Source of the DNA: an uncultured Eubacteriales bacterium
Lineage (GTDB): Bacteria > Bacillota > Clostridia > Oscillospirales > Oscillospiraceae
Direction: 5' to 3'
Assembly (NCBI GenBank): GCA_900316255.1
Contig: ONCI01000019.1
Location: 1 to 44,695 of the forward strand
Length of the DNA: 44,695 nucleotides
The stretch's first letter is position 1. Every line of letters starts with the position of its first letter. The notes beneath the pieces were generated by a model. That model ran no database searches. It was not told the origin of the DNA and saw nothing but the letters and a program-made list of their open reading frames with translations. The translations under genes and the position numbers were made by a program. Of this stretch, positions 1 to 44,695 are shown piece after piece.

Positions 1-477
1 CTGAAGGAGCGGCTGGAGGGCATGGGGGAGGAGCTGAAGGGAAGTTTGGGCGGCTGGCTGCGGGCCCAGCTGCTTTTGATGGGCATCACCTTTTTTGAGC
101 TTCTGGCAGCCTTTTTGCTGTTGAAGATCCCCTCGCCGGCCGCCGTCGCGGGCGTCACCGCCCTGGTGGACGCCCTGCCCCTGTTCGGCAGCGGCGTCAT
201 CCTGGCGCCCTGGGCCGTCTACTGCCTGCTCCTGGGCCAGAGCGCAAAGGGGCTGGGCCTGCTCATCAGCTGGGGTGTGGTGAGCCTGGTGCGCAGCTGC
301 ATCGAGGCCAAGCTCCTGGGAGATCAGATCGGGCTGCATCCGCTGGCCTCCCTCATGGCCATGTATGTGGGCTGGAGGGTCTGGAGCGTGTGGGGGATGC
401 TGCTTTTCCCCATGCTGCTGGTGACGGCCCGGCAGCTCAACGACCGGGGCGTGGTGAGGCTGTGGAGAAGGATATAA
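1..477 (+). CDS. AI-2E/YtvI-type membrane permease, C-terminal part (5' cut by window edge)
   Basis: The reading frame is open from the first base, so the start lies outside the window; 158 residues and the stop are visible. The visible part has about four hydrophobic segments. The loop around IPSPAAVAGVTALVDALPLFG, with the following GSGVIL and the later EAKLLGDQIGLHPL stretch, resembles the C-terminal half of AI-2E family transporters, including the sporulation protein YtvI of clostridia and bacilli. Full-length members have about 350 residues, so more than half is missing. The family is thought to export small molecules or ions, but substrates are mostly unproven. A heptanucleotide repeat tract begins directly after the stop codon. 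The choice between a YtvI orthologue and another AI-2E paralogue cannot be made from this fragment. Confidence 0.75.
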   Translation: MKERLEGMGEELKGSLGGWLRAQLLLMGITFFELLAAFLLLKIPSPAAVAGVTALVDALPLFGSGVILAPWAVYCLLLGQSAKGLGLLISWGVVSLVRSCIEAKLLGDQIGLHPLASLMAMYVGWRVWSVWGMLLFPMLLVTARQLNDRGVVRLWRRI

Positions 478-549
478 GTGAAGAGTGAAGAGTGAAAAGT
501 GAAGAGTGAAGAGTGAAGACTGAAAAGTGAAGACTGAAAAGTGAAGAGT
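478..549 (+). repeat. Heptanucleotide tandem tract (AGTGAAG type)
   Basis: About ten tandem copies of a 7-base unit, AGTGAAG with variants AGTGAAA and ACTGAAA, start at the stop codon of the upstream gene. The purine-rich strand is the coding strand of that gene. Related tracts follow other genes in this window. Confidence 0.9.
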
Positions 550-611
550 TGTGGTGTCCCGCTTCGCGGGATGGATTTGATAAGGAACAAAATCCAATAG
601 ATTTCGTCTAC

Positions 612-646
612 AATCCGGTAGCTTCCCACATGGAAGATACCGGATT
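612..646. promoter_or_regulatory. Inverted repeat abutting the -35 box of the stator operon
   Basis: Arms AATCCGGTA and TACCGGATT (612-620, 638-646) enclose a second pair, CTTCC and GGAAG (622-626, 632-636), around a 5-base loop. The last base is the first base of the -35 hexamer. It could be an operator or a terminator of the upstream gene; it lacks a clear T-run. Confidence 0.5.
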
Positions 647-674
647 TGACACATTCTGCGCTTTTTGGTATCAT
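646..674 (+). promoter_or_regulatory. Sigma-A-type promoter of the MotA/MotB-like pair
   Basis: TTGACA at 646-651, a 17-base spacer and TATCAT at 669-674. Transcription would start near 681, about 23 bases before the start codon, with the Shine-Dalgarno GGGAGG in between. Confidence 0.8.
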
Positions 675-703
675 AGAAAAACCTAAGATGGGAGGGATAC
701 GCA

Positions 704-1648
704 ATGATCAATCTTTCCAACATGCCCACCGCCGGCCTGGTGGTCATGATCGTGATCGGACTGCTGTTTGTGCTTTCTCTGCTGCTGCTGTTCCACGTCT
801 ATCTGCGCTACAAGCTGCTGGCGGGCAAGGCCAAGGGCGATCCGGAAAAGGTGCGGGGCTTCCGGGCCGCGGTGCTGGAGGAGTATACCAACGCCTACCG
901 GAAGTACGGGCAGGACACCAATACCCCCGCCATCATCTCCGACACCGTGGGGGCCAAGCTCTCGGGGCTGTTGTTCTGCGAGCGCTTTTTGAACAACGCC
1001 GTGTCCCTCTTCGTGACCCTGGGCCTCTTCGGCACCTTCCTGGGCCTGAGCATCTCGGTGGCCTCGCTGACCGAGCTGCTGCGCTACTCCAATGGGGAGG
1101 ACTGGCTCTCCGTGATGGACAGCGTGGGCGGCGGACTGCTGTCGGCCCTGTCCGGCATGGGCGTGGCCTTTTACACCTCCCTGGTGGGCGCGGGCTGCTC
1201 CATTTTGCTGACCATTCTGAAAACGATCTTCAATCCCCAGGCCGCCCGGGAGCAGATGGAGACCCGGATGGAGCTGTGGCTGGACACCGAGGTGGCCCCG
1301 GAGCTGTACACCGAGGCTGCCAAGAACGACTCCGACCTGGTGCGCCGCATGATCGCGGCCCTGAAGTCCGCTTCCGATGACTTCGGCGCCGCCGCCAAGG
1401 GAGCCTCCCTGGCCCTGGTCCAGGCCGCCAAGGAGAACCGGGACGCCATCGCCGGCTGGGACAGGAGCCTGGAGAAATTCAACGACGGCGTCCACGATTT
1501 CGCGGAGGTGGACTACAACCTGCGCGGCAGCGTGGAGCGTATGGACCTGGCGGTGCGGGACCTGGCCGGCGCCATGCGGGAGATCAACCGCCGCATGGAG
1601 GGCGGAAGCAAGTCCCAGGAAGGCGGCAAGCATGAGAAGGCAGTTTAA
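704..1648 (+). CDS. MotA/TolQ/ExbB-type proton-channel subunit
   Basis: A 314-residue protein with a hydrophobic segment near residues 10-34 and two more near 98-122 and 143-172, the arrangement of the MotA/TolQ/ExbB channel core. The segment LFVTLGLFGTFLGLS and the glycine-rich GGGLLSALSGMGVAFYTSL match the conserved channel helices of that family. The region after residue 180 is hydrophilic and predicted helical and may form a cytoplasmic tail. The ATG follows GGGAGG at a good distance. The next gene overlaps it by 17 bases and encodes the matching MotB/OmpA-type partner, so the two probably form an ion-driven 5:2 stator-like complex. No flagellar, Tol or TonB genes are nearby. ZorA of Zorya defence systems is another member of this superfamily, but no zorC, zorD or zorE is present. 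Confidence 0.8.
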   Translation: MINLSNMPTAGLVVMIVIGLLFVLSLLLLFHVYLRYKLLAGKAKGDPEKVRGFRAAVLEEYTNAYRKYGQDTNTPAIISDTVGAKLSGLLFCERFLNNAVSLFVTLGLFGTFLGLSISVASLTELLRYSNGEDWLSVMDSVGGGLLSALSGMGVAFYTSLVGAGCSILLTILKTIFNPQAAREQMETRMELWLDTEVAPELYTEAAKNDSDLVRRMIAALKSASDDFGAAAKGASLALVQAAKENRDAIAGWDRSLEKFNDGVHDFAEVDYNLRGSVERMDLAVRDLAGAMREINRRMEGGSKSQEGGKHEKAV

Positions 1649-2729
1649 GGGCCGGTCCGACGCCTTTGTCCGCTCCAACGAGGGCGAGCAGGGCTTCTGG
1701 CCGTCCTACGCGGACATGATGTCCGCCGTGGCGCTGATCCTGTTTTTCGTGATGCTGCTCAGTTACATCCAGAATCTCATCACCGGCAACAACCTGCAGA
1801 ACACCGAGGCTGCCCTGGCCAGCACCGAGCAGCAGCTCAATCTCTCCGAGATGAAGCTGGCCGATACCGAGGAGGAGCTCAGCGGTACTCAGGAAAAGCT
1901 GGTGGACACCCAGGAGGCCCTCACCGCCTCCCAGACCGAGCTGAAGGAGACCCAGAACAGCCTGAAACTGACTCTGCAGCAGGTGTCCGCGGCGGAGGAT
2001 CAGCTCAACAAGGTCACTGTGGACCTGGACAAGGCAAAGCTGACCCTGGCTCAGCAGCAGAAGGACCTGGCGGGCCAGAACGCCCTGCTGGCGGAGCAGA
2101 AGGCCCTGATCGCCGATCAGGAGCAGTACATGAAGGCCGCGGCCGAGGAGCTGATGGCCATGCGCAGCCAGATGCAGACCATCGCGGTGCTGCGCCTGTC
2201 CATCCTGGAGCAGATCCGGGACAGCATGGTGAAGACCATGGGGGACGCCTCCAAGGTCTCCATCAGCGACAACGGCAACATCATCCTCAGCGAGAGCATC
2301 CTCTTTGACGTGGGCTCCTCGGAGATCAAGCCCGAGGCTTCCCCGGCCCTGGACCAGCTGGTGGACGTGTTCCAGAAGTTCCTGGCCGATGATAATAACG
2401 CCAAGTATGTGGACAGCATCGTCATCTCCGGCCACACCGACAGCACCGGCACCGATGAGGACAACCGCATCCTCTCCACCGACCGGGCCAACGCCGTGCT
2501 CAACTACCTGATGGCCGGGAAGAACGGCAGACTTACCCGCTACGCCGGCTACTTCTGTGCCGCGGGCTACGGCGAGACCCGGCCCGTGCAGACCAATGAG
2601 ACAGAGCAGGGCCGCGCCGCCAACCGGCGCATCGAGATCTCCATCATCCTGCGGGACGACAGCGTCATGCAGATCGTGGAGAGCTACCTGGACATCGAAC
2701 CGCCCAAAATGCCGGGGAATGAGGGTTGA
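1632..2729 (+). CDS. MotB/OmpA-type peptidoglycan-binding stator partner with coiled coil
   Basis: A 365-residue protein. I chose the ATG at 1632, inside the upstream gene, because the frame upstream of it is not protein-like and the product then begins with a short basic N-terminus like MotB. A single transmembrane helix near residues 28-46 begins with YADMMSAVALILFFVMLLS. Asp28 aligns with the proton-binding Asp of MotB (Asp32 in E. coli, in YADFMTAMMAFFLVMW). Residues about 60-190 are a long run rich in Gln, Glu, Leu and Thr with strong coiled-coil character. The C-terminus is an OmpA-like domain with SGHTDSTGTDEDN and LSTDRANAV, the peptidoglycan-binding Asp and Arg signature, and RAANRRIEI near the end. 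The protein is probably anchored in the membrane, spans outwards and grips the wall. Its force-receiving partner is unknown. Confidence 0.8.
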   Translation: MRRQFKGRSDAFVRSNEGEQGFWPSYADMMSAVALILFFVMLLSYIQNLITGNNLQNTEAALASTEQQLNLSEMKLADTEEELSGTQEKLVDTQEALTASQTELKETQNSLKLTLQQVSAAEDQLNKVTVDLDKAKLTLAQQQKDLAGQNALLAEQKALIADQEQYMKAAAEELMAMRSQMQTIAVLRLSILEQIRDSMVKTMGDASKVSISDNGNIILSESILFDVGSSEIKPEASPALDQLVDVFQKFLADDNNAKYVDSIVISGHTDSTGTDEDNRILSTDRANAVLNYLMAGKNGRLTRYAGYFCAAGYGETRPVQTNETEQGRAANRRIEISIILRDDSVMQIVESYLDIEPPKMPGNEG

Positions 2730-2739
2730 GAAAAGGCGT

Positions 2740-2939
2740 GCTGCAAAACACGAAAAAGAACGCAAAGCCCCCGGTCATAGCGTAGGGGAGGGCCTCTGCG
2801 TGCCCTGCGGGTAAGTGCCCTCCCGGCGGGACCTGGCAATATCGCAAAAAATGTTCGGCGAATTCGCATGATCTGCGAGTTTGCCGAACATTTTTAATCT
2901 TTGTTCCTATCTGCGGGAGGGGCGAGCCCCTCCCCTACG
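2740..2939. repeat. Composite palindromic element, copy A
   Basis: About 200 bp closely matching, in inverse orientation, 44429-44637. In order it holds a GC-rich block (GTAGGGGAGGGCCTCTGCG onwards, 2783-2833), a long hairpin at 2846-2895 with arms containing TGTTCGGCGAATTCGCA and TGCGAGTTTGCCGAACA, and the small palindrome GGGAGGGGCGAGCCCCTCCC. The hairpin ends in a T-run and could terminate the stator operon. Confidence 0.85.
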
Positions 2940-3019
2940 GCGCTGGCGGGCTGCTGCAAAACGCTGCGGTGCCTTTTCGCGTGATCCTACCGCGGAGACC
3001 GGGTCACTTCCGCCGCGTT

Positions 3020-3301
3020 TTACGCCTCCAGCGCCGCGTCCAGGGCGGCCTTCGTGCCGGCCTTGATATCCTCATAGCTCATGAAGAGCCGGGCCTCGAA
3101 GATCTTTTTTCCGTCCACAAAGAAAGTGGGGACGGCGTAGTAATCGTAGCGGTCGGCGATCTCCGGCTGCTGGGATTCCTCGATCCTCGTCAGGGGGATC
3201 TGACGGTAACGCGGATTTTCTTCAAAGAGCTCGTCCAGAGCCCGCCGGGCCTTGTCACAGTAGCCGCAGCTGTCCAGGTGAAACATCAGAACTTCTTTCA
3301 T
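3020..3301 (-). CDS. Glutaredoxin/thioredoxin-like small redox protein
   Basis: A 93-residue protein beginning MKEVLMFHLDSCGYCDKARR. The CGYC motif at about residues 12-15 sits after the first beta strand, as in glutaredoxins. YYAVPTFFVDGKKIFE holds the cis-Pro loop (VPTFF) of the thioredoxin fold. The length suits a single-domain glutaredoxin or thioredoxin-like protein. I chose the ATG at 3301 because AGGAGA precedes it by six bases; an upstream in-frame start would lie in repeat DNA. It probably reduces disulfides or mixed disulfides in the cytoplasm; the partner is not evident. It stands alone between repeats. The palindromic repeat at 3323 reaches to within about 20 bases of the start codon. 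Confidence 0.85.
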   Translation of the reverse strand: MKEVLMFHLDSCGYCDKARRALDELFEENPRYRQIPLTRIEESQQPEIADRYDYYAVPTFFVDGKKIFEARLFMSYEDIKAGTKAALDAALEA

Positions 3302-3316
3302 TTCAAATCTCCTTTC

Positions 3317-3600
3317 TATATAGGCTCCCCTGTGCAAGGGGTCTTGGGTCTGTCAGCCGCCGTCTCACGCAAGGCGGATGACTGAGGGGTTGTTCCGTTT
3401 GCTATAGGCTCCCCTGTGCAAGGGGAGAAAACGGAGCGATCAGGGGATCGCTCCCTGCGCGGGGATGCGGGGCGCGGATTGAAACAAGTCTTCTGACTTC
3501 TGCCGCCAGATGCCACCTCCCCTTGCACAGGGGCGGTAAAACCGAGCGGCCCCTCTCAGTCACTTTGTGACAGCTCTCCCCGACGCGGGGAGAGCCAAGC
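3317..3600. repeat. Cluster of REP-like palindromic units
   Basis: This gap carries no gene. It holds several units of the pattern GGCTCCCCTGTGCAAGGGG ... ACGCAAGGCGG ... TGAGGGGTTGT (3323-3393), a second start of the unit at 3417, an inverted ACCTCCCCTTGCACAGGGG near 3516, and a further variant with GACAGCTCTCCCC near 3571-3597. Related units occur at 9.1, 10.7, 11.9, 18.4, 35.0 and 42.4 kb. Confidence 0.8.
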
Positions 3601-3624
3601 GGATCGTCTGTTTGCTGTTTCCTT

Positions 3625-3654
3625 ATCACTTTTCGCTCTTCACTCTTCTCTTTT
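3625..3654 (-). repeat. Heptanucleotide tract (AGTGAAG type) at the 3' end of the LysR gene
   Basis: Degenerate AGTGAAG/GCGAAAA units abut the stop codon of the LysR gene. The purine-rich strand is again the coding strand. Confidence 0.75.
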
Positions 3655-4599
3655 CTACAGTCCCCACAGGCCGGACTGCCTGCGGCAGAGGGCGATGAAG
3701 TCCAGCACCGCCGGGGAGCGATAGCCGCTCTCCAGAAAGGCGATGGCCAGGGCGCCCATGCTCCCCTCCCCGGTCAGGGGGAAGAGGTCCAGGGAGCTTC
3801 CCTCCCCGCCCAGGTCGGCGTGGAGGGCGCGGAGGAAGAGCTCCGGATACACGGTGATGCCCATGCCCTCCTGGGAAAGGGCGAGGGCGGTCTCGATGTT
3901 CTCCGTCTCCAGCAGCACGCGGGGCAGAAAGCCCACGCTGCGGGCATGGTGCTCCAGCATGGCGCGAATGCGGTTGCCGGTTTTCAGGAGAATGAAGGGC
4001 TGGCCGGAGAAGAGCCGGATGTCCGCTCCCTCCTGCCGGGCGCGGCGGATGGCCTCCCCGTCCCCGCCGAAGACCTCCAGGGAGAAGGGCCGGGGACAGG
4101 CCAGAAACAGCCGCTCCCGCAGCAGCACGGAGACCTGGGCCCCCTGCACGTCGATGGGCATATAGCCGATGAGCACGTCGATCTCCCCCTGGCGCAGCCA
4201 CTCGTTGAGCTGGCGGTGGTTGCCCTCCATGAGGCTGATCTCCACAAGGGGGTGGCTTTTGCAGAACTCTGGCAGCAGCACCGGCAGCATGGCCCGGCCG
4301 CAGGTGTAGGACACGCCCAGGCGCAGCCGGCCCCGGCGGTGGTCGCTGATCTCCCCGGCCTCCCGCAGGATCTCCTGCTCCAGGGAGCAGATCTGCCGGG
4401 CGATGAGGGCCAGGCGCTCGCCGGCGTAGGTGAGCTTCAGCTCCGGTCCCCGCTCGAAGAGGGGGACGCCCAGCTCCTCCTCCAGCTTCGCCACATGGCC
4501 GGAGAGGGACTGCTGGGAAATATAGAGCCGCCGGGCCGCGTGGGTGAAGTTCTTTTCCTCCGCCGCGGCGAGGAAGTATTGCAGATTGCGAAAATTCAT
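3655..4599 (-). CDS. LysR-family transcriptional regulator
   Basis: A 314-residue protein starting MNFRNLQYFLAAAEEKNFTHAARRLYISQQSLSG when read through, which is the winged helix-turn-helix of LysR regulators (residues 1-60). A periplasmic-binding-protein-like effector domain follows from about residue 90. I chose the ATG at 4599 because GGAGG lies six to seven bases upstream; a GTG eight codons earlier lacks a ribosome site. The gene diverges from the korDABC operon, the usual layout for a LysR regulator and its target, so it probably controls 2-oxoacid oxidation in response to a pathway metabolite. Its own promoter carries a palindrome in the spacer, which suggests autorepression. The effector cannot be read from the sequence. 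Confidence 0.9.
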   Translation of the reverse strand: MNFRNLQYFLAAAEEKNFTHAARRLYISQQSLSGHVAKLEEELGVPLFERGPELKLTYAGERLALIARQICSLEQEILREAGEISDHRRGRLRLGVSYTCGRAMLPVLLPEFCKSHPLVEISLMEGNHRQLNEWLRQGEIDVLIGYMPIDVQGAQVSVLLRERLFLACPRPFSLEVFGGDGEAIRRARQEGADIRLFSGQPFILLKTGNRIRAMLEHHARSVGFLPRVLLETENIETALALSQEGMGITVYPELFLRALHADLGGEGSSLDLFPLTGEGSMGALAIAFLESGYRSPAVLDFIALCRRQSGLWGL

Positions 4600-4655
4600 A
4601 GTCCGCCTCCATAAGGGACTCACTCTTCCCTCTTCCCTCTTCTCTTTTCCCTTTC

Positions 4656-4684
4656 AATATACCACAGGCATTTGCCTGTGGCAA
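4656..4684 (-). promoter_or_regulatory. LysR-gene promoter with palindromic operator in the spacer
   Basis: On the minus strand, TTGCCA (plus 4679-4684) and TATATT (plus 4656-4661) are separated by 17 bases. The spacer and the first bases of the -35 box form the palindrome CCACAGGCATTTGCCTGTGG at 4662-4681, with 9-bp perfect arms. A bound protein would block the promoter. The divergent kor operon starts about 120 bp away. Confidence 0.75.
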
Positions 4685-4805
4685 GAGCAAGGAAAGAAGT
4701 GTTTTCCTTTTTCCTGAATTTGGTGTTTAATAAGCTGAGAGAGGTCCGCTCCGCCCGCCCTGGGGGAGGGCGGGGGACGAAGGACCCAAAAAAGGAGAGT
4801 ACAGC

Positions 4806-5006
4806 ATGATCGGGAGAAAAAAGCTCGTGATCGAGCCCGCCTGGTGCAAGGGCTGCGGCATCTGCGCCGCCTTCTGCCCCAAGCAGGTCCTGGAGATCCA
4901 AAAGGAAAAAGTCACGGTGAAGGATCCGGAGGCGTGCATCCTCTGCGGGATGTGTGAGCTGCGCTGCCCGGACTACGCCATTTATCTTGTGAATCTGGAA
5001 GAGTGA
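4806..5006 (+). CDS. korD: 2-oxoglutarate:ferredoxin oxidoreductase, ferredoxin-like delta subunit
   Basis: A 66-residue protein with two complete [4Fe-4S] motifs, CKGCGICAAFCP near residues 14-25 and CILCGMCELRCP near 44-55. It is the small dicluster ferredoxin subunit typical of four-subunit 2-oxoacid oxidoreductases and would pass electrons from the thiamine-diphosphate subunit to free ferredoxin. A good ribosome site (AAGGAG) precedes the ATG. It is the first gene of a tight operon; korA starts 13 bases after its stop. The short length without extra domains matches KorD or VorD, and the neighbouring korA decides for KorD. Confidence 0.9.
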   Translation: MIGRKKLVIEPAWCKGCGICAAFCPKQVLEIQKEKVTVKDPEACILCGMCELRCPDYAIYLVNLEE

Positions 5007-5019
5007 GGAGGGGAGAAGA

Positions 5020-6156
5020 ATGTCGAAAGCTGTCCTGATGCAGGGGAACGAGGCCGCTGTGGAGGGCGCCATTGCCGCCGGCATGCGCGTCTTCGCGGGC
5101 TACCCCATCACCCCTTCCACCGAGATCGCGGAGCAGAGCGCTCTGCGGCTGCCCCAAGTGGGCGGCCACTTCATCCAGATGGAGGATGAGATCTCCTCCA
5201 TCGCCGCCGTGCTGGGCGCCTCCGCCGCCGGTGTCAAGGCCATGACCGCCACCTCCGGCCCGGGCTTCTCCCTGATGCAGGAGAATCTGGGCTACGGCGC
5301 CATGGCGGAGATCCCCTGTGTGATCGTGGACGTGCAGCGGGCCGGCCCCTCCACGGGCCTTCCCACCAGCCCCGCCCAGGGGGACTATATGCAGGCCCGC
5401 TGGGGCACCCACGGGGACCATCCGGTGATCGTCCTGTCTCCCTCCTCCGTGCTGGAGACCTATACCCTGATCATCCGGGCCTTCAACCTGTCGGAAAAGT
5501 ACCGGACCCCGGTGATCTTCCTGATGGACGAGATCGTGGGCCACATGCGGGAGGGCGTGGAGCTGCCCAAGCCCAATACCCTGCGCATAAACCAGCGCAA
5601 GATGAGCTTCCACGACGGGGCCAACAAGCAGTGCTATTACGTCCCGGAGGGGCAGTACGTCCCCGCCATGAAGCCCTTCGGCCGGGGCGAGCGCTACAAC
5701 ATCACCGGCCTTGCCCATGACGAGGGCGGCTTCCCCACCAACAGCACCCAGGTGGCCGGCAAGCTGGTGAGCAGGCTTCTGGCGAAGATCGAGGACAATG
5801 TGGACGACATCGTCCGCATCGAGGAATACGCCATGGACGACGCCGAGACCGCCGTGGTCTGCTTCGGCGGCACGACCCGGGCCGCCATGGAGGCGGTGCT
5901 GGCCGCCCGGGAGGCGGGCCAAAAGGTGGGCCTGTTCCGGCCCATCACCGTCTGGCCCTTCCCGGAAAAGCAGCTGAAGGCCCGGCTCCCCCAGCTCAAG
6001 CGCATCCTGATGGTGGAGCACAACCACGGCCAGATGCTGCTGGAGGTCCAGCGCAGCGCCGGCGGCAGCGTCCCCGTCTCCTTCCTGGGGAAGGTGGACG
6101 GCACCGTCATTTCCCCCGCCGAGATCCTCGCCAAACTGCAGGAAAGGGAGGTCTGA
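5020..6156 (+). CDS. korA: 2-oxoglutarate:ferredoxin oxidoreductase, alpha subunit
   Basis: A 378-residue protein. The N-terminal half holds the pyrimidine-binding-type domain with GYPITPSTEIAE (about 28-39), QMEDEISS, MTATSGPGFSLMQEN and VQRAGPSTGLPT, followed by QARWGTHGDHPVI. This pattern is that of KorA from methanogens and clostridia rather than VorB or PorA. The C-terminal third is the transketolase C-terminal-like domain. With KorB it oxidatively decarboxylates 2-oxoglutarate to succinyl-CoA and CO2 and reduces ferredoxin; the reaction is reversible in anaerobes. The ribosome site is GAGGAGGGG. The gene order delta-alpha-beta-gamma is intact. Substrate is inferred from motif similarity; branched-chain 2-oxoacids remain possible. 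Confidence 0.9.
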   Translation: MSKAVLMQGNEAAVEGAIAAGMRVFAGYPITPSTEIAEQSALRLPQVGGHFIQMEDEISSIAAVLGASAAGVKAMTATSGPGFSLMQENLGYGAMAEIPCVIVDVQRAGPSTGLPTSPAQGDYMQARWGTHGDHPVIVLSPSSVLETYTLIIRAFNLSEKYRTPVIFLMDEIVGHMREGVELPKPNTLRINQRKMSFHDGANKQCYYVPEGQYVPAMKPFGRGERYNITGLAHDEGGFPTNSTQVAGKLVSRLLAKIEDNVDDIVRIEEYAMDDAETAVVCFGGTTRAAMEAVLAAREAGQKVGLFRPITVWPFPEKQLKARLPQLKRILMVEHNHGQMLLEVQRSAGGSVPVSFLGKVDGTVISPAEILAKLQEREV

Positions 6157-6160
6157 AATC

Positions 6161-7000
6161 ATGCCCAGTGATCTGATCCATCTCTATATGCGCATTGACC
6201 ATCTGCCCCACATCTGGTGCCCCGGCTGCGGCAACGGCGTCATCATGCGGGACGTGGCGGTGGCGCTGGACGAGCTCATCAACGACCCGGAGCTGAACAT
6301 CGACCGGGACGATATCGTCATCGTCTCCGGCATCGGCTGCTCCTCCCGGGCGGCGGGCTATCTGGACTTCAACTCCATCCACACCACTCACGGCCGGGCC
6401 ATCGCCTTTGCCACCGGCATCAAGATGGCCAATCCCAAGCTGCACGTCATCGTGCTCACCGGCGACGGGGACTGCTCCGCCATCGGCGGCAACCACCTGA
6501 TCCACGCCGCCCGCCGGAACCTGGGCCTCACGGTGATCTGCTTCAACAACGACATCTACGGCATGACCGGCGGGCAGTATTCGCCCACTACCCCCACCGG
6601 CGACAAGGCCACCACCGCTCCCTACGGCAATCTGGACCGGCCCTTTGACATCGCGAACCTGGCTGCCGGCGCCGGCGCCTCCTTCGCCGCCCGGGGCGAC
6701 GTGTACCACGCCCGGGAGACCACCGAGATCATCAAGAAAGCCATCCTCCACAAGGGCTTCTCCCTGGTGGACGTGTATTCCATCTGCCCCACCTACTACG
6801 GCCGCAAGAACAAGAAGGGCGACGCCGTGGAGATGATGAAGTGGCAGCGGGACAACCTGATCCCCATGAGTCGCTACACCGTGATGAGCGAGGCGGAGCT
6901 GGCGGGCAAAAAGCCCATCGGCATCCTGGCGGAGAATGACTTCCCCGAGTATACGGAGGAGTATCAGAAGCTCATTGACCGCTGCCAGGGCAAAAACTAA
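6161..7000 (+). CDS. korB: 2-oxoglutarate:ferredoxin oxidoreductase, beta (thiamine diphosphate) subunit
   Basis: A 279-residue protein with the family hallmarks WCPGCGNG (residues 19-26), SGIGCSSR (56-63), HGRAIAFATGIKMANP and the thiamine-diphosphate/Mg motif GDGD (101-104) followed by NN at 129-130 and YGMTGGQYSPTTP. It binds the thiamine diphosphate and, in this family, a [4Fe-4S] cluster. It starts five bases after the korA stop, with AAAGGGAGG overlapping the end of korA, so the two are translationally coupled. All expected cofactor residues are present and the length is normal. Confidence 0.92.
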   Translation: MPSDLIHLYMRIDHLPHIWCPGCGNGVIMRDVAVALDELINDPELNIDRDDIVIVSGIGCSSRAAGYLDFNSIHTTHGRAIAFATGIKMANPKLHVIVLTGDGDCSAIGGNHLIHAARRNLGLTVICFNNDIYGMTGGQYSPTTPTGDKATTAPYGNLDRPFDIANLAAGAGASFAARGDVYHARETTEIIKKAILHKGFSLVDVYSICPTYYGRKNKKGDAVEMMKWQRDNLIPMSRYTVMSEAELAGKKPIGILAENDFPEYTEEYQKLIDRCQGKN

Positions 7001-7012
7001 GGGGGAGAGAGC

Positions 7013-7582
7013 ATGAGCAATCGTTATGAAATGCGTTTCGCCGGCTCCGGCGGCCAGGGCGTCATCCTGGCCAGCGTCATCCTGGCGGAGGCCGCCGTCA
7101 TCGCCGGACTCAACACCGTCCAGTCCCAGGCCTACGGACCCGAGGCCAGAGGCGGTGTCAGCAAGGCGGAGACCGTGGTGAGCCGGGAAAAGATCTGGTA
7201 TTCCAAGGTCACGAAGCCCAACTTCCTCCTGGCCCTGACCCAGGCCTCCCTGAACGCCTATTCCGGGACCCTGGCCGAGGGCGCCGCCGTCATGATGGAC
7301 GAGAGCCTCTCCCGGCCGGAGAACCTGCCCGAGGAGCGGGTCATCGCCGTGCCCATCCTGCGCACCGCCAGGGAGAAGGTGGGCAAGGCCTTTACCGCCA
7401 ACATCGTGGCGGTGGGCGCCATCAACGCCGCCCTGCAGCTTTTCACCGACGAGGAGCTGATGGAGGCGGTAAAACGCCACATCCCCGCCGGCACCGAGGA
7501 AATCAATAAAAAGGCCCTGGAGGCGGGGAAGGAGCTCATCACGCCCGCCCAGGCCCAGGCCTTCTGCCATCATCTGGGGTAA
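7013..7582 (+). CDS. korC: 2-oxoglutarate:ferredoxin oxidoreductase, gamma subunit
   Basis: A 189-residue protein of the pyruvate/ketoisovalerate oxidoreductase gamma domain. It begins with FAGSGGQGVILAS (about 9-21) and contains QAYGPEARGG, both conserved in this family. It completes the four-subunit complex. The ribosome site is GGGGGAGAG. The stop is five bases before the next start, tying the CoA-transferase gene into the same operon. Confidence 0.9.
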   Translation: MSNRYEMRFAGSGGQGVILASVILAEAAVIAGLNTVQSQAYGPEARGGVSKAETVVSREKIWYSKVTKPNFLLALTQASLNAYSGTLAEGAAVMMDESLSRPENLPEERVIAVPILRTAREKVGKAFTANIVAVGAINAALQLFTDEELMEAVKRHIPAGTEEINKKALEAGKELITPAQAQAFCHHLG

Positions 7583-7587
7583 GCGCC

Positions 7588-9114
7588 ATGGAACTGGACA
7601 AGCGTTTTCGCTGCAAAGCCCTGCAGGATCGCGTCATGAGCGCCGAGGAGGCGGCTCAGCTGATCCGGGACGGGGAGAATGTGGCCGTCAGCGGCTTTAC
7701 CCCCTCCGGCTGCCCCAAGGCGGTGCCTCTGGCCCTGGCCCGGCAGGTCCGGGAAGGGGAGAGAAAGCTGCGTCTGGGCCTCTTCTCCGGCGCTTCCACC
7801 GGGGAGGAACTGGACTCCGCCTGGGCGGAGCAGGACATGATCGCCTATCGCCTGCCCTATATGACCAGCAAGGCGCTCCGCGCCGCGGTGAACGGCGGCA
7901 GCGAGGCGGGCGTGGCCTACACCGACCAGCACCTTGGCATGGTGGCCCAGAACGCCCGCTACGGCTTTTACGGTCCCATCCGCACCGCCATCATCGAGGC
8001 GGCGGCTATCACGGAGGAGGGCCATCTGATCCCCACCACCGCGGTGGGCTGCTCCCAGACCTGGATCGACCTGGCGGAGCAGGTGATCGTGGAGCTGAAC
8101 CTGCGCCAGCCGGCGGAGCTGGAGGGCTTCCATGACATCTACCGGGTGGCGGATCCCCCGGCGCGGCACCCCATCCCCCTCTGCGACGCGGCGGAGCGGA
8201 TCGGTGTACCCTATCTCAACTGCCCCGTGGAGAAGATCGCCGCCGTGGTGATCACGGATCTGCCGGAGAAGCCCCGGCCCCTGGCCCCGGAGGACGAGGT
8301 CAGCAAAAAGATCGCCCAAAACATCGTGGCCTTCCTGAAAAACGAGAAGGCCCGGGGCCGGCTTTCCGCCGACGTCTGCCCCCTGCAGTCCGGCGTGGGC
8401 TCTGTGGCCAACGCCGTGCTCCTGGGCCTGAAGGACTCGGATTTTGAGCACCTGCGCTTTTTCTCCGAGGTCATGCAGGACGGCATCCTGGACCTGATGG
8501 ACGCGGGCAAGGCCGACATGGCCTCCGCCACCAGCCTGTCCCTCTCCCAGGCGGGCATGCAGCGTCTGCTGGGGAATCTGGAGGCCTACCGGGGCAAGCT
8601 CCTGCTGCGGGACTCGGAGATCTCCAACAGCGCCGAGGTCATCCGGCGGCTGGGCGTCATCGCCATGAACACCGCCGTGGAGGCTGACATTTACGGCAAC
8701 GTGAACTCCAGCCAGATGAACGGCACCAGCGTCTATAACGGCATCGGCGGCTCCGGCGACTACGCCAGAAACGCTGCCATCTCCATTTTCATGACCAATT
8801 CCGTGGCCAAAAACGGCAAGATCTCCAGCATCGTGCCCATGGTGAGCCATGTGGACCACACCGAGCACGATGTGGACGTGATCGTCACCGAGCAGGGCTG
8901 GGCGGACCTCAGAGGCCTGAGCCCCAAGCAGCGGGCGGTCAGCATCATCGAAAACTGTGCCCACCCGGACTATAAACAGCAGCTGCGCGCCTATTTTGAG
9001 GAGGCCTGCGCCGCCACCAAAGGCGCCCAGACCCCCCACCTGCTGGACCGCTGCTTCTCCTTCCATCAGCAGCTGAAGAAAACCGGCTCCATGCGTCTGG
9101 ACGAAGAGAAATGA
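7588..9114 (+). CDS. Succinyl-CoA:acetate-type CoA-transferase (acetyl-CoA hydrolase/transferase family)
   Basis: A 508-residue protein that matches in length and motifs the succinate CoA-transferase subgroup (Acetobacter AarC, C. kluyveri Cat1-like). FFSEVMQDG places a Glu at residue 294, the position of the catalytic glutamate of AarC. The CoA-binding motif NGIGGSGDYARNA follows near residue 385. It moves CoA between succinyl-CoA and acetate, or related acids. Directly downstream of korDABC it would release the KorAB product as succinate while conserving the thioester as acetyl-CoA. The ATG lies six bases after the korC stop with only a weak ribosome site (GGGGTAAG), so translation is probably coupled. 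Acyl preference cannot be fixed from the sequence; butyryl- or propionyl-CoA are alternatives. Confidence 0.85.
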   Translation: MELDKRFRCKALQDRVMSAEEAAQLIRDGENVAVSGFTPSGCPKAVPLALARQVREGERKLRLGLFSGASTGEELDSAWAEQDMIAYRLPYMTSKALRAAVNGGSEAGVAYTDQHLGMVAQNARYGFYGPIRTAIIEAAAITEEGHLIPTTAVGCSQTWIDLAEQVIVELNLRQPAELEGFHDIYRVADPPARHPIPLCDAAERIGVPYLNCPVEKIAAVVITDLPEKPRPLAPEDEVSKKIAQNIVAFLKNEKARGRLSADVCPLQSGVGSVANAVLLGLKDSDFEHLRFFSEVMQDGILDLMDAGKADMASATSLSLSQAGMQRLLGNLEAYRGKLLLRDSEISNSAEVIRRLGVIAMNTAVEADIYGNVNSSQMNGTSVYNGIGGSGDYARNAAISIFMTNSVAKNGKISSIVPMVSHVDHTEHDVDVIVTEQGWADLRGLSPKQRAVSIIENCAHPDYKQQLRAYFEEACAATKGAQTPHLLDRCFSFHQQLKKTGSMRLDEEK

Positions 9115-9121
9115 AGAAATG

Positions 9122-9308
9122 ATGGGCCCTTCGGGGTCGTCATGGCGTGCCGCGAAGCGGCACGGATCGTCCTTCCCCCAGCGGGGGAAGGTGTCAGCTG
9201 CCGTCTCGCGGAAGGCGGCTGACAGATGAGGGAGAAAGGGGAACAGAAGATTCTCCCTCATCACCCCCAGTGTGCGCACTGGGGGAGCTTCCCCCGCTGG
9301 GGGAAGCA
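9122..9308. repeat. REP-like palindromic units
   Basis: The 253-base gap between the CoA-transferase and the next gene holds GTGCCGCGAAGCGGCAC, a CCTTCCCCCAGCGGGGGAAGG hairpin followed by a unit with GTCAGC/GCTGAC arms, and a second unit around CCCCCAGTGTGCGCACTGGGGG. They may act as terminator or processing sites. No small gene is supported. Confidence 0.7.
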
Positions 9309-9367
9309 CATGCTTCACTGTTCACATTTATCACCGACTGCGCCCGACGCAGAGAAAGGATACTACC

Positions 9368-10465
9368 ATGGCTTTCCAGTTTCCCGCCTATCATGCCCCC
9401 GATTTCACCGAAGAGCGCTTCCAGCAGTCTCCCGACGCCGCCTGGGCCCTCTGCGAGCGGGACGGCGTGGCCCCCGAGGGCTACCACAGCACCTCCATGT
9501 ACCCCGAATACTACAAGCTGAACGGTCAGTGGACCCTGGCGCCGGAGAGCCGCATGGACTCCAGCGTGGTCTGGAGAACCGACGGAGGACTGGATGTGGT
9601 GGAAAACCGCAACCTCCGCAAAGGCGACCGGGTCATCCTGGGCCGCACCGAAAACGGCGAGCAGGGCATCTTCATGCACAGTACCGGCTTTGTGGAGCCG
9701 GGCCACGAGCTGGAGGACCGTTTCGTCTTCCGCACCGGCCGCAGCCGGGAGACCTCCTACACCCGGGACTATGACCGGCTGGTGGAGCTTCTGCGCTATG
9801 AGAAGGACCACGGCAACATCGTCTGGGTCATGGGCCCCGCCTTCGCCTTTGACGCCGACGCCCGCCGGGCCATGCAGCTGCTCATCGAAAACGGCTATGC
9901 CCACGGCCTGCTGGCGGGCAACGCCCTGGCCACCCACGACCTGGAGGGCGCCCTGCTGCACACCGCCCTGGGCCAGGACATCTATACCCAGCAGTCCATG
10001 CCCAACGGCCACTACAACCACCTGGACACCATCAACAAGGTCCGGCGCAGCGGCTCCATCAGGCAGTTCATTGAGGACTATCGCATCGACAACGGCATCA
10101 TGTACGCCGCCGTGAAGAAAGATCTGCCCTTTGTGCTGGGCGGTTCCATCCGGGACGACGGCCCCCTGCCCGAGGTCATCGGCGACGTGTACGAGGCCCA
10201 GAGCGCCATGCGGGAGCTGGTGAAGAAGTCCACCACGGTGATCTGCCTTGCCACCATGCTGCACACCATCGCCACCGGCAACATGACCCCCTCCTTCCGG
10301 GTGCTGCCCGACGGCAGCGTCCGCCCCGTGTACCTCTACTGTGTGGACGCGGACGAGTTCGTGGTGAACAAGCTCCTGGACCGGGGCAGCCTCTCCGCCA
10401 CCACCATGGTCACCAACGTGCAGGACTTCATCCGCAACGTGGCCCGCGGCCTGGGACTGATGTAA
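9368..10465 (+). CDS. Ornithine-cyclodeaminase-like protein of the LOR/SDH (TIGR00300) family
   Basis: A 365-residue protein. I chose the ATG at 9368 because AAAGGA precedes it by seven bases; upstream sequence is repeat DNA. Family-like segments are VAPEGYHSTSMYPEYYKLNG near residue 38, AGNALATHDLEGALLHTALG (about 178-197), GSIRDDGPLPEVIGD and ATMLHTIATGN. These fit the LOR/SDH domain found in archaeal proteins like MJ1480 and in the C-terminal half of cyanobacterial arginine dihydrolase-ornithine cyclodeaminase. Members characterised there convert ornithine to proline and ammonia. The N-terminal ACT-like extension of some relatives seems to be missing. It lies downstream of the kor operon, beyond 250 bases of repeats, which fits glutamate-family amino acid metabolism. 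The family call comes from remembered motifs and needs a profile search. Confidence 0.7.
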   Translation: MAFQFPAYHAPDFTEERFQQSPDAAWALCERDGVAPEGYHSTSMYPEYYKLNGQWTLAPESRMDSSVVWRTDGGLDVVENRNLRKGDRVILGRTENGEQGIFMHSTGFVEPGHELEDRFVFRTGRSRETSYTRDYDRLVELLRYEKDHGNIVWVMGPAFAFDADARRAMQLLIENGYAHGLLAGNALATHDLEGALLHTALGQDIYTQQSMPNGHYNHLDTINKVRRSGSIRQFIEDYRIDNGIMYAAVKKDLPFVLGGSIRDDGPLPEVIGDVYEAQSAMRELVKKSTTVICLATMLHTIATGNMTPSFRVLPDGSVRPVYLYCVDADEFVVNKLLDRGSLSATTMVTNVQDFIRNVARGLGLM

Positions 10466-10501
10466 GAGATATTCGGAATTCGGAATGATCCACGCCCAAA
10501 G

Positions 10502-10632
10502 CCTTCTCCTTGAGTAAACGATGATGAAATCGGCGAGAGCAGATTGCGAGAGAATTTGCGTTCTGATGATGGCACTTTTTTGCAGGAATACTTTGTGTAT
10601 TGCAAGAAAAAAGCGTTTACTTGAGGAGAAGG
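10502..10632 (-). repeat. MITE-like inverted-repeat element, copy 1
   Basis: Terminal arms CCTTCTCCTTGAGTAAACG (10502-10520) and its near complement at 10614-10632 enclose an A/T-rich core with CACTTTTTTGCAGGAATAC. Orientation is opposite to copies 2-4, and part of one internal arm is deleted. It lies between convergent genes. Confidence 0.85.
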
Positions 10633-10654
10633 TGTCATTCGGCGTGTAACGGTC

Positions 10655-10830
10655 CGCCGAATGACGGATGAGGTGTCGTCCACCGCCCGCCACATACCTC
10701 CCCTGCGCAAGGGGAGGTGGCACCTGGCATGTAACGCACCGCCGGGTGACGGAGGGGTCGTGACGCCATCTTTTCCCTCCTGTCCGCAGAAATCCCCGTT
10801 TTTCCCCCGTGCATCACATACTTCATAAAC
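10655..10830. repeat. REP-like unit and otherwise featureless gap
   Basis: The gap 10466-10973 has no gene. Besides the MITE-like copy and the palindrome at 10834 it holds a unit with ACCTCCCCTGCGCAAGGGG (10685 onwards) ending in GGAGGGGTCGT. I see nothing else at 10770-10830. Confidence 0.65.
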
Positions 10831-10833
10831 AGA

Positions 10834-10879
10834 CAAGGACAGGCGAATTCGTATCCGTGTACGAATTCGCCTGTCCTTG
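10834..10879. repeat. Perfect 20-bp-arm palindrome (GGCGAATTCG core)
   Basis: Arms CAAGGACAGGCGAATTCGTA and complement are separated by six bases and followed by a T-run on the plus strand. The core matches the hairpins at 2846 and 44476. A GGGAGGGGCAAGCCCCTCCC palindrome follows at about 10905-10924, so this is a partial copy of the composite element. Confidence 0.85.
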
Positions 10880-10973
10880 ATTTTTGTATACGGCTTGTTC
10901 TGCCGGGAGGGGCAAGCCCCTCCCCTGCGGCGGGGACGGGAGGGCCATGCTCAGCCCGCGGTGTGTTTCGCAG

Positions 10974-11783
10974 TTATTTCTCCGCAAAGAAGTCCCGCTT
11001 GTGAAAGGCGGCGGTCAGGAAGCGCCAGGCGGCCTTGCCGTTGGTGAGCCACTGGATGTGGGCGTTGTTCTTCGTGTTCTCCAGCATGCCCTTCACCAGA
11101 TGCTCCGCCACTACGTCGGGATAGTCGCCCAGAATGTTGTAGACTTTTTTGGTCTTCTCCGGCAGGGCGATGCTCTGCTCGCCGCCCAGGGCATTCACCG
11201 TGAAATCCGTGATCATGATGCCGGGAGAGAGGCGTCCGGCCTTCACGCGGCTGCCCCGCTCCTCCAGCTCCCTGGCCAGAGCCACCGTGAAGTGGGTCAC
11301 CGCCCGCTTACTGGTGCCGTACATGTTGAGGCCCAGCATCATGGCGTCGTTGCTGCCGTAGCCCTCCAGGTTATAGAGGAAGCCGCCCTCCGGCTGCCGC
11401 TCCATGAGCTGCACGGCAAGCCGGCTGCCCAGCACCGCGCCCCGCAGGTCGATGTTCAAAATGGCGTCGATCTCCTGCTGGCTCAGCTCCCAGATGGGCT
11501 TCATGGGCTGATTCACCCCGGCGTTGTTGATCCAGATCTCCACGGTGCCGAAGTTCTCCCTGGCAAAGTCCGCCAGGGCCTGTAGGTTCCCGGCTTCCGC
11601 CACGCTGCCCCGGCAGCCCTCCACCGCGCCGGCGCCGGGCATGGCGCGCAGCGTCTCCACCGCCTGTTCCAGCCGCTGAGGGTTCACCCCGTTCAAAACC
11701 AGGTTCCAGCCCGCCGCGTGAAAGCGCTTGGCCATCTCAAAGCCCAGGCCCCGGGTGCTGCCGGTGATCACCGCTGTTTTCAT
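10974..11783 (-). CDS. Short-chain dehydrogenase/reductase
   Basis: A 269-residue classical SDR. TGSTRGLG (about 7-14) is the NAD(P)-binding glycine motif, NNAG follows near residue 85, and MYGTSK gives the catalytic Tyr and Lys spaced YxxxK. The usual C-terminal substrate loop is present. GGAGG lies upstream of the ATG. A promoter with TTGCGC and TATAGT is readable just upstream. The protein slightly resembles chlorophyll-b-reductase-type SDRs, a loose automatic class that says little about substrate. It is monocistronic between repeat blocks, so context gives no substrate. Confidence 0.85.
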   Translation of the reverse strand: MKTAVITGSTRGLGFEMAKRFHAAGWNLVLNGVNPQRLEQAVETLRAMPGAGAVEGCRGSVAEAGNLQALADFARENFGTVEIWINNAGVNQPMKPIWELSQQEIDAILNIDLRGAVLGSRLAVQLMERQPEGGFLYNLEGYGSNDAMMLGLNMYGTSKRAVTHFTVALARELEERGSRVKAGRLSPGIMITDFTVNALGGEQSIALPEKTKKVYNILGDYPDVVAEHLVKGMLENTKNNAHIQWLTNGKAAWRFLTAAFHKRDFFAEK

Positions 11784-11820
11784 GGGATCCAGTCCTCCTT
11801 TATGTTGTTTTCCCGATCAC

Positions 11821-11849
11821 ACTATAGCACGGACGAGCGGCCCGCGCAA
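11821..11849 (-). promoter_or_regulatory. Promoter of the SDR gene
   Basis: On the minus strand TTGCGC (plus 11844-11849), a 17-base spacer and TATAGT (plus 11821-11826). The -35 box is imperfect. Confidence 0.5.
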
Positions 11850-11867
11850 GGAAAAGGAGGCAGGAGG

Positions 11868-12090
11868 ACGGAAGGCTCTCCCTCATCACCCTCCAGTGTG
11901 CGCACTGGAGGGAGCTTCCCCCGCTGGGGGAAGCACAAGGAGCTGCTGGGCCATGCGGCGGGATGAGGGCATCGTGCCCTACGCGTGAGAACGGACCCGC
12001 CAACGCGTAGGGAGCGATCCCCAGATCGCTCCGGATGCTACGTTCCGACAATCGGCGGCGGGATGAGGGCATCCCGCCCTACGCGCGGAA
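11868..12090. repeat. REP-like units and GCGTAGGG repeats
   Basis: This gap between the SDR gene and proS has no gene. It contains CCTCCAGTGTGCGCACTGGAGG, TTCCCCCGCTGGGGGAA, and two copies of GGCGGGATGAGGGCATC followed by CCCTACGCG. Confidence 0.65.
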
Positions 12091-12096
12091 GGTGCG

Positions 12097-12128
12097 AAAA
12101 AAGAGACCGGATCGCTCCGGTCTCTTTT
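12097..12128 (-). terminator. Intrinsic terminator of proS
   Basis: Stem AAAGAGACCGGA with a four-base loop and complementary arm (12100-12111, 12116-12127), followed on the minus strand by a T-run. It lies 20 bases beyond the proS stop. Confidence 0.85.
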
Positions 12129-12147
12129 GCTTCTTCTGTGCACTGTT

Positions 12148-13584
12148 TTAGTAGGCCACGCCCCAGATCACCATGTGCTTGGCGGGCTTGCCGCAGCAGG
12201 CGCAGGTGTCTGCCAGATGCTCCTGCTGGAAGGGGATGCAGCGGGAGGACATGCCGGCTTTTTCCTTCATGGCCAGCTCGCAGGCTTCCTCGCCGCACCA
12301 CATGGTCTTGATGAAGCCGCCGTGCTCCTCCTGCAGCGCCTTGGCCTCCTCGATGGAGAAGGCGGGATAGATGTGCTCGGCCAGGTTGACGCGGGCCTTC
12401 TCATAGAGCCCGTCATGCACGGCCTGCAGCAGCTCGCCGGCCTTCTGCTCCAGCTCGGAAAGCGCAACGAAGGTCTTTTCCCCGTTGTCTCTCCTGACCA
12501 TGACGCACTGGCCGTTCTCCATATCCCGGGGGCCCATCTCCACGCGTAGGGGCACGCCCTTCATCTCATACTGGGCGCATTTCCAGCCCATACTATTGTC
12601 GGAGGTGTCGATGCTCACCCGGTAGCCGGCGGCCGCCAGACGGTCCCGCAGGGCCATGGCGCCTTCGATGACGCCGGGCTTGTGCTGGGCCACGGGCACC
12701 ACCACCAGCTGGATGGGGGCGATCTGCGGCGGCAGGACAAGGCCGTTGTTGTCTCCGTGGGCCATGATCACCGCGCCGATCATGCGGGTGGTGGCGCCCC
12801 AGGAGGTCTGGAAGGGGTACTGCAGCTTGTTGTCCCGTCCGGCAAAGGTCACGTCGTAGGCCCGGGAGAACTTGTCCCCAAAATAATGGGAGGTGCCGCC
12901 CTGGAGGGCCTTGTGGTCCTTCATCATGCACTCCACGGTATAGGTGGCCTCGGCGCCGGCAAATTTTTCCTTGTCGGTCTTGCGGCCCCGCACCACGGGG
13001 ATGGCCAGCACCTTCTCATAGAAGTCCGCATAGCAGTTCAGCTGCTGCTCGGTTTCGGCCATCGCCTCCTCGGCGGTCTCGTGGAGGGTGTGACCCTCCT
13101 GCCACCAGAACTCTCTGGAGCGCAGGAAGGGGCGGGTGGTCTTCTCCCAGCGGATGACGGAGCACCACTGGTTGTAGAGCATGGGCAGCTCCCTGTAGGA
13201 GTGCAGCACCCGGGACCAGTGGTCGCAGAACATGGTTTCGGAGGTGGGGCGGAAGGCCAGGCGCTCCTCCAGCTCCTCGCTGCCGCCCATGGTGACCCAG
13301 GCCACCTCCGGCGCGAAGCCGTTCACCAGCTCGCCCTCTTTTTTCAGCAGGCTCTCCGGGATCAGCACCGGCATCGCCACATTCTGGTGGCCGGTCTTTT
13401 TGAACTCCCCGTCCAGGATGCGCTGCATATTTTCCCAGATCGCGTAACCGTAAGGCCGCAGGATGGTAAAGCCCTTGACCGAGGCATACTCCACCAGCTC
13501 CGCCTTGCGGCAGATATCGGTATACCACTGGGCAAAATCCTGCTCCATATCGGTGATCTGTTCCACTTTCTTTTCTTTCGCCAT
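12148..13584 (-). CDS. proS: Prolyl-tRNA synthetase, archaeal/eukaryotic-type (ProS type 3)
   Basis: A 478-residue class II aminoacyl-tRNA synthetase that charges tRNA-Pro. FRPTSETMFCDHWS and the following RWEKTTRPFLRSREFWWQEGHT form the motif 2 region, and GATTRMIGAVIMAHGDNNGL is motif 3. The C-terminal part holds an anticodon-binding domain and a terminal extension ending CACCGKPAKHMVIWGVAY, typical of the short type without the bacterial editing insertion. The ATG at 13584 has GAGAGGAAA upstream. The leader from the consensus promoter is only about 60 bases, too short for a T-box riboswitch, so proline-dependent attenuation is unlikely here. It is divergent from the next operon. Confidence 0.95.
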   Translation of the reverse strand: MAKEKKVEQITDMEQDFAQWYTDICRKAELVEYASVKGFTILRPYGYAIWENMQRILDGEFKKTGHQNVAMPVLIPESLLKKEGELVNGFAPEVAWVTMGGSEELEERLAFRPTSETMFCDHWSRVLHSYRELPMLYNQWCSVIRWEKTTRPFLRSREFWWQEGHTLHETAEEAMAETEQQLNCYADFYEKVLAIPVVRGRKTDKEKFAGAEATYTVECMMKDHKALQGGTSHYFGDKFSRAYDVTFAGRDNKLQYPFQTSWGATTRMIGAVIMAHGDNNGLVLPPQIAPIQLVVVPVAQHKPGVIEGAMALRDRLAAAGYRVSIDTSDNSMGWKCAQYEMKGVPLRVEMGPRDMENGQCVMVRRDNGEKTFVALSELEQKAGELLQAVHDGLYEKARVNLAEHIYPAFSIEEAKALQEEHGGFIKTMWCGEEACELAMKEKAGMSSRCIPFQQEHLADTCACCGKPAKHMVIWGVAY

Positions 13585-13653
13585 CGCTGTTTCCTCTCTT
13601 TCCCGCGGAGCCCCCGCCCCGCTGGTTTTCCGGCAGAAATTGTCAGGGGTATT

Positions 13654-13682
13654 ATTGTATTCCCCCGTTCTGCCCTTGTCAA
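13654..13682 (-). promoter_or_regulatory. Consensus promoter of proS
   Basis: Minus-strand TTGACA (plus 13677-13682), 17-base spacer, TACAAT (plus 13654-13659). Confidence 0.85.
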
Positions 13683-13736
13683 GGCCCGAAATTGCGCTTT
13701 CTGCGCTCCGTTAACATGTATTGTGCACGATTTTTC

Positions 13737-13765
13737 TTGACCTTCCGGGAAGAAGCGGCTATAAT
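13737..13765 (+). promoter_or_regulatory. Consensus promoter of the membrane-protein/ohrR operon
   Basis: TTGACC (13737-13742), 17-base spacer, TATAAT (13760-13765). It is divergent from the proS promoter with 54 bases between the two -35 boxes. Confidence 0.88.
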
Positions 13766-13838
13766 GTCTATGATTTGCCACTATGGGCAGGTCGGGTTTG
13801 CTGCGCCTTGGCGCCCGCTCTGCCCGGAGCAATCGGAG

Positions 13839-14929
13839 GTGACTAGAATTAACAAGCAGAGATTTTTGCCGGAGCTTGGAAAGCTTCTGACCTTTATGGT
13901 GGAGGAAGACCGGCAGACGGCGCTTGGCATGTACAGCAGACTGTTTGATGATGCCGAGGATGAGCAGAAGCTGATGGATCTGCTGGTGTCTCCCACCCGT
14001 CAGGCGGTGGTGATCGCCCGGAGATCGGCGGGGAAGAGACCCCGGCCTTCGTGCTGGCCATCGATAAGCTCTATCAGCAGGTCGCGCCCAAGCGGGACGC
14101 GTCCTGGAAGGCTCCGGAGGAAGCGCCCCTGGAGATCAACCAGTTTTCCCTTTTCGAAGATCAACCCCATCCCATCGACGAGTCCGAGTATCTCCCCTTC
14201 CAGATCGAGGCGGAGTCCGTCCCCATCGGGGAGGAAGTGGAGGAGCTGCCCGTAGAGGCGCAGCCCGCGCCGCCTGCCGAAGAAGAGGCGGAGAAAACTG
14301 ACGCCGCGCCGGCAGAGGAACCCGTCCCGGAGGAGACCGAAGCGGAGGAGCCCCGCGACCTGGTGGAGGCGGTGCTCGGCGCGGAGGAAGATGAGGAAGA
14401 GGAAGAGAAACAGGAGCCCGAGGAGGAGCTGACGCCTCCCGAACCGAAGCCCGAGCGTCTGCCGGCAGAGGAGCCGGAGGAGGCTCCGGTGGTCCATCTT
14501 CCTGCCCAGGAGCTGCGGATGCCCGAGCGCAAAGCGCAGACGGCCAAGCTCTCCGCGGCGGACTACGATCTGGACTTCATCCCGGAGACCCGGCGGCAGC
14601 CCCGCGTCTTGTTGCTGATCCTCTTTACGATCCTGGCCATCCCGGTGACCCTGGCGGGCATCGTTCTGCTGCTGATCCCCACGGTGCTGGCCCTGGGCCT
14701 CGCGGTGATGGTGATCATTCTGGGCTCCGCCACCCTGGTGGCGGCCTTCAGCGGCTTCCCCAAACTGGCGGATCTGCTGATCGTCATCGGCACCTCGGTG
14801 ATCGTGCTGGCCCTGGGCCTGCTGCTGCTGTGGCTGTTCGTCTGGTTCGTGGGCGGCGCCATCGGCGGGCTGATCCGGGCCGTGACCGAGCTGGGCCGCA
14901 AATGGTGTTATGAGGAGGTGCCGGTATGA
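13839..14929 (+). pseudogene. Frameshifted membrane protein gene (HAAS/DUF1700-like N-terminus)
   Basis: Two reading frames together make one protein-like product of about 360 residues. The first, from 13839, gives NKQRFLPELGKLLTFMVEED through SPTRQAVVIAR and resembles the helical N-terminal domain of DUF1700/HAAS proteins. The second continues EIGGEETPAFVLAIDKLYQQ, then an acidic Pro/Glu-rich linker, then three or four membrane helices up to the stop at 14929. One missing base near 14019-14022 (GCCCGGAGATC instead of a sequence with one more base) explains the break. The natural start position, after GGAGGTGA, reads ATT (13848) rather than ATG; GTG at 13839 is the only other start. The consensus promoter and the coupled downstream gene argue that the locus was recently functional. 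A sequencing error, phase switching or programmed shift cannot be excluded. Function unknown. Confidence 0.7.
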
Positions 14930-15144
14930 GCAAAGGCTGGAGAGTCATCGGTACCATCGTGGTGATCCTGGCGCTGCTGGGCGCCATCTGCATCGGCGTC
15001 GGCTTTATCACCGGCGGCGATATCGGCGATATCTATTCTACCCTCAATGTCCGCTACAATCTCATCGGACACTGGGAGCAGTATTCCAACTGGGCCCTGA
15101 CCACGCTCAAGAATATCGCAGTGGGGGTGCGGGGACTCTGGTGA
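14926..15144 (+). CDS. Small membrane protein, unknown
   Basis: A 72-residue protein whose ATG overlaps the stop of the preceding gene (ATGA), with GGAGG seven bases upstream. One strong transmembrane helix at residues 8-30 (IGTIVVILALLGAICIGVGF) is followed by a polar tail with several aromatic residues. The coupled start suggests it works with the upstream multi-span protein. I do not recognise the family. Confidence 0.75.
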   Translation: MSKGWRVIGTIVVILALLGAICIGVGFITGGDIGDIYSTLNVRYNLIGHWEQYSNWALTTLKNIAVGVRGLW

Positions 15145-15166
15145 TCCCGGGATCACGGAGGATGCC

Positions 15167-15613
15167 ATGGAAGAAAAATACAATGCTCTGCTGCTGGACC
15201 ATCAGCTCTGTTTCCCACTGTATGCCTGCGCCAGAGAGACCATCAAGCTCTATAAGCCTTTTCTGGATGAGCTGGACCTGACCTATACCCAGTACATCAC
15301 CATGATGGTGCTGTGGGAGAGGGGGTCTGTCTCCGTCAAGGAACTGGGCGAGGCGCTGTACCTGGATTCCGGCACGCTGACGCCGCTGCTGAAGAAGATG
15401 GAGGCCAAGGGCCTGCTGACCCGGCGCCGCAGCACCGAGGATGAGCGCAGCCTGATCGTGACCCTGACCGACAAGGGACGGGATCTGCGGGAGAGGGCCC
15501 TGGAGGTCCCCGCGAAGATGTCCCGCTGCGTCGTACTGAGCCGGGAGGAATCCCTGGAGCTGTACAGGCTCCTGTACAAACTGCTGAAACAGAACGGCGC
15601 GGCGGAAGAATAA
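15167..15613 (+). CDS. ohrR: MarR-family regulator, OhrR type
   Basis: A 148-residue winged-helix regulator. The N-terminal LLLDHQLCFPLYACARE places a Cys at residue 15, the redox-sensing position of Bacillus OhrR, and DLTYTQYITMMVLWE matches the OhrR dimer/DNA-binding core. LDSGTLTPLLKKMEAKGLLTR is the recognition helix and RRSTEDERSLIVTLT the wing. OhrR proteins repress peroxide-detoxification genes until organic peroxides oxidise the Cys. Cys21 and Cys125 are also present. No ohr peroxidase gene is adjacent, so the target lies elsewhere or is this operon itself. The ribosome site CGGAGG is good, and a strong terminator follows. Confidence 0.85.
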   Translation: MEEKYNALLLDHQLCFPLYACARETIKLYKPFLDELDLTYTQYITMMVLWERGSVSVKELGEALYLDSGTLTPLLKKMEAKGLLTRRRSTEDERSLIVTLTDKGRDLRERALEVPAKMSRCVVLSREESLELYRLLYKLLKQNGAAEE

Positions 15614-15655
15614 AACTGATCCCGTGAAAACGAAGTTTTCACGGGATCAGTTTTT
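15612..15655 (+). terminator. Intrinsic terminator after ohrR
   Basis: Stem AAAACTGATCCCGTGAAAAC (15612-15631), three-base loop, complementary arm from 15635, then T-run. It leads straight into a heptanucleotide tract. Confidence 0.9.
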
Positions 15656-15822
15656 AGTTTCTAGTTTGTAGTTTTTAGGGGAAGATCCCTTCAGCAAGCG
15701 CGAACAGCGGGAAACTTTGGCGAAGACATGGATTCATCAGCGTTATCCTTGCGAGCCGGGTTCGGAACGCTTCCAGAAACTATGCTCTAAAAACTAAAAT
15801 CTAAAAACTAAAAACTAAAAGA
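15652..15822. repeat. Inverted pair of TTTTTAG heptanucleotide tracts around a spacer
   Basis: The tract at 15652-15677 (TTTTTAGTTTCTAGTTTGTAG) faces a complementary tract at 15786-15822, which runs into the stop codon of the minus-strand ymxH-like gene. They bracket about 110 bases without recognisable content, between convergent genes. In both tracts the T-rich strand is the coding strand of the adjoining gene. Confidence 0.85.
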
Positions 15823-16093
15823 AGCTCCGCTTGGGGCGCTTGCGGCGCTGGCAGGTCTCCTGCAGGTCCACCAGCACGATGTCTGAGCCGATGCGCACGA
15901 TGGCGGTCCAGGGCAGCACATAGTCGTCCTCCCGGCCCAGCAGGCCGAAGAGCTTGCTGCGCCCCGGGGTGATGAGGGAGATGAGCCGCCCCTCCTTGTC
16001 GTCAAACTCCGCATCGCACACGTAGCCCAGGCGAAAGCCGGTGTGTACGTCGATGACCTCCTTGTAGCGGAGATCCGAATAATAGCTGATCAT
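15815..16093 (-). CDS. YlmC/YmxH family PRC-barrel sporulation protein
   Basis: A 92-residue single-domain protein with a PRC-barrel-like pattern: DLRYKEVIDVHTGFRLGYVCDAEFD, then FGLLGREDDYVLPWTAIVRIGSDIVLV. It matches the short YlmC/YmxH family found in spore formers, whose members are sporulation-associated but poorly understood. Its Shine-Dalgarno is GGAGGAGG. It starts 46 bases after the ParB-like gene and is probably in its operon. The stop codon TAG is itself part of a TTTTAG heptamer. Confidence 0.88.
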   Translation of the reverse strand: MISYYSDLRYKEVIDVHTGFRLGYVCDAEFDDKEGRLISLITPGRSKLFGLLGREDDYVLPWTAIVRIGSDIVLVDLQETCQRRKRPKRSFF

Positions 16094-16139
16094 CCTGGCA
16101 CCTCCTCCTGTTGGAGAGTATATGGCGCCTTTTGTCTGC

Positions 16140-16979
16140 CTATGTCTGGGACGAGGCGTTCTTGGGGATGGAGATGGTGAGGATCAGCGCGTCCTCCGTC
16201 TCCTGCTTCTGCATGTCCGCCTGCACGCCGCCCTGCTTCATCAGGTCCAGGCTGCGGTTCAGGGTGTTGAGAAAGAGCCGCAGGTCCTTGGGGACAAAGG
16301 TCCGCTTTCGTTCCGGCTTTTCCGGAGGGGAAGGGGACGTCTCTTCCGGCGGGGCCAGCAGCGCGTCGATATAGGCCTCGGCGGCGGCCACGGTCATGCC
16401 CTGCTCCAGAATGGCGGAGAGCGCCGCCCGCTGGCTCTCCCCGTCCGGCAGGCGCAGCAGGGCCCGGCCGTGCCGTTCGGAGAGCTGCTTTTCCCGCAGC
16501 GTCTCCAGCACGTCCGGCGGCAGCTTCAGCAGGCGGAGCTTGTTCGCCACCGCCGACTGGCTCTTGCCGATGCGCCGGGCGGCCTCCTCCTGGCGCATGC
16601 CAAACATGCGGATCAGCTTGTTGAGGCCCTCCGCCTCCTCCAGAAAGTCCAGATCCCGCCGCTGGAGATTCTCCACCAGGGCCAGCAGCCCCGCGTCCTC
16701 CATGTTTACGTCGATGAGGATGCAGGGCACCTCCCGCAGCCCTGCCAGCTTTGCCGCCCGGAGCCGCCGCTCCCCGGCCACCAGCTCGTACTTCCCGCAG
16801 CGCAGCCGCACGGTCAGCGGGTTCAGGATGCCGTAGCTGCGGATGCTGTCGCTGAGCTCCCGGAGCCCCGCCTCGTCAAAGAAGCGGCGGGGCTGCACCG
16901 GGTTGGGGGAGATGTCCTCCACCCGGAGGGAAAGGATCCCGCCCCGGTGGATGCCGGGGCGCGTTTTCAATGCCTGCAT
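16140..16979 (-). CDS. ParB/Spo0J/Noc-family chromosome partition protein
   Basis: A 279-residue protein. I chose the ATG at 16979, with GGGAGG seven bases upstream, because frames further upstream overlap the divergent promoter and rarA. The N-terminal ParB domain shows ISPNPVQPRRFFDE, SIRSYGILNPLTV and VAGERRLRAAKLAG, the last being the CTP-binding motif of ParB/Noc CTPases. A helix-turn-helix follows with EEAARRIGKSQSAVANKLRLL. A linker rich in Pro and Glu leads to a short C-terminal dimerisation-like domain. It binds a parS- or NBS-like site and clamps DNA with CTP. No parA is adjacent, so a Noc-like or secondary ParB role is as likely as origin segregation. Confidence 0.88.
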   Translation of the reverse strand: MQALKTRPGIHRGGILSLRVEDISPNPVQPRRFFDEAGLRELSDSIRSYGILNPLTVRLRCGKYELVAGERRLRAAKLAGLREVPCILIDVNMEDAGLLALVENLQRRDLDFLEEAEGLNKLIRMFGMRQEEAARRIGKSQSAVANKLRLLKLPPDVLETLREKQLSERHGRALLRLPDGESQRAALSAILEQGMTVAAAEAYIDALLAPPEETSPSPPEKPERKRTFVPKDLRLFLNTLNRSLDLMKQGGVQADMQKQETEDALILTISIPKNASSQT

Positions 16980-17079
16980 GGATATGCCTCCCGTAACAAG
17001 GTTTTCTGAGGCAAGCTTACGCCCCGGCGGGTGAAAAAGCTGCGGAAGAAAGTCGGCCGGAACGGAACACAAGAAATCT

Positions 17080-17108
17080 TTTACAAACCGAGGCACCTGT
17101 GCTATAAT
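17080..17108 (+). promoter_or_regulatory. Promoter of rarA
   Basis: TTTACA (17080-17085), 17-base spacer, TATAAT (17103-17108). The gene starts 32 bases after the -10 box. Confidence 0.85.
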
Positions 17109-17139
17109 AATCTGAATTATTGCGTGAAAGGAGACGGCC

Positions 17140-18384
17140 ATGTACAAGCCCCTCGCCGATGAGATCCGGCCCGAGTCCCTGGAGGACGTGGTGGGCCAGC
17201 GGCATATTCTCGGCCCCGACGGACTGCTGCGCCGCATCGTGGAGAGCGAGCAGATCCCCAATATGATCTTCTATGGCCCCTCCGGCACCGGCAAGACCAC
17301 GGTGGCCCGCATCATCGCCCGGAAGACCAACCGCAGCCTGCGGAAGCTGAACGCCACCACCGCCGGCATCGCGGACATCAAGCGCATCATCGATGAGCTG
17401 GATACCTTTTTGACCCCCGGCGGCGTGCTGCTGTACCTGGATGAGATCCAGTACTTCAACAAAAAGCAGCAGCAGTCCCTGCTGGAGTTTATCGAGGACG
17501 GGCGCATCACCCTCATCGCCTCCACCACGGAGAACCCCTATTTCTGCGTCTTCAACGCCATTTTGAGCCGGTCCACGGTGTTTGAGTTCAAGCCCGTGAG
17601 CCCGGAGGACGCGGAAAAGGCGGTAAAGCGGGCGATGGACCTGCTGAACGGACAGCGGGAAAAGCCCCTTTCCATCGAGGACGGGGTCACCCGGCGGATC
17701 GCCTCCGCCTGCGGGGGAGACGTGCGCAAGGCCCTGAACGCGGTGGAGCTGCTCTTTTCCACCGCCCGGGATACCGTCACCCTGCAGGACGCCCGGGATG
17801 TGACCCAGCGCAGCGCCATGCGCTATGACCGGGACGGGGACGAGCATTTTGACTGCCTCTCCGCCCTGATGAAGTCCCTCCGGGGCTCGGACCCGGACGC
17901 GGCGGTCCACTATCTTGGCAGACTCCTGGAAGCCGGGGACCTGATCGGCGCCAGCCGCCGGATCCTCTGCTCCGCCAGTGAGGATATCGGCCTTGCCTAT
18001 CCCCAGGCGGTGCCCATCGTGAAGGCCTGCGTGGATTCCGCCCTGCAGCTTGGTCTGCCGGAGGCGCGGCTGCCCCTGGCGCAGGCTGTCATCGTGCTGG
18101 CCACGGCCCCCAAGTCCAACACCGCCTGCGTGGCCATCGACCGGGCCCTGGGAGATATCCGGGCGGGCAAGGGCCGGGGCTTTCCCAGGGAACTCCAGAA
18201 CGTCCACGCCGACGGCGCGGGCTTCGAGCGGGAGCAGGGCTATCTCTATCCCCATGATTTTCCCCACCGCTGGGTGAAGCAGCAGTATCTGCCGGACGAT
18301 CTGAAGGACGCAAGGTACTACGAGTACGGCGACAACAAGACCGAGCAGGCGGCAAAGCGGTACTGGGACGAGATAAAAAAATGA
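17140..18384 (+). CDS. rarA: Replication-associated recombination protein A (AAA+ ATPase)
   Basis: A 414-residue AAA+ ATPase of the RarA/MgsA/WRNIP1 family. Walker A is GPSGTGKT (46-53), Walker B is LLYLDEI with Asp101 and Glu102, and sensor 1 is STTENPYF. The C-terminal lid and tetramerisation region contains SEDIGLAYPQA and APKSNTACVAIDRAL, characteristic of RarA. It loads at stalled replication forks and single-strand/double-strand junctions. GGAG precedes the ATG, and a consensus promoter lies just upstream. The length is normal and all motifs are intact. It is divergent from the ParB-like gene. Confidence 0.93.
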   Translation: MYKPLADEIRPESLEDVVGQRHILGPDGLLRRIVESEQIPNMIFYGPSGTGKTTVARIIARKTNRSLRKLNATTAGIADIKRIIDELDTFLTPGGVLLYLDEIQYFNKKQQQSLLEFIEDGRITLIASTTENPYFCVFNAILSRSTVFEFKPVSPEDAEKAVKRAMDLLNGQREKPLSIEDGVTRRIASACGGDVRKALNAVELLFSTARDTVTLQDARDVTQRSAMRYDRDGDEHFDCLSALMKSLRGSDPDAAVHYLGRLLEAGDLIGASRRILCSASEDIGLAYPQAVPIVKACVDSALQLGLPEARLPLAQAVIVLATAPKSNTACVAIDRALGDIRAGKGRGFPRELQNVHADGAGFEREQGYLYPHDFPHRWVKQQYLPDDLKDARYYEYGDNKTEQAAKRYWDEIKK

Positions 18385-18402
18385 AGAGAGAAGAGAATAG
18401 CT

Positions 18403-18561
18403 AAGACCTCCCCTGTGCAAGGGGAGGTGGCATCCGCCGTCTCACGCAAGGCGGATGACGGAGGGGTTGTACAGGAAAGAGAGAAGCAATCCGAGCAAGC
18501 GGGACAACCCCTCAGTCAGCTTCGCAAGCTCGCTGACAGCTCCCCTTACACAGGGGAGCCA
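18403..18561. repeat. Inverted pair of REP-like units
   Basis: Unit one starts ACCTCCCCTGTGCAAGGGG and ends GGAGGGGTTGT (about 18408-18470). Unit two is its inverse, from ACAACCCCTCAGTCAGC to ACACAGGGGAGCC (about 18504-18560). The pair ends 19 bases before the next start codon. Confidence 0.85.
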
Positions 18562-18579
18562 ACAAGGAAGTGTGATCGT

Positions 18580-18765
18580 ATGGACATCCGGATCGGCGAC
18601 ATCCTCACCATGAAAAAGCCCCATCCCTGCGGCAGCAGGGACTGGCAGGTGCTGCGCATCGGGGCGGACTTCAAGCTGCGCTGCTGCGGCTGCGGCCATG
18701 AGGTCATGGGGGCCCGGAGCAAATTTGAAAAGAACGTCAGGCAGGTCAGGCGGGAAACGCTGTGA
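18580..18765 (+). CDS. DUF951 family protein
   Basis: A 61-residue protein beginning [19 protein letters not shown] and containing [20 protein letters not shown]. It matches the small DUF951 family of Firmicutes, which has a conserved HPCG motif and a CxxCG-like cluster suggesting metal binding. Its function is unknown. AAGGAAG lies before the ATG, immediately after a REP-like unit. The stop overlaps the start of the next gene (GTGA). Confidence 0.85.
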
Positions 18766-19031
18766 ACGTCTGCTATATCCTGCGCTGCGCAGACGGCACG
18801 CTCTATACCGGCTGGACCAATGACTTGGAAGGGCGGCTGAAAACGCACAATGCCGGCAAGGGCGGCAGCTATACCCGCAGCAGGCTCCCGGTAGAGCTGG
18901 TGTATTGGGAAGCCTTTGAAACGAAAGAAGAAGCCATGAGCCGGGAATGGCACCTGAAACGGCTGACCCGGCAGGAAAAGCTGCGCCTCATCGCGGGCGC
19001 GGGAAAGAAAGAGGAACAAGACCATGGATAA
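18762..19031 (+). CDS. GIY-YIG domain nuclease-like protein (YhbQ/UPF0213 type)
   Basis: An 89-residue protein. It starts with GTG overlapping the upstream stop. [32 protein letters not shown] gives the Y-I-L ... Y-T-G form of the GIY-YIG motif and the catalytic Arg, and [14 protein letters not shown] is the conserved C-terminal part. The family comprises small single-domain proteins with nuclease folds and uncertain roles. Eight bases overlap the start of the glycosyltransferase gene, so it heads or precedes that operon. Confidence 0.88.
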
Positions 19032-20004
19032 GGCGCCGATCAAGCTCTCTGTGACCTGTATGGCCTATAACCACGAAGCGTATATCCGGGACGCCCTGGA
19101 GGGCTTCGTGAGCCAGCGCACGGATTTTCCCTTTGAGGTGCTGATCAGCGACGACGCCTCCACCGACGGCACCGCCGCCATCATCCGGGAATACGCGGAG
19201 AAATACCCGGATATCATCCGCCCCTTTTTCCAGGAGAAGAACCTGTTTTCCCAGGGGATCGATCCCCTGGACGCGGTGCTCTTTCCGGCGGCGAGAGGAC
19301 AGTACCTGGCCGCCTGCGAGGGGGACGACTGCTGGACCGACCCCACAAAGCTCCAGCGCCAGGTGGACTTTCTGGACGCCCACCCGGACTACTCCGCCTG
19401 TGTGCACAACAGCCTTGGGGACTTTATCGGCTCCGGGCAGGATCCTAAGCCCCTCTTCCCGCAGACCGGGGACCGGGACATCGGCTTTGACACGGTGGTC
19501 CGGGGCATGAGCTTTTGCTTCCACACCAGCTCCATCGTGGCCCGGCGGGAGTGGATCGTGCGGTCGCCGGACTTCCGCTATGTGGGATGGAAGTATCAGT
19601 TCACCGACTACGCCGTGGCCATCTGGCTTGCGCTGAACGGCAGGATCCGCTTCCTGGACCGCTGCATGTCCACCTATCGCATCGGCTCCAATGCCGGGGC
19701 CTGGAGCAGCGGCGTGGGCCAGTATTACGACAAGCGCATCCACTTCGTCACCGGGGAGCGGGAGATGCTGAAGGCCGTGCTGCCCCATGTGACGGGGGAG
19801 CAGAGAGCGCAGACCGAGCAGGTGATCCGGGAGCGGGAGTTTGAGCTTCTGTACCTGCAGGGCAGGACGGAGGAACTGGTCAAGCCCGCCTATCGGGATC
19901 TGTTCCGCGCCAAGCCCTTCTCCTTCCGGGCGGTGACCCGGCTGAAAAACGCCTTTCCCCGTCTGCACCGCTGGTACCGGAAAAAACGGGGCTACGGCGA
20001 ATAA
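19024..20004 (+). CDS. Family 2 glycosyltransferase
   Basis: A 326-residue GT-A fold enzyme. [20 protein letters not shown] at the N-terminus, [10 protein letters not shown] (about 42-51) and the metal/nucleotide-binding [17 protein letters not shown] are GT2 hallmarks. It would transfer a sugar from a nucleotide donor to a growing surface glycan on the inner face of the membrane. The flippase, ATP-grasp and aminotransferase genes follow on the same strand. There is no transmembrane segment. Donor and acceptor cannot be predicted. Confidence 0.88.
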
Positions 20005-20031
20005 TCTGCGTACAAACCAAAGGATTCTGTT

Positions 20032-21483
20032 ATGGACAAGAAAAGCAAAGTCATCAGCAATCTGATCTGGCGCTTTTTCGAGCGCTTCGGCGCCCAGGCG
20101 GTCAGCATCGTGGTGGGCATCATCCTGGCCCGCAAGCTGGGGCCGGGACCCGCCGGGGACATCGCCGTCATTATGGCGGTGATCACCATTTTGAAGGTAT
20201 TTGCCGACAGCGGCATGGGCAACGCCCTTATCCAGAAGAAGGAGACGGACGATCTGGACTATTCCTCCGTGTTCTTCTTTAACCTGGGCTTCAGCCTGCT
20301 GCTCTACGCGCTGCTGTTTTTCACGGCGCCGGCCATCGCGCGGCTTTATCACGACAACGCCTATGTGCCCATCCTGCGGGTGCTGGGCCTGCTGGTGGTG
20401 GTGTCCGGGCTCTTTAACGTGCAGCAGGCCTACGTGGCCAAGACCCTGCAGTTCAAGCGTTTTTTCTTTGCCACCCTGGGGGGCACCCTGGTGTCCGCGG
20501 CGCTGAGCATCAGCATGGCCTATCTGGGCTTCGGGATCTGGTCCCTGGTGGCGCTGCAGCTTTCCAACTTCGCGGTGAACACCGTGATCCTCTGGTTTAC
20601 GGTGGAGTGGCGGCCCAGGCGCATGTTCTCCTTCCAGCGGCTCAAGGGCCTCTTGTCCTACGGCTGGAAGCTGCTGGCCGCCTCCTTCCTGGACACGGTC
20701 TATCTCCAGGTCTATCCCCTCATCATCGGCGCGACCTACACCAAGGACGCCTTGGGGCAGTTTGACAAGGGCCGCAACTGGCCCGACCAGATCACCCAAA
20801 GCATCAACGCCTCCATCGACGCGGTGCTGCTGCCGGTGCTCTCCGCGGAGCAGGACGACAAGACCCGGGTCCGGGACATGACCCGCCGGGCCATCATGAC
20901 CAGCTCCTATGTGATGATGCCCATGATGGCGGGACTGGCGGCCTGCGCAAGGCCCCTGGTGCATCTGCTGCTGGGGGACGCCTGGCTTCCCTGCGTGCCC
21001 TTCCTGCAGATCTTCTGCGTGATCTATGCCTTCTATCCCCTGCACACCGCAAACCTCAACGCCATCAAGGCCATGGGCCACAGTGATGTGTTTTTGAAGC
21101 TGGAGATCGTGAAGAAGATCCTGGAGACCACGGTGCTGCTGATCACCGTGCGCTACGGGGTGCTGGCCATGGCGCTGGGCGAACTGGGCTGCAGCATCGC
21201 CTCCCAGCTCATCAACGCCTGGCCCAACCGGAAGCTGCTGGACTACTCCTACTGGCGCCAGCTCTGGGACATGCTGCCCTCCATCCTGCTCTCGGCGGGC
21301 ATGGCTGCGGTAGTGGGCATGGTCCTGCTGCTGAAGCTGGGCGATCTGCCCACCCTGCTGATCCAGATCCCCCTGGGCGTGCTGGTCTATGTGCTGGGCT
21401 CCGTGCTCTTCCGGCTGGAAAGCTTCCGCTTCCTGTGGGATCTCATCCAAAAATACCGTCAAAGAAAGGGGGCGCAGGCATGA
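20032..21483 (+). CDS. Polysaccharide flippase, Wzx/TuaB type (MOP superfamily)
   Basis: A 483-residue protein with about 12-14 hydrophobic segments. The N-terminus has VISNLIWRFFERFGAQAVSI and ILARKLGPGPAGDIAVIMAV, the typical opening of WzxC/TuaB-type lipopolysaccharide-biosynthesis exporters. It probably flips a lipid-linked oligosaccharide to the outer face. The stop overlaps the next start (ATGA), so the genes are coupled. Confidence 0.9.
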   Translation: MDKKSKVISNLIWRFFERFGAQAVSIVVGIILARKLGPGPAGDIAVIMAVITILKVFADSGMGNALIQKKETDDLDYSSVFFFNLGFSLLLYALLFFTAPAIARLYHDNAYVPILRVLGLLVVVSGLFNVQQAYVAKTLQFKRFFFATLGGTLVSAALSISMAYLGFGIWSLVALQLSNFAVNTVILWFTVEWRPRRMFSFQRLKGLLSYGWKLLAASFLDTVYLQVYPLIIGATYTKDALGQFDKGRNWPDQITQSINASIDAVLLPVLSAEQDDKTRVRDMTRRAIMTSSYVMMPMMAGLAACARPLVHLLLGDAWLPCVPFLQIFCVIYAFYPLHTANLNAIKAMGHSDVFLKLEIVKKILETTVLLITVRYGVLAMALGELGCSIASQLINAWPNRKLLDYSYWRQLWDMLPSILLSAGMAAVVGMVLLLKLGDLPTLLIQIPLGVLVYVLGSVLFRLESFRFLWDLIQKYRQRKGAQA

Positions 21484-22688
21484 AAACGCTGCTGCTCCTG
21501 GGCGGCTCCCGCTATCTGCTGCCCGTGATCCGGGAGGCGAAGGCCCTGGGCTGCCGGGTGGTCACCTGCGACTACCTGCCGGACAACATCGCCCACCGCT
21601 ATTCCGACGCCTATGCCAATGTGAGCATCGTGGAGCGGGACGCGGTGCTGGCCCTGGCAAAAGAACGGAAAATCGACGGCATCATGTCCTTCGCCTGCGA
21701 CCCGGGCGTGGTCACCGCGGCCTATGTGGCGGAAAAGCTGGGTCTGCCCAATGTGGGCCCCCTGGCCTCGGTGGAGCTGCTGCAGGACAAGGGCCGCTTC
21801 CGCCGCTTCCTGGAGGAAAACGGCTTCCCCGTCCCCGCCTCCCGCAGCTGCGCCTCCCTGGAGGAGGTCCCGCTGCAGGAGCTGCGCTACCCGCTGATGG
21901 TGAAGCCGGTGGACTCCGCCGGCAGCAAGGGGGTCAGCCGGGTAGAGCGGGAGGAGGAGCTTGCCGCCGCCATCCGCCACGCCCTGGACTTCTCCCTCTC
22001 CGGCCGCTTCATCCTGGAGGACTTCATCGAGCCGGTGGGCTTCCCCTCGGATACGGAGTGCTTCACCGTAAAGGGCGAATTGCGCTTCGTGTCCTTCAAC
22101 AACCAGTATTTTGACCGCAAGGCGGACAATCCCTATACCCCGGCGGGCTTTACCTGGCCCTCCACCATGCCGGAAAGCGTCCAGCGGGATCTGGCGGAGC
22201 AGCTGCAGAGGCTGCTGCGTCTGCTGCACATGGGCACCGCCGTCTACAATGTGGAGAGCCGCCTGGGCAGGGACGGCAGAGCCTACCTGATGGAGGTCTC
22301 TCCCCGGGGCGGCGGCAACCGGCTCTGCGAGATGCTGCGCTACACCACCGGGGTGAACCTGATCCGCGCCGCGGTGCAGGCGGCCCTGGGGCTGCAGGTG
22401 GACGAGCCGGAGATGCCCGTCTACAGCGGGAACTGGTCCTATGTGGCCCTGCACAGCTATGAGAGCGGCGTCTTCCGTGGCCTGGAACTCAGCGACGAGG
22501 CCCGTCCCTTCCTGGTGGAGGAGGACCTCTGGGTCAAGCCCGGGGAGCCGGTAGAGGCTTTTTCCGGCGCCAACAAGACCATCGGCACCCTGGTGCTGAA
22601 CTGGCCGGACCGGGCCTCCCGGGACGCGCACATGGCCGATCTGGACAAGTGGCTGCGCATCCGGGTGGAGAAAGGAGAACAGCAATGA
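21480..22688 (+). CDS. ATP-grasp ligase
   Basis: A 402-residue protein starting MKTLLLLGGSRYLLPVIREA at the ATGA overlap. A preATP-grasp Rossmann-like domain (1-100) precedes the ATP-grasp core, with PLMVKPVDSAGSKGVSRV as nucleotide-binding strand/loop and LMEVSPRGGGNRLCEM with the Mg-binding Glu and Asn. The class forms amide or thioester bonds through an acyl phosphate. Between a flippase and a sugar-type aminotransferase it may attach an amino acid or other acid to an aminosugar; this is an inference from position. The end overlaps the next start by four bases. Confidence 0.85.
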   Translation: MKTLLLLGGSRYLLPVIREAKALGCRVVTCDYLPDNIAHRYSDAYANVSIVERDAVLALAKERKIDGIMSFACDPGVVTAAYVAEKLGLPNVGPLASVELLQDKGRFRRFLEENGFPVPASRSCASLEEVPLQELRYPLMVKPVDSAGSKGVSRVEREEELAAAIRHALDFSLSGRFILEDFIEPVGFPSDTECFTVKGELRFVSFNNQYFDRKADNPYTPAGFTWPSTMPESVQRDLAEQLQRLLRLLHMGTAVYNVESRLGRDGRAYLMEVSPRGGGNRLCEMLRYTTGVNLIRAAVQAALGLQVDEPEMPVYSGNWSYVALHSYESGVFRGLELSDEARPFLVEEDLWVKPGEPVEAFSGANKTIGTLVLNWPDRASRDAHMADLDKWLRIRVEKGEQQ

Positions 22689-23776
22689 TCAATGTGACAC
22701 GCTCCTCCATGCCTCCCTTCGAGGAGTACTGCGAGGAGATCCGCGGCCTGTGGGACAGCCGCTGGCTCACCAATATGGGCGAAAAGCACCAGGCTCTCGA
22801 GCAGGCCCTGCGGGACTATCTGGGCTGTGACTATCTTGCCCTGCACACCAACGGCCACCTGGCCCTGGAAAACCTGCTGGAGGCCTTCGGACTCAAGGGC
22901 GAGATCATCACCACGCCCTTCACCTTTGCCTCCACCACCCACGCCATCGTGCGCTGCGGCTGCACCCCGGTCTTCGCGGACATCGACCCGGTGAGCTTCA
23001 CCCTGGATCCGAAGAAGATCGAGGAGAAGATCACGGAGAAGACCGCGGCCATCCTGCCGGTGCATGTCTACGGCAGGCTCTGTGACGTGGACGCCATTGC
23101 CGCCATCGGCAAAAAGCACGGCATCCCGGTGATCTATGACGCGGCCCACGCCTTCGGTGTGTTCCGCAATGGCGTCAGCTCTGCCGCCTTCGGCGACGCC
23201 GCCATGTTCTCCTTCCACGCCACCAAGGTCTTCCACTCCATCGAGGGAGGCCTTGCCGTCTGCCGGAACGGGGAGACGCTCCGGCGCCTGAACGACCTGA
23301 AAAACTTCGGCATCCACGGCCCGGAGGAGGTCCCCTACGTGGGCGGCAACGCCAAGATGAACGAGTTCTGCGCGGCCATGGGCCTGTGCAATCTGCGCCA
23401 TCTGGAGGAGGAGATCGGGAAGCGCCGCCGCGTGGTGGAGCACTACCGGGCCAGACTGGAGGGCGCTGCCGGCCTGCAGCTCAGCCCCGATCAGGAGGGC
23501 GTCCGCTCCAACAACGCCTATTTCCCCGTGGTGTTCGACGGCTTCCGCCTGGACCGGGATCAGGTCTTCGCCCGCCTTGCGGAGAAGGGCGTGAACACCC
23601 GCAAGTATTTCTATCCTCTCACCAACAGCTTTGCTTGCTATGCGGGAAAGCCGGGCTTTGACCCGGCGGAGACGCCCGTCGCCGCCCACGTGGCCGACCG
23701 GGTGCTGACCCTGCCCCTCTACGCGGATCTGAGCGGGGAGGATGTGGACAGGATCTGCGATATCATCCTGAAGTGA
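22685..23776 (+). CDS. DegT/DnrJ/EryC1/StrS-family aminotransferase
   Basis: A 363-residue PLP enzyme. The internal aldimine Lys is Lys181 in FSFHATKVFHSIEGG; YDAAHAFG (151-158) gives the Asp that pairs with the pyridine nitrogen. SRWLTNMGEKHQALEQAL at the N-terminus is common in enzymes acting on nucleotide-linked 4-keto sugars. It would make an aminosugar for the glycan of this cluster. No sugar dehydratase or epimerase is in the window, so the keto-sugar must come from elsewhere. GAAAGGAG precedes the ATG. Confidence 0.9.
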   Translation: MINVTRSSMPPFEEYCEEIRGLWDSRWLTNMGEKHQALEQALRDYLGCDYLALHTNGHLALENLLEAFGLKGEIITTPFTFASTTHAIVRCGCTPVFADIDPVSFTLDPKKIEEKITEKTAAILPVHVYGRLCDVDAIAAIGKKHGIPVIYDAAHAFGVFRNGVSSAAFGDAAMFSFHATKVFHSIEGGLAVCRNGETLRRLNDLKNFGIHGPEEVPYVGGNAKMNEFCAAMGLCNLRHLEEEIGKRRRVVEHYRARLEGAAGLQLSPDQEGVRSNNAYFPVVFDGFRLDRDQVFARLAEKGVNTRKYFYPLTNSFACYAGKPGFDPAETPVAAHVADRVLTLPLYADLSGEDVDRICDIILK

Positions 23777-23784
23777 CCCCTTGC

Positions 23785-23943
23785 GTAAACGCTGATCAAA
23801 TCGTCTGCGGCGCCTCCCGGAAAAAATGCGCCCTGATTTCGTCACTTTTTCTTGCCATACACAAAGTATGCCTGCGAAAAAGTGCCATCATCAGAACTCA
23901 TTTTTTCTCGGGATTCGCTCTTGCCGATTTCATCCTCGTTTCC
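23785..23943 (+). repeat. MITE-like inverted-repeat element, copy 2
   Basis: Starts GTAAACGCTGATCAAATCG and ends with a degenerate form of the complementary arm. The centre holds CACTTTTTCTTGCCATACAC pairing with GTATGCCTGCGAAAAAGTG. It separates two same-strand genes and ends just before the next ribosome site. Confidence 0.88.
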
Positions 23944-23968
23944 TTGACCCCAAAAAGGAGCTGGACCC

Positions 23969-25567
23969 ATGCGACCCATTCTGAAAAACAAGATCTATCT
24001 CTATCTCACGGAGTTCTTTGCCGGCATGTCCGTCATGGCGGTGGAGCTGGGGGCCAGCCGGCTGCTGGCACCCTATTTCAGCTCCTCCCAGATCGTGTGG
24101 ACCATCATCATCGGCACCATCATGATCGCCATGGCCCTGGGCAATGTGTACGGCGGAAGGAAGGCCGACAGGGACCCGGATCCGGACAAGCTCTATCGCC
24201 GCATCCTCATCGCGGCGGTGTGGATCGGCCTGATCCCGGTGCTGGGCAAATACATCATCTTGGGCATCTCCGCGGTGATGATCTTTTCGGTGAACGCCAA
24301 CTATCTCATCTGGGCGGCCTTTGCTGCCTGCATGGTGATCTTCGTCTTCCCCCTGTTCCTGCTTGGCACGGTGACGCCGTCGCTTGCCAAGTACACCATG
24401 GAGAACCTGGAGGACAACGCCCGCATCGTGGGCTCCCTGGGGGCGGCCAACACCATCGGCAGCATCATCGGCACCTTTGTGCCCACCTTTGTCACCATCC
24501 CCGCGGTGGGAACCGCCATCACCTTCCTGATCTTCGCAGGAATCCTGCTGCTTCTGGCCCTGCTGTACTTTTTCAGCGGCAAGGGGAAGAAGGGCGGCGC
24601 CGTCGCCGCGCTGATCCTCTTTTTTCTGAGCTGCGCCTTCGGCCACAAGTCCAACTTCGCCTTCTGGAAAAACGACCTCACCTTTGAGGGGGAGTCGGTG
24701 TACAACTACCTGCAGGTGGAGGAGGACGAGCGCAGCGTCATCCTCTCCACAAACGTGCTCTTCGGCGTCCAGTCCGTGCGCATGAAGGACGAGGGCCTCA
24801 CCGGCATGTACTATGACTATGCCCTGGCGGCCCCGCTGATGGCCGACGCGCCGGAGAAGGAGGAGCTGGACCTGCTGGTGCTGGGCATGGGCACCGGCAC
24901 TTACGGCAGCCAGTGCCTGGGCTATTTCCCCGGCACCCGGGTGGAGGGGGTGGAGATCGACGAGAAGATCACCGATCTTGCCCACCGCTACTTTGCCCTG
25001 CCGGAGTCGGTCCCTGTCAGCACCTACGACGGGCGGGCCTTTCTCCAGGCCGTGGACCGGAAATATGACGTGATCCTGGTGGACGCCTACCAGGACATCA
25101 CCATTCCCTTTCAGATGGCGTCGGTGGAGTTTTTCACCCTGGTGCGAGAGCATCTGAATGAGGGCGGCGTGATGGTCGTGAACATGAACATGCGGGGCGA
25201 GGAGGACAGCATCAACCAGTATCTGGCGGACACCATCGCCTCCGTTTTCCCGGGGGTCTGGACCGTGGACGTGCGAGGCGGCACCAACCGGGAGCTCTTC
25301 GCCTCCCTAAAGACCGACCTGCCGGAGCGGCTGGCGCAGAACCTCCCCCTCTGCGGGGACCCCTCCCTGCGGGATATGATGCAGCGGGTCTCCGGAAACC
25401 TCGTTCCCTACGAAGCCGGCGACAGGGTGATGACCGACGATCGGGCGCCCGTGGAACTTCTCAGCATGCGGGTGATGGACCAGCTCATCGGCTCGGAGCT
25501 CAGCTATTACCGGGACCTCTATGAGAGAGAGGGCGTCCGCGGCCTGCTTGCCAACATCTCGTTTTAG
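23969..25567 (+). CDS. Membrane-fused spermidine-synthase-like protein
   Basis: A 532-residue fusion. Residues 1-220 carry about seven hydrophobic segments (MAVELGASRLLAPYFSSSQ, then GTVTPSLAKYTM). The C-terminal part is a class I methyltransferase-like spermidine synthase domain with LLVLGMGTGTYGSQ, GVEIDEKITDLAHRYF and YDGRAFLQ followed by KYDVILVDAYQD. This resembles MFS/spermidine-synthase fusions that are widespread but rarely characterised. True aminopropyltransferase activity is uncertain. The ribosome site AGGAG lies just outside the MITE-like copy. The stop codon TAG is followed with no spacer by another MITE-like copy. Confidence 0.85.
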   Translation: MRPILKNKIYLYLTEFFAGMSVMAVELGASRLLAPYFSSSQIVWTIIIGTIMIAMALGNVYGGRKADRDPDPDKLYRRILIAAVWIGLIPVLGKYIILGISAVMIFSVNANYLIWAAFAACMVIFVFPLFLLGTVTPSLAKYTMENLEDNARIVGSLGAANTIGSIIGTFVPTFVTIPAVGTAITFLIFAGILLLLALLYFFSGKGKKGGAVAALILFFLSCAFGHKSNFAFWKNDLTFEGESVYNYLQVEEDERSVILSTNVLFGVQSVRMKDEGLTGMYYDYALAAPLMADAPEKEELDLLVLGMGTGTYGSQCLGYFPGTRVEGVEIDEKITDLAHRYFALPESVPVSTYDGRAFLQAVDRKYDVILVDAYQDITIPFQMASVEFFTLVREHLNEGGVMVVNMNMRGEEDSINQYLADTIASVFPGVWTVDVRGGTNRELFASLKTDLPERLAQNLPLCGDPSLRDMMQRVSGNLVPYEAGDRVMTDDRAPVELLSMRVMDQLIGSELSYYRDLYEREGVRGLLANISF

Positions 25568-25728
25568 GTAAACGCTGATCAAATCGTCATCGGCATCTTG
25601 CGGATAATTTCCGCCCTGATTTCGTCACTTTTTCTTGCAATACACAAAGTATTCCTGCGAAAAACTGCCTTCATCAGAACGCAAATTCTCTCGCAATCTG
25701 CTCTCGCCGATTTAATCAGCGTTTACTT
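25568..25728 (+). repeat. MITE-like inverted-repeat element, copy 3
   Basis: Starts at the base after the stop codon with GTAAACGCTGATCAAATCG and ends with the complementary arm ATTTAATCAGCGTTTAC. It shares the central hairpin and lies between convergent genes. Confidence 0.9.
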
Positions 25729-25969
25729 AGTTCTGATAAGCTTAATTGACTGCAAAAGCCACAAGTGAAATCAACTCAACTCCCGGAGGGAATTGAAATC
25801 CGTTTTTGACGGGGCTTTGCCTCGGCAAAAACTCCTTAAGCCGAACATAGCGACGCGCGGGAAGCGCGCGACGATCCGAGCTCTGCTGTGAGGCCTCGCG
25901 CCGACCAAAGCGGCCTAAAGCCGCTGCGATAAGCGCGAGTCTCGAATAATTGCGAAACGAGTTTCGCAA
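25729..25969. other. Gap without supported gene, with 16-bp hairpin at the spoIID end
   Basis: A 75-codon frame on the minus strand is open here but has no ribosome site and an unusual composition; I do not call it. The notable structure is a 16-bp perfect inverted repeat (25943-25958 and 25961-25976, CGAATAATTGCGAAAC) that includes the spoIID stop codon. Confidence 0.6.
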
Positions 25970-26974
25970 TTATTCGATGAGCTCGGTGCCGGGGTAATAG
26001 TGGGAGAGGATCTCCCGGTAATCGGCCCCGTCCCGGGCCATTACCATGGCGCCGTACTGGCTCATGCCCACCCCGTGGCCGAAGCCGGTGACGGTGAAGA
26101 GAAATACGCCCTCCTCATAGCTGAGAGAAAAGGCGGTGGAGCGCAGGGAGAAGAGCGCACGCAGCTCCTTGCCCGGGATGGCGACGCCGCCCAACTCCTG
26201 AGAGACGACCCGGCCGCTGGCATCCCGCTCCGCCGGGCCGATCCAGCCCTCCTCCGGACCGGAGAAATCCGCCTCCGGGCAGGCGGAGAGGATCACATCC
26301 CGAAAATCCAGGGGCGCGCAGCGCAGCTGGCTCACAAAGCCCGGCACGTCCAGGGCGGTCTCCGGGCTGGAGACGCTGACCAGGTAGGGAAGCGCGTTCC
26401 AGATCTGAGCGCTCTCCTCGGTGCTGCCGGGAGAGGAGGAGTGGAACACCGCAAGCACCGGCTCCCCCGCGTAGAGCAGGGTCTCGCCGGCGGTGGCCTC
26501 CACGGCGGCGCGGATGCGCGCAAGCCTTTCCCCAAAGTCTTCGCCCCAGCTTTCCCGCAGCTCGTCCTCGCTGCGCCAGGCCTGGCAGCAGCCCGGATCG
26601 CTGCAGAGCTCCGCCTCCCCGTGCTTGCCGGAGCCGATCTGATAAAGGGCATAGCTCCGGGCGGCCACGGCCTGGGCCTTCAGCGCCTCCTCCGGAAAGG
26701 AGGCGGGCATCTCCGCCGCCACCACGCCGACAAGGTAGTCCTCCAGCGAGAGCTCCAGCAGCTCGCCGCCCGCCAGCAGCCGGATGCTGCTTGCCTGCGG
26801 CGCTTCCGCCGCCTCTTCCCGGGGCGGTACGGACGGAGAGACGGACAATGGCCGCAGCGTTGGCAGGGGAGGGGCAGTTTCCTCCGCCCGGGCAGCGCTC
26901 TCCCGCGGCAGGACCAGCGGCAGCAGATACAGAAGCAGCAGCGCGCTGCAGACCATCAGCAGGTTCTTTTTCAA
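25970..26974 (-). CDS. spoIID: Stage II sporulation protein D (SpoIID/LytB domain)
   Basis: A 334-residue protein with a TTG start; GGAGG lies seven bases upstream and no ATG fits. Residues 5-23 form a membrane anchor, followed by a Pro-rich linker. The SpoIID domain has LEDYLVGVVAAEMPASFPEEALKAQAVAARSYA when read through, with the catalytic-type Glu in AAEMPASF, and the C-terminal GFGHGVGMSQYGAMVMA. SpoIID is a lytic transglycosylase that trims peptidoglycan during forespore engulfment in the mother cell. It shows the organism can sporulate or descends from a spore former. Paralogous SpoIID/LytB proteins exist, so the exact orthologue is probable, not certain. Confidence 0.9.
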   Translation of the reverse strand: MKKNLLMVCSALLLLYLLPLVLPRESAARAEETAPPLPTLRPLSVSPSVPPREEAAEAPQASSIRLLAGGELLELSLEDYLVGVVAAEMPASFPEEALKAQAVAARSYALYQIGSGKHGEAELCSDPGCCQAWRSEDELRESWGEDFGERLARIRAAVEATAGETLLYAGEPVLAVFHSSSPGSTEESAQIWNALPYLVSVSSPETALDVPGFVSQLRCAPLDFRDVILSACPEADFSGPEEGWIGPAERDASGRVVSQELGGVAIPGKELRALFSLRSTAFSLSYEEGVFLFTVTGFGHGVGMSQYGAMVMARDGADYREILSHYYPGTELIE

Positions 26975-27004
26975 GTCAGCCCCTCCATTCTTTGCCGTCT
27001 GTAC

Positions 27005-27033
27005 TTGACGGCATGTCCCATTCAGAGTACAAT
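27005..27033 (+). promoter_or_regulatory. Promoter of the 27.1-kb membrane protein gene
   Basis: TTGACG (27005-27010), 17-base spacer, TACAAT (27028-27033). Confidence 0.8.
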
Positions 27034-27071
27034 ACCCAGTACCTCATCCTTATGGAAACGGAAGCGGAATT

Positions 27072-27890
27072 ATGCGTAACAAGCCTTTGGAACTGACTCT
27101 CTACGCCGCGGGCGCGGGCGCCTTCGGGGTGTTTCTGCGCTGGCTGGAGGATCAGCTTGCCTTCAATGAGGAGGGCCTGGCCGACCCCAGCGCCTTCCAT
27201 TATCTTGTCCCCCTGTTCCTGGTCGCCTGTGTGGTGGTGTTCTGGCGCTTCCAGCAGGAGATCGAGCGGAAGCATTGGGCGGTGCCCACCGAGCTGGGCA
27301 AGGCCTTTTCCAGCGAGCTGCAGCTGCATACGGCGCTGAGCATCCTGGCGGGCTTTGTCATGATCCTGGGCGGCCTGCTGCTCTTTGCCAAGAGCGAGAC
27401 GGACCGCTATGTGGGCATGCTGCGTCTGCTGGCGGCCCTAGCCATGCTCTCCGGCATTGCCTTCCCCCTGGTGCTGCTGGAGGCGAAGCGGACGGCCCCG
27501 CGGCTGAGCCTGCTCTGCCCGCTGATGCTGCTGCCGCTTTTGCTGTATGCCGTCTGGCTGATCCTGAGCTACCGCAAAAACGCCATCAACAGCGTGCCGC
27601 TGAACTACGGCATGGACATGCTCACGGCCATCATCGGCATGATCGCCTCTTTCCGAATGGCGGGCTTCGCCTTCGGAGCGGCCAAGCCCAAGCGGGCCGT
27701 GCTCAGCGGCATGCTCTGCGCCAGCATCTGCATCATGTCCCTGGCGGACGATCGCTACACCGGCATGCAGATGATCCTGCTGGCTACCGCGGGAGAGATG
27801 CTGCTCTACAACTGGATCATGCTGCAGAATATGGTGCAGGTGGAGCGCAAAGTGGTGGTTCAGAAGGACGACGGCTTTGAGCATCTTTGA
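27072..27890 (+). CDS. Multi-span membrane protein, unknown
   Basis: A 272-residue protein with about six to seven hydrophobic segments, including VPLFLVACVVVFWRF, LSILAGFVMILGGLLLF and LSLLCPLMLLPLLLYAVWLIL. The C-terminus VQVERKVVVQKDDGFEHL is polar. I see no transporter or enzyme motif and do not recognise the family. It has its own promoter and terminator and is therefore monocistronic. The ribosome site is weak (GGAAGCGGA). It is divergent from spoIID. Confidence 0.8.
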   Translation: MRNKPLELTLYAAGAGAFGVFLRWLEDQLAFNEEGLADPSAFHYLVPLFLVACVVVFWRFQQEIERKHWAVPTELGKAFSSELQLHTALSILAGFVMILGGLLLFAKSETDRYVGMLRLLAALAMLSGIAFPLVLLEAKRTAPRLSLLCPLMLLPLLLYAVWLILSYRKNAINSVPLNYGMDMLTAIIGMIASFRMAGFAFGAAKPKRAVLSGMLCASICIMSLADDRYTGMQMILLATAGEMLLYNWIMLQNMVQVERKVVVQKDDGFEHL

Positions 27891-27934
27891 AAAAAACGGC
27901 ATGGGAAAACGAGTTTTCCCATGCCGGTGTTTTT
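27891..27934 (+). terminator. Intrinsic terminator
   Basis: Stem AAAAAACGGCATGGGAAAAC with a two-base loop and complementary arm from 27913, then TTTTT. It starts at the base after the stop codon. Confidence 0.9.
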
Positions 27935-28180
27935 AGCTTTTAGTTTTTAGTTTCTAGTTTTTAGCTTAATGTTTTTTGCTTTTACAACGTGTCGGCAAAG
28001 TCCAAAACACGTTATTGCGAGTCGGTGCGCATACTGGCGAGGACAGCGGAGCGGATCAAAAGCAACAACAAGGTCAAGTGAGTTTTGCGTTTTGAGAAAA
28101 GAACGAGGGCCGGTGTAGCGCAACGGCCCTCATCGTAAGATAAACGCAACTCTAAAAACTAAAAACTAGAAACTCAAAAC
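27930..28180. repeat. Inverted pair of TTTTTAG heptanucleotide tracts around a hairpin-containing spacer
   Basis: Tracts at 27930-27965 and, inverted, 28151-28180 bracket the gap between convergent genes. The spacer holds a GAGGGCCG/CGGCCCTC hairpin (28105-28131). It also holds a 19-bp copy (28069-28087) of the 3' end of the neighbouring gene in inverse orientation. Confidence 0.85.
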
Positions 28181-29431
28181 TCACTTGACCTTGTAGCGGA
28201 CATCGAGCTGCACGGTCTGGCCGCCGGCCAGGGTGAAGATGACGGTGGCCCTGTAGTTGCCTCGGGTCAGATCCGCCGCCGGCCGCAGGGTCCAGGTCTT
28301 GCTGTCGCTCTTGCCGGCTTTGACGGTGCCGCCCTCCTCGGTGCTCAGGCTGAAATAGCTGGCGCTCTTGCCCGAGAGGCTGACGCTTTCGATCACCGCC
28401 GGGGTCTTGCCCGTGTTCTCCACGGTGAAGGCCGCCGCCTCGGGGGGTTCCTCCCCCTGGGTGCCGTCAGGCAGCTCAGGCGCGGTGATGGTCACAAAGG
28501 CGTATTCCGCCCGGGTGATCTCGCTGCGTTCGGCGCCGGGAAGCAGGGCCGCGGCGCAGACGGTGCAGCCCTCCGTGAGCTGGATGGGCTCTTCATAGAG
28601 CAGGCTGTCCTCGTCCGGGGCGCTGCCGTCAAGGCTGTAATAGAGCGCCGCCCCCTCGGGACCGGTGATGCAGAGGGTCTGCGCTTCGGCGTAGCAGCCC
28701 TCCGCCAGGTCAAAGACCGGGGCCTCCGCCTGGGCCTCCAGCGTCAGGGTGGCGTCGGCGTCCAGATCCTCCAGGGTCCAGCTGCCGTCCTCGTTCTCCG
28801 TGAGGGTGCCGGCGTCGGTCTCCACCGCGCGGAGGACCAGGCCCTCCCGGACGCGGATGGTGCAGCTTTCACCCTCCAGGAGCATGTCGTTCTCGTCCAG
28901 CCCCTCGATCTCGGCGATGGCGCTGTAATCCTCCGCTGTGGTCACATGGAAAGCGCCGTAGATGCGGCTCTGCTGCACGTCGTCGTCAAAGGTGTAGACG
29001 GTGGCGTCGTTGCGGTAGACCGTGCCGCCGTTGTTGTAGACGACGCCGCCGTTGGCATAGACGACGCCGCCGTTGTTGTACACGGTGCCGCCGTTCTGGT
29101 AGACCAGACCGCCGTTGTTGTAGACAAGAGCGCCGTTGTTGTATACGGTGCCGCCGTTATTGTACACGGTCTCCCCCTCCATGGGGTAGCAGGTCTCGTC
29201 TTCTCCGTTGACCAGAGGCGCGGACGCGTCCTCGTCCTCCGCTTCGGGAAGCTCTTCCTCCTCTTCGGAGAGGGGCAGCTCGGCCTCCTCGGCAGCCTCG
29301 TCCGCATCCACGGGCTCGGACTGCTCCTCCTCTTCCTTGCCGTCCTCCGGATCGGCCAGGGCCGCGGCGGGCAGCAGGCAGAGCAGCAGCGCCAGCACCA
29401 GCAGGATCGAGAGCCATTTGCTGATCTTCAT
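28181..29431 (-). CDS. Secreted protein with VYNNGGT heptapeptide repeats, chitobiase-like and Ig-like domains
   Basis: A 416-residue protein with a signal peptide (1-26, LSILLVLALLLCLLPAAALA). An acidic linker (27-88) is very rich in Glu and Asp. Residues 89-144 are eight perfect-length 7-residue repeats of the form VYNNGGT, with VY at 89, 96, 103, 110, 117, 124, 131 and 138, plus a last VY at 145. After a short domain comes a chitobiase/hexosaminidase C-terminal-like module (EGCYAEAQTLCITGP ... ALYYSLDGSAPDEDS) and a C-terminal Ig/Hydin-like beta domain (FTVENTGKTPAVIESVSLSG). No sortase motif or transmembrane anchor is visible, so it may be released or bound non-covalently. The repeat could form a short beta-solenoid. 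Function unknown. Confidence 0.85.
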   Translation of the reverse strand: MKISKWLSILLVLALLLCLLPAAALADPEDGKEEEEQSEPVDADEAAEEAELPLSEEEEELPEAEDEDASAPLVNGEDETCYPMEGETVYNNGGTVYNNGALVYNNGGLVYQNGGTVYNNGGVVYANGGVVYNNGGTVYRNDATVYTFDDDVQQSRIYGAFHVTTAEDYSAIAEIEGLDENDMLLEGESCTIRVREGLVLRAVETDAGTLTENEDGSWTLEDLDADATLTLEAQAEAPVFDLAEGCYAEAQTLCITGPEGAALYYSLDGSAPDEDSLLYEEPIQLTEGCTVCAAALLPGAERSEITRAEYAFVTITAPELPDGTQGEEPPEAAAFTVENTGKTPAVIESVSLSGKSASYFSLSTEEGGTVKAGKSDSKTWTLRPAADLTRGNYRATVIFTLAGGQTVQLDVRYKVK

Positions 29432-29473
29432 GGAAACACTCCTTTCAAAAACCGGGATATTATATCAATCTAC

Positions 29474-29502
29474 ATTATAACGCTCCGTTTCGGGACTGTA
29501 AA
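29474..29502 (-). promoter_or_regulatory. Promoter of the heptapeptide-repeat protein gene
   Basis: Minus-strand TTTACA (plus 29497-29502), 17-base spacer, TATAAT (plus 29474-29479). AAGGAG lies close to the ATG at 29431. Confidence 0.85.
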
Positions 29503-29527
29503 GCAACAAAACGGTAAAAAAGAGTGC

Positions 29528-29556
29528 TTGTCAAAGCTGTGAAAAACGGGTATTGT
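29528..29556 (+). promoter_or_regulatory. Promoter of the AlkZ-related gene
   Basis: TTGTCA (29528-29533), 17-base spacer, TATTGT (29551-29556). This places the start codon downstream of 29563. Confidence 0.7.
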
Positions 29557-29581
29557 GGAGGAAGAAAGAAAAGGAGGGATC

Positions 29582-30259
29582 ATGATGCAGATTCCGACGC
29601 TCCGCTCCCCGGAGGATGTGCGGGAGACGGTGCAGCGCCTGGGCTTTTTGCCCTTCTTCCGCAATGAGATCCCCGGCTTCTCCATCGAGGAGCATACACC
29701 CCCGGCCCTGTGGTTCACGGAGATTCCCGGCCCCTGGGAGTGGAAGGGCGAGCTGGCAAGGGACAGGGACCTGATCTACGGCAAGTTTTTCCGGGGCCGG
29801 GCGGGCTTCCTCCGCCGGGACTGGTTCGCCGTCTTTGCCAATTACCGGCGGGACGGCTATGACTTCGACGCCCGCTTTGACGACGGCCTGGCCTCCCTGC
29901 GGGACAAGAGCCTCTATGACGTCGCGGCGGAGCGGGGCAGTTTAAGCTCCAAAGAGCTGAAGGTCCTGGCGGGCTACGGCAAGGGCGGGGAAAAGGGCTT
30001 TGACGGCCGCGTCACCCGCCTGCAGATGCAGACCTATCTGCTCATCAGCGACTTTGTCTACGCCCTGGACCGTTACGGGCGGGAGTACGGCTGGGGCATC
30101 GCCTGCTATGCCACACCGGAGCACCGCTTCGGGGAGGACTGGCTGGCGGAGGCCTACCGGGAGGACCCGGCCAGGTCAAAAGAGCGGGTCTATGCCCATC
30201 TGCAGGGGCTGTTCCCGGAGGCCTCGGAGAAGCAGCTCCGCCGCCTGCTGGGAGACTGA
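29582..30259 (+). CDS. AlkZ-related protein, unknown function
   Basis: A 225-residue soluble protein. Two adjacent ATGs (29582, 29585) follow AAGGAGG; the second has better spacing. Conserved-looking stretches are LGFLPFFRNEIPGFSIEEH, PGPWEWKGELARD, YGKFFRGRAGFLRRDWFAVFANYRRDGYDFDAR in read-through order, and VTRLQMQTYLLISDF. This resembles a Firmicutes family that databases label AlkZ-related, after a DNA glycosylase family, but I see no proven active site. Treat the function as unknown. It has its own promoter. Confidence 0.7.
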   Translation: MMQIPTLRSPEDVRETVQRLGFLPFFRNEIPGFSIEEHTPPALWFTEIPGPWEWKGELARDRDLIYGKFFRGRAGFLRRDWFAVFANYRRDGYDFDARFDDGLASLRDKSLYDVAAERGSLSSKELKVLAGYGKGGEKGFDGRVTRLQMQTYLLISDFVYALDRYGREYGWGIACYATPEHRFGEDWLAEAYREDPARSKERVYAHLQGLFPEASEKQLRRLLGD

Positions 30260-30312
30260 GGCGAGGAGAATTCGGAATGGAACGGAAGATGGGGCCCTAA
30301 TCTAAAATCTAA

Positions 30313-30471
30313 GTAAACGCTGATCAAATCGCCTGCGGCGCCTCCCGGACAATTTGTGCTCTGATTTCGTCACTTTTTCTTGCAATACACAAAGTATTCC
30401 TGCGAAAAAGTGCCTTCATCAGAACTCAAATTCTCTCGGGATTCGCTCTTGCCGATTTCATCATCGTTTAC
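30313..30471 (+). repeat. MITE-like inverted-repeat element, copy 4
   Basis: Starts GTAAACGCTGATCAAATCG and ends GATTTCATCATCGTTTAC, with the central CACTTTTTC...GAAAAAGTG hairpin. It lies between convergent genes. Confidence 0.9.
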
Positions 30472-30493
30472 CTAAAAACTGGAAACGAAAAAC

Positions 30494-30541
30494 GAAAATG
30501 AAATGGGATGTGAAAACTGCTTTTCACATCCCATTTCGTTT
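30494..30541 (-). terminator. Intrinsic terminator of the antiporter gene, overlapping its stop codon
   Basis: A 17-bp perfect stem GAAATGGGATGTGAAAA (30500-30516, 30521-30537) with a four-base loop. On the minus strand it is followed by CATTTTCG. The arm starts two bases after the stop codon. Confidence 0.75.
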
Positions 30542-31832
30542 ATCTGCCCTGTCGGGCGGCTGCCAGCTTCCGCTCCCGGCGGTGCAGCACGTCCTCGCTC
30601 TTGGGTTTGATGTCGCCCGCCTTGGTGAGGGCCCACTTGGTCATCACGGGACCGGCCAGCTCATACACCAGCACGGCGAAGAGCACGATGTTGCGGATCA
30701 GAGGACCGTCCCCAGGCAGCTGGGCGGCGGTGACGCACATGCCCAGGGCCACGCCCGCCTGGGGCCAGAGGGTGATGCCCAGGTACTTGGTCACGGTGGG
30801 GCTGCAGTGCATCATTTTGGCAGACTCCCGGGCGCCGAAGTACTTGCCCAGGCAGCGGGAGAGGATGTACACCAGCCCGATGATGACGGAACTGAGCCTG
30901 GCGAAGACGCCCAGCTCCAGCTCCGCGCCGGAGAGCACGAAGAAGAGGACCATCAGGGGGGAGGACCACTTGTCCGCCCGCTCCATGATCTCATCGGACA
31001 GGGGGCAGAGGTTGCAGAAGACGCTGCCCAGCATCATGCACACCAGCAGGGGAGAAAAGCCCATGCTGGCCCGGCCCAGGGGCAGCTCCAGCTTGGCGAG
31101 AGCCACCGTCAGGAACACAAAGCCGATGGTCATGGCTACGCGGTTGCGGTTGGAGTGGAAGAGCCGCTCCAGCAGCGTCAGCACCCAGCCGGCGATGGCG
31201 CCCAGAATCAGGGAGCCCAGGATCTCCAGCAGGGGGTTCACCACCACGGAGATCATGTCCACGGTGCCGCTGCCCAGCGCCTCGGCAATGCCGAAGGACA
31301 CGGCAAAGAGCACCAGGCCCACGGCGTCGTCCAGCGCCACGATGGGCAGCAGCAGGTCCGTAAGGGGACCCTTGGCCTTGTACTGGCGCACCACCATCAG
31401 CGTGGCGGCAGGGGCGGTGGCGGCGGCGATGGCGCCCAGGGTGATGGCGGCGGGGAGGCTCAGCACCTCCGGAGCCGCCAGGTGGATCAGCACCAGGGAC
31501 AGGTCTACCACCACGGTGGTGAGCACGGCCTGAAGGATGCCGACGACCATGGCCTGCTTGCCGGTCTCCCGCAGCTGGGAGAGGCGGAACTCGTTGCCGA
31601 TGGAAAAGGCGATGAAGCCCAGGGCCACGTCGGAAATGAGGCCCAGATTCCGCAGTTCCTCATAGCTGCCGAAGCCCAGACCGGGGATGTGCAGCAGCCC
31701 GATGAGGCTGGGGCCGATGAGTACGCCCGCCACCAGGTAGGCGGTGACGTCCGGCAGGCGCCAGCGGTTCATCACACGGGTCATCATCAGACCCGCAAAG
31801 ATCGCGACGGAAAGAGACAAAAGCTCTGTCAT
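30540..31832 (-). CDS. Cation:proton antiporter, CPA2 family
   Basis: A 430-residue membrane protein with about 12 hydrophobic segments. I chose the ATG at 31832 because AAGGAG precedes it. LPDVTAYLVAGVLIGPSLIG near residue 25 and LLLPIVALDDAVGLVLFAVSFG hold the signatures of CPA2 antiporters (NapA/KefB type), the latter with the paired Asp-Asp of the ion-binding site. It would exchange Na+ or K+ for H+. No TrkA-N nucleotide-binding domain follows, so it is NapA- rather than KefC-like. A long leader with a possible internal terminator precedes it. Confidence 0.88.
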   Translation of the reverse strand: MTELLSLSVAIFAGLMMTRVMNRWRLPDVTAYLVAGVLIGPSLIGLLHIPGLGFGSYEELRNLGLISDVALGFIAFSIGNEFRLSQLRETGKQAMVVGILQAVLTTVVVDLSLVLIHLAAPEVLSLPAAITLGAIAAATAPAATLMVVRQYKAKGPLTDLLLPIVALDDAVGLVLFAVSFGIAEALGSGTVDMISVVVNPLLEILGSLILGAIAGWVLTLLERLFHSNRNRVAMTIGFVFLTVALAKLELPLGRASMGFSPLLVCMMLGSVFCNLCPLSDEIMERADKWSSPLMVLFFVLSGAELELGVFARLSSVIIGLVYILSRCLGKYFGARESAKMMHCSPTVTKYLGITLWPQAGVALGMCVTAAQLPGDGPLIRNIVLFAVLVYELAGPVMTKWALTKAGDIKPKSEDVLHRRERKLAAARQGR

Positions 31833-31926
31833 ATGTATCAACTCCTTTGAAAGCGCCACGCTATTGTATGCTTCCGAAGGGCAAAATGCAAGAGCCATTT
31901 CTTATACAATTCAGCGTTTTTTTGGC

Positions 31927-32058
31927 AAAAAAAGCGGCGGACCGCTGCGCGATCCGCCAAAACAGGTTTGTGGGATAAAGATATGAGCCGATCTTCCCTC
32001 GGAAGACCCATTGGATAAGCTGTGCCTATACCATAATCCTTTGCCGGGTTTTTGTAAA
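31927..32058 (-). promoter_or_regulatory. Possible terminated leader or small RNA upstream of the antiporter gene
   Basis: On the minus strand TTTACA (plus 32053-32058) and TATGGT (plus 32030-32035) are 17 bases apart. About 95 bases after the expected start there is a GC-rich hairpin with GGCGGA/TCCGCC arms followed by CGCTTTTTTT (plus 31927-31958), that is, an intrinsic terminator about 95 bases before the start codon. A second hairpin, GGTCTTCC with GGAAGATC, lies in between. It could be a riboswitch or attenuator for ions, or an independent small RNA. I do not recognise a known class. Confidence 0.45.
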
Positions 32059-32190
32059 GAGCGAAGGAGCACCAGTTTTGTCGAAACGGTTTTTTCGCAT
32101 AAAAAAGTGTTCCGCGGGCAAACTAAGGCCGTTAACATGACCGCGCCCGTCCTCACCTGGGCGCTTGCGGCAAGAGAGGAGAGTTTCATC

Positions 32191-32397
32191 ATGATCATGG
32201 ATCGCATCGCCCTGAGTCTGGCCATCATCGGCGGGATCAACTGGGGCAGCGTGGGCCTGTTCCGCTTTGACCTGGTTGCCTGGCTCTTCGGCGGCCAGAC
32301 GGCAACGGTGAGCCGGGTGATCTACACCCTGGTGGGCCTGTCGGCCATCTGGTGCATCTCGCTGCTGTTCCGCAGCGACGCCGTTACGGATGAATAA
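32191..32397 (+). CDS. DUF378 family small membrane protein
   Basis: A 68-residue protein with two hydrophobic segments, starting MIMDRIALSLAIIGGINWGS and containing VGLFRFDLVAWLFGG, the DUF378 signature (GGINWGxxGxFxFDLVA). AGAGGAGAG precedes the ATG; an earlier in-frame start has no ribosome site. Function is unknown, and it is often a lone gene. A strong terminator overlaps its stop codon. Confidence 0.9.
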   Translation: MIMDRIALSLAIIGGINWGSVGLFRFDLVAWLFGGQTATVSRVIYTLVGLSAIWCISLLFRSDAVTDE

Positions 32398-32432
32398 GGA
32401 AAAGCCACCCGCGGGCGGGTGGCTTTTCCTTA
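32396..32432 (+). terminator. Intrinsic terminator after the DUF378 gene
   Basis: Arms AAGGAAAAGCCACCCGC and CGGGTGGCTTTTCCTT with a T-containing tail. Confidence 0.85.
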
Positions 32433-32435
32433 TTC

Positions 32436-32534
32436 AGTTTCTAGTTTTTAGTTTCTAGTTTTTAGGGGAGGGAAACCGAGTGCGGCAGCGTTTCGACTGC
32501 CTCCCCTAGAAACTAAATTCTAAAAACTAAAAAC
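32436..32534. repeat. Inverted pair of TTTTTAG heptanucleotide tracts
   Basis: Tracts at 32436-32464 and, inverted, 32506-32534 flank about 40 bases bounded by AGGGGAGG and CCTCCCCT. They fill the gap between convergent genes, with the T-rich strand sense for each gene. Confidence 0.88.
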
Positions 32535-33362
32535 TCACTTAAACCGGAGGCGGGGGCGGTAGAATTCGAAGATCACGGCGTCCCGGCCGGCTTCGTTTTC
32601 CTGCCCGTGGGAGGTCCAGCCGAATTTCAGGGCGCCCAGCCGCTCCGACAGGCGCACGATCAAAGGCCGGGGACCGATCTTGTAGGCGATGAACTGGGGC
32701 CGGGCGAGGCAGTTCAGCAGGCAGCGGCTGAGGAGAAAGGCCTGGGCCTTGCCCCGGCCGTCCTTGGTGTACTCCTCCATGGGGGCTGCCAGCTGGCCCC
32801 GCAGAAGCTGAGGGGCGTGGCGGCGGAACCAGGCCACGATCCGGGGGTCAAAGCTCTCGATGCACACCTCTCCCCGGTAGCCCTCCAGCAGGGCAAGGGT
32901 CTTCTCGCAGAGCTCCCGGTTCCGGGGGCCGGTCTTCAGCTCCACCAGCAAGGGACCGCGGCCGCCGAAGACTTCCAGCACCTGGGAGAAGAGGGGGATG
33001 TGCTGCTCCGTGCCGCAGAGGGACATCTGCCGCAGCTGCTCATAGGGGAAGGCGTCCACCCGACCGTGGACCGAGCAGACCCGGTCCAGGGTGTCGTCAT
33101 GGAAGACCACCACCTGGCCGTCCTGGGAAAGCTGCACGTCCAGCTCCACGCCATAGCCCGCCTCTTCCGCCAGACGGAAGGCCTCCAGGGAGTTTTCCGG
33201 CACGGACTTGTCCGCCCGGTGCAATCCCCGGTGGGCAAAGTTCCAGCCCAGGAAGGGGGCCTTCTGCGCCTTGCCGGCCCGGCCGGGAGCGGCCAGGAAT
33301 ACCGGCAGGGTCACGGCTGCCGCCGCGCCCAGAATGAGACCGAGAGCTGTTTTCTTCTTCAT
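32535..33362 (-). CDS. Glycerophosphodiester phosphodiesterase (GDPD family)
   Basis: A 275-residue protein. I chose the ATG at 33362; an in-frame TTG three codons earlier is too close to GGAGG. A short N-terminal hydrophobic segment (TALGLILGAAAAVTLPVFLAA) is probably a signal anchor. The TIM-barrel GDPD signature follows: FAHRGLHRADKSVPENSLEAF with the catalytic His and Arg, VELDVQLSQDGQVVVFHDDTLDR with the metal-binding Glu, Asp and second His, and VELKTGP. It hydrolyses glycerophosphodiesters to glycerol-3-phosphate and an alcohol. It lies 33 bases behind the MFS transporter gene, so the two probably act on one nutrient or lipid product. Confidence 0.9.
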   Translation of the reverse strand: MKKKTALGLILGAAAAVTLPVFLAAPGRAGKAQKAPFLGWNFAHRGLHRADKSVPENSLEAFRLAEEAGYGVELDVQLSQDGQVVVFHDDTLDRVCSVHGRVDAFPYEQLRQMSLCGTEQHIPLFSQVLEVFGGRGPLLVELKTGPRNRELCEKTLALLEGYRGEVCIESFDPRIVAWFRRHAPQLLRGQLAAPMEEYTKDGRGKAQAFLLSRCLLNCLARPQFIAYKIGPRPLIVRLSERLGALKFGWTSHGQENEAGRDAVIFEFYRPRLRFK

Positions 33363-33395
33363 GGCATTCAAATCCTCCGATACAGCGAAGTGGGA

Positions 33396-34859
33396 TCAGT
33401 CGTCCGCGCCCAGGGCTTCCAGGCCGGTGACGTTGGCCACCTTGCCGGCCTTGATGTTCTTGACCAGGCTGGTAAAGACCGTGCAGCTCAGCAGCGTCAG
33501 GATGCAGGCGTATACCGGCAGGGCCCGCCAGGCCATGGCGGCCTTCAGCACCAGACCCAGCAGCACGGGGGTAACGGTCTGGGCGGACATGCTGGCCGCG
33601 TAGTAGAAACCGGTGAAGCGGCCGATCTTCTTGGCCGAGCACAGCTCTACCACCATGGGGAAGGAGCAGTTGTGTACCAGAGCCATGCCGAAGCCCTTCA
33701 GCACCCAGACCACATAGAGCAGGGCGGGGAAGGTGTACTCTCCGTGGGCCGCCCCGGCGGAGACGCTGTTGGTGGGCCGCACGAAGCACATGACGATCAG
33801 GCCCGCAAAGGTGATCATGAGGCCGGTGGAGATGGTCCATTTCCTGCCTACCTTTTCGGCGATGGAGCCGGCGATGGCAAAGCCGATCACGGAGGCCAGG
33901 CCGCCCAGGATGGTCAGGATCATGGTGGCGCTGGAGACGGATTTCAGATAGTAGATGACGTAGTTGCCGATGTAGGTGCCGAGGGCGTTGTCGCTCATGA
34001 ACCAGAGGAACTCCGCCCCCAGGATAGCCAGGAGCATGTTCCGGTTGGCCTTGGACATGGGCTTGTCGTCGTCAATGGGGGTCTCTACGGCGGCAAGCTG
34101 CTCGCCCAGGGCCAGCTCATCCTTCAGCTGCTCGGCCAGCTCGTTTTCCTTGATGGTCTTGAAGAGCACCAGGGCGGAGATCACCATCAGCACCGAGGCG
34201 ATGATGAAGGGCAGCTCGATGGTCCAGATGTTCCGGTCCTCGGGCCGGGCGTTGATGTAGTTGGAGAGCACCATGAAGATGCCCAGGACTGTGGCGAAGG
34301 CGCCGCCGAAGTAGCCCATGATGTTGATGATGCCGTTGGCCTTGGCCCGCAGAGGCTTGGGGGTGATGTCCGGCATCAGGGCCACGGCGGGATTGCGGTA
34401 CATCATCATGAAGATCAGCACGATCACCATGGTGATGATCATGCCAGCGATGTTGTTGCGGTGAAAGAACAGGGGGATGAAGGGGAAGGCCACCGCGGAG
34501 ACGAAGGTGCCTACCAGGATATAGGGCATGCGCTTGCCGATGGGGGTCCTGGTCTTGTCGGAGAGGCTGCCGAAGATGGGCAGCAGGATCAGAGCGGCCA
34601 GGTTGTCGCAGGCCATGATGATGCCCACGATCCACTGCACGTTCAGGATCTTGTCCGGGTCGCTGGCCTTCAGCTCGGCAGAGGTCATGCCGTAGATGTG
34701 ATGGGCGAAGATATCCGTCAGAAAGGTGGGGCACCAGGAGTCATACACCTGCCAGAGCAGCAGGATGCCGAAGAAGGCAAAGCCGATGAGGGCCGTGCGC
34801 CGTACGTTGAGCTTCAGGCCGCCGTTGATCGGGCCCTCCGCCGTCTTTTTCTTGAACAT
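33396..34859 (-). CDS. MFS transporter, GPH/SLC45-like sugar:cation symporter type
   Basis: A 487-residue protein with about 12 hydrophobic segments. I chose the ATG at 34859 (MFKKK) since AAAGGA is eight bases upstream; an ATG three codons earlier overlaps the ribosome site. IFGSLSDKTRTPIGKRMPYI is the loop 2-3 motif (GxLSDxxRTxxGKRxP) of GPH and SLC45-type symporters. A hydrophilic central loop is rich in Glu and Asp. It may import a glycoside or glycerophosphodiester; the GDPD gene downstream suggests a link. Substrate is unknown. Confidence 0.85.
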   Translation of the reverse strand: MFKKKTAEGPINGGLKLNVRRTALIGFAFFGILLLWQVYDSWCPTFLTDIFAHHIYGMTSAELKASDPDKILNVQWIVGIIMACDNLAALILLPIFGSLSDKTRTPIGKRMPYILVGTFVSAVAFPFIPLFFHRNNIAGMIITMVIVLIFMMMYRNPAVALMPDITPKPLRAKANGIINIMGYFGGAFATVLGIFMVLSNYINARPEDRNIWTIELPFIIASVLMVISALVLFKTIKENELAEQLKDELALGEQLAAVETPIDDDKPMSKANRNMLLAILGAEFLWFMSDNALGTYIGNYVIYYLKSVSSATMILTILGGLASVIGFAIAGSIAEKVGRKWTISTGLMITFAGLIVMCFVRPTNSVSAGAAHGEYTFPALLYVVWVLKGFGMALVHNCSFPMVVELCSAKKIGRFTGFYYAASMSAQTVTPVLLGLVLKAAMAWRALPVYACILTLLSCTVFTSLVKNIKAGKVANVTGLEALGADD

Positions 34860-34916
34860 TTGGATCATCCTTTCCCGATGGCTTTCCCACAGAAGGGACG
34901 CCTTGCTGATGGCTGT

Positions 34917-34945
34917 ATTTTACTCCCTTTCCCGGCGCTTGTAAA
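34917..34945 (-). promoter_or_regulatory. Promoter of the MFS-GDPD operon
   Basis: Minus-strand TTTACA (plus 34940-34945), 17-base spacer, TAAAAT (plus 34917-34922). Confidence 0.75.
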
Positions 34946-34963
34946 CGGCGGGATGAAAAAAGA

Positions 34964-35023
34964 GGGAGGATAACACCTCATCCGTCATCCGCCTCGCGGG
35001 AGATCGGCGGATGCCACCTTCGC
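34964..35023. repeat. REP-like unit
   Basis: Short version of the family with ATCCGCCTCGCGGGAGATCGGCGGAT arms as an imperfect hairpin. It abuts the next MITE-like element. Confidence 0.6.
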
Positions 35024-35167
35024 CTCAAGTAAACGATGATGAAATCGGCGAGAGCAGATTGCGAGAGAATTTGCGTTCTGATGATGGCACTTTTTTGCAG
35101 GAATACTTTGTGTATTGCAAGACAAGATGCCGATGACGATTTGATCAGCGTTTACTCAAGGAGAAGG
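35017..35167 (-). repeat. MITE-like inverted-repeat element, copy 5
   Basis: Core GTAAACGATGATGAAATCG at 35029 to the complementary arm ending at 35155, with the CCTTCTCC-type outer arms of copy 1. Orientation is as in copy 1. A different internal segment is deleted. Confidence 0.88.
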
Positions 35168-35197
35168 CAAAAGACGGAGGACGCTGCCGCGTCCCCC

Positions 35198-35233
35198 GTC
35201 TCCTAAAAACTAAAAACCAGAAACTAAAAACTA
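35198..35233 (-). repeat. TTTTTAG heptanucleotide tract at the MarR gene end
   Basis: Complement of TTTTTAG/TTTCTGG units running into the stop codon; the T-rich strand is sense for the MarR gene. Confidence 0.8.
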
Positions 35234-35671
35234 TTTCTCGTCGCACTCCGGCATCAACTCGTTGGAAATGATCTGGAACATCTCGTCCAGCTTCTGGGTA
35301 TCCTCGGGAGAGAAGCGCTCCTTCATGCGCTCCACCACCTTCTGCTCGTAGTTGGTGAACATGCGCAGATAGGAATAGTACTTCTCCGAGAGGATCAGAT
35401 GATACTCCCGCCGGTCCACCTGGGAGTTGGCCCGCTCCAGATAGCCTTTTTTGATCAGGTTGTTGACCTTGTAGGTGGCGTTGGACTGGGAGATGTTCAG
35501 GAAATCTGCAAACTCGCTGACCGTAGGCTCGCCCAGGATCTGGATGACCTCCAGGGAGAAGCCCTCCATGGCGGAGAGAGAGCCGTCCCGCTCCCGCACA
35601 TGCTCGAACACCTTGCGGTAGAACTGCAGCTTGAACTTATCATAAACCTCCAGAAAGCTCTTTTCCAGCAT
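35231..35671 (-). CDS. MarR-family transcriptional regulator
   Basis: A 146-residue winged-helix protein. PTVSEFADFLNISQSNATYKVNNLIKKGYLER in read-through order is the helix-turn-helix, and SQVDRREYHLILSEK is the wing with the conserved Asp-Arg-Arg. AAGGAG precedes the ATG. A promoter is readable upstream. It lies between the MFS-GDPD operon (same strand) and divergent hrcA. Its target may be the MFS-GDPD operon, but a MITE-like element and 370 bases separate them. Confidence 0.88.
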   Translation of the reverse strand: MLEKSFLEVYDKFKLQFYRKVFEHVRERDGSLSAMEGFSLEVIQILGEPTVSEFADFLNISQSNATYKVNNLIKKGYLERANSQVDRREYHLILSEKYYSYLRMFTNYEQKVVERMKERFSPEDTQKLDEMFQIISNELMPECDEK

Positions 35672-35752
35672 GTTCGATTCTCCTTTCCTCCTTGGGAAAT
35701 TCGGAGCTTGCGGCAGCGGATCCCCCCAGCTTTCCTGTTCCGGTTATTTTAT

Positions 35753-35781
35753 ATGATAATCCTTTTTTTGGAATTTGTAAA
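35753..35781 (-). promoter_or_regulatory. Promoter of the MarR gene
   Basis: Minus-strand TTTACA (plus 35776-35781), 17-base spacer, TATCAT (plus 35753-35758). Confidence 0.7.
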
Positions 35782-35858
35782 TGCAGGAGGAACAAATTTT
35801 TGTACCAATTTTTTCGTGTCCAATCTGTGAATTCTGCCGGTAGAGGTCTTGAATCCCC

Positions 35859-35887
35859 TTGACAAGGAGGGGGCACGGTGGTATATT
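35859..35887 (+). promoter_or_regulatory. Sigma-A promoter of hrcA-grpE-dnaK-dnaJ
   Basis: TTGACA (35859-35864), 17-base spacer, TATATT (35882-35887). Its last bases overlap the CIRCE operator. Confidence 0.9.
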
Positions 35888-35912
35888 AGCACTCGGAAAG
35901 CGAGAGTGCCAA
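35886..35912 (+). promoter_or_regulatory. CIRCE operator (HrcA binding site) with an extra half-site
   Basis: TTAGCACTC, nine bases, GAGTGCCAA: the canonical CIRCE (TTAGCACTC-N9-GAGTGCTAA) with one mismatch in the right arm. A further perfect right half-site GAGTGCTAA occurs at 35927-35935, covering the hrcA ribosome site. Confidence 0.93.
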
Positions 35913-35936
35913 CAGTCCGAAGCGGAGAGTGCTAAC

Positions 35937-37037
35937 ATGGCAATCAGTGAGAGGAAAAAGAAAATACTGGCGGCGGTGGTGGATGAATACATCCGCACGG
36001 CAGAGCCGGTAGGCAGCAAGGCCATCGCCCAGAGCGGCGGGCTGAACTGCTCCTCGGCCACCATCCGCAACGAGCTGGCGGAGCTGGTCGCCATGGGCTA
36101 TCTGGAGCAGCCCCACACCTCTGCGGGCCGGGTGCCCACCCCCATGGGCTACCGCATGTACGTCAACGAGCTCATGGAGAAGCAGAAGATGAGCCTGGAG
36201 GAGACGGAGGAGATGAACCGCCGCCTGAACCAGAAGCTCCAGGAGCTGGACAACACCATCCGGGACGTGAGCAAGCTGGCCTCCCAGCTGACGAATTATC
36301 CCGCCCTGGCCCTGACGGCCCAGAGCTCCGTCACGGTAAAGCGCTTCGACCTGATCTATGTGGACGCCAACAACTTCATCATCGTGCTGATGCTGTCCAA
36401 CAACAGCGTAAAGAGCAAGCTGGTGCATCTGCCGCTGTCCGTGGACCAGGACATGATCAAGCGCCTTTCCACCCTCTTCAACGCCAGCTTTACCGGCGTG
36501 GAGGATCACCAGATCACGCCGACCCTGATCCACGCCACCGAGCGGGCGGCGGACGATTCCCTGGGCCTCACGGCGGTGATCTCCTCCTTCGTGATGGAGG
36601 TCCTCAGCGAGGCCAACACCCCCACCGCCTTCCTCTCCGGCGAGAACCGGCTGCTGAACCAGCCGGAGTTCCGGGACCCGGACAAGGCGCACAGGCTCAT
36701 GAGCTACCTCTCCGGCGGAGGCTACATCCTCCCCGCGGCGGAGAGCCTGGGCGGCAGCGACGAGGTGCGGGTCCTCATCGGACCGGAAAACGTGGCCGAG
36801 GAGCTGAAGGATTCCAGCGTGGTCATCGCCAGCTACGACGCCGGGGACAACACCCGGGGCCTGATCGGCGTGGTGGGACCCACCCGGATGGACTATTCCG
36901 CCGTGGCCGCCAAGCTCAGCTTCCTGGCAGCGAGCCTGAGCCGCCGCCTGGGCGGAGGCGATGCGCCTCCCGAGGGCATGCACAACAAACTCATCATCAA
37001 GGAGATAGATGACGGACATGAACGAAGAAAAGGATAA
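35937..37037 (+). CDS. hrcA: Heat-inducible transcription repressor HrcA
   Basis: A 366-residue repressor of class I heat-shock genes that binds CIRCE. The N-terminal winged helix has RKKKILAAVVDEYIRTAEPVGS and SSATIRNELAELVAMGYLEQPHTSAGRVPT in read-through order, the HrcA hallmark. The central GAF-like domain and C-terminal dimerisation region (YDAGDNTRGLIGVVGPTRMDY) are present. I chose the ATG at 35937, directly after the extra CIRCE half-site and GGAGAG. HrcA of this operon represses its own synthesis and is folded by GroEL in other species. Its end overlaps grpE. Confidence 0.95.
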   Translation: MAISERKKKILAAVVDEYIRTAEPVGSKAIAQSGGLNCSSATIRNELAELVAMGYLEQPHTSAGRVPTPMGYRMYVNELMEKQKMSLEETEEMNRRLNQKLQELDNTIRDVSKLASQLTNYPALALTAQSSVTVKRFDLIYVDANNFIIVLMLSNNSVKSKLVHLPLSVDQDMIKRLSTLFNASFTGVEDHQITPTLIHATERAADDSLGLTAVISSFVMEVLSEANTPTAFLSGENRLLNQPEFRDPDKAHRLMSYLSGGGYILPAAESLGGSDEVRVLIGPENVAEELKDSSVVIASYDAGDNTRGLIGVVGPTRMDYSAVAAKLSFLAASLSRRLGGGDAPPEGMHNKLIIKEIDDGHERRKG

Positions 37038-37641
37038 GATGGACGCCGCAGCCGAGACCGAGAGCCAGCCCGATCAAGTGCGGGAGGAGCCCAAGGCCGG
37101 AGAACCGGCGGAGAACAAGAGCGACAAAAAGGAAGACAAGAAGGAAGACAAGAAGGAAAAGCGCTTCGGCAAGAAGAAGGAGGACGAGCGGGCCGCTCTG
37201 GAGGCGGAGAAGGAAGCCCTGGAGAAGGATAAGGCCGCCCTCAACGACAAGTACCTGCGCATCTGCGCCGAGTATGACAACTTCCGCCGCCGCAGCCAGA
37301 AGGAAAAGGACAATCTCTACGGCGAAATCAGGGCCAACACCGTGCAGCAGTTCCTGCCGGTGTACGACAACCTGGAGCGGGCCCTGAAGCAGGGCACCGA
37401 GGACGAGGCCTACCGCAAGGGCGTGGAGATGATCATGACCCAGTTCAACGCCACCCTGGAAAAGCTGGGCGTGAAGAAGATCGAGAGCCTGGGCCAGACC
37501 TTTGATCCCAACAAGCACAACGCCGTCATGCATGTGGACGACGAAAGCCTGGGAGAGAACACCATCGTGGAGGTCTTCCAGGAGGGCTTTACCGTAGGCG
37601 ATAAGGTGATCCGCTTCGCCATGGTAAAGGTGGCAAATTAG
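37009..37641 (+). CDS. grpE: Nucleotide exchange factor GrpE
   Basis: A 210-residue cochaperone that releases ADP from DnaK. The ATG at 37009 lies inside the end of hrcA after AAGGAG. Residues 1-80 are highly charged (Lys, Glu, Asp runs) and probably disordered or coiled. The typical core follows: YLRICAEYDNFRRRSQKEK and the C-terminal beta wing HVDDESLGENTIVEVFQEGF and GDKVIRFAMVKVA. The stop codon TAG is the beginning of a TTTTTAG heptamer tract. Confidence 0.95.
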   Translation: MTDMNEEKDKMDAAAETESQPDQVREEPKAGEPAENKSDKKEDKKEDKKEKRFGKKKEDERAALEAEKEALEKDKAALNDKYLRICAEYDNFRRRSQKEKDNLYGEIRANTVQQFLPVYDNLERALKQGTEDEAYRKGVEMIMTQFNATLEKLGVKKIESLGQTFDPNKHNAVMHVDDESLGENTIVEVFQEGFTVGDKVIRFAMVKVAN

Positions 37642-37681
37642 TTTTTAGTTTCTAGTTTCTAGTTTTTAGTTTTTTAGCTTG
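37641..37681 (+). repeat. TTTTTAG heptanucleotide tract between grpE and dnaK
   Basis: Five to six units, starting in the grpE stop codon, within the operon. The T-rich strand is sense. It would put an AU-rich, structure-poor segment in the message. Confidence 0.9.
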
Positions 37682-37715
37682 TATACACATCACTTATATA
37701 TAGGAGGACAAAACA

Positions 37716-39572
37716 ATGAGTAAGATTATCGGTATCGATCTTGGAACGACCAATAGCTGCGTCGCCGTGATGGAAGGCGGCGAGGCTGCCGTCATCGCAA
37801 ACGCCGAAGGCGCCCGCACCACCCCGTCCGTGGTGGCCTTCACCAAAACCGGCGAGCGTATGGTGGGCCAGGTTGCCAAGCGCCAGGCCATCACCAACCC
37901 GGAACGCACCATCTCCTCCATCAAGCGCGAGATGGGCTCCAACTACAAAGTCACCATCGACGGCAAGAACTACACCCCCCAGGAGATCTCCGCCATGGTG
38001 CTGCAGAAGCTGAAGGCTGACGCCGAAGCTTACCTGGGCGAGACCGTCACCGAGGCGGTCATCACCGTTCCCGCCTACTTCACCGACGCCCAGCGCCAGG
38101 CCACCAAGGACGCTGGCAAGATCGCGGGCCTTGACGTCAAGCGCATCATCAACGAGCCCACCGCGGCCGCTCTGGCCTACGGTCTGGACAAGGAAAGCGA
38201 CCAGAAGATCATGGTCTACGACCTGGGCGGCGGCACCTTCGACGTGTCCGTCCTGGAGATCGGCGACGGCATCATCGAAGTTCTGGCTACCGCCGGCAAC
38301 AACCGCCTGGGCGGCGACGACTTTGACGCCTGCGTCACCCAGTACCTGGTGGATGAGTTCCGCAAGGCCGAGGGCATCGACCTGTCCAACGACAAGGTCG
38401 CCATGCAGCGCCTGCGCGAGGCCGCCGAGAAGGCCAAGGTGGAGCTCTCCGGCGTGACCACCTCCAACATCAACCTGCCCTATATCACCGCCGACGCCAC
38501 CGGCCCCAAGCACCTGGACGTGACCCTGACCCGGGCCAAGTTCAACGAGCTGACCCACCACCTGGTGGAAAAGACCGCCGGCCCCGTGCGCCAGGCTCTC
38601 TCCGACGCCGGCCTGAAGCCCAGCGACATCAGCAAGGTGCTGCTGGTGGGCGGCTCCAGCCGTATCCCCGCCGTGCAGGACATGGTCAAGTCCCTGGTGG
38701 GCAAGGAAGGCTTCAAGGGCATCAACCCCGATGAGTGCGTGGCCATCGGCGCTGCCATCCAGGGCGGCGTTCTGGGCGGCGACGTGAAGGGCATCCTGCT
38801 GCTGGACGTGACCCCGCTGTCTCTGGGCATCGAGACCCTGGGCGGCGTGTGCACCAAGCTCATCGAGCGCAACACCACCATCCCCACCCGCAAGAGCCAG
38901 GTCTTCTCCACCGCCGCGGACAACCAGACCTCTGTTGAGGTCAACGTCCTCCAGGGCGAGCGCGAGATGGCCGCTTACAACAAGAGCCTGGGCCGCTTCC
39001 ACCTGGACGGCATCGCCCCGGCCCGCCGCGGCGTTCCTCAGATCGAGGTCACCTTCGATATCGACGCCAACGGCATCGTGAACGTCTCCGCCAAGGATCT
39101 GGGCACCGGCAAGGAGCAGCACATCACCATCACCGCCTCCACCAACATGTCCAAGGAGGACATCGAGAAGGCCGTGAAGGAAGCCGAGATGTACGCCGCC
39201 GAAGACCAGAAGCGCAAGGAAGAAGTGGACATCCGCAACCAGGGCGACCAGATGGTCTACCAGACCGAGAAGACCATCGCCGAGCTGGGCGACAAGCTGG
39301 ACGGCGCCGAGAAGGCCGAAGTGGAGCAGAAGCTCCAGACCCTGAAGACCGCCCTCACCGGCACCGACTCCGCCGCCATCAAGAACGCCACCGAGGAACT
39401 GACCCAGGCCTTCTACAAGATCAGCGAGAAGCTGTATCAGCAGGCAGGCGGCCAGCCCGGGCAGGGCTTTGATCCCAGCCAGTATCAGCAGGGACCCCAG
39501 GGCGGCCAGCAGCCCGGTCAGGACTACTACGACGCGGACTACACCGTGGTGGACGACGACCAGAACAAGTAA
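37716..39572 (+). CDS. dnaK: Chaperone protein DnaK (Hsp70)
   Basis: A 618-residue Hsp70. [20 protein letters not shown] at the start, [19 protein letters not shown] and [16 protein letters not shown] are the three ATPase signature regions. [17 protein letters not shown] begins the substrate domain, and a helical lid and a Gly/Gln-rich tail ending [14 protein letters not shown] follow. It binds unfolded polypeptides with DnaJ and GrpE. The ribosome site is AGGAGG. No separate CIRCE is seen before dnaK. Confidence 0.97.
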
Positions 39573-39577
39573 GTGAA

Positions 39578-39665
39578 GAATGTGTAGGGGCTGGCGTCCT
39601 CGACAGCCCGTTCCCTACAAGCCATCTGTTTCCAGCGGGCCGTCCGGGAGGCCGGCCCCTACAGA
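39578..39665. repeat. GTAGGGG-type palindromic repeat between dnaK and dnaJ
   Basis: The 188-base spacer carries TGTAGGGGCTGGCGTCC, GGGCCGTCCGGGAGGCC and CCGGCCCCTACAGATCC, which form an outer inverted repeat (TGTAGGGGC / GCCCCTACA). The rest up to the dnaJ ribosome site (GGAGAAG) shows nothing clear. Confidence 0.7.
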
Positions 39666-39760
39666 TCCTCTTTTCACTCTCACAATCTTTCCCCCACACT
39701 ATCACGCCACTGAGCTGAGGAGCAATCCTCAGCTCGTGGTGCGTATCAAGGAGAAGTCCC

Positions 39761-40900
39761 ATGGCAGAAAAACGAGATTACTATGAGGTCCTGGGCGTGG
39801 CAAAGGACGCCAGCGCCGAGGAGATCAAAAAAGCATACAGGAAGATCACCAAGGAGAACCACCCGGACCTGCACCCCGGGGACAAGGCCTGTGAGGAGCG
39901 CTTCAAGGAGGCCAACGAGGCCTACGAGGTCCTCTCCGATGACGAAAAGCGCCAGCGCTACGACCAGTACGGCCACGCCGCCTTCGATCCCAACGCGGGC
40001 TACGGTGCAGGCTTTGGCGGCTTCGGCGGCTTTGACGATATTTTCGGCGGCGGCGGTTTCGGCGATATCTTCTCCAGCATCTTCGGCGGCGGCGCCACCC
40101 GCCAGAATCCCAACGCCCCCCGCAGGGGCGATAACGTGCGCGCCCAAGTGAACATCAGCTTCGAGGAGGCCGCCTTCGGCTGCGAGAAGGAGATCACCTA
40201 TGCCCGCATCGAGCAGTGCCCCGACTGCAAGGGCACAGGCTGCGCCCCCGGCACCACTGCCGAGGTCTGCCCCGACTGCAAGGGCACAGGCAGCGTCCGC
40301 ACCACCCAGCGCACCCCCTTCGGCATGGCCCAGAGCATGGGCCCCTGCCAGAAGTGCCGCGGAACCGGCAAGATCATCCACCAGCCCTGCAAGACCTGCC
40401 GGGGCCTGGGCAATATCCGCCGCCAGCACAAGATGACCGTGAAGATCCCCGCCGGCATCGACGATGGGCAGAGCATTTCCCGGGCGGGCTTCGGCAACAG
40501 CGGCCTCAACGGCGGCCCTGCCGGGGATCTGCTGATCTCCGTCATCGTCCGTCCCCACGCCATCTTTGAGCGGGAGGGCACCAACGTCTACATGGAGCAG
40601 GAGATCAGCTTTACCCAGGCCACCCTGGGCGCGGAGCTGGAGCTGCCCACCCTGGACGGCAAGGTGAAGTACACCATCCCCGAGGGCACCCAGCCCGGCA
40701 CCACCTTCCGCCTGCGGGGCAAGGGCATCCCTTACCTGCGCAGCCCCTCCACCAGAGGCGACCAGTTCGTCACTGTGAAGGTGGCCGTGCCCCGGAACCT
40801 GAGCGGCGCCCAGAAGGAAAAGCTGCGGGAATACGCGGCTGCCATGGGCGAGGGTTCCGTCGGCCACAGCGGCGGCATCTTCGGCAAGAAGAAAAAGTAA
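39761..40900 (+). CDS. dnaJ: Chaperone protein DnaJ (Hsp40)
   Basis: A 379-residue class A J-protein. The J domain (1-70) contains [11 protein letters not shown] with the essential His-Pro-Asp. A Gly/Phe-rich linker ([19 protein letters not shown]) follows. The zinc domain holds four CxxCxGxG repeats: [24 protein letters not shown] and CKTCRGLG. Then come the C-terminal beta domains. It delivers substrates to DnaK and stimulates its ATPase. It is the last gene of the heat-shock operon as far as visible. Confidence 0.96.
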
Positions 40901-40923
40901 CATAGCGGCTCATTTGAGAAAAA

Positions 40924-41131
40924 CTGCGGATCGCCGCACCGGTGACGGATGTCATCGGCGCGGCGATCCCAAGCTGTCGACAAAGTGTCGACAGCTTGAA
41001 ACGCCAAAATGGAAACTTCCGAAAAAGTTCCCATTTTGGCATAGATTGAACGTGAAGGGGGGCATACCATAGGTTTGTCTACAGTCTGCGGATCGCCGCA
41101 CCAGTGACGGATGTCATCGGCGCGGCGATCC
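40924..41131. repeat. Direct repeat pair bracketing two palindromes after dnaJ
   Basis: The same 46-bp sequence, starting CTGCGGATCGCCGCACC and ending CGCGGCGATCC, occurs at 40924-40969 and 41086-41131 with one difference. Each copy is itself a hairpin (GGATCGCCGC / GCGGCGATCC). Between them lie AAGCTGTCGACA-AAG-TGTCGACAGCTT (40971-40997) and a second hairpin with GCCAAAATGG arms (41003-41040). The last copy runs into TTTTT and can serve as terminator. No gene is visible. Confidence 0.9.
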
Positions 41132-41179
41132 GTTTTTATGTGAAATTTCAAAAAAATACCACAAGATTAGTTAAATTTC

Positions 41180-41208
41180 TTGTAATTTCCCGATGGATAA
41201 GGTACAAT
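41180..41208 (+). promoter_or_regulatory. Promoter of the E2-like gene
   Basis: TTGTAA (41180-41185), 17-base spacer, TACAAT (41203-41208). Confidence 0.75.
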
Positions 41209-41242
41209 ACAAACTCGGAATCCACAAAAGAGGAGGAGCCCC

Positions 41243-42133
41243 ATGGAGGAACAGTACAAGAAACGCTTTGGCGACCGGAGAGACGCCCGCTGGGTGCGGG
41301 ACGTGCCCGGGCTCACCACGGTGATGATGCATATCATGCCCCAGCGCACCGACGCCGAGGTCTATCTCAACGACAAGATCGACGTGACGGAACTGCTGCA
41401 ATACCTGGAAAAGAAGAACGCGGAGCATCCGGACTACAAGACCACGGTGTTCCACTGCTTCATCGTGGCCATCGCCCGCATGATCCGGGAGCGGCCCAAG
41501 ATGAACCGCTTCATCCAGGGCCGGCGCATGTACGAGCGCAATGACATCAGCCTGAGCTTTGTGGCCAAGCGCCGCTTTACCGACCATGCCGAGGAGGCCC
41601 TCATGTTCTTCACCCCCAAGGATGAGGACACCCTGGACACGCTGAGCTACCGCATCGCGGGCCAGGTGAAGGAGACCAAGAGGAGCGAGCACTCCACCGG
41701 CGGCATCGACGCCACCGTGGACGCCTTTGCCAGGATCCCCCGCCTGCTGCTGATGCTGGCCATCCGCATCATCCGCTATCTGGACTTCTGGGGCGTGAAC
41801 CCCAAGGCCCTCACCGACGGGGACACCAACTATTCCACCGTGCTGCTCTCGAACCTTGGCAGCATCAAGGGCCCGGCGGTCTACCACCACCTGAACAACT
41901 ACGGCACCAACAGCATCATGGTCACCATCGGCACCATCCACAAGGAGGAGATGGTGATGGAGGATGGCAGCAAGCAGATCCGGGACGTGGTGGAGATCGG
42001 AGCCACCCTGGACGAGCGTATTGCCGACGGCTTCTACTTCGTGCGGAGCCTGAAGCTGCTGAAGCACGTCTTCGCCAATCCCGAGCTGCTGGATCAGCCC
42101 ATCGGCCAGCCCAGCGGGTTTGAGTACAAATAA
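41243..42133 (+). CDS. 2-oxoacid dehydrogenase E2-like acyltransferase domain protein lacking the catalytic His
   Basis: A 296-residue protein corresponding to the CAT-like catalytic domain of E2 acyltransferases, without lipoyl or E1/E3-binding domains. The segment NYSTVLLSNLGSIKGPAVYH and the following YGTNSIMVTIG match the E2 core. The family active-site motif DHRxxDG reads DERIADG at residues 257-263: Glu258 replaces the catalytic His while Asp262 and Gly263 remain. A hydrophobic insertion (RLLLMLAIRIIRYLDFWG, about 166-184) may contact the membrane. No E1 or E3 gene is near, and an acyl-CoA ligase gene follows on the same strand. It may act on acyl-CoAs by another mechanism or be non-catalytic. 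GAGGAG precedes the ATG. Confidence 0.8.
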   Translation: MEEQYKKRFGDRRDARWVRDVPGLTTVMMHIMPQRTDAEVYLNDKIDVTELLQYLEKKNAEHPDYKTTVFHCFIVAIARMIRERPKMNRFIQGRRMYERNDISLSFVAKRRFTDHAEEALMFFTPKDEDTLDTLSYRIAGQVKETKRSEHSTGGIDATVDAFARIPRLLLMLAIRIIRYLDFWGVNPKALTDGDTNYSTVLLSNLGSIKGPAVYHHLNNYGTNSIMVTIGTIHKEEMVMEDGSKQIRDVVEIGATLDERIADGFYFVRSLKLLKHVFANPELLDQPIGQPSGFEYK

Positions 42134-42612
42134 AGAAGGATGAATGGTGAAGAATGAAAACTGAAGAATTATGGTATCCCCTGCGGCGATAGATGCTTAT
42201 TTGTCCGCGGCGCGGACACCATCATTCTTCTTTCTTCAGTTTTCAGTATTCACTTTTCATTTCCCTATAAGAGAATCCCCCAGTCAGCATGACGGCTGAC
42301 AGCGTCCGCCTTGCGGTGCCCGAAAAACGCTGCGGGCTCACGCTGTTCCTTGCGTTTTTCGACCGCTGCGGATATTCCGGCTTTGCTTCTTCTGCCACCG
42401 GCAGCGCAAAGCCGCAATCCCCTTTAGGCAAGGGGGCCAAAATGGAAGGAGACCCCTCAGTCTGACGCCTTGCGTGAGACGGCGTCAGACAGCTCCCCTT
42501 CACAGGGGAGCCTATAAGGAAAGGAGTACCCCTCAGTCACGGCGCTTGCGTGAGACGCACCGTGACAGCTCCCCTTAGGCAGGGGAGCCTATATGGAAGG
42601 AGTTATTGTAAT
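42134..42612. repeat. Repeat-filled gap: AGTGAAG tract pair and REP-like units
   Basis: An AGTGAAG-type tract (42134-42165) follows the stop codon, and its inverse lies at 42222-42262. Then come REP-like units at about 42280-42320, 42448-42513 and 42528-42594, the last two ending in ACAGGGGAGCCTATAAGGA and GCAGGGGAGCCTATATGGA. GGAAAGGAG or GGAAGGAG follows each of these. No gene is supported. Confidence 0.8.
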
Positions 42613-44379
42613 ATGGAGAAGATCACGGCAAGGACGCCCTGGGAGCCCTGGATGGGCAGCGTCCCCATGCACCTGGACTATTTTCAGGGGACCATGTTCG
42701 AGGCGGTGGAGAAGATCGCCCGGCAGTACCCGGAGAACATTGCTTTTGACTTTATGGGCACGCCCACCGGCTACCCTGAGATGATCCGGGAGATCGAGCG
42801 CTGCGCCAGGGCCCTGAAAGCGCTGGACATCAAGGAAGGGGACAAGGTCACCATCGCCATGCCCAACTGCCCCCAGGCCATCTTCCTGTTCTACGGCGTG
42901 AACCGCATCGGCGCCATCGCCAACATGATCCACCCTCTCTCCGCGGAGAAGGAGATCGAGTTCTACCTGAACGTATCGGAGAGCGAGACGGCCATTACCC
43001 TGAACCAGTTTTACCCGAAGTTTGCCCGCGTGCTGCCCAACACCGGGGTGAAGCACCTGATCATTGCGGACATCGCCGACGCCCTCTCTCCCGTGCTGAA
43101 AGTGGGCTTTGCGGTGAAGAACGTCATCGACCCCATCTCCAAGGCCCTGAAGAAGCACACAAAGCCCCAGTTTATCAAGAAGGTCTCCCGGAACGCCGAC
43201 AAGGTGCTGCTGTGGAAGGACTTTCTGGCGGGGGCCGGGAAGGTCACCGGGGACTATGCCGTGCGGCGTAAGGCTGAGGACCCGGCTGTCATCCTCTATT
43301 CCGGCGGTACCACCGGCACCACCAAGGGCATCGTGCTGACGAACCTGAACTTCAACGCCCTGGGCCAGCAGGTCATTGCGGCAAACCCCATCTTCACCCC
43401 CGGGGACAAGATGCTGGCCGCCATGCCCCTGTTCCACGGCTTTGGCCTGGGCGTTTGCGTGCACACCATGCTCTCCCAGGGCGGAAGGTGCATCCTGATC
43501 CCCCAGTTCACCGCCAAATCCTATGCCAAGGACCTGGTGAAGCACCGCTGCAACTTCATTGCGGGCGTGCCCACCCTCTATGAGGCCCTGCTGCGCCTGC
43601 CTGCGATGGAGGACGCGGATCTGAGCTGCCTGAAGGGCGTCTTCTCCGGCGGCGACAGCCTTTCCATTGAGCTGAAAAAGAAGTTTGACAAGTTCCTGGC
43701 CGAGCACGGCGCCACCATCCAGGTCCGGGAGGGCTACGGCACCACCGAGACCGTCACCGCCTGCTGTCTGACCCCGCTGACCAAGGCCAAGGAGGGCAGC
43801 ATCGGCATCCCCTTCTCCGACGTGTACATCAAGATCGTGGAGCCCGGCACCGACCGGGAGCTGCCCTACGGCCGGGAGGGTGAGATCCTGCTGGCGGGCC
43901 CCACCGTCATGAAGGAATACATGAAGCACCCCGAGGAGACCGCCCAGACTCTGCGGCGCCACGCCGACGGGCTCACCTGGGTCTATACCGGGGACCTGGG
44001 CGTCATGGACGAGGAAGGCTTCATCTTCTTCAAGGGCCGGGCCAAACGGATGATCATCTCCTCCGGCTACAACGTCTATCCCGCCCAGATCGAGAACATC
44101 CTGGACGCCCACGACAAGGTACAGATGAGCTGCGTCATCGGCGTGCCCGACTCCTACAAGATGCAGAAGGTCAAGGCCTTCGTGAAGCTGGCGGCCAATG
44201 TGCCCGCCAATGACGAGACCAAGGCGGAGCTGCTGGACTACTGCCGCAGGCATATCGCGAAATACGCCATGCCCTACGACATCGAGTTCCGGGAGGATCT
44301 GCCCAAGACCCTGGTGGGCAAGGTGGCCTACCGGGTGCTGGAAGAGGAAGAGCTGGAGAAGCTCAAGGCGGCAGGCTGA
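42613..44379 (+). CDS. AMP-dependent acyl-CoA synthetase/ligase
   Basis: A 588-residue member of the ANL superfamily. I chose the ATG at 42613, ten bases after AAGGAG; upstream in-frame sequence is repeat DNA. VILYSGGTTGTTKGIVLTN is the phosphate-binding A3 loop, GYGTTETVTACC the A5 motif, VYTGDLGVMDEEGFIFFKGR holds A7/A8, and PKTLVGKVAYRVL the C-terminal catalytic Lys. It activates a carboxylate with ATP and loads it on CoA; the size and motifs fit a medium- to long-chain fatty acid ligase. The E2-like protein upstream may use its product. No membrane segment is evident. Confidence 0.9.
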   Translation: MEKITARTPWEPWMGSVPMHLDYFQGTMFEAVEKIARQYPENIAFDFMGTPTGYPEMIREIERCARALKALDIKEGDKVTIAMPNCPQAIFLFYGVNRIGAIANMIHPLSAEKEIEFYLNVSESETAITLNQFYPKFARVLPNTGVKHLIIADIADALSPVLKVGFAVKNVIDPISKALKKHTKPQFIKKVSRNADKVLLWKDFLAGAGKVTGDYAVRRKAEDPAVILYSGGTTGTTKGIVLTNLNFNALGQQVIAANPIFTPGDKMLAAMPLFHGFGLGVCVHTMLSQGGRCILIPQFTAKSYAKDLVKHRCNFIAGVPTLYEALLRLPAMEDADLSCLKGVFSGGDSLSIELKKKFDKFLAEHGATIQVREGYGTTETVTACCLTPLTKAKEGSIGIPFSDVYIKIVEPGTDRELPYGREGEILLAGPTVMKEYMKHPEETAQTLRRHADGLTWVYTGDLGVMDEEGFIFFKGRAKRMIISSGYNVYPAQIENILDAHDKVQMSCVIGVPDSYKMQKVKAFVKLAANVPANDETKAELLDYCRRHIAKYAMPYDIEFREDLPKTLVGKVAYRVLEEEELEKLKAAG

Positions 44380-44428
44380 AAGTAAAAACCGGGCGCGCTG
44401 CAAAAGATGCGCATAGTCCAGTCCGCAT

Positions 44429-44637
44429 CGTAGGGGAGGGGCTCGCCCCTCCCGGCAGCAGGGAACATAGACTTGCAAAAAGGTTCGGCGAATTCGCAGA
44501 TTGTACGAATTCGCCGAACCTTTTCTCACAATACAGCCAGGTCCCGCCGGGAGGGCACATACCCGCAGGGCACGCAGAGGCCCTCCCCTACGTTGTGATC
44601 GGGAGCTTGCGCTCTGTTTTCGTATTTTGCAACAGCT
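44429..44637. repeat. Composite palindromic element, copy B
   Basis: Inverse copy of the element at 2740-2939: GTAGGGGAGGGGCTCGCCCCTCCC first, then a hairpin with GGTTCGGCGAATTCG arms (44476-44525), then the block CCGGGAGGGCACATACCCGC to CCCTCCCCTACG. The hairpin arms differ from copy A at paired positions (GG/CC instead of TG/CA), which suggests the structure is maintained. The last 58 bases of the window show nothing further. Confidence 0.88.
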
Positions 44638-44695
44638 CCTACGCGCAGGTCTGAGGTTTCTGCGCTTTGAGGGGTGGCTCCGTTACTGTTCAGCG

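Follow-up and report, generated by a model that had tools for sequence, protein, structure and literature searches.

Inward-facing heptamer arrays behind stop codons of an Oscillospiraceae genome as possible arms of intergenic inverted-repeat units

Why should tandem 7-base units in a bacterial contig lie at the 3' ends of genes, and nearly always in one orientation? The question is raised by a 44,695-nt stretch of DNA from an uncultured Eubacteriales bacterium (Oscillospiraceae; GCA_900316255.1, contig ONCI01000019.1, positions 1-44,695 of the forward strand), to which we refer as the window; the genome that it belongs to (G000) is 96% complete. The intergenic DNA of the window (26 stretches, 7,933 nt with flanks) contains 11 period-7 arrays, and 200 dinucleotide-preserving shuffles contained none. 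Nine of the window arrays with a TRF score of at least 36 (n = 11) are on the sense strand within 40 nt of a gene 3' end, the two exceptions being 4623-4652 and 42235-42259; gene ends in all position tests are those of a home-made gene caller, not of an annotation. The ten genes flanking the arrays (Table 1) belong to varied families, one of them having no family match. A known RNA family was rejected, as the window has no Rfam match at the gathering threshold.

The original prediction distinguished a T-rich and a purine-rich class of tract. All eight T-rich tracts that it listed were found by TRF and are visible in the sequence, the TRF call for the third being 27929-27964. The purine class is strong at 477-549, weak at 3618-3655 (score 34) and 42148-42169 (score 30), and reduced at 18384 and 39572 to traces recognizable only by eye. 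Some stop codons had been placed inside the first unit: this applies to the PRC-barrel (ymxH-like) gene, whose stop at 15815 is inside the array, while the grpE stop (37639-37641) is a TAG that precedes the first full unit. The tract at 42222-42262, seen as an exception for lack of an adjoining minus-strand gene, is accounted for, as it faces 42134-42169 as the right arm of a pair; the AGGGAAG tract in the LysR leader (4623-4652), also listed as an exception, remains one to the polarity rule described below. Assembly artefacts are an unlikely source of the arrays, because separate assemblies of other species carry arrays at the same sites.

Table 1. Arrays, arms and hairpin cores of the window, with their surroundings (G006 and G021 are congeneric genomes)
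Feature	Positions	Strand	Context
AGTGAAR array, 10.4 units, TRF score 111	477..549	+	starts at last stop-codon base of AI-2E transporter gene (22-477)
Weak AGTGAAR array, TRF score 34	3618..3655	-	behind LysR-type gene (3655-4599, minus); G006 octamer AATGAAGR here
AGGGAAG array	4623..4652	-	in front of LysR-type gene (3655-4599, minus); breaks polarity rule
Left arm AGTTTTT/AGTTTCT/AGTTTGT	15649..15678	+	in foot of terminator-like hairpin 15612-15654, behind MarR-type gene (15167-15613)
Spacer between arms	15679..15786	.	inverted relative to G021
Right arm AGTTTTT	15787..15820	-	overlaps stop codon of PRC-barrel gene (15815-16093, minus)
Left arm AGTTTTT	27929..27984	+	behind terminator-like hairpin 27897-27926; absent in G021
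Right arm AGTTTTT	28152..28181	-	abuts stop codon of gene 28181-29431 (minus); G021 units differ (AGTTTTG type)
Left arm AGTTTCT/AGTTTTT, 4 units	32436..32465	+	behind terminator-like hairpin 32392-32435
Right arm, 4 units	32506..32535	-	abuts stop of GDPD-family gene (32535-33362, minus)
Single array AGTTTTT	35203..35233	-	at stop of MarR-type gene (35231-35671, minus); absent in G006
Single array AGTTTTT	37638..37674	+	begins in grpE stop codon (gene 37009-37641)
AGTGAAR arm remnant	39573..39583	+	behind dnaK, beside GTAGGGGC...GCCCCTAC element
Left arm, degenerate	42134..42169	+	behind 2-oxoacid dehydrogenase acyltransferase-family gene (41243-42133); absent in G021
Double-hairpin core TTATGGTATCC...GGACACCAT	42166..42222	.	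RNA fold of 42130-42262, z = -6.1
Right arm facing 42134-42169	42235..42259	-	about 353 nt before plus-strand gene

The placement holds well beyond the window. Stretches of eight congeneric genomes made up the genus sample, with 113 arrays in all, 112 of them outside genes and one inside. Excluding two arrays without a strand call, the one inside a gene and four at the ends of stretches, the AGT (or AAT) strand is the sense strand in 67 of the 69 arrays whose nearest boundary is a 3' end no more than 40 nt away (67 inward, 2 outward); for 5' ends, with the same 40-nt limit, 11 of 12 arrays point into the gap, on the antisense strand, and one points outward. The two kinds of gap-facing boundary are about equally numerous (488 5' and 464 3' ends). 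The strand rule for AATTCCG arrays, which have AAT on both strands, was revised after the result had been seen, with AGTTCGG as a guide; before this revision the counts were 64 inward and 5 outward at 3' ends, and 9 and 3 at 5' ends. The claims that position and orientation are non-random, and that simple random expansion cannot account for them, are borne out genus-wide. The rule itself had to be reworded: arrays do not follow the coding strand of the gene just ended, but point from the nearest boundary into the gap, and so are antisense near starts. Nor are the two classes separate kinds, for most units begin with AGT once read on that strand, and AGT is the leading trinucleotide of array units in the genus.

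The heptamer arrays are a genome-wide system. The stretches of the window's own genome are from contigs with at least one known pattern match, those of G036, G030, G012, G060 and G027 are mostly from contigs with matches, and those of G021, G006 and G026 include sites orthologous to window arrays; this selection inflates both the density of arrays and the proportion of AGT words in the genus. Among fixed spacings of 4 to 12 behind stop codons, period 7 is by far the commonest (287 of 303 matches). Copy numbers of 4.x are found in 60 of 111 arrays, with a search threshold that disfavours 2-3 copies.

Arrays that are neighbours on opposite strands face each other. This is the case for all 20 such pairs within 300 nt in the genus, none facing outward (18 sites; three of the pairs are one site in three species, at window 32436, L312 2511 and L314 1167). 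In other phyla, sampled as 80 loci selected by the AGTGAAN pattern and rich in Prevotella-type genomes, 30 of 30 called opposite-strand pairs face and none points outward; 24 of these pairs contain an array that had been picked by that pattern, and 17 further neighbour pairs are uncalled. Same-strand neighbours (three '++' in the genus, three '++' and seven '--' in the other phyla) fall outside this test. With regard to a possible viral source, the AGTGAAN pattern is also present in IMG/VR contigs, among the matches listed. With a looser partner pattern, counted under the earlier strand rule by which AATTCCG arrays are misassigned, a partner is recognized on the inner side of 38 of 111 arrays, on the outer side of 6 of 111, and in 27 of 316 other intergenic stretches. 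Since all 20 and all 30 pairs face, and since 11 of the 20 genus pairs lie between non-convergent genes (9 convergent, 8 co-directional, 3 divergent), the deeper rule looks like one that concerns DNA, that is the facing arms of inverted-repeat units, and not a 3'-end code as such.

The reading that we favour, with our confidence evenly divided for and against it, is that the tracts are arms of small intergenic inverted-repeat units that persist mostly behind stop codons. A unit would have the form (AGTNNNN)n - spacer or hairpin core - (NNNNACT)n, the AGT strand of each arm being read inward, and single arms would be units whose partner was lost or never existed. Such units would survive chiefly in the interval from a stop codon to the next promoter, since their cost would be low there: most unit words hold a stop codon, and three 7-nt units would supply one per frame. 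The 3'-end bias would then stem from selection against arrays at 5' ends. Facing arms would fold on each other, recombine (with inversion of the spacer) and be rewritten together, so that each species would carry its own few words at many loci; arrays may be rewritten through recombination or conversion with one another, hairpins or cruciforms being the starting points. Some observations count against arms. A partner is detectable, in the looser test, for only about one third of the arrays; single arrays are thus the majority, and the arm model has to class them as remnants. Fourteen arrays point outward; the nearest boundary is a 3' end for 9 of them and a 5' end for 5, and in 11 cases it is over 40 nt distant. 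Within arrays, variation at the T of AGT (9.9%) exceeds that at positions 4-6, the constant part being AG, and G006 has neither AGT nor period 7 at 477 and 3626. Enrichment of AGT is only modest in the other phyla: with AGTGAAN words removed, 31 of 89 unselected arrays have it, compared to 21% among heptamers in general, and it does not rank first among trinucleotides there.

Comparison of orthologous sites bears on the rewriting. The arms at 32436-32535 are AGTTTYT in G000 and G021 and AGTTCGT in G006, in the same register and with the same number of units. At 477 and 3626 the heptamer AGTGAAR of G000 corresponds to the octamer AATGAAGR in G006, the octamer array at 477 being in the same place, where G021 has a heptamer array of 4.3 units. 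Aligned in this way, two near species have different words at the same sites, unit length included. Overlapping matches to a three-unit octamer pattern number 136 in G006, 6 in G021 and 2 in G036; G000 and 56 others of the 60 genomes searched have none. For eight aligned arm pairs of equal register, four of which are two window arms each compared with two species, differences were counted at 2 of 80 unit positions 1-2 and at 39 of 96 unit positions 5-7: the AG at unit starts is retained while the suffix changes. Outside this comparison are 477 and 3626 (octamer in G006), 15649/15787 (inverted), 27929, 35203 and 42133 (absent in a relative) and 39572 (remnant). Behind grpE the array is present in G026, G030 has two AGTTTTC units and G006 has another element; at the dnaK site G006 has full arms and a double hairpin. 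Finally, 15649-15808 matches the minus strand of G021 at 87%, with colinear flanks (81% and 94%), and on this alignment one segment between arms is inverted relative to G021.

It is doubtful, in our estimate, that some sequence-specific activity replaces the unit of the inverted intergenic arrays throughout a genome, even by one of a different length, and leaves sites and polarity unchanged. If it were so, species would differ by 'dialect', as with uptake signals or REP families but in tandem arrays; genome-wide word replacement would have counterparts in cyanobacteria, Xanthomonas and Bacteroidota, and the rewriting of short arrays across a genome by such an agent would count as a new process. 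If the cause were ordinary recombination between the arms of hairpins, it would account for a neglected part of bacterial intergenic DNA. Close genomes with different words at the same gene ends provide a comparative handle.

An RNA-level 3' UTR element, in which sense heptads act at the mRNA 3' end as tails of terminators, barriers to exonucleases, sites for proteins or stop codons independent of frame, appears unlikely to us as the explanation of the arrays. It agrees with the sense orientation near 3' ends, with the stop codon present on the sense (AGT) strand in 85 of 111 array words, and with the three window arrays (15649, 27929, 32436) that begin within a terminator-like hairpin or at its foot in a scan of 15000-34999; an intrinsic terminator has a G+C-rich stem with a U-run after it. 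The strong RNA folding of AGTGAAN-type pairs agrees with it too. Folding also counts for the arm reading: z ranges from -2.7 to -6.9 in all 6 regions examined, the arms being predicted to pair with each other in the four of AGTGAAN type, whereas in the two of T class the terminator forms the stable hairpin. However, arms also occur antisense in front of starts and more than half of the genus pairs are between non-convergent genes; 26 of 111 words are free of stop codons, which, with the octamers of G006 at two sites, led us to reject three-frame stop codons as the cause of period 7. Behind some of these genes, grpE and the one at 35203 among them, close relatives have no array, the array behind the terminator-like hairpin at 32436 stays in G006 but with units devoid of T-runs, and the Rfam result noted above is also unfavourable. 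A role in 3' processing, as originally suggested, or in termination may exist for the T-rich tracts that abut terminators; it is not needed to explain strand or position.

We consider slightly less probable again that the arrays are terminal inverted repeats of MITE- or REP-like miniature elements, whose transposase would prefer the sequence behind stop codons; insertion by a stop-targeting element had been one of the original suggestions. Some of the purine-class arrays do border a recurrent double-hairpin core, half of which (about 545-590) follows the array at 477-549; 5 of its 14 predicted pairs are changed on both sides, 3 of these in hairpin 1, a covariation that counts for the arm reading as well. 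With arrays masked, 26 of 57 AGTGAAN inner flanks resemble another, and some relatives have empty sites. By contrast, among the 42 inner flanks of the T class only 6 have a similar counterpart; 4 of these are the two sides of one site, and only 2 of 42 match another site (without masking, which includes partner arms, the counts are 34 of 57 and 11 of 42). Because their inner flanks share almost nothing between sites, the T-class arms are not the ends of one mobile element. Moreover, the 96% complete G000 has no match to PF01797 (Y1/RAYT transposase), of which 50 of 99 genomes have one, nor to PF00078 (reverse transcriptase), and on these grounds RAYT/IS200-type mobilisation and a resident reverse transcriptase (e.g., telomerase-like array addition) were rejected.

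Neutral replication slippage of 7-bp non-coding units, positioned by their exclusion from coding and promoter DNA, is improbable: it suits the different unit numbers between species (10.4 and 4.3 at 477) and the prevalence of period 7 behind stops, and is cited for bacterial heptamer SSRs in PMC4692102 and PMC4679880, but it gives no polarity, when 50 of 50 called opposite-strand pairs face. Nor does it put a single word at dozens of places where a sister species has a different one, or lengthen 7-mers to 8-mers at distinct sites. According to these two papers, heptamers outnumbered every other class of long simple repeat in most of the bacterial genomes that were surveyed in 2007, and polymerase slippage is the cause proposed for them, though not proven; facing polarity and unit replacement at orthologous sites speak against plain slippage as the sole cause.

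Among the closest known systems are the heptameric SSRs GGGAATC / GGGGA(C/T)T of Xanthomonas and Nostoc, which are mostly intergenic and prefer four units (Rehm et al. 2015, PMC4692102, in the sections available). Like the arrays described here, they are tandem 7-nt repeats found on the coding strand within 50 nt behind stops and on the non-coding strand before starts, with 70 facing (convergent) pairs in Xcc and 75 in Xac, few between divergent genes and, in those sections, generally no association with mobile elements. They differ in that their units are G-rich and form quadruplexes in vitro, whereas the commonest units here, AGTGAAR and AGTTTTT, have no run of three G. A further difference is that replacement between sister species here affects words and even unit length, and that one spacer has been inverted. 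TAACTGA direct repeats are also tandem intergenic heptamers, in marine Beggiatoaceae, Cyanobacteria and Bacteroidetes (MacGregor 2015, PMC4679880, in part). On our reading their reverse strand rotates to AGTTATC, so that a forward repeat before a start has AGT antisense, as at 5' ends here; however, in the Beggiatoa genome they are mainly beside start codons, a translational role is proposed, and the accessible part of the paper does not describe facing pairs. The P6b stem of the Nostoc tRNA-Leu(UAA) intron is built on the heptads TDNGATT (Class I) or NNTGAGT (Class II), and the part of that study available (PMC4476775) infers that Class I has repeatedly taken the place of Class II at one and the same site, a likeness to the present sites, although it concerns one locus in a group I intron and not a genome-wide intergenic system.

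In the literature covered, outside which much of the older work lies, word and word-length replacement at orthologous sites and the arm-bounded inversion appear to be new; a full-text search with the array strings returned unrelated papers only. Among older work, the STRR sequences of heterocystous cyanobacteria (Mazel and colleagues, 1990) are reportedly multi-locus, intergenic tandem heptamers. Phase-variation SSRs are defined by a repeat inside a gene or promoter that switches expression, and the near-complete absence of the present arrays from genes sets them apart. REP sequences and REPINs have a GTAG or GGAG tetranucleotide at the foot of the hairpin; by eye, such a tetranucleotide is located here in a separate neighbouring element and not in the arrays.

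The heptanucleotide arrays of the original prediction were recovered by TRF at the positions claimed, with agreeing sequence. The window (G+C 62%) holds 11 period-7 arrays in its 26 intergenic stretches, versus none in 200 dinucleotide shuffles. The genome-wide search suggested with the prediction, run with exact three-unit patterns over the host genome (2.7 Mb in 136 contigs), gave 23 forward and 13 reverse matches for TTTYTAG and 17 forward and 8 reverse for AGTGAAR, overlapping matches included; control patterns gave 0. With a cut-off of at least 3 copies and a score of 40, TRF found 25 arrays of period 7 in 443,635 bp of the same genome and at most 5 of each other period, mostly multiples of 3.

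The period and the unit word were studied in 581 regions 3' of stop codons from 8 congeneric genomes. A trinucleotide recurring four-fold at fixed spacing was seen in 287 cases at spacing 7 and in no more than 7 at each of the remaining spacings between 4 and 12. AGT (38) was the most frequent trinucleotide and GAA (33) the next. Among the first 100 arrays examined, 87 contain AGT in some rotation on either strand, 11 only AAT and 2 neither; 21% of all heptamers contain AGT, and the share in the genus is inflated by stretches picked in part with AGT-bearing patterns. Inside arrays, variation is lowest at the A (3.1%) and G (3.6%), rises to 9.9% at the T, and is highest at the last position (16.9%). 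A further class, AATTCGG/AGTTCGG, has a nearly palindromic word and a less regular placement than the others (loci L098 12575, L101 12045, L119, L121, L124).

Taking the strand that reads AGT (or AAT) as the array strand, the sense strand carries 67 of the 69 arrays that have a 3' end as nearest gene boundary at a distance of at most 40 nt. To this extent the expectation that the array strand is the coding strand of the gene just ended is borne out; as a root rule it fails, since 11 of 12 arrays within 40 nt of a 5' end are antisense and neighbouring arrays of opposite strand, up to 300 nt apart, always face each other (20/20 pairs in the genus, at 18 sites, 0 outward), a test independent of gene calls. 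These pairs lie between convergent (9), co-directional (8) and divergent (3) genes. As facing pairs also occur between non-convergent genes, array strand and position follow from the inward-facing arms of an intergenic DNA unit, and hence the 3'-end rule is a consequence of such arms. In other phyla all 30 called pairs (from 27 of 80 loci) were likewise facing and 0 outward, with 17 neighbour pairs uncallable and 24 of the 30 containing an array selected via the AGTGAAN pattern. Farther than 40 nt from the nearest boundary, 14 arrays point into the gap and 11 away from it. Boundaries facing gaps of at least 60 nt are about equally often 5' (488) and 3' (464), so the arrays avoid gene starts. 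With a looser pattern, a partner was detected on the inner side of 38 of 111 arrays and on the outer side of 6, versus 27 of 316 other intergenic stretches; the remainder of the 111 are single. The AGGGAAG array at 4623-4652, 5' of a LysR-type gene, violates the polarity rule.

Orthologous sites were compared with two near species of the same genus, G021 and G006. At one of them (see the table) unit number and register are unchanged across the three genomes while the words differ, and the right arms are altered too. Over eight aligned arm pairs, differences amount to 2/80 at unit positions 1-2 and 39/96 at positions 5-7 (Fisher p 2e-10, a guide only, given the non-independence of units belonging to one arm and the double use of two of the window's arms).

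Left arms at one orthologous site, and dispersed intergenic repeats of the window
Feature	Genome	Location	Units
Left arm	own	within 32436-32535	AGTTTCT AGTTTTT AGTTTCT AGTTTTT
Left arm	G021	orthologous to 32436-32535, same two genes flanking	AGTTTTT AGTTTCT GGTTTTT AGTTTTT
Left arm	G006	orthologous to 32436-32535, same two genes flanking	AGTTCGT AGTTCGT AGTTCGT AGTTCGC
Dispersed repeats	own	25565-25730, 34973-35134, 30309-30479, 40970-41068, 42293-42452	
Dispersed repeats, further	own	2730-2952, 9163-9314, 10496-10614, 18402-18586	

At sites 477 and 3626 the heptamer AGTGAAR is replaced in G006 by the octamer AATGAAGR (for example L386 2733-2815 and L387 7512-7554); a three-unit octamer pattern gave, counting overlaps, 136 matches in G006, 6 in G021, 2 in the congeneric G036, and 0 in our genome and the other 56 of 60. 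At 15649-15808, arms and spacer match G021 at 87% on the opposite strand between flanks that are colinear on both sides, and the unit AGTTTGT, in the left arm here, is in the right arm there; the difference is an inversion ending inside the arms. At grpE, the congeneric G026 has the same array, G030 two units of AGTTTTC and G006 a different hairpin element, and no array was seen in the remaining sequences compared, two of them partial. The 39572 site carries full arms and a double hairpin in G006, and a GTAGGGGC...GCCCCTAC element in our genome and G021, flanked in the former by arm remnants. The 42133 site holds other repeats in G021, and the 35203 site is empty in G006. Array turnover is therefore high, words and sites being replaced and not copy number alone. 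The GTAGGGGC(hairpin)GCCC family is also found directly 3' of stop codons (window 39583-39670; grpE-dnaK spacer of G006, L134), and it can occupy the position at which other species have the core between heptad arms.

The DNA between the arms differs by class. A double hairpin is common in the AGTGAAN class, AGTTATGGTGTCC-hairpin-GGATnnTAAT-hairpin-ATACCATAAC, and 26 of 57 inner flanks, arrays masked, are similar to another flank. Of 14 pairs predicted from a nine-core alignment, 5 show both partners changed in one or more of the sequences; the first hairpin accounts for 3 of these, an outer helix for 2 and the second hairpin for none. In the T class (AGTTTYT-type words) similarity to another flank was seen for 6 of 42 masked inner flanks, and 4 of these 6 represent the two sides of a single site. 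Apart from this the spacers share no sequence, and some contain terminator-like hairpins. RNA folding of six array regions beats shuffles (z −2.7 to −6.9), with arm-arm pairing predicted in four AGTGAAN-type regions and a dominant terminator hairpin in two T-class regions. An RNA role is possible at some sites, since arrays 15649, 27929 and 32436 start at terminator feet.

The best reading is that the genome carries a population of intergenic inverted-repeat units with arms built of tandem words. Facing arms could form a cruciform or a hairpin by pairing; a break repaired between the arms of one unit would invert the spacer, and one repaired between different units would copy words. Residence 3' of stop codons may reflect tolerance: a gene running into an arm usually ends soon, because 85 of 111 array words, read on the inward strand, contain a stop codon. 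That units keep their AG start as the suffix varies suggests either a sequence-specific reader or a constraint imposed by copying; this retention is not absolute, as the octamer sites of G006 show. For the two families searched, Y1 transposase and reverse transcriptase, the reading does not require a resident enzyme.

Five-fold AGT at spacing 7, whatever the suffix, was present in 31 of 99 genomes (our own included) from 7 of 33 genera, most congeneric genomes having 0; the control for this search also gives matches, presumably since TGA recurs in AGTGAAN. Words differ by species (AGTTCGT in G006; AGTGTGG/AGTTTGG in G057 and G059; AGTTGAG/AGTGGAG in G015; AGTTTAG and AGTGCAA in G079). Four-fold AGTGAAN is found in many phyla among the matches listed (Bacteroidota, Cyanobacteria, Acidobacteria, Campylobacterota, Nitrospirae, Planctomycetes, Clostridia and others). 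Among 113 arrays at the other-phyla loci that lay outside the pattern selection, 55 have AGT, 35 only AAT and 23 neither. The AGT start, strong in this genus, is only modest elsewhere, because after removal of AGTGAAN words AGT occurs in 31 of 89 of these arrays and is not their top trinucleotide.

In kind, the arrays belong with known heptad repeats: GGGAATC and GGGGAYT, with equal placement, strand and facing pairs in Rehm et al. 2015 (PMC4692102), although ours lack the G-quadruplex feature of those repeats; TAACTGA, in MacGregor 2015 (PMC4679880); and the P6b stem of the Nostoc trnL intron, described in PMC4476775 as alternating between two heptad classes. Within the literature that could be searched, three findings are new: orthologous sites with a replaced word and word length, an inversion bounded by arms, and a facing polarity that holds across several phyla whatever the gene direction.

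Distinct from the heptad arrays are the MITE-like families of dispersed intergenic repeats listed in the table. These repeats measure about 100-220 bp and are present many times in G021 and G006, with identity reaching 98-99% for some. A 21-bp repeat (8.5 copies, 28993-29170) lies within the minus-strand gene 28181-29431, whose product, with chitobiase C-terminal/Fn3-associated domains, is perhaps a variable surface protein.
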